From: a virus
Direction: 5' to 3' (one strand)
IMG/VR virus record: IMGVR_UViG_3300037245_000851
Location: 1 to 28,453 of that record
DNA: 28,453 nt
The notes beneath the pieces are model-generated. The model was not told the DNA's origin. It worked only from the letters and a program-made list of their open reading frames with translations, and did not search any database. The position numbers and the translations under genes are program-made. Of this stretch, positions 1-28,453 are shown piece after piece. Numbering within the stretch: the first letter of the stretch is position 1; each line of letters opens with the position of its first letter.

Positions 1-597
1 AACAAACAACTCAAGGTTGGCATTGCAGCGGGCGAGAGCGTCCCGGCGCTTGGCAAACGTGTTCAGAAGGCATTTAATACAGGCACCAAGCAAGCACAGG
101 CCATAGCACGAACAGCGACGTCAGCGGTCGTACACAACGCCAGAGAAGAGGTATTCAAGGCAAACAAGCAGATCGTGCCGAAAGTACAATGGACTGCGAC
201 GCTAGACGATCGTACAACCGTCGTTTGTATTAATCTCGATGGCAAGATATTCGAAACAGGACACGGGCCGCGACCACCAATACATTTTCAGTGTCGCTCG
301 ACGGTCGTTCCAGTTACTCCGTCGTGGCAAGAATTCGGCGTAGACGCACCGCCGACCGCCACACGAGCTTCGATGAACGGCGCAGTGCCTGCAAAAGTTA
401 CATACAAGCAGTGGCTCGCTAAACAACCCAAGTCAGTACAGGTTAAAGTACTTGGCAAAAAGAAAGCCGAACTATACAGATCAGGCCGTGTCAAAATCGA
501 GAAATTCTCATCTCGCGACTTGAAACCCCTCAATTTGAAACAAATCGCCCGACGCGAACATATTCCAATGTCAGTAATTCGATCACCAGTAAAATAA
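1..597 (+). CDS. MuF-like minor head protein, C-terminal part (5' end outside window)
   Basis: The reading frame is open from base 1 and ends at TAA 595-597, so the gene begins upstream of the window. The visible 198 residues contain the hallmark of the phage Mu gpF / SPP1 gp7 head-morphogenesis family: W-x-A-x-x-D-D-R-T-T-x-x-C, then L-D-G, then G-P-R-P-P-I-H-F-Q-C-R-S (about residues 64 to 100). Members are minor capsid proteins made next to or fused to the portal, and they act inside the procapsid during head assembly. The position just before scaffold and coat genes fits. The last 90 residues are basic and have no recognised domain. Because the start is missing, it cannot be said whether this is a separate MuF protein or the tail of a portal-MuF fusion. 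Confidence 0.85.
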   Translation, partial: NKQLKVGIAAGESVPALGKRVQKAFNTGTKQAQAIARTATSAVVHNAREEVFKANKQIVPKVQWTATLDDRTTVVCINLDGKIFETGHGPRPPIHFQCRSTVVPVTPSWQEFGVDAPPTATRASMNGAVPAKVTYKQWLAKQPKSVQVKVLGKKKAELYRSGRVKIEKFSSRDLKPLNLKQIARREHIPMSVIRSPVK

Positions 598-672
598 GCA
601 AACTACAAACAGGCAGCGTGCCGCAAACAACAAACGTAAACCAACCAGCAACATTAATTAGAGGAGACACAA

Positions 673-1572
673 ATGGCCCTCAAGGCGATTCTCACCACAA
701 TCGAAGGACTAGCAGAAGACATCGTAGCACATTACAAAGAAAAAACAGTTGATGGAACAAAGAAGTTCTACCTCGACGTCACTGGCGTTGACGGGCTGGC
801 GTTGGAAGACGTCACAGCTCTCAAGACCACGGTCGCGACGCTCCGCAAAAGCGAGAAGACTTTGCGCAAGGACGTTGAGTCGGGTGAAAATGCGCTTCGT
901 AAGCACGAAGCCAAGTTTGAAGGCATCGATCCGAAAGCAGCCAAGGACGCACTCAATAAAATTGACAGCATAAAGGACTGGGACGGCGAGACGAAAGTCG
1001 CAGAGGCGGTCAAAGTCGCAACAGACAAAGCTACAACTGACGCTCAAGCTAGAATCGACAAACTCGTGGCAGACCACAACGAGAAAGTTACTGGGTTAGA
1101 TGCAAAACTCGTATCATCGAAAGAGCAGCTTAATACCGCGCTCGTTACTACGAGGATCATCGAAGCGATTAGCAAAGCAGAAGGCAACGTTGATCTTCTC
1201 ATGCCGCACGTCGAGCGTCAAATGAAAATGGTAGAGAGCGACAACGGTAAGTTCGAGCCACAAGTTGTTGACGCGAAAGACGAACGGCGTTACAAAGACA
1301 TTGCAGCAGGAACGTATATGGATGCAAACGATTTGCTCGCTGAGATGAAAGAATCTGCAACGTACGCCGCGTGTTTCAAAGGCACTGGGTCAAGCGGTGC
1401 AGGCAAACGTGGCAACGAGAACAACAACGACAAGAATCTCGCGTCCAAGGACAAGAAAGTCACACACATCAAACATGACGACGCAGCAGCGGTCAGCGCG
1501 AATCTCGAAGGCATCGCTAACGGGTCAGTCGTCGTCGATATGCCGAATACCAACTTGAACAATCAGGCATGA
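673..1572 (+). CDS. Capsid scaffolding protein
   Basis: The 299-residue protein is rich in Lys, Asp, Glu and Ala, and long stretches (about residues 50 to 160) are predicted by eye to be helical coiled coil. After it comes a segment D-A-N-D-L-L-A-E-M-K followed by Y-A-A-C-F-K-G-T-G-S-S-G-A-G, a pattern typical of siphovirus scaffold proteins near their end. The final 50 residues are Asn/Lys-rich and low in complexity. Scaffolds help coat subunits assemble into procapsids and are then expelled or digested. The start ATG follows a good ribosome site, GAGGAG, 9 bases upstream. The gene sits between the MuF protein and the coat protein, the usual place. Assignment rests on composition, order and the short motif, not on a catalytic residue. 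Confidence 0.72.
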   Translation: MALKAILTTIEGLAEDIVAHYKEKTVDGTKKFYLDVTGVDGLALEDVTALKTTVATLRKSEKTLRKDVESGENALRKHEAKFEGIDPKAAKDALNKIDSIKDWDGETKVAEAVKVATDKATTDAQARIDKLVADHNEKVTGLDAKLVSSKEQLNTALVTTRIIEAISKAEGNVDLLMPHVERQMKMVESDNGKFEPQVVDAKDERRYKDIAAGTYMDANDLLAEMKESATYAACFKGTGSSGAGKRGNENNNDKNLASKDKKVTHIKHDDAAAVSANLEGIANGSVVVDMPNTNLNNQA

Positions 1573-1862
1573 TTCAAGATGGCTAATCATGAACACGAAT
1601 ACAAACCCAGAAAAGCAAGCAAGTAATACAAACCCAGAAAAGCGCGTTGGCGTTTAGAATTATGTACAGAGCGGGACGCACTGTATGCAACGACGAACGC
1701 TAACGACGCAAAGTATTCGGCACTAAATACTGAGTGACGCGACGTTACTTCTGGTCAACTAAATTAAGTGTCAGCGTCGGGACGGCGCGACTGAGCGGGA
1801 TGCTCAGCGTACAACATTGAGTAGCACTAGAATTTCGCGAAGTTTTATTGGAGCATCCAAAG
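1573..1862 (+). promoter_or_regulatory. 290-base non-coding leader of the coat gene with hairpins
   Basis: No convincing gene is seen here. The stretch holds a 19-base direct repeat (1598-1616 and 1625-1643) and two small perfect hairpins: AGTATT 1712-1717 with AATACT 1726-1731, and CTGAGC 1791-1796 with GCTCAG 1802-1807. It ends in GGAG at 1850-1853, which sets the coat start. The length and structure suggest a promoter, an RNA processing site or a translation leader for the most abundant virion protein. No recognisable -35/-10 pair was found. Confidence 0.3.
1598..1643 (+). repeat. 19-base direct repeat, two copies
   Basis: The sequence AATACAAACCCAGAAAAGC occurs at 1598-1616 and again at 1625-1643, separated by 8 bases. 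The copies are identical. They lie just after the scaffold stop codon and cannot both be coding in one frame. This is one of several private tandem or direct repeats found in the gaps between genes. Confidence 0.9.
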
Positions 1863-3083
1863 ATGGCAAACACAAACACAGTTCTTATACCAAAAATTCT
1901 GGCTCGCGCTTTGAGCGTGCTGCGAGAACGGGTGATTATGCCCCGATTGGTAAACGGTGACTACAGTTCTGACGCAGTAGCAAAGGGCACGCAGATTACA
2001 ATTCCGGTTCCTGTTGCGGTTGCTGACCAGGATGTATCGCCTAGCAACGTTTTGCTGGCTCCGACTGACGTAACGCCAACAAGCGTAACACTGCCTGTTG
2101 ACAGATGGCGGCAGAGCCTGCCCATTGGTCTCACGGATAAAGAGAAAACAGAGATCGAGTACAAACTTGATTTCCTGCCTATGCAGATGGAAGAGTCGAT
2201 CAAGGGACTTGCGAACACGCTCAACGAATATATCTGGGGTCAGTTTACTAATGAAGACCTAGGTATTTATGGGTTTATTTCGAACCCGAATCTTGGTGTT
2301 GGCACGATCGTCGAGCCGTTTGCTGGTACTGGCACGGCGGACACGTCAGGTGTAAGCGCGGCAACAGGCGCAAAGCGTGTCTTGAATCGGCAGCTTTGTC
2401 CCCGCGAAGATCGACGAGGCGTCTTGAGCTTTAACGCTGAAGCTTCAATGCTTGATCTAGGCCAGATTAGTGACGCGGAAAAGATCGGTTCCAGTGACGT
2501 CAAGATTACTGGCGAGGTTGGCCGGAAGTTTGGCGTAGATTGGTTCGCAGACGATCATGTTCCGACGCATACTGCGGGAACTTGCTATGCTGCATCGACT
2601 ACGTTGTCTTTGAAGGAAACGGAAGCTGTCGGGTCTACCGCAATCAGTATCAAGGACTCTGACGACGATGGTTCTACGATCGTTGCTGGTGATATCCTCA
2701 CAATTGCTGGTGATACGCAAACTTATTGTGTTATTGGTTCAGGTGCGCCGTACACAATTGACAACGTAGGCGTGCAGGTATCAATTCTCCCAGCACTCCA
2801 GGTTGGTGTGTCTGGTGGATCACAAGTAGTTACAATGGCGAATTCGCATACCGTCAACTTGGTTTTCCACAGAGACGCTATTGCTCTCGTAATGCGCGTG
2901 TTGGAAATGGACATGGAAGGTCGCCAGGGGTTTATGGCAACTGATCCGGTTTCTGGCATCACTCTGCGATTGATTGTTCAGCAACAGCACTATCAAACGA
3001 CTTGGTCCTTCGATATCCTCTACGGATCAAAGCTCGTACGTCCTGAATTCGCTTGTCGTGTGGCAGGTGCCGCTGGTGTATAA
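1863..3083 (+). CDS. Major capsid protein, P22 coat-like
   Basis: The start MANTNTVLIPKILARAL, followed by L-x-x-R-V-I-M-P-R-L-V-N and then K-G-T-Q-I-T-I-P-V-P, is typical of the P22 gp5 coat family as found in many siphoviruses: N-arm, then a beta-rich segment with G-x-x-I-x-I-P. The 406-residue product fits that family. The segment around residues 240 to 325 is a beta-rich insertion, comparable in place to the extra domains seen in this family, and is followed by the usual H-R-D-A-I-A-L and the C-terminal P-x-x-G-I-T-L-R. The frame is also open from a TTG at 1848, but ATG 1863 is preferred because GGAG 1850-1853 lies 9 bases before it and the family normally starts MA. A terminator follows at 3226-3260. 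Function: forms the icosahedral shell. Confidence 0.85.
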   Translation: MANTNTVLIPKILARALSVLRERVIMPRLVNGDYSSDAVAKGTQITIPVPVAVADQDVSPSNVLLAPTDVTPTSVTLPVDRWRQSLPIGLTDKEKTEIEYKLDFLPMQMEESIKGLANTLNEYIWGQFTNEDLGIYGFISNPNLGVGTIVEPFAGTGTADTSGVSAATGAKRVLNRQLCPREDRRGVLSFNAEASMLDLGQISDAEKIGSSDVKITGEVGRKFGVDWFADDHVPTHTAGTCYAASTTLSLKETEAVGSTAISIKDSDDDGSTIVAGDILTIAGDTQTYCVIGSGAPYTIDNVGVQVSILPALQVGVSGGSQVVTMANSHTVNLVFHRDAIALVMRVLEMDMEGRQGFMATDPVSGITLRLIVQQQHYQTTWSFDILYGSKLVRPEFACRVAGAAGV

Positions 3084-3099
3084 TCACCATGCAATCAAC

Positions 3100-3127
3100 A
3101 CGTAACACGTAACACGTAACACGTAAC
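3100..3127 (+). repeat. Tandem repeat (ACGTAAC)x4
   Basis: Four perfect copies of the 7-mer ACGTAAC lie 16 bases after the coat stop codon. The period of 7 shifts frame and argues against coding. Two other gene gaps carry different 7-mers with the same A/C-rich character. Confidence 0.95.
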
Positions 3128-3225
3128 AAATCGTAGCAATGGCGATAATTGCACCAATGCGATAGCAACATTTGATTAGGCATCGCCGCCAGGTGGGGCG
3201 TCTAAACGTCTCACCGCCTCCTCGG

Positions 3226-3260
3226 ACTCGCAGAGGGGAAACTCTCTGCGAGTTTATTTT
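3226..3260 (+). terminator. Rho-independent terminator after the coat gene
   Basis: ACTCGCAGAG (3226-3235) pairs perfectly with CTCTGCGAGT (3244-3253) across an 8-base loop, and the stem runs straight into TTATTTTT. This is a textbook terminator. It lies 140 bases after the coat stop, so it would let coat mRNA be made in excess of the neck and tail genes. Confidence 0.85.
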
Positions 3261-3330
3261 TACATAACAAGCAACAAAACTAAACCACAAACGATCGAAT
3301 TACAACAAAACAAAGTCACAAGGAGAAACG

Positions 3331-3534
3331 ATGCGATTAATTACAGTAGAGTTAGTACATGCAGACGGCAGAATCGTCAAAGTCAACGCGAATGAAGTTC
3401 CCGCCTGGAATTCAAGAGGATTTAGTATCCCCAAAGAAGGCAAGACATCCGGCGGCGAACCTGGAGCCGAACAACCCAAACTCTCCGACGAGCAGCCCGC
3501 CGAAGACAAGAACTTAAACGACATCATCATATAG
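3331..3534 (+). CDS. Small protein of unknown function after the coat gene
   Basis: The 67-residue protein starts at an ATG with a strong ribosome site (AAGGAG, 6 bases before). Residues 1 to 32 form a compact beta-like part ending N-E-V-P-A-W-N-S-R-G-F, a motif common in small proteins encoded right after siphovirus coat genes. The rest is charged, Pro/Glu-rich and probably disordered, and ends N-D-I-I-I. No function is assigned; a head accessory role is guessed only from position. It is the first gene downstream of the coat terminator. Confidence 0.7.
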   Translation: MRLITVELVHADGRIVKVNANEVPAWNSRGFSIPKEGKTSGGEPGAEQPKLSDEQPAEDKNLNDIII

Positions 3535-3536
3535 CA

Positions 3537-3571
3537 CACAACTCACAACTCACAACTCGCAACTCGCAACG
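3537..3571 (+). repeat. Tandem 7-mer repeat, CACAACT-type, five copies
   Basis: Three copies of CACAACT are followed by CGCAACT and CGCAACG, giving five 7-base units with point changes. They fill the gap between the small post-coat gene and the connector gene, ending just before the ribosome site GGGAG of the latter. Confidence 0.9.
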
Positions 3572-3588
3572 CACGACGGGAGTAGAAA

Positions 3589-4125
3589 ATGGCAGCAACA
3601 TTCATAGTAGAAGACGGGACAGGATTAAGCAATGCCAACTCCCTAATGTCCGTCGCGGATGCGGACCAGGTCATGGAGAATTACGACGACCCGTCGTCCT
3701 GGTCTGATGCACTTGACCCCGTCAAAGAAAATGCACTTCGTCAGGCGACGCGATACTTGAATTACAATTACATTTGGGACGGATTCAAAGCGGTATTAGA
3801 TCAGGCGTTGCAATGGCCCCGCGTCCAAACGTATGACGAAGACGGACTCTTAATTGCCAGCAACGAAATACCGCAACGAGTGCTCGAAGCTTGTGCATAT
3901 CTCGCGTTGCAAGACCTAACAGACACGTTGATCGACGATCAGCAAAACGAGTCACAAGTCAAGAAGACAAAGGACGTCGTCGGCCCTCTTACTGAGGAAA
4001 TTGAATACGTTCACGGCGAGTCGCCCGACAAAACATATACCGTCGTTGACCTCCTCGTCGCCCCGTTTGTCATCGGTGACGCTGACGGCTCCGAGCCGTT
4101 CACTGTTGAGGTCGAACGAGCTTAA
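3589..4125 (+). CDS. Head-tail connector protein (DnaT-like phage family)
   Basis: The 178-residue protein begins with F-I-V-E-D-G-T-G-L-S-N-A-N-S-L-M-S-V-A-D-A-D and continues with A-L-R-Q-A-T-R-Y-L-N and W-P-R, then P-Q-R-V-L-E-A-C-A-Y-L-A-L. This is the pattern of a phage family often labelled 'putative DnaT-like ssDNA-binding protein' in databases. Its constant place after the coat gene and its helical make-up fit a gp6-like connector that sits on the portal and forms the first ring of the neck. The label as a connector is inference from order and fold type; the family match itself is fairly sure. GGGAG lies 8 bases before the ATG. The last 60 residues vary in the family. Confidence 0.7.
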   Translation: MAATFIVEDGTGLSNANSLMSVADADQVMENYDDPSSWSDALDPVKENALRQATRYLNYNYIWDGFKAVLDQALQWPRVQTYDEDGLLIASNEIPQRVLEACAYLALQDLTDTLIDDQQNESQVKKTKDVVGPLTEEIEYVHGESPDKTYTVVDLLVAPFVIGDADGSEPFTVEVERA

Positions 4126-4190
4126 CCAAACACAGCCCATGATACATGATTCACAACTCACAGACGTAAAGAATTCTTGAAAGACAAGCC

Positions 4191-4409
4191 ATGAGCGACG
4201 AACTACCTAGCTTCCCAGAACTCAACGAACTAGAAGACCATGATATCTTGATAATCGTAGTCGAGAAACTTCGGACAATTGAGGACAACCAAAAGAATTT
4301 CTACAAACATTTTTGGGCGGTTGCTTTGCTGTTCATCGGAACGGGGCTTACAGGTGTTATTAGTCTCTGCGTCGCTCTTCCGTCAATCATTACGTCACTC
4401 ACGAATTAG
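4191..4409 (+). CDS. Small single-pass membrane protein, XhlA-like in layout
   Basis: The 72 residues divide into an acidic start, a short helix with E-K-L-R-T-I-E-D-N-Q-K-N-F-Y, and one clear hydrophobic membrane segment (about residues 44 to 66). This layout is that of phage XhlA/hemolysin-type proteins, which support holins at lysis, but the position inside the neck cluster is odd for a lysis gene. It could instead be a membrane protein acting on entry or superinfection. The ribosome site before the ATG is weak. Membrane location is well supported; function is not. Confidence 0.6.
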   Translation: MSDELPSFPELNELEDHDILIIVVEKLRTIEDNQKNFYKHFWAVALLFIGTGLTGVISLCVALPSIITSLTN

Positions 4410-4435
4410 TACCGAGTTATCCTGAGCTAATCAAA

Positions 4436-4798
4436 ATGGCACTAACCCCAACGTCAGTAAATGCACTGTTAACACGAAAAGGAATCGACGTGACTGTGCG
4501 GACGTTCCCCGCCGCGTCGTTCGACCCGGACACGAACAAAACAACGCCCGGATCACCCGTTGACTATACGATCAAAGCCGCATCGCCCTACAGGAACCGT
4601 GAGGGGTTCAAGACTGATGAGCTTATAACGTCAGGCAAGGGCAAAACAATATTCGCCAACCTCGATTTGCAGTTCACAGTCAAAGCAGGGCTTGTCATGA
4701 TTATTCTTGACAAAGAGTGGTCAATCATCGACTTTGCAGCTATCGGTGACAATACAGGCATCATTGCTTACGAATGCGAAATTGAAACAGGCTCCTAA
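4436..4798 (+). CDS. Putative head closure / neck protein
   Basis: The 120-residue protein sits exactly where siphoviruses encode the head-closure ring protein: after the connector and before the HK97 gp10-like protein. It is beta-rich with the stretch V-T-V-R-T-F-P, then Y-T-I-K-A-A-S-P-Y, and ends with a strand pattern W-S-I-I-D-F. These features fit the small beta-barrel of head-closure proteins (SPP1 gp16, HK97 gp7 type), but no diagnostic motif is visible, so the call rests mainly on order and size. No clear ribosome site precedes the ATG. Confidence 0.5.
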   Translation: MALTPTSVNALLTRKGIDVTVRTFPAASFDPDTNKTTPGSPVDYTIKAASPYRNREGFKTDELITSGKGKTIFANLDLQFTVKAGLVMIILDKEWSIIDFAAIGDNTGIIAYECEIETGS

Positions 4799-4821
4799 AA
4801 TCACAACTAGTCCATAAAACA

Positions 4822-5223
4822 ATGCCAACCAATCTAGCAAAATTCAATGACGAACTCACTAAAGCTGAGCAGAAAATAACAGGAGACTTCAAGAGGTTTT
4901 ACAAACGAGTTATAGCTGAGACTTTTAGACGTATCGTTCAAAGGACGCCCGTTGATACAGGTCGCGCAATCGGTAACTGGCAAATAAGTCTTGGCGTTCA
5001 AGCAGGCGCAAGTCTACTAGTAGTTGATGATGAAAGTGGACAAGCAACAATTGACAGGGAGATTTCAAAGTTAGATGATATCCCTTTGTTTTCTCTTGTC
5101 CACATCTCAAATAATTTAGAATATATTTCGTATCTTGAATACGATAAACGGTCGCCAAAACATCCAGAAGGTATGGTAGAAATCACGCTTACCGAGATGG
5201 CAACTTGGTTGTCAGGATTATAA
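4822..5223 (+). CDS. HK97 gp10-like neck / tail completion protein
   Basis: The 133-residue protein carries the family signature T-P-V-D-T-G-R-A-x-G-N-W at about residues 41 to 52, after a basic amphipathic helix (F-Y-K-R-V-I-A-E-T-F-R-R-I). This matches the HK97 gp10 / SPP1 gp16.1-type tail completion family, which acts at the head-tail junction. The later half is beta-rich and ends with Y-D-K-R-S-P-K-H-P-E-G-M-V, also typical. No ribosome site is visible before the ATG; the leader is A-rich. Confidence 0.78.
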   Translation: MPTNLAKFNDELTKAEQKITGDFKRFYKRVIAETFRRIVQRTPVDTGRAIGNWQISLGVQAGASLLVVDDESGQATIDREISKLDDIPLFSLVHISNNLEYISYLEYDKRSPKHPEGMVEITLTEMATWLSGL

Positions 5224-5311
5224 TGAATGTCACTATACAACACACAAACACAACAGTAAACACTAAAGATTAACATCATGATACGCACCAAAAGAAAGGC
5301 AGTACAGGCAC

Positions 5312-6046
5312 ATGCCAGACAGAACTAACTTACAACATGAAGAGTTGCTTGCAGAATTGCAAGGAATTAAAACCGCAATTCAGAAGACGCAATCATATAT
5401 AGATGCTAATACGTATACTCTTGGTGAAGGGGGTATTGTTGCAATAGCAGGTGCTTCTGGGGCACTTGGCGGTTTTGGTGTTAGTATCCAATTTGATGGT
5501 TCTGCTGCCGGTGCATCTGGAGCAGATGGGTCGATGGATATAGCGACACAGCTTATCAGTTCTGCGTCTGCGACATCAGGTACGACTGCGATATTGGACA
5601 TAGCAACTAAACTCGTTGGTTCTGTTGACGCTGTCTCTGAAGTGACAGGCGACCTGCTTGGCGCGCATATCTTATTCACAGGTTCATCTGACGCAGTATC
5701 CAGCGTATCTGGCGACTTGCTCGGCGCGAGGCTACCTCTTAGAGGTTCGTCGTCCGCATCTTCTGGCGCAGATGCAAGCATTAACGTGCAGCCAATTCTT
5801 GCTGGCAGCGTAGCAGGCGCATCGGGCGCAGATGCAAGCATTAACGTGCAGCCAATTCTTGCTGGCAGCATAGCAAGCGCATCGGGCGGTGACGCGAGTA
5901 TCAACGTGCAACCGGGCGCAGAAGGTAGCTCGTCTGCGGCGTCCAATGCATCTGGTGACATGACAGCATCACTCGTCGTAGCAGGATCAGCCAGCGCAGA
6001 GTCAACTGTCGGACCAACTCAGTTATTCATTAATGGTGAGGCGTAA
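5312..6046 (+). CDS. Stand-alone 20-residue Ser/Ala/Gly repeat protein (tail associated, unknown)
   Basis: The 244-residue protein has a 40-residue helical start (about residues 5 to 30) and then about ten degenerate 20-residue units of the form LxGSxSAxSGAxGxLxVATx. Three consecutive units share the core A-S-I-N-V-Q-P. The alternation of small and aliphatic residues suggests stacked beta strands, as in a beta-solenoid or fibrous stalk. The same repeat is fused to the proteins at 15778, 19637 and 22600. It lies between the neck genes and the tail tube gene, the place where the tail terminator is usually found, but shows no resemblance to terminators. No cysteines, no signal peptide. The ribosome site is weak. 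I do not recognise a named family; a decoration, spacer or adhesion role is possible. Confidence 0.7.
   Translation: MPDRTNLQHEELLAELQGIKTAIQKTQSYIDANTYTLGEGGIVAIAGASGALGGFGVSIQFDGSAAGASGADGSMDIATQLISSASATSGTTAILDIATKLVGSVDAVSEVTGDLLGAHILFTGSSDAVSSVSGDLLGARLPLRGSSSASSGADASINVQPILAGSVAGASGADASINVQPILAGSIASASGGDASINVQPGAEGSSSAASNASGDMTASLVVAGSASAESTVGPTQLFINGEA
5761..5880 (+). repeat. 60-base tandem duplication inside the repeat gene
   Basis: Bases 5761-5820 and 5821-5880 are the same 60-base unit with only four differences; the core 5765-5809 is identical to 5825-5869. A third, more diverged copy follows (about 5881-5915). This is 20 codons, the period of the protein repeat, and looks like a recent in-frame duplication. 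Confidence 0.95.
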
Positions 6047-6117
6047 TACGCCACCCAATATCGTGAAGCCTCAAATACTATTGATTAAACAACAGGATAA
6101 AGAAAAGGAACCAGATA

Positions 6118-7347
6118 ATGGGTGACGCCAATAGAGTACAAGTTAGTTACGTTCAAGAGTCAACTTTCGGCGCGAAGGAAACGGGGTCAAATCTTCAGAT
6201 TACGCGGCTTAATAGTGAGTCGCTTGTCCACGATAAGGGCACGACTGTAAGCGAGGAGATGCGGTCAGACAGGCAGATTAGTGACATCGTTAGAATCGGC
6301 GTCAGCACGAGTGGTGATGAGCCGTTTGAATTGAGCTATGGCACTTATGATGATTTTCTTCAGGCGGCACTTTTGTCGTCTAGCTGGTCGTCCGAAGTAA
6401 AAATAAGTTCAGCGATTACAATGAGCGCAGCGTCGGGCGACAATTCGTTGAACGACTCAGCAAGTGGTTTTGGTAGTTTTACTGTGAATCAGTGGGTTCT
6501 TGTATCTGGGTTTACAGAGAATCCAGATGAAAATAACGGGTTCAAGAAAATTCTGTCAGCAACGTCTGCTAAACTTATCTTTGTTAATGGGGCAATGGTT
6601 ACTGAAGCTGTAGGAGACCCCGTGACAGTCCAAATGGGTGGCGAGATAACTAACGGCACAACGCTTGTTAGTTATAATATTGAAAAGGACTTCCAAGATT
6701 TGTCAAATGTTCTTGCATTGTTTTTAGGCCAGACCATAAACACGTTGAACTTGGATATCCCGGTTGACGGGATTATTACGGGGTCTTGGGGGTTTATGGG
6801 CTCCGAAGAAACATCGTTAACTACGTCGGCAGGTACTGGGTATGATGCAGTCACTACTACACCAGTCATGACCGGCGCGAACCACGTCCCCAGTTTCATG
6901 GAGAATTATAATGAGCAGGGCATTATAAGTTTAGCAATATCACTAACTAATAACCTACGTACGAGGATGCAAGTCGGAACGTTGGGCGTCGTGAGTATGG
7001 GCACGGGTACAGTTGAGATAACTGGTACGTTCTCAGTGTACTTTGAGACAGCAGCCCTGTATAATAAGTTCCTGGCGCACCAGGATACGTCTATTGCCCT
7101 TGCTGTTCAAGACTCACAAGGCAGCGGGTATGTTATCGAACTTCCGGCAGTTGTTATTACAACAGGCACGCGATCGGCGGGCGGTATAAATACCGACGTA
7201 ATTGGTGAGTTTGGGTACAGTGCGAAACTCTCGGCAACTGAAGGCACTACGATTCGTATCGCTCGGTTCCCGATTATGTCCAACTTCCAAGGCATTGTAC
7301 AGGCCACGGCAACTGTCACCGGCGCGTTGTCCGGCACTACAGGGTAA
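6118..7347 (+). CDS. Major tail tube protein
   Basis: The 409-residue protein opens N-R-V-Q-V-S-Y-V-Q-E-S-T-F-G, followed by L-x-x-L/R-N-S-E-S-L-x-x-x-K-x-T-x-x-S-E-E-M-R-S-D-R-Q-I, the signature of the large phage tail tube family in which subunits stack as hexameric rings to form the tail shaft. The length of about 400 is usual for this family because of an inserted domain (about residues 95 to 180 here), and the C-terminal third repeats the beta-sandwich fold. The ribosome site AAGGA lies 8 to 9 bases before ATG. It precedes the chaperone pair and tape measure, the fixed siphovirus order. The last residues, A-T-A-T-V-T-G-A-L-S-G-T-T-G, faintly resemble the 20-residue repeat. Confidence 0.8.
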   Translation: MGDANRVQVSYVQESTFGAKETGSNLQITRLNSESLVHDKGTTVSEEMRSDRQISDIVRIGVSTSGDEPFELSYGTYDDFLQAALLSSSWSSEVKISSAITMSAASGDNSLNDSASGFGSFTVNQWVLVSGFTENPDENNGFKKILSATSAKLIFVNGAMVTEAVGDPVTVQMGGEITNGTTLVSYNIEKDFQDLSNVLALFLGQTINTLNLDIPVDGIITGSWGFMGSEETSLTTSAGTGYDAVTTTPVMTGANHVPSFMENYNEQGIISLAISLTNNLRTRMQVGTLGVVSMGTGTVEITGTFSVYFETAALYNKFLAHQDTSIALAVQDSQGSGYVIELPAVVITTGTRSAGGINTDVIGEFGYSAKLSATEGTTIRIARFPIMSNFQGIVQATATVTGALSGTTG

Positions 7348-7389
7348 GCAGCACAACACAAAGCTTATCTGCTATGAGTAGAAAAAGTA

Positions 7390-7415
7390 CGCCCGTCGTC
7401 ACTCGGCGGCGGGCG
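7390..7415 (+). terminator. Hairpin after the tail tube gene, possible terminator
   Basis: CGCCCGTCG (7390-7398) pairs with CGGCGGGCG (7407-7415) over 9 pairs including one G-T, loop 8. The following CAGTTTAATT is only mildly T-rich, so it may attenuate rather than stop transcription, again allowing more tube protein than chaperone and tape measure. Confidence 0.6.
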
Positions 7416-7486
7416 CAGTTTAATTACAACTAGTACAACAATCAGCACAACAACTATCAGAGCAATCAAGAGGAGACGAACAAATC

Positions 7487-7891
7487 ATGGCGAACATCGA
7501 ACGAATCAAGACAGATGAATCAAAAGAAATTCAGGGTGTATGGGAAGACTATATCTTAGGTATTCGGGTCAAAGTGGCTCGTGACCTCAACCCAAAGTAC
7601 AGGGAAGAATTGCGCAATTTAATTGACCCAGATAAGGGCGAGTATCGTAAAGAGAAGATTGACATTGATACGTTCACAAAGATCACTAACATAGTTCGAG
7701 CGAGAACCATCTTGCTAGGTTGGGAGAATATCGACGACAATGATGGCAAGCCAATCCCGTACTCTGCTATAGCATCCGAGAAGTTCTTTGCGAACCCGGA
7801 GTTGAAAGACTTTTGTGCGTTTGTTGTGGCAATATCGAAAGACCAAGACAAGTATGCAAAGGAAGTTCTTGAAGAATCGGCAAAAAACTGA
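7487..7891 (+). CDS. Tail assembly chaperone, short form (gpG-like)
   Basis: The 134-residue acidic/basic helical protein lies between the tail tube and tape measure genes, as lambda gpG does, and has a good ribosome site (GAGGAG, then ACGAACAAATC) before its ATG. It starts M-A-N-I-E-R-I-K-T-D-E-S-K-E-I and contains a stretch F-T-K-I-T-N-I-V-R-A-R, common in siphovirus chaperones. Its last codons are GCA AAA AAC TGA: the slippery heptamer A AAA AAC touches the stop codon. Chaperones of this kind coat the tape measure until the tube assembles around it and are absent from the virion. Confidence 0.8.
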   Translation: MANIERIKTDESKEIQGVWEDYILGIRVKVARDLNPKYREELRNLIDPDKGEYRKEKIDIDTFTKITNIVRARTILLGWENIDDNDGKPIPYSAIASEKFFANPELKDFCAFVVAISKDQDKYAKEVLEESAKN

Positions 7892-8202
7892 CAGAGTTTC
7901 TCGACTGGCAACTCAGATTCGGGGAACACAATGAGAAAATAAAAGCAGCAGGCTTCGGTAAGAACTTAAACGCACCGCTAGTACATAGTGATTTAACATA
8001 TATCTGGTCAGCGTTTACGTTCTTGTCAGATACGAGGTCGTCGGGCGATGGGATTAAATTGTCTGAAATCAAAATCTGGCTCGACGAGAGTTGTATCTTC
8101 AACCCCGAACGCCGCCAGGAGTTTATTTTTCTAGTTCACAAACTCGACAAGCAATTCATCAAACACTACAGAGACAAAGAGAAGAGCAACCAGCACCGCT
8201 AG
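7487..8202 (+). CDS. Tail assembly chaperone, -1 frameshift fusion (gpGT-like)
   Basis: A ribosome slipping back one base on A AAA AAC (7882-7888) continues in the -1 frame at CTG 7888 and reads 104 further codons to TAG 8200-8202, giving a 238-residue fusion. The added part (L-T-E-F-L-D-W-Q-L-R-F-G-E-H-N, later W-S-A-F-T-F-L-S-D, I-W-L-D-E, and a basic end) has normal protein character, and no good independent start is seen for it. The W-S-x-F and D-W-x-x-R-F elements are typical of the T-like part of such fusions. In lambda the fusion is made at a few percent and both forms are needed for tails. The join is 7487-7888 plus 7888-8202. Confidence 0.85.
7882..7888 (+). other. -1 ribosomal frameshift site A AAA AAC
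   Basis: The heptamer is in the correct phase (A in position 3, then AAA and AAC codons) and is followed immediately by the zero-frame stop TGA. A strong downstream stimulatory structure was not found; only a weak 5-pair stem (GAGTT with AACTC) can be drawn. Confidence 0.85.
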
Positions 8203-8224
8203 ACACAGCAGTGATGTAGCAACT

Positions 8225-8240
8225 AAGGAGAAACACTATT
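8225..8240 (+). promoter_or_regulatory. Ribosome site AAGGAG with ATT start codon of the tape measure
   Basis: AAGGAG at 8225-8230 is followed after 7 bases by ATT at 8238. The frame is closed upstream by TAG 8217-8219, and the codons between contain no ATG, GTG or TTG. The next in-frame ATG is 132 bases later, inside a conserved tape-measure start. Confidence 0.7.
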
Positions 8241-10889
8241 CCCGCCCTTGACGTAGCCATCCGAGCAGCAGCAGCAGTAGTCGGCGCAAAGAAGTTTGAC
8301 CAAGCGACGCGCAGAGTCCGCAAATCCGCGAGAGACGCAGCAAATGGCGTCGAACAAGCCGACAACGCCATGAAAAAGCATGGCAAGACTGCGACAAAGA
8401 CTGGCGGCGAGATTGGGAAGCTCGCTAAAAGGCTCATCGGTGCGGCTGCTGCATACAAAGCGTTTAGACTTGCAGTATCATCCGTACGAGAGTTTGCCAA
8501 GTTTCAAAAAGGCATGGCGAACGTATCAACAATGCTCAACGAGCAGACGCGCAAGCTTCTGCCAAAGTATACAAAGCAGATCATCGCGCTGACGAAAGAG
8601 TACGGTCAGAACGCAGAAGTCTTGTCACTCGGTTTGTATGACATCTTGTCTGCGTCGATCGACGCGAGTCAGGCGATGGGCGTCCTTGAAATTGCTACAC
8701 AAGCAGCAATCGGCGGTATGACTGACACTGCTGTCGCAGCAGATGCAATAACAACTGTCTTAAATTCTTATAGCCTCGCCGCGTCAGAAGCAGGCAGAGC
8801 CAGTGACGTTTTGTTTGCAATCGTCAAGCGCGGCAAGATTACATTTGGTGAATTAGCGAGTGGTATCGGTAAAGTATCCTCTATTGCAGCAGCGTCAGGG
8901 CTATCTATTGAAGAAGTCGGGGCGGCTATCGCAACAATGACGCGAGCAGGCATCCAGTCAGATATTGCGATGACGTCACTCCGTGCAATATTGATGACAT
9001 TTTTAAGCCCCACGAGAGAGAATATTCAGGCTGCAAAGGCTTTGGGTTTTGAACTTAATATAACTACTCTAAAGTCAGAGGGGTTGACAGGGGTTATACA
9101 GAAATTAATTGGGAAGTCTCCATCGTCGGTAGCTGGTGCATTCTCAAATGCTAGGGGCCTTGCAGGACTTGCAGCGTTGATTGGCAGTGCAGAAGGACAC
9201 TTAAAGGACTTAGGCACAATATCTGATTCTTCGGGTGATAGGCTAGAAGCATTCGGCGAGCATGTTGACACAGTAGCACAACAACTTGCAAAAGCAAATC
9301 AGCAATGGGCCGGATTCAAAAGGGGCGTGGGCGAATATTTTGTGCTTCGAGCCGGAGAGATTGCGGATATAGCTGGCGCAGCGAAGGAAGTACACAAAAG
9401 CAGCGTATTTTGGAGGGGCACAGCAGCAGACACAGGGCCGGATTTAGATTCGATTAAGGAAAGCAATAAGAGTATTGGGCAAACTCTTAAAGACCTTGAG
9501 GGCCGCACAGACGCACAGATTAAGAGGTTTATAAAAATGCGTGAGGTTCTAGGCGAAAGAGTACACCCCCGTGTACGCCAGCTACTTGAACCTTCGTTTG
9601 ATGAGGCAGAACAGGATAGAACGTTAAAGTCCCGAGTAGACTTCAGAGCAGAGTTTGACGAAGAATTAGTAAAGAGCGACACTAAGGAGGTAGAAGAAGA
9701 ACTCAAACGCGCAGCGAGCATCAACAAGTTAACCAAGGAACATATCAAAGTACTTGAAGATGAGAAAGCATTAATTGGCCTAACTGCTGATGAACGGGCC
9801 AGACATAATGATGTTTTAAGATTCGAACAGATCGCCACTAAAGAACTCGGCGAAGACATTGAAGATATTTCTAAGGCGTACCAAAAAGCTTTGGACGAAC
9901 TCGTAGCACTTCAAAAAGCACAGTCTAAGAAAGAAATCGTAGCAAGGTACTTTGGCACGCTAGAAAAAGAACGTGAGTTGCTTGGGCTAACTAGTGACGA
10001 GCGAGAACGCGCCATTGAGTTGCAGAGGTTCGAGAACGAACTTAAAGCAGCAGGCGTAGAGGTGACGAAAGAACTCACTAATGCGTATAAAGACCAGCTA
10101 GGTGCAAATCAAAGAGCCGGTGAGCAGGCGGAACGAGATGCGAGTTTTGTAAAACGATTTGAAGAAGACCGCAAGAATATCTTACGAGGGCCGTTGATTG
10201 CTATGCTCGAAGATAGAGAACTTGAGGAAGTTTTCAAGGAGAGCGTCGCACGTTTGGGGACGACGGTAGTTGAACACATGTACGAAAAAACTATTGTTGA
10301 ACCACTAATGGAGATATTAGAAGATACTATTGACCCCGCGATGGAAAAGATTGCGAGCATGATAATGGAGGGATTAGCAGGTGTAGCGTCTATGGCTGTT
10401 AATCTATTGTCAAGTATTTTGGGTGGTGTTGTTAGCGGTATCGGCGGCGCAATAGGCGGGGGACTTGGTGGACTTTTCGGGGGTGCAGGAGGCGCAGCAG
10501 CGAGTGGCGCAGGGTCGATAACAGGGGCCGGAATATCTGGTATATCATTACCGGCAGCAAATGGCTTAGTTTTCAACAACGCAAGTGTCACGCCGTTCGC
10601 AAGCGGTGGCGTACTTGATGGGCCAACAGTATTTCCGATGGCCAACGGGGGCCTAGCGTTGGGTGGCGAAGCGGGGCACGAAGGGCTTTTGCCGTTAGAA
10701 AGGGATAGCAAGAACCGTCTCAGCGTCCACACAACAGGCGACGGAGAGTCTGGCAAAACACCAATCAAAATCATCAACGTAATGGACATGTCACAAGTCC
10801 AAGAGTATCTGGGTACTGGTGATGGCGAGCGTCAAATCGTCAACATCATGCGACGCAACGCTGGTGAGGTTACAAACGTTTCAGGCTAG
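8238..10889 (+). CDS. Tail tape measure protein (ATT start)
   Basis: The 883-residue protein sets tail length and is ejected into the host with DNA. Residues 2 to 45 (P-A-L-D-V-A-I-R-A, then G-A-K-K-F-D-Q-A-T-R-R) are the typical start of siphovirus tape measures and lie before the first ATG at 8370, so ATT 8238 is taken as start. Residues about 76 to 260 form the TP901-type core with G-I-S/T-x-x-x-A-A-A-S-G-L and T-S-L-R-A-I-L. Two related coiled-coil units (about 503 and 574, each with E-x-x-L-x-G-L-T-x-D-E-R) repeat at 71 residues. A hydrophobic Gly-rich region (about 707 to 757) is a likely membrane-active segment. The end has F-A-S-G-G-V, P-T-V-F-P, and G-E-A-G-H-E-G-L-L-P-L, the conserved lambda gpH-like tail. 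At about 0.15 nm per residue, the expected tail is near 130 nm. Confidence 0.92.
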   Translation: MPALDVAIRAAAAVVGAKKFDQATRRVRKSARDAANGVEQADNAMKKHGKTATKTGGEIGKLAKRLIGAAAAYKAFRLAVSSVREFAKFQKGMANVSTMLNEQTRKLLPKYTKQIIALTKEYGQNAEVLSLGLYDILSASIDASQAMGVLEIATQAAIGGMTDTAVAADAITTVLNSYSLAASEAGRASDVLFAIVKRGKITFGELASGIGKVSSIAAASGLSIEEVGAAIATMTRAGIQSDIAMTSLRAILMTFLSPTRENIQAAKALGFELNITTLKSEGLTGVIQKLIGKSPSSVAGAFSNARGLAGLAALIGSAEGHLKDLGTISDSSGDRLEAFGEHVDTVAQQLAKANQQWAGFKRGVGEYFVLRAGEIADIAGAAKEVHKSSVFWRGTAADTGPDLDSIKESNKSIGQTLKDLEGRTDAQIKRFIKMREVLGERVHPRVRQLLEPSFDEAEQDRTLKSRVDFRAEFDEELVKSDTKEVEEELKRAASINKLTKEHIKVLEDEKALIGLTADERARHNDVLRFEQIATKELGEDIEDISKAYQKALDELVALQKAQSKKEIVARYFGTLEKERELLGLTSDERERAIELQRFENELKAAGVEVTKELTNAYKDQLGANQRAGEQAERDASFVKRFEEDRKNILRGPLIAMLEDRELEEVFKESVARLGTTVVEHMYEKTIVEPLMEILEDTIDPAMEKIASMIMEGLAGVASMAVNLLSSILGGVVSGIGGAIGGGLGGLFGGAGGAAASGAGSITGAGISGISLPAANGLVFNNASVTPFASGGVLDGPTVFPMANGGLALGGEAGHEGLLPLERDSKNRLSVHTTGDGESGKTPIKIINVMDMSQVQEYLGTGDGERQIVNIMRRNAGEVTNVSG

Positions 10890-10907
10890 TTAATTATAGG
10901 TGGTGAT

Positions 10908-11630
10908 ATGAGTGATGCAATGAGGGATAAAAATCAAAGATTACATACAAGAGAAATTGTACATGTCTATAGGATTTACTTTCCCGGGTCTGGTAAGTGC
11001 TACATTGGCCAGACGTGCGACTTAAAAAGGCGTGCAGAGTCCCACATCAAAGCTGATAGCATTATTGGCCTCGCGCTTAGGAAGTACGATGAATGGTCAA
11101 TTTCTGTTTTGCATACGTGTTATTCAAGATATGAATCAAATCGCACCGAAATAGAGGAAATTCGTAATTTTGACTCGGTATCACCGAATGGTTACAATTT
11201 GTCACGAGGCGGCGAGGGTAGTGGTACTGGTGGCACATTTCTTGGTTGTCGCCATACTGATGAGTCTCTTGCTAAGATGAGTGAGAGCCACAAAGGTGTA
11301 AAAGCTCCCTGGGTTAGTAAAGCGCTAAAAGGAAAGAAGCAGACACCGGAGCATATTGAAAAAGTGCGCCAAGCCGGAGTAGGCCGTAAACATAGTGACA
11401 GCACAAAACAGAAGATGAGTGAGTCAGCGTTTAAGAGAACGCGGCTTCCGTTTAGTGATAAAGCTAAGAAGAATATGGGCAAGCACGTCAGAGGTAGTGG
11501 GAATCCCTCGTGTCGAATTGATGTGCAAATAAAGAAATTGAAGAATCGTATGGAGAAGTCCAGATTAAAACTTTCGGCAGAGATTTTAGACATCATAGAT
11601 AATGAAGATAAACTAAACAGCGTAGATTAA
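10908..11630 (+). CDS. Free-standing GIY-YIG homing endonuclease with NUMOD3 motifs
   Basis: The 240-residue protein has an N-terminal GIY-YIG nuclease domain (Y-R-I-Y-F-P-G-S-G-K-C-Y-I-G-Q-T, then R-A-E-S-H-I with the catalytic region, and E-I-E near residue 85). These are followed by several NUMOD3-type DNA-binding repeats (S-E-S-H-K-G, G-K-K-Q-T-P-E-H-I-E-K, G-R-K-H-S-D-S-T-K-Q-K-M). Such enzymes cut DNA at sites in related phages lacking the gene and spread by repair. It lies between two intact tail genes, so it is an inserted accessory gene rather than part of the tail; no group I intron parts were recognised around it. The start ATG has AGGTGGTG just before it. The codon style is more AT-rich than in its neighbours. 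Confidence 0.9.
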   Translation: MSDAMRDKNQRLHTREIVHVYRIYFPGSGKCYIGQTCDLKRRAESHIKADSIIGLALRKYDEWSISVLHTCYSRYESNRTEIEEIRNFDSVSPNGYNLSRGGEGSGTGGTFLGCRHTDESLAKMSESHKGVKAPWVSKALKGKKQTPEHIEKVRQAGVGRKHSDSTKQKMSESAFKRTRLPFSDKAKKNMGKHVRGSGNPSCRIDVQIKKLKNRMEKSRLKLSAEILDIIDNEDKLNSVD

Positions 11631-11693
11631 TAATCGCCGGAACGAATTTGGAGGCACTTGAGACCGGAGTAATGTTAGCAATTGTACAGTATG

Positions 11694-11713
11694 TAAGTTC
11701 CGCGCGGAACTTA
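11694..11713. repeat. 20-base perfect palindrome downstream of the endonuclease
   Basis: TAAGTTCCGCGCGGAACTTA reads the same on both strands. As RNA it folds into a short stem without a T-run after it. It may be a protein-binding site, a weak terminator, or part of the insertion boundary of the homing gene. Confidence 0.7.
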
Positions 11714-11768
11714 AACTAAATGGTGATTGATTTGTTATTAACACCATAAATATTAACCCATCATATCG

Positions 11769-11783
11769 AAGGGAGAAGCTATC
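11769..11783 (+). promoter_or_regulatory. Ribosome site AAGGGAG with ATC start codon
   Basis: AAGGGAG (11769-11775) is followed after 5 bases by ATC 11781. The first conventional in-frame start, TTG 11802, would be 26 bases from the site and would cut off a conserved family start. Confidence 0.6.
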
Positions 11784-12197
11784 GGTTCATTCGCAGATTA
11801 TTTGGAAGACGCATTGTTAGACCATGTATTTGGAACAGGTGAGGGAGTCACTGCCGCAAAGGATTTTGCTCGACCAGACAAGTACATCGCACTTTGCACA
11901 GTCGCAGTGACAGACACAGCGACGGGCAGCACAATTACAGAGCCGTCGAGTAACTCGTATGCTCGTGTAATTATGTCAACGTGGGACGCATCGTCTAGTG
12001 GTGCAACTGAGAATACTAACGACATTCTCTATGCGCAGGCCACGGGAAGTTTCGGGACGATTCTTGACTTCGCGATTTGTGATGCGCTCACTACGGGCAA
12101 CGTTCTTTGTTACGGCGCGTTGACCATCAGCAAGAGCGTGGCGTCCGGTGACACTCCAAAGTTCGCCACAGGTGACTTGGATATCACTCTGACTTAA
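11781..12197 (+). CDS. Small tail protein of the 'LLDHVFG' family (ATC start)
   Basis: The 138-residue product reads (M)GSFADYLEDALLDHVFG, then Y-I-A-L-C-T-V-A-V-T-D, S-Y-A-R-V-I, N-T-N-D-I-L-Y-A-Q-A-T-G-S-F-G-T-I, and finally a beta-rich end. This series is that of a small phage family found near tape measure and fibre genes, usually annotated simply as tail or tail-fibre protein; its exact role is unknown. The conserved start implies that translation begins at ATC 11781, not at TTG 11802. It is the first structural gene after the inserted endonuclease. Confidence 0.72.
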   Translation: MGSFADYLEDALLDHVFGTGEGVTAAKDFARPDKYIALCTVAVTDTATGSTITEPSSNSYARVIMSTWDASSSGATENTNDILYAQATGSFGTILDFAICDALTTGNVLCYGALTISKSVASGDTPKFATGDLDITLT

Positions 12198-12238
12198 ACA
12201 ATGTCCTAGTAGTAAGCAAGTAAGTAGTAAGTAATCTG

Positions 12239-12278
12239 TAACGCGGCATTGCGTGGTAACATGAGCAATGCCGCGTTA
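12239..12278. terminator. Perfect 14-pair hairpin, possible terminator or RNA processing site
   Basis: TAACGCGGCATTGC (12239-12252) pairs without error with GCAATGCCGCGTTA (12265-12278), loop 12. It lies 42 bases after the small tail gene. No T-run follows, so it is not a classical terminator; it may protect or process the mRNA. Upstream (12210-12233) is a short AAGTAGTAAG-like repeat. Confidence 0.55.
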
Positions 12279-12345
12279 TGGTAATCCAGGCGGCGAGGTC
12301 GGGATTTATTAGCCGTAATTGGCCATATTCTTGAGGAGAATAAGT

Positions 12346-13647
12346 ATGAACGCAGCAGAACAAACAAGACAGTTAGAGTCTAGCAGGGGCGCTAAGCCAA
12401 ACAAGCCCAAAGTGTATTTCGCACTCTTAAATAATGGCCCGATACGACGGGAGATGAGCAGCATAGTTATTCCCGCCATGCAACGAACAAAGGGCGTTGA
12501 GCTTATATGGGAGAATCCTGGGCGGACCTGGGCCAACCCAATATCGAGTAATCGTTGTATGATTGTGAAGCGGTTTCTTGAAACGGATTGCACACACTTG
12601 CTCATGATCGACGACGACGTAGTACCGCTGCATAATCCTTGTGAGATGGTACACATAGATCGTGACGTCGTAGGGTCGCCCGCATTGGTGCGCAGCGCCG
12701 GTCAAATGCTAAACTGGACTGCGTATGTCCCGCATACAGCGGGCCACGGATACTCAGCAGTAGACTTGGACTCTATTGATGACATGTTTGACGTTCTTGA
12801 AGTATCTATCGTCGGTACGGGATGTATATTAGTCAAACGAGAAGTTTTGGAAAATGTCAAACAACCGTTCCATTCTGAGTTTGACGAGGATGGTATTCAG
12901 ATATACGGAACAGACTTTGCGTTTTGCCGCCGAGCAATTGATGCAGGTTACAAGGTCTACACCACAACGCATCGCAGATGCGAACACTTTAAACAAATTG
13001 GTTTCTCAGACATGACAGCCTGGGACACGATTGACTACTTCGATCATTCCAATTCTGGTTACAATATGCCCTGGGGCGAGTACTCAGTTACACAACGTGA
13101 CTGGAAGTTCATCAAGCAGCACGTCAAACAACTGCGATTAGACAAAATAGATTTAGACCAGCTCAAACCATTACCGAAACTCAAAGTCCTAGAATTCGGC
13201 GTCGGGCTTTCCTCGTTGCTCTTATCAGAAACGTGCAAAGTAATTTCATACGAGACAAGTCAAGAGTACAAAGAAATCATCGAATCAAAGATGACTGACA
13301 AAAATGATTTAGAAATCCGGCTCTGGGATGGCATTAATGCACCAGAGTTACTTGAAGGTGACAACTGGCACGCAACAAAGTTTGACTTGGTCTTCGTAGA
13401 TGGCCCGAAGGAACGACAAAAAGGCGGGATAGGTAGAGACGAAGCGATGAGAATCGCGGCGCAAGTGTCTGACAATATTATAGTCCACGACGCAGGGCGG
13501 GACGAAGAGTGGATTCATCAACGCAAGTATCTCCGAAGTATTTTCAAGCTCGAACGAAAAAGTGGTAGTCACATAACACGGTGCCACTATTGGAAACGCC
13601 GCCCGTCGCCCGTGACTATCAACGACGTGACTGCATTCGCACCGTAA
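12346..13647 (+). CDS. Glycosyltransferase-methyltransferase fusion
   Basis: The 433-residue protein joins two domains. Residues about 20 to 230 look like a GT-A family glycosyltransferase: a start strand P-K-V-Y-F-A-L-L, S-S-N-R as in GT2-like enzymes, the metal/sugar-nucleotide motif M-I-D-D-D-V at 87-92, G-T-G-C-I-L-V-K (157-164), Y-G-T-D-F-A-F-C-R-R (187-196) and a late His-rich segment. Residues about 278 to 420 look like a class I SAM methyltransferase: V-L-E-F-G-V-G-L-S-S (281-290), acidic end of the next strand S-Y-E-T-S, F-D-L-V-F-V-D-G-P (346-354) and I-I-V-H-D-A-G-R-D (378-386). Likely job: glycosylating, and perhaps methylating, virion or host surface molecules. ATG 12346 is chosen because GAGGAG lies just before it; an upstream TTG at 12319 is less likely. 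Confidence 0.72.
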   Translation: MNAAEQTRQLESSRGAKPNKPKVYFALLNNGPIRREMSSIVIPAMQRTKGVELIWENPGRTWANPISSNRCMIVKRFLETDCTHLLMIDDDVVPLHNPCEMVHIDRDVVGSPALVRSAGQMLNWTAYVPHTAGHGYSAVDLDSIDDMFDVLEVSIVGTGCILVKREVLENVKQPFHSEFDEDGIQIYGTDFAFCRRAIDAGYKVYTTTHRRCEHFKQIGFSDMTAWDTIDYFDHSNSGYNMPWGEYSVTQRDWKFIKQHVKQLRLDKIDLDQLKPLPKLKVLEFGVGLSSLLLSETCKVISYETSQEYKEIIESKMTDKNDLEIRLWDGINAPELLEGDNWHATKFDLVFVDGPKERQKGGIGRDEAMRIAAQVSDNIIVHDAGRDEEWIHQRKYLRSIFKLERKSGSHITRCHYWKRRPSPVTINDVTAFAP

Positions 13648-13759
13648 CAGCTCGTAATACACCATAAGGCGTAATACACCACAAGGCGAACAAGCACACC
13701 ACAAGACAAACATACACCATAAGACGAAGCAACAGGACTAGCAACCAGGACTACTAACT
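13648..13759 (+). repeat. Irregular A/C-rich repeats in gene gap
   Basis: The gap carries four degenerate units built around ACACCATAAGGCG / ACACCACAAGACA. They end before AGGA, the ribosome site of the fibre gene. Confidence 0.6.
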
Positions 13760-15379
13760 ATGGCAGAAGGCTTCTTAAAAGAAAACTTTTCATTCGGTGT
13801 GCTTGCATCGACGTTAGCGCAATCAGCAGCAACTCTCACGGTGACAGCCGGGCACAGCTTGCCAACTGCTTCAGGGACTTTCCGGCTTGTCATCTGGGAT
13901 TCTGCGTCGTTTCCAAATCCGTCGGACGACTCTGACGTCGAAATAGTAACCGGCGAATACTCAGGTACGCCCAACGTCTACGATATAACCCGCGCACAAG
14001 AAAGTACTGGGGACGTCGAACATGCTGCTGGAGAAAAAGTTGGCCTACACTATACGGCAGGCGTGAACGTAGATGATCTTAATGCAGCGAGCCACCCGAT
14101 GGCTCGTGTCACAGGGTCTACGTTTTCAACAGTCCAGCACATGCAGGATATTTTTCATTCCGCTGGTTGGATTAACGGCGGCGGTATTACTGATGATACT
14201 GATGGCACGATTACAGTAGCTGCGGGCACAGGGTTTATTCGAGCTACAAATGTAGAGACAGCAGAGATATTGTTTTTTGACTGGTCGCAAGAAGCGGGGG
14301 CGAATGTAAATCTAGCTGATGATGATATCAGCTATGTATACGCAGAGTATAACGGCGGGAGTCCGCAAGTTATTGCTACGACAACAATGCGCACAGATTT
14401 TAATACAAACGTATTGCTTGCAACGATATACAGAGACGGTACAAGTCTCCATGTAAACGAACCCGACAAATTTACTATAGGCAATCATGCGAGTCACATG
14501 ATTCGTAGGTTAAAAGAAACAATGCCGTATGGTCGTGTTTCTGGTGGGATTATAAGTGAGTCGGATACGATAAAGATTGCTATTACAGAAGGTGATTTTT
14601 GGCGGGGATTAACAGAGTTTACTACAGCCGCGTTTGATTCAAATGCTGCGAGCAGGTTTAGTTATTGGTATAGGCTAGTAGGTGATAGCGGTTGGGTAGA
14701 GGTTGCAACTCAAGATACTATTGATAATACGCAATATGATGATAATAGTGGGTCACTGGCGACATTGTCAAACAATAAATACGGTGTTCATTGGGTGTAT
14801 CTTGAAGTTGATGACCATGTGTCTGTTATTTACGGCAGGGGGGATTATTCTCTTGCAGAAGCAGAAGATGCGCAACCACCAGCAACAGTTCCAGACCAGA
14901 TAGCATCGCATGGATTTCTTGTCGGCAAGATAATTATCCAAGAAAGTACTACAGTATTCACACAAATTGAGAGTGCGTTCCAAACAACGTTTCAGGGGTC
15001 ATTAGCTCAAGCACATTCGTCTCTCACAGAACTTGATTTTGCATCAGCAGGTCATACAGGATTTTTACCTACAGACGGGTCTGTTTCAGCAACAGCAATT
15101 GTTATGACCGATGGCGGAACAATCGGCCAAGCAGCAGGTCCGTTACTTACTTTTGATGACACAGGCAACGAACTTCTTATTACAGGATGTGATGTAGATA
15201 TTACAGGGAATGCTAACGTCACTGAAGCTTACAAAGTCGATGATGTTCAAGTTGTAACCAACCGAGTCATAGATGCAAGATGCGACGATGCTATCAACAC
15301 GGGAGATGCTACGTCTGATGGTGTAATAGACTCATTACGTGATGCGATGATTACTCATGGTTTAATAGCAGCAGCATAA
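13760..15379 (+). CDS. Tail fibre-like protein
   Basis: The 539-residue protein begins with a compact beta domain (residues about 1 to 110: F-G-V-L-A-S-T-L, T-L-T-V-T-A-G-H-S-L-P, F-R-L-V-I-W-D, then E-I-V-T-G-x-Y-S-G-T and Y-D-I-T-R-A-Q-E-S-T), a pattern seen at the start of many siphovirus tail fibre or receptor-binding proteins, where it anchors the fibre to the tail. The middle is beta-rich. Near the end come T-D-G-G-T-I-G-Q-A-A-G-P-L-L-T-F-D-D-T-G-N-E-L and a final helical R-D-A-M-I-T-H-G-L, typical of fibre shafts and tips. Receptor or sugar binding is inferred. The middle (about 14280-14800) is more AT-rich than the ends, a mosaic sign. Confidence 0.65.
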   Translation: MAEGFLKENFSFGVLASTLAQSAATLTVTAGHSLPTASGTFRLVIWDSASFPNPSDDSDVEIVTGEYSGTPNVYDITRAQESTGDVEHAAGEKVGLHYTAGVNVDDLNAASHPMARVTGSTFSTVQHMQDIFHSAGWINGGGITDDTDGTITVAAGTGFIRATNVETAEILFFDWSQEAGANVNLADDDISYVYAEYNGGSPQVIATTTMRTDFNTNVLLATIYRDGTSLHVNEPDKFTIGNHASHMIRRLKETMPYGRVSGGIISESDTIKIAITEGDFWRGLTEFTTAAFDSNAASRFSYWYRLVGDSGWVEVATQDTIDNTQYDDNSGSLATLSNNKYGVHWVYLEVDDHVSVIYGRGDYSLAEAEDAQPPATVPDQIASHGFLVGKIIIQESTTVFTQIESAFQTTFQGSLAQAHSSLTELDFASAGHTGFLPTDGSVSATAIVMTDGGTIGQAAGPLLTFDDTGNELLITGCDVDITGNANVTEAYKVDDVQVVTNRVIDARCDDAINTGDATSDGVIDSLRDAMITHGLIAAA

Positions 15380-15394
15380 ACAAGGAGACGGGCG

Positions 15395-15763
15395 ATGCAA
15401 GTAAATTTCACGGAGATTACACTCAGGGACATAAACGACAATGTTGCAATGAGCACCAATTTTCACAAGACAATTGCGAACCTTTTATTTAGACACGCAA
15501 AGACAGTGGACTTCGTTGAATTCGCCATGGAAATTAACAAGGGTAATCCGGTAGATTTGTCTGCCAAACAAATTGAAGAAGTTAGAAAAGTAATTAACAC
15601 ACCAATTAAGGGGGCCATCCCCGTGTTTACTTACGCTCGAAAAGCATTCGATGACTTTGTTGATGAGATACTAGCAACAGAAATCCAGCGGCTCAAAGAC
15701 GAAAAGAACAAGTCCAAAGTAGAACAGTCCAAAGTAGAACAGTCCAAAGACATACCCGAATAA
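15395..15763 (+). CDS. Small protein of unknown function after the fibre gene
   Basis: The 122-residue protein has a strong ribosome site (AAGGAG) and sits 15 bases after the fibre gene, so the two are probably co-translated. It is mostly helical, with N-F-H-K-T-I-A-N-L-L-F-R and A-R-K-A-F-D-D-F-V-D-E-I-L, and ends in a charged tail where K-V-E-Q-S is repeated twice through a 15-base tandem duplication (about 15712-15741). A fibre-assembly or tail-assembly chaperone role is possible from position and size only. Confidence 0.65.
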   Translation: MQVNFTEITLRDINDNVAMSTNFHKTIANLLFRHAKTVDFVEFAMEINKGNPVDLSAKQIEEVRKVINTPIKGAIPVFTYARKAFDDFVDEILATEIQRLKDEKNKSKVEQSKVEQSKDIPE

Positions 15764-15777
15764 AAAGATAAACAACA

Positions 15778-17328
15778 ATGCTCGGATCATTCCAACTAGG
15801 CTCAATTCAATACGGTGACCAGGGTGCGAACTGGGTTTATCTAGTTGGCGCAGTCACATCGACGAGCGGCGCAAGCGGCACGCTATCTGTCGCTACGCAG
15901 CTTGTGGGTATGTCAGACGCCGCGTCGTCAGCAACAGGTGTGCTTAGTGTTGGGACTCTTGGCCGCAGCGTGATTACGGCAACATCGAACGTCACTGGAT
16001 CATTGTCGGTTACAACACAGTTCGAAGGGTCCAGTAGTTCAACGTCCGCAGCTACGGGCAATCCGTTCAACGTACAACCGGGCTTATTTGGTGGAGTCGG
16101 TGCAGTATCAACTACGACAGCGCTAATGGCTGTAATACCCGGATTCGGAGCAACGGGAATTCCGTGGCGACCGCACGACGGGATACTCGAAACATTAGAA
16201 TGGAAAACGAGCATCCTGAAAGCGTTCAATGGAACTGAGCAACGTATCAAGTCTCGCCAGTCCCCACGACAGTTTTTCAAGTTGCGATTACTCTTTGATA
16301 CAGATAAAAAGAATAGTCAGTACGAAGCAATGCTGTTTTCTCGCCAAAAAGAAACCTGGCTATTTCCAGTATGGTCTGAATTTGTTGAACATACTACTGA
16401 CATAAATAAGCACGACACAACAATTAGTGTAGATACGACATTCGCTGATTATCGAGAAAATAACAAAGCACTAATCTGGAAGTCTGAGACAGAGTATGAA
16501 TTTGTAGCAATAGAATCAGTCACTGATTCGCTACTAACACTTGACCCAAATTATTCTATTCAATGTGATTTTACGGGTGACAAGCTTATCATGCCTGTGC
16601 GAACAGCGTATATGGTATCGCGGAATAGAAAGTCCAAAACTAATTCGCCCGTCGCTTTTGTTGATGCAGTGTTCGCGGTTACTGACAATACAGGCATTGC
16701 GGGATACACGCAAGCCGCGAATTATGACTCGTTAAATCTGCTTGTCGTTCCGGCGTTTATGGAAGGCGTGCATCTTGAGTCGAGCGATGCAGATGCGATA
16801 ACTCTGGATTACGGCACGGGTATTTTCAGCGTTGTGAGTGACAGTATATACAACTTTCTGTCGCAGAGCCATGTATTTTATAATGACACGAAACAAGCGG
16901 CGTGGGAATTTCGGCAGTTCTTGTACTCGCTTGACGGGCGACAAAAGACAGTTCTAATCCCGACGTTCCGTGATGACCTGGTGCAAGTAAGCGGTATTGA
17001 CATTGAGCCGTTAGACACGTCAGTAGTAATAGAAAACATACGACTTGCGAAGAACATGGGTGCTAACAATCTTCGGACATATTTAGGGTTTTATTTTGTA
17101 GCAACGAACGTCTTGATTGTCAGAAAGATTACGGGCATTACAGAATTAGACCCAGACCAAGAACGCATTGACTTTGACGTCGATCTTGACTTGGCAACAG
17201 CAGTGTCAGCAGGCGATTGCAAAATATGTTTCGTTGATAAGTGTCGTCTCGCGTCAGACAAAGTCGAAATTCAGTGGCTTCGTTCACATTACAATCAATG
17301 CACAACTAATTTCATGCGTGTCCCCTAG
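15778..17328 (+). CDS. Distal tail protein with N-terminal Ser/Ala/Gly repeats
   Basis: The 516-residue protein has two parts. Residues 1 to about 120 begin L-G-S-F-Q-L-G-S-I-Q-Y-G and then show four or five 20-residue units of the type seen at 5312 (for example G-T-L-S-V-A-T-Q-L-V-G). Residues about 125 to 516 start W-R-P-H-D-G-I-L-E-T-L-E-W-K-T-S-I-L, with G-T-E-Q-R-I-K-S-R-Q-S-P-R, a strongly recurring pattern of a phage tail-tip/distal-tail family that shapes the junction of tube and tip. The order (after the tape measure, before gpL- and gpJ-like genes) fits. No ribosome site is visible; the leader is A-rich. The repeats are an added module not needed for the family. Confidence 0.65.
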   Translation: MLGSFQLGSIQYGDQGANWVYLVGAVTSTSGASGTLSVATQLVGMSDAASSATGVLSVGTLGRSVITATSNVTGSLSVTTQFEGSSSSTSAATGNPFNVQPGLFGGVGAVSTTTALMAVIPGFGATGIPWRPHDGILETLEWKTSILKAFNGTEQRIKSRQSPRQFFKLRLLFDTDKKNSQYEAMLFSRQKETWLFPVWSEFVEHTTDINKHDTTISVDTTFADYRENNKALIWKSETEYEFVAIESVTDSLLTLDPNYSIQCDFTGDKLIMPVRTAYMVSRNRKSKTNSPVAFVDAVFAVTDNTGIAGYTQAANYDSLNLLVVPAFMEGVHLESSDADAITLDYGTGIFSVVSDSIYNFLSQSHVFYNDTKQAAWEFRQFLYSLDGRQKTVLIPTFRDDLVQVSGIDIEPLDTSVVIENIRLAKNMGANNLRTYLGFYFVATNVLIVRKITGITELDPDQERIDFDVDLDLATAVSAGDCKICFVDKCRLASDKVEIQWLRSHYNQCTTNFMRVP

Positions 17329-17427
17329 TTTATAGCAGCGTCAGCTACAGATATAGCATCAGCTATAGACGTCGCAAGTTTAGTGGTATTAATAACTGTA
17401 AGAATCAACAAACAATGGAGTAAGAAT

Positions 17428-17700
17428 ATGTCGTTAACAGATAAGTTAGATAGCGCATATAATGGGATGTCACAAGCGCAAGATATCAGTAAGGCCCGTG
17501 CGTTAATTCAACCTATTAGAGCAGACGTTCTTCGTATCGACGCAGAGTTGCAAGTCATTGCCGATAGTAGCGTATTTGATACAGCGGATATTGAGATTAA
17601 GCAGGCCCTTCTGCTTGCGTGGGATGTCATTAAAGACGCAAAGACTGGTTTCGAGAACGCTACGGTAACTGAACTGCTTGATTGGAGGCCTAGTCAATAA
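17428..17700 (+). CDS. Small helical protein of unknown function
   Basis: The 90-residue protein starts at ATG 17428, with GGAG 7 bases before; the frame is open further upstream (GTG 17383) but lacks a ribosome site there. It is helical (S-K-A-R-A-L-I-Q-P-I-R-A-D-V-L-R-I-D-A-E-L) and ends L-L-D-W-R-P-S-Q. Its stop codon TAA overlaps the ATG of the next gene by one base, so translation of the two is probably coupled. Function unknown; possibly a helper of the large fibre-like protein. Confidence 0.7.
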   Translation: MSLTDKLDSAYNGMSQAQDISKARALIQPIRADVLRIDAELQVIADSSVFDTADIEIKQALLLAWDVIKDAKTGFENATVTELLDWRPSQ

Positions 17701-19547
17701 TGCCAGGCACATTCACATACGACGAAGCAACTAATACAATAGAAGTCACCGACGGTACTTCTAGCGCGCCCGCTACGTTCAACGATATGTATACAGCGGA
17801 CCAAGCAGGAGCTGGGACCGATTTACTCCCTGCTGAGAGCGGAACGTCGGGGCCTGGCAACTCTTTAACGTACCCAATCCGGCCAACGCACGACAAAGCA
17901 CTCATTATCAAGTGCGTAGTTGCCGCAAAATCAGCCGAAGCTGATTACATATTCATCACAGGGACCGACGCATGGGGTGGTGCTCAGACCGAGTCTCTCG
18001 ACGTCACAGCGGGCAACGGAACGTACACCACCACCAAGAGATTTGCAACGGCTACAGAATTCGACTGCTCTGACAATCTTGCTGGGGGCGGAACGCAATG
18101 GGCCGATGGTACGATTCAAGTCACTCAGGATATTTGGGGCGTTGTTTGGGAGCATGTTGCCGATGGTCAGTACATGATCGACGCCAATGTTGACTTTGGA
18201 GATGGGTCTACTTCGGCGTATTTTGAGTCTCTAAATGAGATGGTTTATTTTGCTGATGGAATAATTTTTGAAATCGAAAGTGAAGCCACGCTATCTCTGG
18301 GCAAACTAAGTGGTGATTGGGGCATTCAGGGTTCAACCTGGAGATTATCTCCAGGGGTGAATGTGAATCTTATAGGTATAGGTTCTACAACTGCAACTTT
18401 TCTGATGGCTGCAAGCACGTTGATGTTGCATTCTACAGATAATTTCGTCTTTAAGACAGGTATCGTCACTGTATTAAACTCAATATGTATAAGCGATGGT
18501 ATTGCAACGCCCATTTTAGGATTTAGCGTAGATGTTACGTTATCAATTAATAGATTCTTTGCTGCTCAGTTATCCCGAGTTGATATAGATGGAACTCCGT
18601 CTGTTTTTAGTAATTTCCATCATCACGCTGCTGATTCTCAAGCTATATTAAGTAGGGGTAGTGCGACAATTACAGGTGTTTTGCTAACGGATGCTCGCAC
18701 AGGAGATATTTTTGCTAGTGGGGCGTCTGCCGCCGTAACCATTAAAGACCCGATATCTTCTAACATTATAGTTACAATCAACAACTCAGCAGGAATAATT
18801 GTTGTACAGTACACAACCAACATCCACGTCACAGACAAGGACGGAGCGTGTCTTCAAAGCGTTGACGTTGATTGTGAGTATGCGCACCTGGTCGAAGGCG
18901 ACGACGGCAAAACGTACAAGTGCATCCAGGACCACACAGCAATAGACGCTATCCATAAGCCAATCACAGGCAGTGATTACGCAAGCTTCTGGGAATTGTT
19001 CGATGCAGGTGGCGGTCTCGGCGGCGACTGGATTACAGGCTTTGATTACAAGGCCGCTACAGAAGAATTTGCCACACAGACAACTGATGCGAACGGCGAC
19101 ATCGCAGAGCAGGTTATCCAGTACAAGAAGTGGACAACAACAAGCGAGCTGCTCGAAGCACGTATACATAAGTTTACATACACACATGTGAGTTATCCAG
19201 ACTCAATAATAAACGATATAATTGTAGACTATCCATTAGTTTGGGAATTTGATATGGGCCAGAGTACATCAGATTTAACAACAATAGTTCAAGATGCAGC
19301 ACCAACTGTCGATGAGATTTGGGCAAAAGCAATGGTTGATTTAGCAGCAGGTGCGCCGAGTGCAACTGCGTCAGCCATTACTGCCATGAATTATATCTAT
19401 GAAGCATGGCGAAACAAGACCGTCACAGATGAATCGGGCAAAGAAATAATTGTCTACAAAGACGACGGTACGACGAAGCTTTGCGAGTCAGATATAAGTG
19501 ACGATGGAATGCTGTTCACCAAGGGCGAGTACGCAGCACCCGACTAG
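17700..19547 (+). CDS. Large mosaic tail/fibre protein with beta-helix-like centre and a CBM-like module
   Basis: The 615-residue protein begins at the ATG overlapping the previous stop. Residues about 1 to 170 are beta-rich (T-F-T-Y-D-E-A-T-N-T-I-E-V-T-D, later T-Y-P-I-R-P-T-H-D-K-A-L-I-I-K). Residues about 170 to 380 are a series of short strands with hydrophobic/small alternation that resembles a right-handed beta-helix as in tailspikes. Residues about 400 to 440 (G-K-T-Y-K-C-I-Q-D-H-T-A, K-P-I-T-G-S-D-Y-A-S-F-W-E-L-F) match the layout of small carbohydrate-binding modules of the CBM5/12 kind. The end has Y-I-Y-E-A-W-R-N-K and K-D-D-G-T-T-K-L-C-E-S-D-I, a common phage virion ending. The central part is visibly more AT-rich than the flanks. 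A role in glycan binding or host recognition is inferred; no catalytic residues were identified. Confidence 0.65.
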   Translation: MPGTFTYDEATNTIEVTDGTSSAPATFNDMYTADQAGAGTDLLPAESGTSGPGNSLTYPIRPTHDKALIIKCVVAAKSAEADYIFITGTDAWGGAQTESLDVTAGNGTYTTTKRFATATEFDCSDNLAGGGTQWADGTIQVTQDIWGVVWEHVADGQYMIDANVDFGDGSTSAYFESLNEMVYFADGIIFEIESEATLSLGKLSGDWGIQGSTWRLSPGVNVNLIGIGSTTATFLMAASTLMLHSTDNFVFKTGIVTVLNSICISDGIATPILGFSVDVTLSINRFFAAQLSRVDIDGTPSVFSNFHHHAADSQAILSRGSATITGVLLTDARTGDIFASGASAAVTIKDPISSNIIVTINNSAGIIVVQYTTNIHVTDKDGACLQSVDVDCEYAHLVEGDDGKTYKCIQDHTAIDAIHKPITGSDYASFWELFDAGGGLGGDWITGFDYKAATEEFATQTTDANGDIAEQVIQYKKWTTTSELLEARIHKFTYTHVSYPDSIINDIIVDYPLVWEFDMGQSTSDLTTIVQDAAPTVDEIWAKAMVDLAAGAPSATASAITAMNYIYEAWRNKTVTDESGKEIIVYKDDGTTKLCESDISDDGMLFTKGEYAAPD

Positions 19548-19567
19548 CACAACTAGTCAGAATAATC

Positions 19568-19616
19568 AGCCAGCACAACAGCCAGCACAACAACCAGCAC
19601 GATAACATGCCAGCAC
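19568..19616 (+). repeat. 12-base AGCCAGCACAAC repeats in gene gap
   Basis: Two perfect copies (19568-19579, 19580-19591) are followed by diverged copies ending at about 19616. The unit is A/C-rich like the repeats in other gaps. Confidence 0.85.
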
Positions 19617-19636
19617 AACGCTAGGACACCTGATTA

Positions 19637-20674
19637 ATGGCAGTTAGCACGCAAGACAGACGACGAGCAGCGCAAAGCACACACTGGGCACCGCTGCACC
19701 CCGTCGCAGACAACAGGCCATTAAATGGGTCAGATCGTCGCATAGTTCTCGGCGTGTATCCTGGTCCGTCATTGTATGTGTCTGGATCAGCGTCTGGCGT
19801 ATCTAACACGCAAGGTGCGTTAGGATTTTTGATTTCGTTGTCAGGTTCTGCGTCAGCAACTTCAAACTTAGTTGCATCTTTGACAGTTGTGACTTCGCTG
19901 GCAGGTTCTGTATCTGCTACGTCAGGGGCAGTTGCATCTTTGATAGTAGCAACTCAGTTAGCAGGTTTTGCGTCAGCAGCATCGGGTACAGTAGCATCTT
20001 TGTTTGTAGCAACACCACTTGCGGGTTCTGTATCAGCAACATCAAGTACAGCCGCGTCTTTGACAGTTGCGACTTTGTTAGTAGGTTCTGCATCAGCCAT
20101 ATCAAGTGCGGATGGTAATTTATCTTTTGCAGTACTCGCGCTAATAGCATCAGCCACAGCATCGTCATCTACGACTGGGTATTTAACTGGCGGCAAGACA
20201 AACATATCTGCTGTGGTCATTGCTGTGTCATCAGCGACAGGGCAACTCAGCGTATCGCGACGAGCGATAGGATTTTATGAACGCACGGCAAATCAAATCA
20301 CGAGTTACTTTCAGGGCGTCGCAGACACCAATAGTTTCGTCGTGCGTTTTGATAATGATCCTCGTACAACTCCCGACGGCGACGTTTGGTATCTAGCTAG
20401 CGTTGATTTTGGCGTAGCGAACCAACATGAGTTGGGAACAACCACGTCGTTTCGTGTTGTGGGCAATTTTAGTATTCGTTCGCAAGACACAATCGGGGCG
20501 GGCATGGGTGCTCTTCTCGAAAACTCAGATACAATAACCACCGCATTCCGCGCAACCAACGTTGGCCGAATCATCTTCGGTATTCCACGTATCAATAACA
20601 CTGGTCGCATTGGTGATAACTTTCAGATCAACATAACGTGTCCATTCGTGATTGACAAGCAACCCGCCAGTTAA
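19637..20674 (+). CDS. Repeat-fused protein with tail terminator-like C-terminal domain
   Basis: The 345-residue protein starts with a short segment (residues 1 to 45), then about eight 20-residue Ser/Ala/Thr-rich units (about 45 to 210), the longest run of this repeat in the window. Residues about 212 to 345 form a separate domain, F-Y-E-R-T-A-N-Q-I-T-S-Y-F then F-V-V-R-F-D-N-D-P-R-T-T-P-D-G, a G-x-G-x-x-x-L-L-E-N-S-D-T-I-T-T-A-F stretch and a final C-P-F-V-I-D. This domain is clearly paralogous to the whole next protein (20746). Its plan (YDN-P start, G-x-L-x-V, G-x-G, F, final P-F) resembles phage tail terminator proteins. The repeat could be a surface stalk carried by a ring-forming domain. 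Confidence 0.6.
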   Translation: MAVSTQDRRRAAQSTHWAPLHPVADNRPLNGSDRRIVLGVYPGPSLYVSGSASGVSNTQGALGFLISLSGSASATSNLVASLTVVTSLAGSVSATSGAVASLIVATQLAGFASAASGTVASLFVATPLAGSVSATSSTAASLTVATLLVGSASAISSADGNLSFAVLALIASATASSSTTGYLTGGKTNISAVVIAVSSATGQLSVSRRAIGFYERTANQITSYFQGVADTNSFVVRFDNDPRTTPDGDVWYLASVDFGVANQHELGTTTSFRVVGNFSIRSQDTIGAGMGALLENSDTITTAFRATNVGRIIFGIPRINNTGRIGDNFQINITCPFVIDKQPAS

Positions 20675-20684
20675 CTGACGCGAC

Positions 20685-20740
20685 ACACAACACACAACAC
20701 ACAACACACAACACACAACACACAACACACAACACACAAC
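20685..20740 (+). repeat. Tandem repeat (ACACAAC)x8
   Basis: Eight perfect copies of ACACAAC fill nearly the whole gap and stop 5 bases before the ATG at 20746. There is no G in the array, hence no Shine-Dalgarno sequence for the following gene. Confidence 0.97.
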
Positions 20741-20745
20741 GAATA

Positions 20746-21210
20746 ATGGGATACGTAGAACTAACCAACACGATAACAACATCTTTCCAGGATTTCGCAG
20801 ACACGAACAGCTACATTGTTCGATACGACAACGATCCAAGGGACACGCCCGATGGGCTACCTTGGCTCGAAGTGTCAGTCGAATTTGACTCCACAGTGTC
20901 TCGCGACATAGCTGTACCCAAATTTAGAGCAACTGGCGCTCTTAGAATCACGATTACAGATGACATCGGCAAAGGTATCTATCAAGTTCTCGCAATCACG
21001 GACGTTATTGAAACGCAATTCAGTAACACGAAAATATCTGACGTCTTGTTTCGAACGGCGATGGTCATAAAACGCGGGCGGACGTCTGACAACATAAGCA
21101 ATAATCGCAGTGGTCGCCAGATCAACAGCAATCAAGCAGCCAACGCAGGCGGCGGTAACAAATATCAAGTAGATGTTACGATCCCGTTTCAATACGATTT
21201 TACATCATAA
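20746..21210 (+). CDS. Tail terminator-like protein
   Basis: The 154-residue protein aligns by eye with the C-terminal domain of the gene before it: T-T-S-F-Q-D-F-A-D-T-N-S-Y-I-V-R-Y-D-N-D-P against T-S-Y-F-Q-G-V-A-D-T-N-S-F-V-V-R-F-D-N-D-P. Further common points are T-P-D-G, F-R-A-T-G, G-x-G and a closing V-T-I-P-F-Q-Y-D. These points are those of the siphovirus tail terminator fold, which caps the tube and joins it to the head. Such genes normally sit before the tail tube gene, where none was found here. An Asn/Gly/Ser-rich insertion lies at about residues 118 to 140. Translation has no visible ribosome site and follows a pure A/C repeat leader. An alternative is a tip-ring protein of the same fold. 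Confidence 0.55.
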   Translation: MGYVELTNTITTSFQDFADTNSYIVRYDNDPRDTPDGLPWLEVSVEFDSTVSRDIAVPKFRATGALRITITDDIGKGIYQVLAITDVIETQFSNTKISDVLFRTAMVIKRGRTSDNISNNRSGRQINSNQAANAGGGNKYQVDVTIPFQYDFTS

Positions 21211-21246
21211 TAATAAAACACACGACACACGACGCAGGGATAGACA

Positions 21247-22125
21247 ATGGCATCCGATATGATTGGCACAATAGGCGGCATTTCGACCGCGCAAGCTAAA
21301 CTCATTATCTCTGGGTACACGGGCGACGAGCGGAGCCTGACGAACGCAGGGCCTGAAGAGTTGTATTTGTTTAATGAAGCGGATACGAACTACTGGGCGT
21401 TTACTAGTAGTGATTCAGATATTGTATTCGATGGCAGAACGTATCAGGCAGTGTTAATCAAGCGGGGAGCTATAAACTTAAATGCAAATTCTCTGAAAAC
21501 GCAATTAGAAATAGAGACAGCAATTAATAATTCGTTCGTAGTCAATTATAGAAATGGCCCGATCGAACGACCCGTGCAATTGACGATATACCGTCGCCAC
21601 AATTACTCGCCAACGGACTTCGTCACATACTGGAATGGGTTTGTGCGTGCAGTCAAGTTTAATCCAAAGCGTGCGGGTGTTATCGCTGGACTCCGAACCG
21701 CGAGTTTGGGGCGGCTCGGATTAATGCTCAAGTATCAGCGGACGTGTGGCCTTGCGCTGTATTCTACTCGTTGTGGTATATCCAGAGCAGATACAGATTT
21801 CTTTGTCACGGGAACAGTTCTTACAGTAAACGGTGTGACAATAACCGCAACAGAATTTGGAACAGAAACAGACGGTTGGTTTTTGGGCGGCTCGTTTAGG
21901 ACTAATAACTTTTCGATGAATCAGAAAATTGTCTTCCATGAGGGTACAACAATCAGGGTATCTCGTGCAGTTTCGTCATTAGAAGTTGGTGCCGCATTTA
22001 CTGCAAGAGCGGGTTGTGACTGGGCGCGAGCAACATGCAGAAACAAGTTCGCAAACGAATTGAACTATGGTGGGTTTCCGTACTTGCCAGACAAAAATCC
22101 ATTCGAGGGTGACGCGATACTATGA
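21247..22125 (+). CDS. BR0599/gpL-like tail tip protein
   Basis: The 292-residue protein has the plan of the phage BR0599 / DUF2163 family related to lambda gpL: E-L-Y-L-F-N, then Y-W-A-F-T-S-S-D-x-D-I-V-F-D-G-R-T-Y, I-x-R-G-A-I, P-I-E-R-P-V-Q-L-T-I-Y-R-R, and near the end Y-L-P-D-K-N-P-F-E-G-D. Four cysteines at 167, 176, 257 and 264 (R-T-C-G, T-R-C-G, A-G-C-D-W, A-T-C-R) match the conserved set that in lambda gpL holds an iron-sulphur cluster. It sits at the tail tip under the tip protein J. The ribosome site is AGGGA. The stop TGA overlaps the next ATG (ATGA), so translation is coupled. Confidence 0.82.
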   Translation: MASDMIGTIGGISTAQAKLIISGYTGDERSLTNAGPEELYLFNEADTNYWAFTSSDSDIVFDGRTYQAVLIKRGAINLNANSLKTQLEIETAINNSFVVNYRNGPIERPVQLTIYRRHNYSPTDFVTYWNGFVRAVKFNPKRAGVIAGLRTASLGRLGLMLKYQRTCGLALYSTRCGISRADTDFFVTGTVLTVNGVTITATEFGTETDGWFLGGSFRTNNFSMNQKIVFHEGTTIRVSRAVSSLEVGAAFTARAGCDWARATCRNKFANELNYGGFPYLPDKNPFEGDAIL

Positions 22126-22547
22126 CGAAATCAATAAGACCAATAGTGTCAGCAGGGCCAATAAAATCTATGGAGTGTAGATTGTTAAGGTCGTGGCCTG
22201 TTCAGCTAGTCGCAGTCGTATCGTATATTCAGTATCTATTAGCGCCTGAGTGCGTGTCAGTTGCGTACAGCCAGAACTATGAGTTTGCGGCGATATTTGC
22301 CGCGATAATCGCATTTGCTTTCAAGCTTGCGATAATGACAGCAATATCTACGGGCATCGCTTTGTTGACTGCAAAGAAGCCACCAAAACCTCGCCATGCA
22401 CCACCAGCAGGTATTGAACAATTTAGCGCGCCAACAGCAGAAGAGGGCAGAGCAGTCCAAGTATTATTTGGCAAGAGGTATATTGAGGGGCCAAACGTTG
22501 TGTGGTACGGGGATTTGAAATCCATACCCGTTGTTATTAGAGTATAG
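22122..22547 (+). CDS. Tail tip protein J, N-terminal piece with membrane segment
   Basis: The 141-residue protein contains a hydrophobic segment of membrane type (about residues 50 to 85: A-A-I-F-A-A-I-I-A-F-A-F-K-L-A-I and onward), a Pro/Lys linker, then A-P-T-A-E-E-G-R-A-V-Q-V-L-F-G-K-R-Y-I and G-P-N-V-V-W-Y-G-D-L-K. This last part is the usual start of gpJ-like tip proteins, where it is directly followed by Y-x-L-G-M-H. Here that continuation is the start of the next gene, 52 bases on. The tip protein thus seems divided into two chains, or this is a gpI-like assembly factor that shares the motif. Starts on the ATG overlapping the gpL-like stop. Confidence 0.68.
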   Translation: MTKSIRPIVSAGPIKSMECRLLRSWPVQLVAVVSYIQYLLAPECVSVAYSQNYEFAAIFAAIIAFAFKLAIMTAISTGIALLTAKKPPKPRHAPPAGIEQFSAPTAEEGRAVQVLFGKRYIEGPNVVWYGDLKSIPVVIRV

Positions 22548-22599
22548 TGGCCACGGTTGTTGTACTGCGCGATGCACTAAGTATTTGATGAGATAAATT

Positions 22600-25500
22600 A
22601 TGGGATTATTTGGCACCAGAAAAAAACAGAATCAAACAGTAAACCACAAGTATAATTTGGGGATGCACATGGTTGTGGGCCACGCGAACATGGATGCTGT
22701 TGATCGAATTCGTGTTGGCGAGAAAACCGTTTGGACGCCGTCGTTGCCGCATCCAGATAACGTGTTAAAGGATTCGTATAACACAGGGGACGCGAGTGAA
22801 ATAGATGTGTCGTCAGCGAACTATATTGCGCAAACTTGGACACCCGCTGCACAGGGGTACTATACGTCATCAGTAAGACTGCGAATATTTCGAAATTCAT
22901 CACACTCCAGCCCAACTACGATTAGCATTAATGGTGTAGACGAAATCGGCGAGCCAGATGACTCAAATGTAATCGTGACAAGTAATGAAGTAGCAGCATC
23001 TTCGATAACAACAAGTACGCCAGGTACTTGGGTAGAGTTTATACTCACCAACCCTGTATATATAACAGCAGGGATAATGTACGCGATAGTATTAAAACCG
23101 CAGGGCCCTACAACAAAAGTTTGGTGGCGATATGATTCGTCTGATAGTTATTCAGGGGGTAAGCTGTATAGAAATACAGGCTCCTGGGGTGCATTCCCGC
23201 CCGGTGACGCGATGTTTGAAATGTATCTAGCAGAGGGCAATGCGCCAAACCACTCAATAAGAATAGAGGCAAGAAATATTTTCGGTGGGTCAAGGAAAGA
23301 GGGCGGGATAAAGGGCAATGTAGACCTACTTTTTGGCGCATCAGATCAGGCACAAAATAAATACTTGGCAAGCGAACTCGATACAAACATCCCCGCGTTT
23401 CGTGGGTCTACGAGTATTGTGTTAAAGCAAGTGTATCTGGGGACTAGCCCATATCTAAAGCCGTGGGCATTTTTCTGCCGCAGGCTTTTGAAACAAGTAA
23501 GTGGTGACGACCAGTGGTACGTTGGGAAAGCGGTGATAAATCCGGGCATATCTACGGGCGATGATCTTAACGCGATACATATAATTCGTGAGTGCCTACT
23601 GGATATTGAATGGGGGCTGGGATTTTCAGGGTCTGATATTGATTCTACGTCGTTTGAGAGGGCAGCAGATATATTGCACGACGAGAGTTTTGGCTTGTCA
23701 CTGTTGTGGGACCAGACAGAGGCTATTGAGGATTTTGTTGGTAGTATATTAGGAACTATTGCGGGGTTTCTATATCAAGACTTAGCAACTGGCAAATGGG
23801 TGATAACACTTACACGGGACCCAGACTTGCCCCGCATCAACGAATCGACAGAGTATCCCGGGCTTATCCCGTCAGGCAACCCAACCATAATATCATTTCA
23901 ATCGGGTGTCGATCCAGAAGAGAAGCAAAGGGGTCAGACATTCACGCCAGTAGACACATTTTCTACACAGAGAGTGTCACTAAAACTCGGGTCTGATGAT
24001 ACTGTGTCTGTACGAGTTGAAATTCAAAGTACAACAGCGGGATTGCCAAGCGGAAATGTGATGGCATCTGGGTCTGTCAACGGGTCAGATATGTTGCCCG
24101 TTGATGATTTGCTAACAGATACTCTTGGGTGGATTACAGCCACGTTAGACAGAGAAATTGTTTTAACCGAAGGTACGCAGTATGCAATCTTATTTTATAT
24201 CACTACGCCTGGCGTATCAACATCAATAAATTTTGAGATTTCTACGTATGATTCTGACACAGGCCCACCGTATGGATATATAGGTGGAACGTATGTAAGG
24301 TCAGATAATTTTGGCGTGAGCTGGAGTATACCATCAAGCGGCAGAAGCGACTTATTTTTTAGGATACTATCCACAGCACCAGAATCATTTGACGAAAATC
24401 ATATAATAGCAATTGAAGAGTTTGCGAGGCCGTCGTATGGCGAAGTTATAAACCAAGTCACTGTAAATTGGTGGGATAAAATTAATAGCAAATCGCGTCC
24501 CGCGATGGCTCAAGACATAGCGTTGATTGAGAAACAAAGTAATAACATAATAGAGCTGAATCTCAACCATTATGGTGTTTGCAATGCAGCGTTAGCTAAT
24601 AAAATAGCAGAAAGGGAGCTAAAACTTGCGTCGTCGATGCTCGCATCAATGAGGATTAGATGTACCCGGCAAATGTCACACCTTAAACCAAACGATGTGT
24701 TCAAACTTTCGTGGGCTGAGTTGGGTATCGTTCAAATGATCGTGCGAGTCATTGACGTAGACTATGGCAGTTTGCAGAAGAGTGAGGTATACATGACATG
24801 TCTCGAAGATGCGTTTTCTACTGCGGAGACTGTATACGAGAATCCGCCAGAATCTGAGTGGTCAGACCCAGTCAATGATGCGCTTAATATAGCCAATATA
24901 GATATAATTGAAACCCCGTATTGGATACTCGTAAACGACATTGAAAATCAAAGTGTAGTTGACACTACGTATCCCGATGTAAGTGGATTTTTATTGCTCG
25001 CTGTTGCGCCGCCAACATTAGATTCGTTAGATTTTGAAATCTTTTTGCAACAGTCTGCGGGACTTCCGTTTAACTCAGAAGGTATTGCAGCATTCGCGCT
25101 CAATGCTACGCTTACGATAGGTATGTTCGAAGAAGCTCAGAATGTAACTATTGACATCGAGAATGAGTTTGGATTGGACTTAGTATCAGACGACAGCTAC
25201 GCGGTGATAGGCAATGAGATGGTGAAAGTCGTGTCCGTTGATAGTGACAACGATCAAATCACCGTAGAGCGGGGAGTATTTGATACAGTGCCAGAAGCTC
25301 ATGCTCTGGGCGACTTTGTATATTTTATTGGTGACGGATATGTTAACATAGAGGCAGAGTATACAGATGGTGACCAGCCCGCGTTTAAGATTTTGCCAAG
25401 AACAGGCAACGGGCAACTCCTCGAATCTTCGGCGTCAACGCAAAATGCGGACATACTTGATAGTAGATTTATTAGGCCGTATCCGCCGGGCAACTTAAAG

Positions 25501-26082
25501 TTTAATGCAGAGTCTTACCCAACATATTTGTCCACTAAGATAACGGGTGGATTTGAAATTACGTGGTCACATCGCGACAGAACAGACGCGACGCAAGTCG
25601 GGACAATCGTATTGCACACTGATGCGACGGACTACGGCCCAGAAGCGGGTACAACATATACGATTAAGATTTACGACGAAGACGACAACTTAGCTCGAAC
25701 CGTTACCAGTATATCCGGCACAGTTTACGAGTATACTGAAGCATTTGAGATTTCGGACAATGGCGCACTTCAAAAGCAATTGCGTTTTGAAATTTATTCA
25801 GTTCGCGATGGCTTTGATTCTTGGTTGTTTGGCTATGACATTTTAATTAAGCGAACACTTGTGAGCACAGCCGCTGCGTCATCGAGTGCGTCTGGCAGCT
25901 TAAGCAATTTAGTGTCATTAGTTGGCTCTGTTTCTGCAACGTCAAATGTGTCGGCACCCGGATTAAACGAAGTTTGGCTTGAAGGCGTATCAGTCACAAC
26001 ATCAAGTGTTACAGGAATACTTGCGGGGTTTGTCGGGTCGGTTTCTGCGTCGTCTGGCGCAACTGGCGAGTTAACCGTTTAA
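22600..26082 (+). CDS. Tail tip / host specificity protein J, main part
   Basis: The 1160-residue protein is the baseplate hub of the tail tip. Residues 15 to 45 (Y-N-L-G-M-H-M, D-A-V-D-R-I-R-V-G) and 210 to 430 (N-I-F-G-G, E-G-G-I-K-G, later W-G-L-G-F) are typical of gpJ-like hubs. Two related beta-sandwich domains are inserted at about 57-210 and 430-593, each with an F/W-T-P start, G-x-W, G-x-x-Y-A-I and an F-F/E-x-x-L ending, resembling a discoidin-like 'choice-of-anchor' plan. Residues about 600 to 770 resume the hub (M-A-Q-D, C-T-R-Q, V-F-K-L-S). A fibronectin-III-like part lies about 960 to 1085, and the last 75 residues carry three to four Ser/Ala repeat units. It probably makes first contact with the cell surface. 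The ribosome site is weak. Confidence 0.82.
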   Translation: MGLFGTRKKQNQTVNHKYNLGMHMVVGHANMDAVDRIRVGEKTVWTPSLPHPDNVLKDSYNTGDASEIDVSSANYIAQTWTPAAQGYYTSSVRLRIFRNSSHSSPTTISINGVDEIGEPDDSNVIVTSNEVAASSITTSTPGTWVEFILTNPVYITAGIMYAIVLKPQGPTTKVWWRYDSSDSYSGGKLYRNTGSWGAFPPGDAMFEMYLAEGNAPNHSIRIEARNIFGGSRKEGGIKGNVDLLFGASDQAQNKYLASELDTNIPAFRGSTSIVLKQVYLGTSPYLKPWAFFCRRLLKQVSGDDQWYVGKAVINPGISTGDDLNAIHIIRECLLDIEWGLGFSGSDIDSTSFERAADILHDESFGLSLLWDQTEAIEDFVGSILGTIAGFLYQDLATGKWVITLTRDPDLPRINESTEYPGLIPSGNPTIISFQSGVDPEEKQRGQTFTPVDTFSTQRVSLKLGSDDTVSVRVEIQSTTAGLPSGNVMASGSVNGSDMLPVDDLLTDTLGWITATLDREIVLTEGTQYAILFYITTPGVSTSINFEISTYDSDTGPPYGYIGGTYVRSDNFGVSWSIPSSGRSDLFFRILSTAPESFDENHIIAIEEFARPSYGEVINQVTVNWWDKINSKSRPAMAQDIALIEKQSNNIIELNLNHYGVCNAALANKIAERELKLASSMLASMRIRCTRQMSHLKPNDVFKLSWAELGIVQMIVRVIDVDYGSLQKSEVYMTCLEDAFSTAETVYENPPESEWSDPVNDALNIANIDIIETPYWILVNDIENQSVVDTTYPDVSGFLLLAVAPPTLDSLDFEIFLQQSAGLPFNSEGIAAFALNATLTIGMFEEAQNVTIDIENEFGLDLVSDDSYAVIGNEMVKVVSVDSDNDQITVERGVFDTVPEAHALGDFVYFIGDGYVNIEAEYTDGDQPAFKILPRTGNGQLLESSASTQNADILDSRFIRPYPPGNLKFNAESYPTYLSTKITGGFEITWSHRDRTDATQVGTIVLHTDATDYGPEAGTTYTIKIYDEDDNLARTVTSISGTVYEYTEAFEISDNGALQKQLRFEIYSVRDGFDSWLFGYDILIKRTLVSTAAASSSASGSLSNLVSLVGSVSATSNVSAPGLNEVWLEGVSVTTSSVTGILAGFVGSVSASSGATGELTV

Positions 26083-26145
26083 CAAACAACACCCAAGATA
26101 CTTCGCAACAACAAACAAGTAGTTCAGTTAAATAATCACTAAACG

Positions 26146-26244
26146 AATCCCAGAATTCATCATTAGCATCGTAGTCAGACTAAGACGTGTGAGCAATCAC
26201 AAGTGTATAGTAGGATACAACGCAAGATGGATTCTGGGATTTTT
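26146..26244 (+). terminator. Terminator at the end of the late block
   Basis: AATCCCAGAAT (26146-26156) pairs perfectly with ATTCTGGGATT (26231-26241) and the stem runs into five T. The loop is long (74 bases) and holds minor hairpins such as TGTGA-gcaa-TCACA (26188-26201). It follows the last tail gene by about 65 bases and precedes the first early-type promoter. Confidence 0.6.
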
Positions 26245-26276
26245 GCGTATATGCTGAGATTTATTTCAGATTTAAT

Positions 26277-26304
26277 TTGCACGTCGCTGAATATAGTGTA
26301 TACT
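26277..26304 (+). promoter_or_regulatory. Promoter P1 (TTGCAC-16-TATACT)
   Basis: TTGCAC 26277-26282 and TATACT 26299-26304 are separated by 16 bases. The upstream CAGATTTAATT is shared with promoters at 27562 and 28339. Transcription would begin near 26311, in front of a folded RNA and not of a ribosome site. Confidence 0.75.
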
Positions 26305-26310
26305 TTGTAC

Positions 26311-26405
26311 GGATCGCTGAGAGACACAGCGGGAACGTGCAGTCGGCTATTTGGCAGCCATTAAGTTATGTGTCTTAACGTAAGCGGACTGCACGTATCT
26401 TTAAT
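26311..26405 (+). ncRNA. Candidate structured small RNA behind promoter P1
   Basis: Right after the predicted start come a hairpin CGCTG/CAGCG (26315-26319 with 26327-26331) and a larger element closed by a perfect 10-pair stem, ACGTGCAGTC 26335-26344 with GACTGCACGT 26387-26396. Two small hairpins lie inside (GGCT/AGCC at 26345-26359, TTAAG/CTTAA at 26361-26378), so a three-way junction is formed. ATCTTTAATTT follows, which may serve as a weak stop. No open frame with a ribosome site covers this stretch. It could be a small regulatory RNA or a leader for promoter P2 genes. Confidence 0.45.
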
Positions 26406-26415
26406 TTGAATCCGT

Positions 26416-26443
26416 TTGCATCCCGACAAATCCGTGGTATACT
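26416..26443 (+). promoter_or_regulatory. Promoter P2 (TTGCAT-16-TATACT)
   Basis: TTGCAT 26416-26421 and TATACT 26438-26443, 16 apart. A second TTTAATTTG lies just upstream (26399-26408). The predicted start of RNA falls on or next to the ATG at 26450. Confidence 0.75.
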
Positions 26444-26449
26444 TTAGAT

Positions 26450-26587
26450 ATGAGAACGCAAAATAAGCACAATACAAGGTACGTCAGGTATAAGAGTTTA
26501 GCCTGGCAGATTTTGTCTGAAGCGGGGTGGTCGACAAACTACCGAGCTAAAACGGGCATCTGCAAGATGGTTATGAGACGTGCGTAA
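26450..26587 (+). CDS. 45-residue basic protein, possibly leaderless
   Basis: The ATG lies 6 bases after the -10 box of promoter P2, so the mRNA may have no leader at all; no ribosome site can fit. The product is basic (MRTQNKHNTRYVRYK at the start, M-V-M-R-R-A at the end) with a central helix L-A-W-Q-I-L-S-E-A-G-W. It has no recognisable family. Small basic products of early phage genes often bind host proteins or nucleic acid, but nothing specific can be said here. The alternative is that this frame is chance and the promoter serves the gene at 26612. Confidence 0.45.
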   Translation: MRTQNKHNTRYVRYKSLAWQILSEAGWSTNYRAKTGICKMVMRRA

Positions 26588-26595
26588 TTGAACTT

Positions 26596-26614
26596 AATCA
26601 GGAGACGAACGATG
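26596..26614 (+). promoter_or_regulatory. Duplicated translation start region, copy 1
   Basis: AATCAGGAGACGAACGATG contains AGGAG and the start ATG of the 68-residue protein. The same 19 bases occur at 27102-27120, and a shortened form, AATCAGGAGACGATG, at 26825-26839. Confidence 0.9.
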
Positions 26615-26818
26615 GAACCAAAAACGTATACTAGACCAAGACCGAGCAGATATGTACGAAAGACGATGAGTCTCAGCGACGAGTTGACGAAACTGACCAG
26701 ATTGCTAGTACTCGCAGACGCAATACCAACAGAACGCGGTCGTGAGTTGGGTCGCAAGATTTGTGCAGCGATCAAAGAAAACGTGTTGTCTACAGAGAAA
26801 ACCACACGAATCGTATAG
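26612..26818 (+). CDS. 68-residue protein of unknown function
   Basis: Start ATG 26612 has AGGAG 8 bases before; the frame is open a little further upstream (TTG 26588) but without a ribosome site. The product begins M-E-P-K-T-Y-T-R-P-R-P-S-R-Y-V-R, then has a helical part D-E-L-T-K-L-T-R-L-L-V-L-A-D-A-I-P and R-E-L-G-R-K-I-C-A-A-I-K. It is basic and has no recognised domain. Second gene behind promoter P2. Confidence 0.68.
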   Translation: MEPKTYTRPRPSRYVRKTMSLSDELTKLTRLLVLADAIPTERGRELGRKICAAIKENVLSTEKTTRIV

Positions 26819-26836
26819 TCCAATAATCAGGAGACG

Positions 26837-26986
26837 ATGATTGCGTATATGATACTTTGGATTCTATATTTTGTTCAACTATACTATGGGTTCACAGCGT
26901 ACCCAATTGAGTATACTCTGCAATTCGGAACCTCAGAAAACGCCTGGCCCGATTCGACCGTGGGCGACGATTTTCAATTCGTTTGA
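26837..26986 (+). CDS. 49-residue membrane protein of unknown function
   Basis: ATG 26837 follows AGGAG by 5 bases in a copy of the local start motif. The first 23 residues, M-I-A-Y-M-I-L-W-I-L-Y-F-V-Q-L-Y-Y-G-F, form one hydrophobic segment fit for a membrane span or uncleaved signal. The remainder is acidic (D-S-T-V-G-D-D-F-Q-F-V). Function is unknown. After its stop, 26987-27101 shows no convincing gene. Confidence 0.6.
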   Translation: MIAYMILWILYFVQLYYGFTAYPIEYTLQFGTSENAWPDSTVGDDFQFV

Positions 26987-27101
26987 ACGAGCGGAACCGG
27001 CGGGTGTAAACGCTACGCTGATTAAACTTGTATCGCAGGGCTGTTGGCAGGATCACCCACTTACGGGACAACAGTCTTGCACTATGAGCTTAATCGAAAT
27101 G

Positions 27102-27120
27102 AATCAGGAGACGAACGATG
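27102..27120 (+). promoter_or_regulatory. Duplicated translation start region, copy 2
   Basis: Identical to 26596-26614 over 19 bases. Supplies AGGAG and the ATG of the 64-residue protein. Confidence 0.9.
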
Positions 27121-27312
27121 AAACGACTAATCAGATTTTTTGAATTGTGGCTCGGCGAGGATTGCTCGACTTGCATGGATGCGTTTGAGCACCTGAAAGA
27201 GTACGCAACAAAAGACGAGAATGAAGGGTATACAGAATTCAAACTTATTGTCAGCAAGAAACCTGGCAGCGATGGCAAAATCCATGAATTTCACTTGGCC
27301 GTTGTGAAATAA
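27118..27312 (+). CDS. 64-residue acidic protein of unknown function
   Basis: ATG 27118 has AGGAG 8 bases before. The product begins M-K-R-L-I-R-F-F-E-L-W-L-G-E-D-C-S-T-C-M and has mixed charged helix and strand parts (Y-T-E-F-K-L-I-V, H-E-F-H-L-A-V-V-K). The C-x-x-C could bind metal or form a disulphide, but there is only one such pair. The next possible gene begins two bases after its stop. Confidence 0.65.
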   Translation: MKRLIRFFELWLGEDCSTCMDAFEHLKEYATKDENEGYTEFKLIVSKKPGSDGKIHEFHLAVVK

Positions 27313-27314
27313 TC

Positions 27315-27579
27315 ATGAGTATGCGCAGGGCACGTAAAACGTAGTAGAACAGCCCAAAATCGACGCCCGCAGTCGCCCGTCAGTCGATTTGATTGGGCAG
27401 AGGCAATTGTTGTTCGCCTGTTGTCCAGGACACGTCAGACGGGCGACAGGGCGTCCCAGACACGTATCGCTGCACGGATAGCTATTGACCGGCGATTTCG
27501 CCAGGTTATGGGACGCTGTAAGAAAAAGTGGGTGTTTTCTTACAAAATTCTCAGAATTAATTTGCATTCGGCCAAATAG
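27315..27579 (+). pseudogene. 87-residue basic protein interrupted by a single-base shift
   Basis: ATG 27315, two bases after the previous stop, reads MSMRRARKT and then stops at TAG 27342. If one A of the run 27336-27339 is skipped, reading passes into a frame open to TAG 27577, and an 87-residue protein results: M-S-M-R-R-A-R-K then R-S-R-T-A, F-D-W-A-E-A-I-V-V-R-L-L, T-R-I-A-A-R-I-A-I-D-R-R-F-R-Q-V and a K-K-K-W-V-F-S-Y-K end. It is strongly basic and helical, as in DNA-binding proteins. The gene may be broken by a point deletion/insertion, be read by +1 shifting, or show a sequencing error at the A run. A competing view is that this stretch is a folded RNA (see 27357). Confidence 0.45.
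27357..27544 (+). other. Cluster of strong inverted repeats, possible structured RNA
   Basis: Perfect pairings: AAATCGAC 27357-27364 with GTCGATTT 27383-27390; GTCGCCCGTC 27372-27381 (in the loop of the first) with GACGGGCGAC 27438-27447, a pseudoknot layout; GCGTCCCA 27451-27458 with TGGGACGC 27509-27516; TGTAAGAAAA 27517-27526 with TTTTCTTACA 27535-27544. They overlap the interrupted gene 27315-27579, so they may be coincidence within coding DNA, a translational control element, or an RNA. Confidence 0.35.
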
Positions 27580-27589
27580 TTCTAATACT
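27562..27589 (+). promoter_or_regulatory. Promoter P3 (TTGCAT-16-AATACT)
   Basis: TTGCAT 27562-27567 and AATACT 27584-27589, 16 apart, with CTCAGAATTAAT upstream. The -10 box is weaker than in P1, P2 and P4, but the extended match to the shared motif supports it. Confidence 0.6.
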
Positions 27590-27638
27590 TTAAGGTATAC
27601 AAGAGATGTGGTTAACAATTGACTAGATTGGATTTGAC

Positions 27639-27803
27639 ATGAACGAATTAGCAGAACTGAGATTTTTGAACTTCCATGCACTAAGGAGACAGGAGTTGGT
27701 AGTTGCAAGAGCCCGAATGGACAAGCTTATCGAACGAGAGACGGGCGCAAAACCCAGCACCAACATAACTGCGTGGATTTATATGATGCTAGATTCGCAC
27801 TAA
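27639..27803 (+). CDS. 54-residue protein of unknown function
   Basis: ATG 27639 lies about 45 bases after promoter P3, with only a weak GGAT as ribosome site. The product M-N-E-L-A-E-L-R-F-L-N-F-H-A-L-R-R-Q-E-L-V-V-A-R-A-R-M-D-K-L-I-E-R is a probable coiled helix, followed by I-T-A-W-I-Y-M-M-L-D-S-H. Unknown function; the protein-like composition and promoter support it, the weak ribosome site does not. Confidence 0.5.
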   Translation: MNELAELRFLNFHALRRQELVVARARMDKLIERETGAKPSTNITAWIYMMLDSH

Positions 27804-27816
27804 TAAATTAATCATC

Positions 27817-27881
27817 AGCCAGCAGAGTGGAACAGAGTCCTCTTCTCTTCTCATTCCCGTATCTTGACTGCTCTGCTGGCT
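27817..27881. repeat. 11-base inverted repeat with pyrimidine-rich loop
   Basis: AGCCAGCAGAG (27817-27827) pairs perfectly with CTCTGCTGGCT (27871-27881). The 43-base loop is C/T-rich on the + strand. It lies 24 bases before the start of the cysteine-rich gene and may be a leader control structure; no T-run follows for termination. Confidence 0.7.
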
Positions 27882-27904
27882 ATCCTCCATTAGGACATTT
27901 GACG

Positions 27905-28324
27905 ATGAACGATGAAACTTGTAAGGGTGTTTGTAGCTCGTGCAACCGCAAACTTCAGTGTTCGGCGATATGCACGAGCGGTAATTGCTGGAACTGCGAT
28001 AGGGGTGCGCGAAGAAGCATTGACAACACCAAGAATAGTGCGTTTCGGAATAAGCGGGACAGCAAGAAACCATGTGGGTTTGATTTCGGGCAGAGTAGGG
28101 AGACCCATTTCTGCGTCAGAAATATAAATTGTGACGCATGTAGCAACACTAAGTGCAGCCATTATCAGTCTTTGGGGCATAATTATTTTGGTGTGAAGGA
28201 ATTCGACTTTAGAGACGCTGATGATATTGAAAACCCGGGTATCTCGGGTAGTTTTGAGTATTATGATGACCAGATTAATAGCAATTTTGAGATTGACGAC
28301 AGCGGAACCAAACACAAGAATTAA
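27905..28324 (+). CDS. Cysteine-rich protein of unknown function
   Basis: The 139-residue protein has twelve or more cysteines grouped in two clusters: C-K-G-V-C-S-S-C, C-S-A-I-C, C-W-N-C in residues 6 to 31, and C-V-R-N-I-N-C-D-A-C-S-N-T-K-C in residues about 70 to 84. A Lys/Arg-rich part lies between them and a long acidic, Asp/Asn-rich tail follows. The spacing suggests one or two zinc-binding folds with a nucleic-acid or protein partner; no named family was recognised. ATG 27905 is taken as start, with AGGA about 10 bases before; the frame is also open upstream through the inverted repeat, without a good start. Confidence 0.6.
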   Translation: MNDETCKGVCSSCNRKLQCSAICTSGNCWNCDRGARRSIDNTKNSAFRNKRDSKKPCGFDFGQSRETHFCVRNINCDACSNTKCSHYQSLGHNYFGVKEFDFRDADDIENPGISGSFEYYDDQINSNFEIDDSGTKHKN

Positions 28325-28338
28325 TCTCAGATTTTAAT

Positions 28339-28367
28339 TTGCACATCGGTCGATTATGTCGTATACT
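28339..28367 (+). promoter_or_regulatory. Promoter P4 (TTGCAC-17-TATACT)
   Basis: TTGCAC 28339-28344 and TATACT 28362-28367, 17 apart, with CTCAGATTTTAAT upstream as in P1 and P3. It drives the gene that begins at 28426. Confidence 0.75.
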
Positions 28368-28425
28368 TTATGTAGATTGGTTGTTTACAAGTTAATAAGC
28401 GAACGCAAGAATCGGGAGTAGAACA

Positions 28426-28453
28426 ATGAAATGTATAAACAAAATTATGATCG
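28426..28453 (+). CDS. Start of a gene cut by the window end
   Basis: ATG 28426 has GGGAG 8 bases upstream and lies about 58 bases after promoter P4. Only MKCINKIMI is visible, so no identification is possible. Confidence 0.55.

Follow-up and report, generated by a model that had tools for sequence, protein, structure and literature searches.

A 20-residue repeat on several virion proteins of an uncultivated phage: a candidate display arm of variable length

Ig-like domains decorate several classes of virion protein in tailed phages, among them proteins of the tail tube, baseplate and capsid, and may aid adsorption (Fraser et al. 2006, reviewed in PMC9022992). Evolved Dit (evoDit) proteins are distal-tail proteins with carbohydrate-binding modules that may assist the initial encounter with polysaccharide of the host (PMC9128512), and Anabaena phage A-1(L) carries bead-chain neck fibers formed by separate gp82, gp81 and gp80 trimers (PMC10966104). 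Here we describe a 20-residue tandem repeat in the virion proteins of an uncultivated phage (IMGVR_UViG_3300037245_000851), known from a viral stretch of 28,453 nt that is called the window below.

Like the Ig-like domains, the repeat is a putative surface module on several classes of virion protein, with a suspected role in adsorption. The phage Ig-like domains belong to Big, I-set and FN3, whereas the unit here has no Ig family match: searches with 61 repeat proteins at E ≤ 0.01 and with ten repeat segments at E ≤ 1 found none of these three. As in evolved Dit, a distal-tail protein carries an added module (the protein encoded from 15778, whose core matches 8rk3 and 8vjh), but here that module is the repeat array itself, with LamG or choice-of-anchor domains at the free end in related phages (L014 and L012), and Pfam recognises no CBM in the distal-tail protein of the window. 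The repeat thus falls outside the Ig-like and evolved Dit groups on one membership test each; it may work like both while being a different module. To the A-1(L) neck fibers the likeness would be one of architecture, a long flexible neck-mounted arm that ends in a carbohydrate-binding module. The window also encodes a member of the family of fiber I, gp80 of podophage GP4 (PF23140; 8jou), whose homologues neighbour repeat genes; the difference from GP4 is that fiber I is here a linked partner, itself without the repeat.

The repeat unit and its hosts in the window

Twenty-five units, cut by hand from four named proteins of the window, give the consensus LxGSxxAxSxxxGxLxV, in which Ser9 is invariant (25/25). 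These proteins and the spans of their arrays (Table 1) agree with the original prediction, which had placed one repeat in four hosts. For cross-protein tests, a matrix was built from the units of one protein and scored on another against 500 shuffles of the test region, with the region's own composition as background. In the nine of 12 directions that do not have the tip protein as target, z ranged from 12 to 71 and every shuffle fell below the observed score (z = 28–71 among the 5312, 15778 and 19637 proteins; z = 12–16 for the tip matrix on these three). The tip array is the weakest target: the 15778 matrix gave z = 15, again with every shuffle below the observed score, and the 19637 and 5312 matrices gave z = 4.7 and 4.8, with the best shuffle above it. 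Identity between units of different genes is 28–32% in register, compared with 10–13% in rotated registers. The profile-against-shuffle check that had been proposed thus shows units aligning across proteins far above composition-matched sequence, least strongly for the tip, which supports the idea of one module on otherwise unrelated virion proteins.

Table 1. Repeat hosts, repeat arrays and associated genes of the window
Feature	Positions	Strand	Basis or remark
Stand-alone repeat protein, 244 aa	5312–6046	+	Predicted helix at residues 4–33, then about 9–10 units
Repeat units of the 5312 protein	5492–6037	+	Two spacings of 21
Major tail (tube) protein	6118–7347	+	Pfam Phage_tube_2, E = 6.5e-34; phrog_290
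Single C-terminal unit of the tail-tube protein (probable)	7285–7344	+	FQGIVQATATVTGALSGTTG; shuffle test
Fiber-I family gene, 131 aa	11802–12197	+	Pfam PF23140 Gp80, E = 6.8e-28, 98 bits (cut-off 27)
Distal-tail protein with repeats	15778–17328	+	phrog_1082, E = 5e-79
Five N-terminal units of the distal-tail protein, residues 22–122	15841–16143	+	Cross-protein matrix test
Terminator-like paralogue with repeats	19637–20674	+	phrog_179, E = 2.5e-10
Eight units of the 19637 protein, residues 48–209	19778–20263	+	Cross-protein matrix test
Repeat-free tail terminator	20746–21210	+	Phage_tail_terminator_5, 26.4 bits (cut-off 27)
Tail-tip (J-like) protein	22600–26082	+	phrog_1101, E = 8e-216
Choice-of-anchor R domain in the tip, residues 441–579	23920–24336	+	NCBIfam NF041539, 39.7 bits (cut-off 30)
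C-terminal repeats of the tip, last 75 residues, 3–4 units	25855–26079	+	Cross-protein matrix test

JBD30 (8rk3) and the 8vjh phage have homologues of both the distal-tail and the tip core. For the 15778 core these are chain U of 8rk3, a JBD30 virion protein (E = 8.6e-30), and chain B of 8vjh, 'Distal tail protein' (E = 3.4e-14). For the 22600 core they are the tip attachment and minor tail proteins of the two entries, chain A of 8vjh and chain o of 8rk3. The 15778 matches begin at residue 185 or 168 of the 8rk3 and 8vjh chains, so that the repeats replace their N-terminal part (about 170–185 residues); in a further departure from both phages, the window tip adds a C-terminal array. By our reading of the sequences, the N-terminal part would be a different domain in three relatives (M6, L018 and L019), and in L017 repeats would be followed by such a domain. 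Homologues of the stand-alone 5312 protein (165 and 158 aa) sit between the terminator and tail-tube genes in related contigs.

The third named host had been called terminator-like, and family and fold bear this out: its C-terminus belongs to phrog_179, and in the predicted model it matches the T1 stopper-tail terminator (9l0e_N, TM 0.74 by target length) as well as other terminators. It is probably not the usual terminator, however, since a repeat-free copy lies at 20746, whose homologue in two relatives occupies the customary position, directly ahead of the 5312 homologue and the tube gene (L286:3096–3566, minus strand; L287:6529–6948); in L286 this homologue scores above the Pfam cut-off in the canonical position. 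The host is thus better described as a paralogue of the true terminator that is encoded in the tail-tip block.

When the remaining window genes were scanned, the tail-tube protein emerged as probably a fifth host, beside the four that had been named and that all stand. Its best-scoring stretch, FQGIVQATATVTGALSGTTG, lies at the C-terminus (p = 0.005 by shuffles with all 20 columns, 0.087 with only the first 16) and is degenerate in the window. The best stretch is the extreme C-terminus also in the tube proteins of three related phages (L286, L274 and L014), and a C-terminal unit is absent from four tube proteins of repeat-free phages (M6, Bhz54, R01 and L022). A longer, frameshifted array on the tube protein was considered and rejected, the other frames holding no further units after the stop.

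Structure prediction with AlphaFold2, run on two of the proteins with alignments drawn solely from the window and fetched sequences, places two beta strands in each unit. In the 19637 protein these follow a 20-residue period with pLDDT of about 83 over residues 71–150; the 5312 model has the same two strands per unit at lower confidence (pLDDT about 65, with a model mean of 63), preceded by an N-terminal helix. Stacked beta strands had been proposed from the sequence, and single chains of both proteins are indeed predicted to form strands, the 5312 model being the weaker. Fold searches with the repeat itself matched no solved structure.

Neither Pfam nor NCBIfam holds a family for the repeat, as judged from profile searches with the window and the repeat proteins, which agrees with the statement in the original prediction that no named family was known. 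Our literature searches found no published description of it, and tblastn of the repeat proteins against 50,697 phage records gave no match, where a low-complexity filter probably hides such sequence. A profile match to PDB 9lc0 (E = 0.0024) was rejected, as it aligned 70 low-complexity residues without the Gly3 and Ser9 pattern. Among beta-solenoids, of which bactofilins (PF04519) are an example, there is a weak likeness: two of the ten repeat segments match the bactofilin model (E = 1.1e-4 and 0.02), at 22.8 and 15.5 bits, both below the Pfam cut-off of 27.9, and with no fold match. Such a resemblance would fit a beta-solenoid without establishing it.

Recurrence and evolution of the module

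Scanning 2.9 million viral contigs with a three-unit degenerate DNA pattern, and keeping those ORFs that scored above their own shuffles, yielded at least 65 ORFs; a four-unit pattern gave 70 stretches, which is a complete count. In total at least 95 repeat ORFs with 1,493 units (1,305 distinct) occur in at least 87 viral loci, window relatives included, so that the search of phage and metagenome sequences suggested at the outset does recover the module elsewhere. Among the matches listed, an ORF holds a median of 13 units and at most 52, successive units are spaced by exactly 20 residues in 77% of cases, and the most conserved positions are Gly3 (91%), Ser9 (84%), Gly13 (71%) and Leu1 (64%). 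The conserved columns of this wider set (1, 3, 7, 9, 13 and 15) are all odd, and columns 16–20 are variable. Of 120 stretches listed from a collection of genomes, only five scored above their shuffles, one of them (L144) apparently a Ser/Ala-rich false positive, and among the matches listed the module therefore looks mainly viral. An ORF in the Methylovulum miyakonense genome (L221:863–2833, minus strand) has about 300 N-terminal residues, eight units and a further C-terminal end; on sequence the first part reads as tube-like and the end as discoidin-like, with no Pfam or NCBIfam family hit to either.

Eight related contigs carry repeats in their distal-tail and tip proteins alike, and L018, L019, L021–L023 and the isolates M6, Bhz54 and R01 carry them in neither (the Bhz54 tip by profile only). 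By core identity these phages fall into two groups, the repeat-bearing contigs near the window clustering together, so that presence in both proteins may go back to one ancestral event. A search over the full length of 36 further contigs leaves at least three unrelated ones (G023, G031 and G038) with two clearly separate repeat ORFs; only these are counted, as the per-contig tally takes in frame-split genes and contig ends. Most other repeat contigs have a single repeat gene. Recurrence in several tail genes of one genome, which the original prediction asked about, is thus seen in the relatives.

This distribution bears on a reading in which units on different proteins, the tube unit included, would bind one another edge to edge, with the arms laid along the tail in a common sheath or locking neck, tube and tip together; a virion-wide coat and parts binding one another were both raised in the original prediction. 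Such a coat would accord with a module on several proteins of one genome, and with a tube protein that ends in one unit in four repeat-bearing related phages and in none of four repeat-free ones. Set against this are the single repeat gene of most other repeat contigs, array lengths that differ widely and the degenerate state of the tube unit in the window, and we regard mutual binding as rather improbable. Its stronger form, in which units on different virion proteins would recognise each other to build a continuous, self-assembling beta layer along the tail with caps docked onto it, strikes us as a decidedly long shot.

The original prediction also spoke of a module moved between tail genes. 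Sharing across unrelated hosts stands, and the DNA carries no signature of recent movement: identity between units of different genes is close to the random synonymous-codon expectation. With no excess of DNA identity between genes, recent transposition of units was rejected and any spread between genes is old; more recent duplication is seen among copies within a gene. The 5312 gene contains near-identical 60-nt tandem copies (5765–5910) and the 19637 gene similar ones (19842–20104), so expansion does happen, and slippage might in principle have produced the arrays as neutral low-complexity sequence with no selected function. We give this hardly any credence, since the same column pattern holds across the 1,305 distinct units (among the matches listed), is kept between genes whose codons are mutually randomised, and scores far above shuffles.

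Comparison with one relative (L006) shows repeats that are 40–64% identical and anchors that are 88–89% identical. Differences at four-fold sites are comparable (0.46–0.61 in repeats, 0.42–0.50 in anchors), and protein change is thus faster in the repeats than in the anchors, as expected of parts that would be exposed.

Caps, anchors and a proposed role

In related phages the repeat often joins a terminal domain, or cap, to a virion anchor. The arrangements include LamG followed by many units and a distal-tail core (L014), LamG, units and a terminator-like domain (L015), a beta-helix, units and a terminator-like domain (L006; Beta_helix just below the Pfam cut-off), and choice-of-anchor R, units and a distal-tail core (L012). 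Caps assigned by family models include Laminin_G_3 (L014 and L015), CBM_4_9 (L132), DNRLRE and, in L012, choice-of-anchor R, together with a glycosyl-hydrolase core in a single protein of the scanned set; LamG and choice-of-anchor R recur in other repeat proteins. In L108 (6515–9394, plus strand) a long enzyme-like domain precedes the repeat array. Further anchors are head closure Hc1 (L106 and L141), a head–tail connector (L085), a distal-tail protein (L080) and a tail protein (L076), and L102, L142 and L032 have stand-alone repeat genes with head or connector genes close by. Virion proteins of several functions thus carry the module: tube, distal tail, terminator-like, tip, head closure and connector. 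None of the four window arrays has a cap, and their arms would end bare; the window tip core does contain choice-of-anchor R, the domain type that caps the L012 array.

From their family resemblance we infer that the caps bind glycans. A stalk or adhesion layer was among the roles first suggested, and the lectin-like caps that the repeat joins to tail or neck anchors in related phages support it, adhesion itself being presumed. We favour a display arm of beta structure and variable length that virion parts would carry and that would aid attachment (probability roughly 0.6). A 20-residue beta module with two short strands per unit would chain into an arm of adjustable length, which phages would graft onto virion proteins, several of them ring-forming (tube, distal-tail, duplicated terminator-like, head-closure, connector and tip proteins). 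The free end of this arm would in many phages bear a lectin-like, CBM-like, beta-helix or choice-of-anchor domain; in the window the arms would be bare and the choice-of-anchor domain sits within the tip core. Most likely the arm would hold a binding face off the particle, making reversible attachment to glycans of the host surface or the environment likelier.

The arm might instead be a passive spacer, setting the distance between anchor and cap with no binding of its own. A pattern that stays constant while length varies up to 52 units (among the matches listed) fits this, as do caps and anchors that vary freely around the repeat; the window arrays, being uncapped, would leave a pure spacer nothing to space, and on balance we consider a pure spacer unlikely.

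If the display arm is the right reading, an unnamed repeat in at least 87 viral loci allows virion arms of a class that curated domain libraries have missed to be recognised by sequence, and many 'hypothetical' neck and tail proteins become testable adhesin candidates. Seen on head-closure, connector, tube, distal-tail and tip proteins and linked to a named fiber-I gene, this modular, length-variable system would make the role of Ig-like and similar virion decorations testable.

Linked and neighbouring genes

In the window, 4 kb separate the fiber-I family gene at 11802 (Table 1), whose product also matches PDB 8jou_a (E = 1.6e-6), from the nearest repeat gene, which is downstream of it. Across the loci, 39 of 69 repeat ORFs have a fiber-I gene on their own strand no more than 1.5 kb upstream, compared with 28 of the 338 other long ORFs of the same loci (odds ratio 14, p = 4e-18); these counts include related and duplicate contigs, which are not fully independent, so that the p-value is optimistic. 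The fiber-I protein, often encoded alongside, may help to mount the arm; this role, like the protrusion of the arm from the virion and its binding, is one that we infer.

The gene at 12319–13647 comes after the fiber-I gene, an order that the window shares with nine other loci. Its product reads as glycosyltransferase-like, which raises the prospect of a glycosylation scaffold, with the dense Ser/Thr of the repeat, above all Ser9, modified by this protein to form a glycan layer on the tail. The constancy of Ser9 (all 25 window units; 84% of the wider set, among the matches listed) and the position of the 12319 gene near repeat genes in L006, L014, L011/L012, L015/L016, L303 and L295 would suit such a scaffold. 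Yet of the loci searched, 87 of them with repeats, no more than 10 have the gene, and its product has no Pfam or NCBIfam match, so that the enzymatic activity is a reading of the sequence; we think a scaffold of this kind very unlikely.

The repeat-free terminator (20746–21210) adjoins its repeat-bearing paralogue in the window and precedes the tube gene in relatives, an apparent relocation. A GIY-YIG/NUMOD3 endonuclease gene (10908–11630) follows the tape measure gene in the window, and in L286 a GIY-YIG-like ORF (5176–6048 of its reverse complement) stands directly before the terminator; given this neighbour, a homing endonuclease may have joined in relocating the terminator. Lastly, arrays of 7-base units (AACACGT, CACAACT and ACACACA) lie outside the called genes at 3097–3128, 3537–3574 and 20683–20740.
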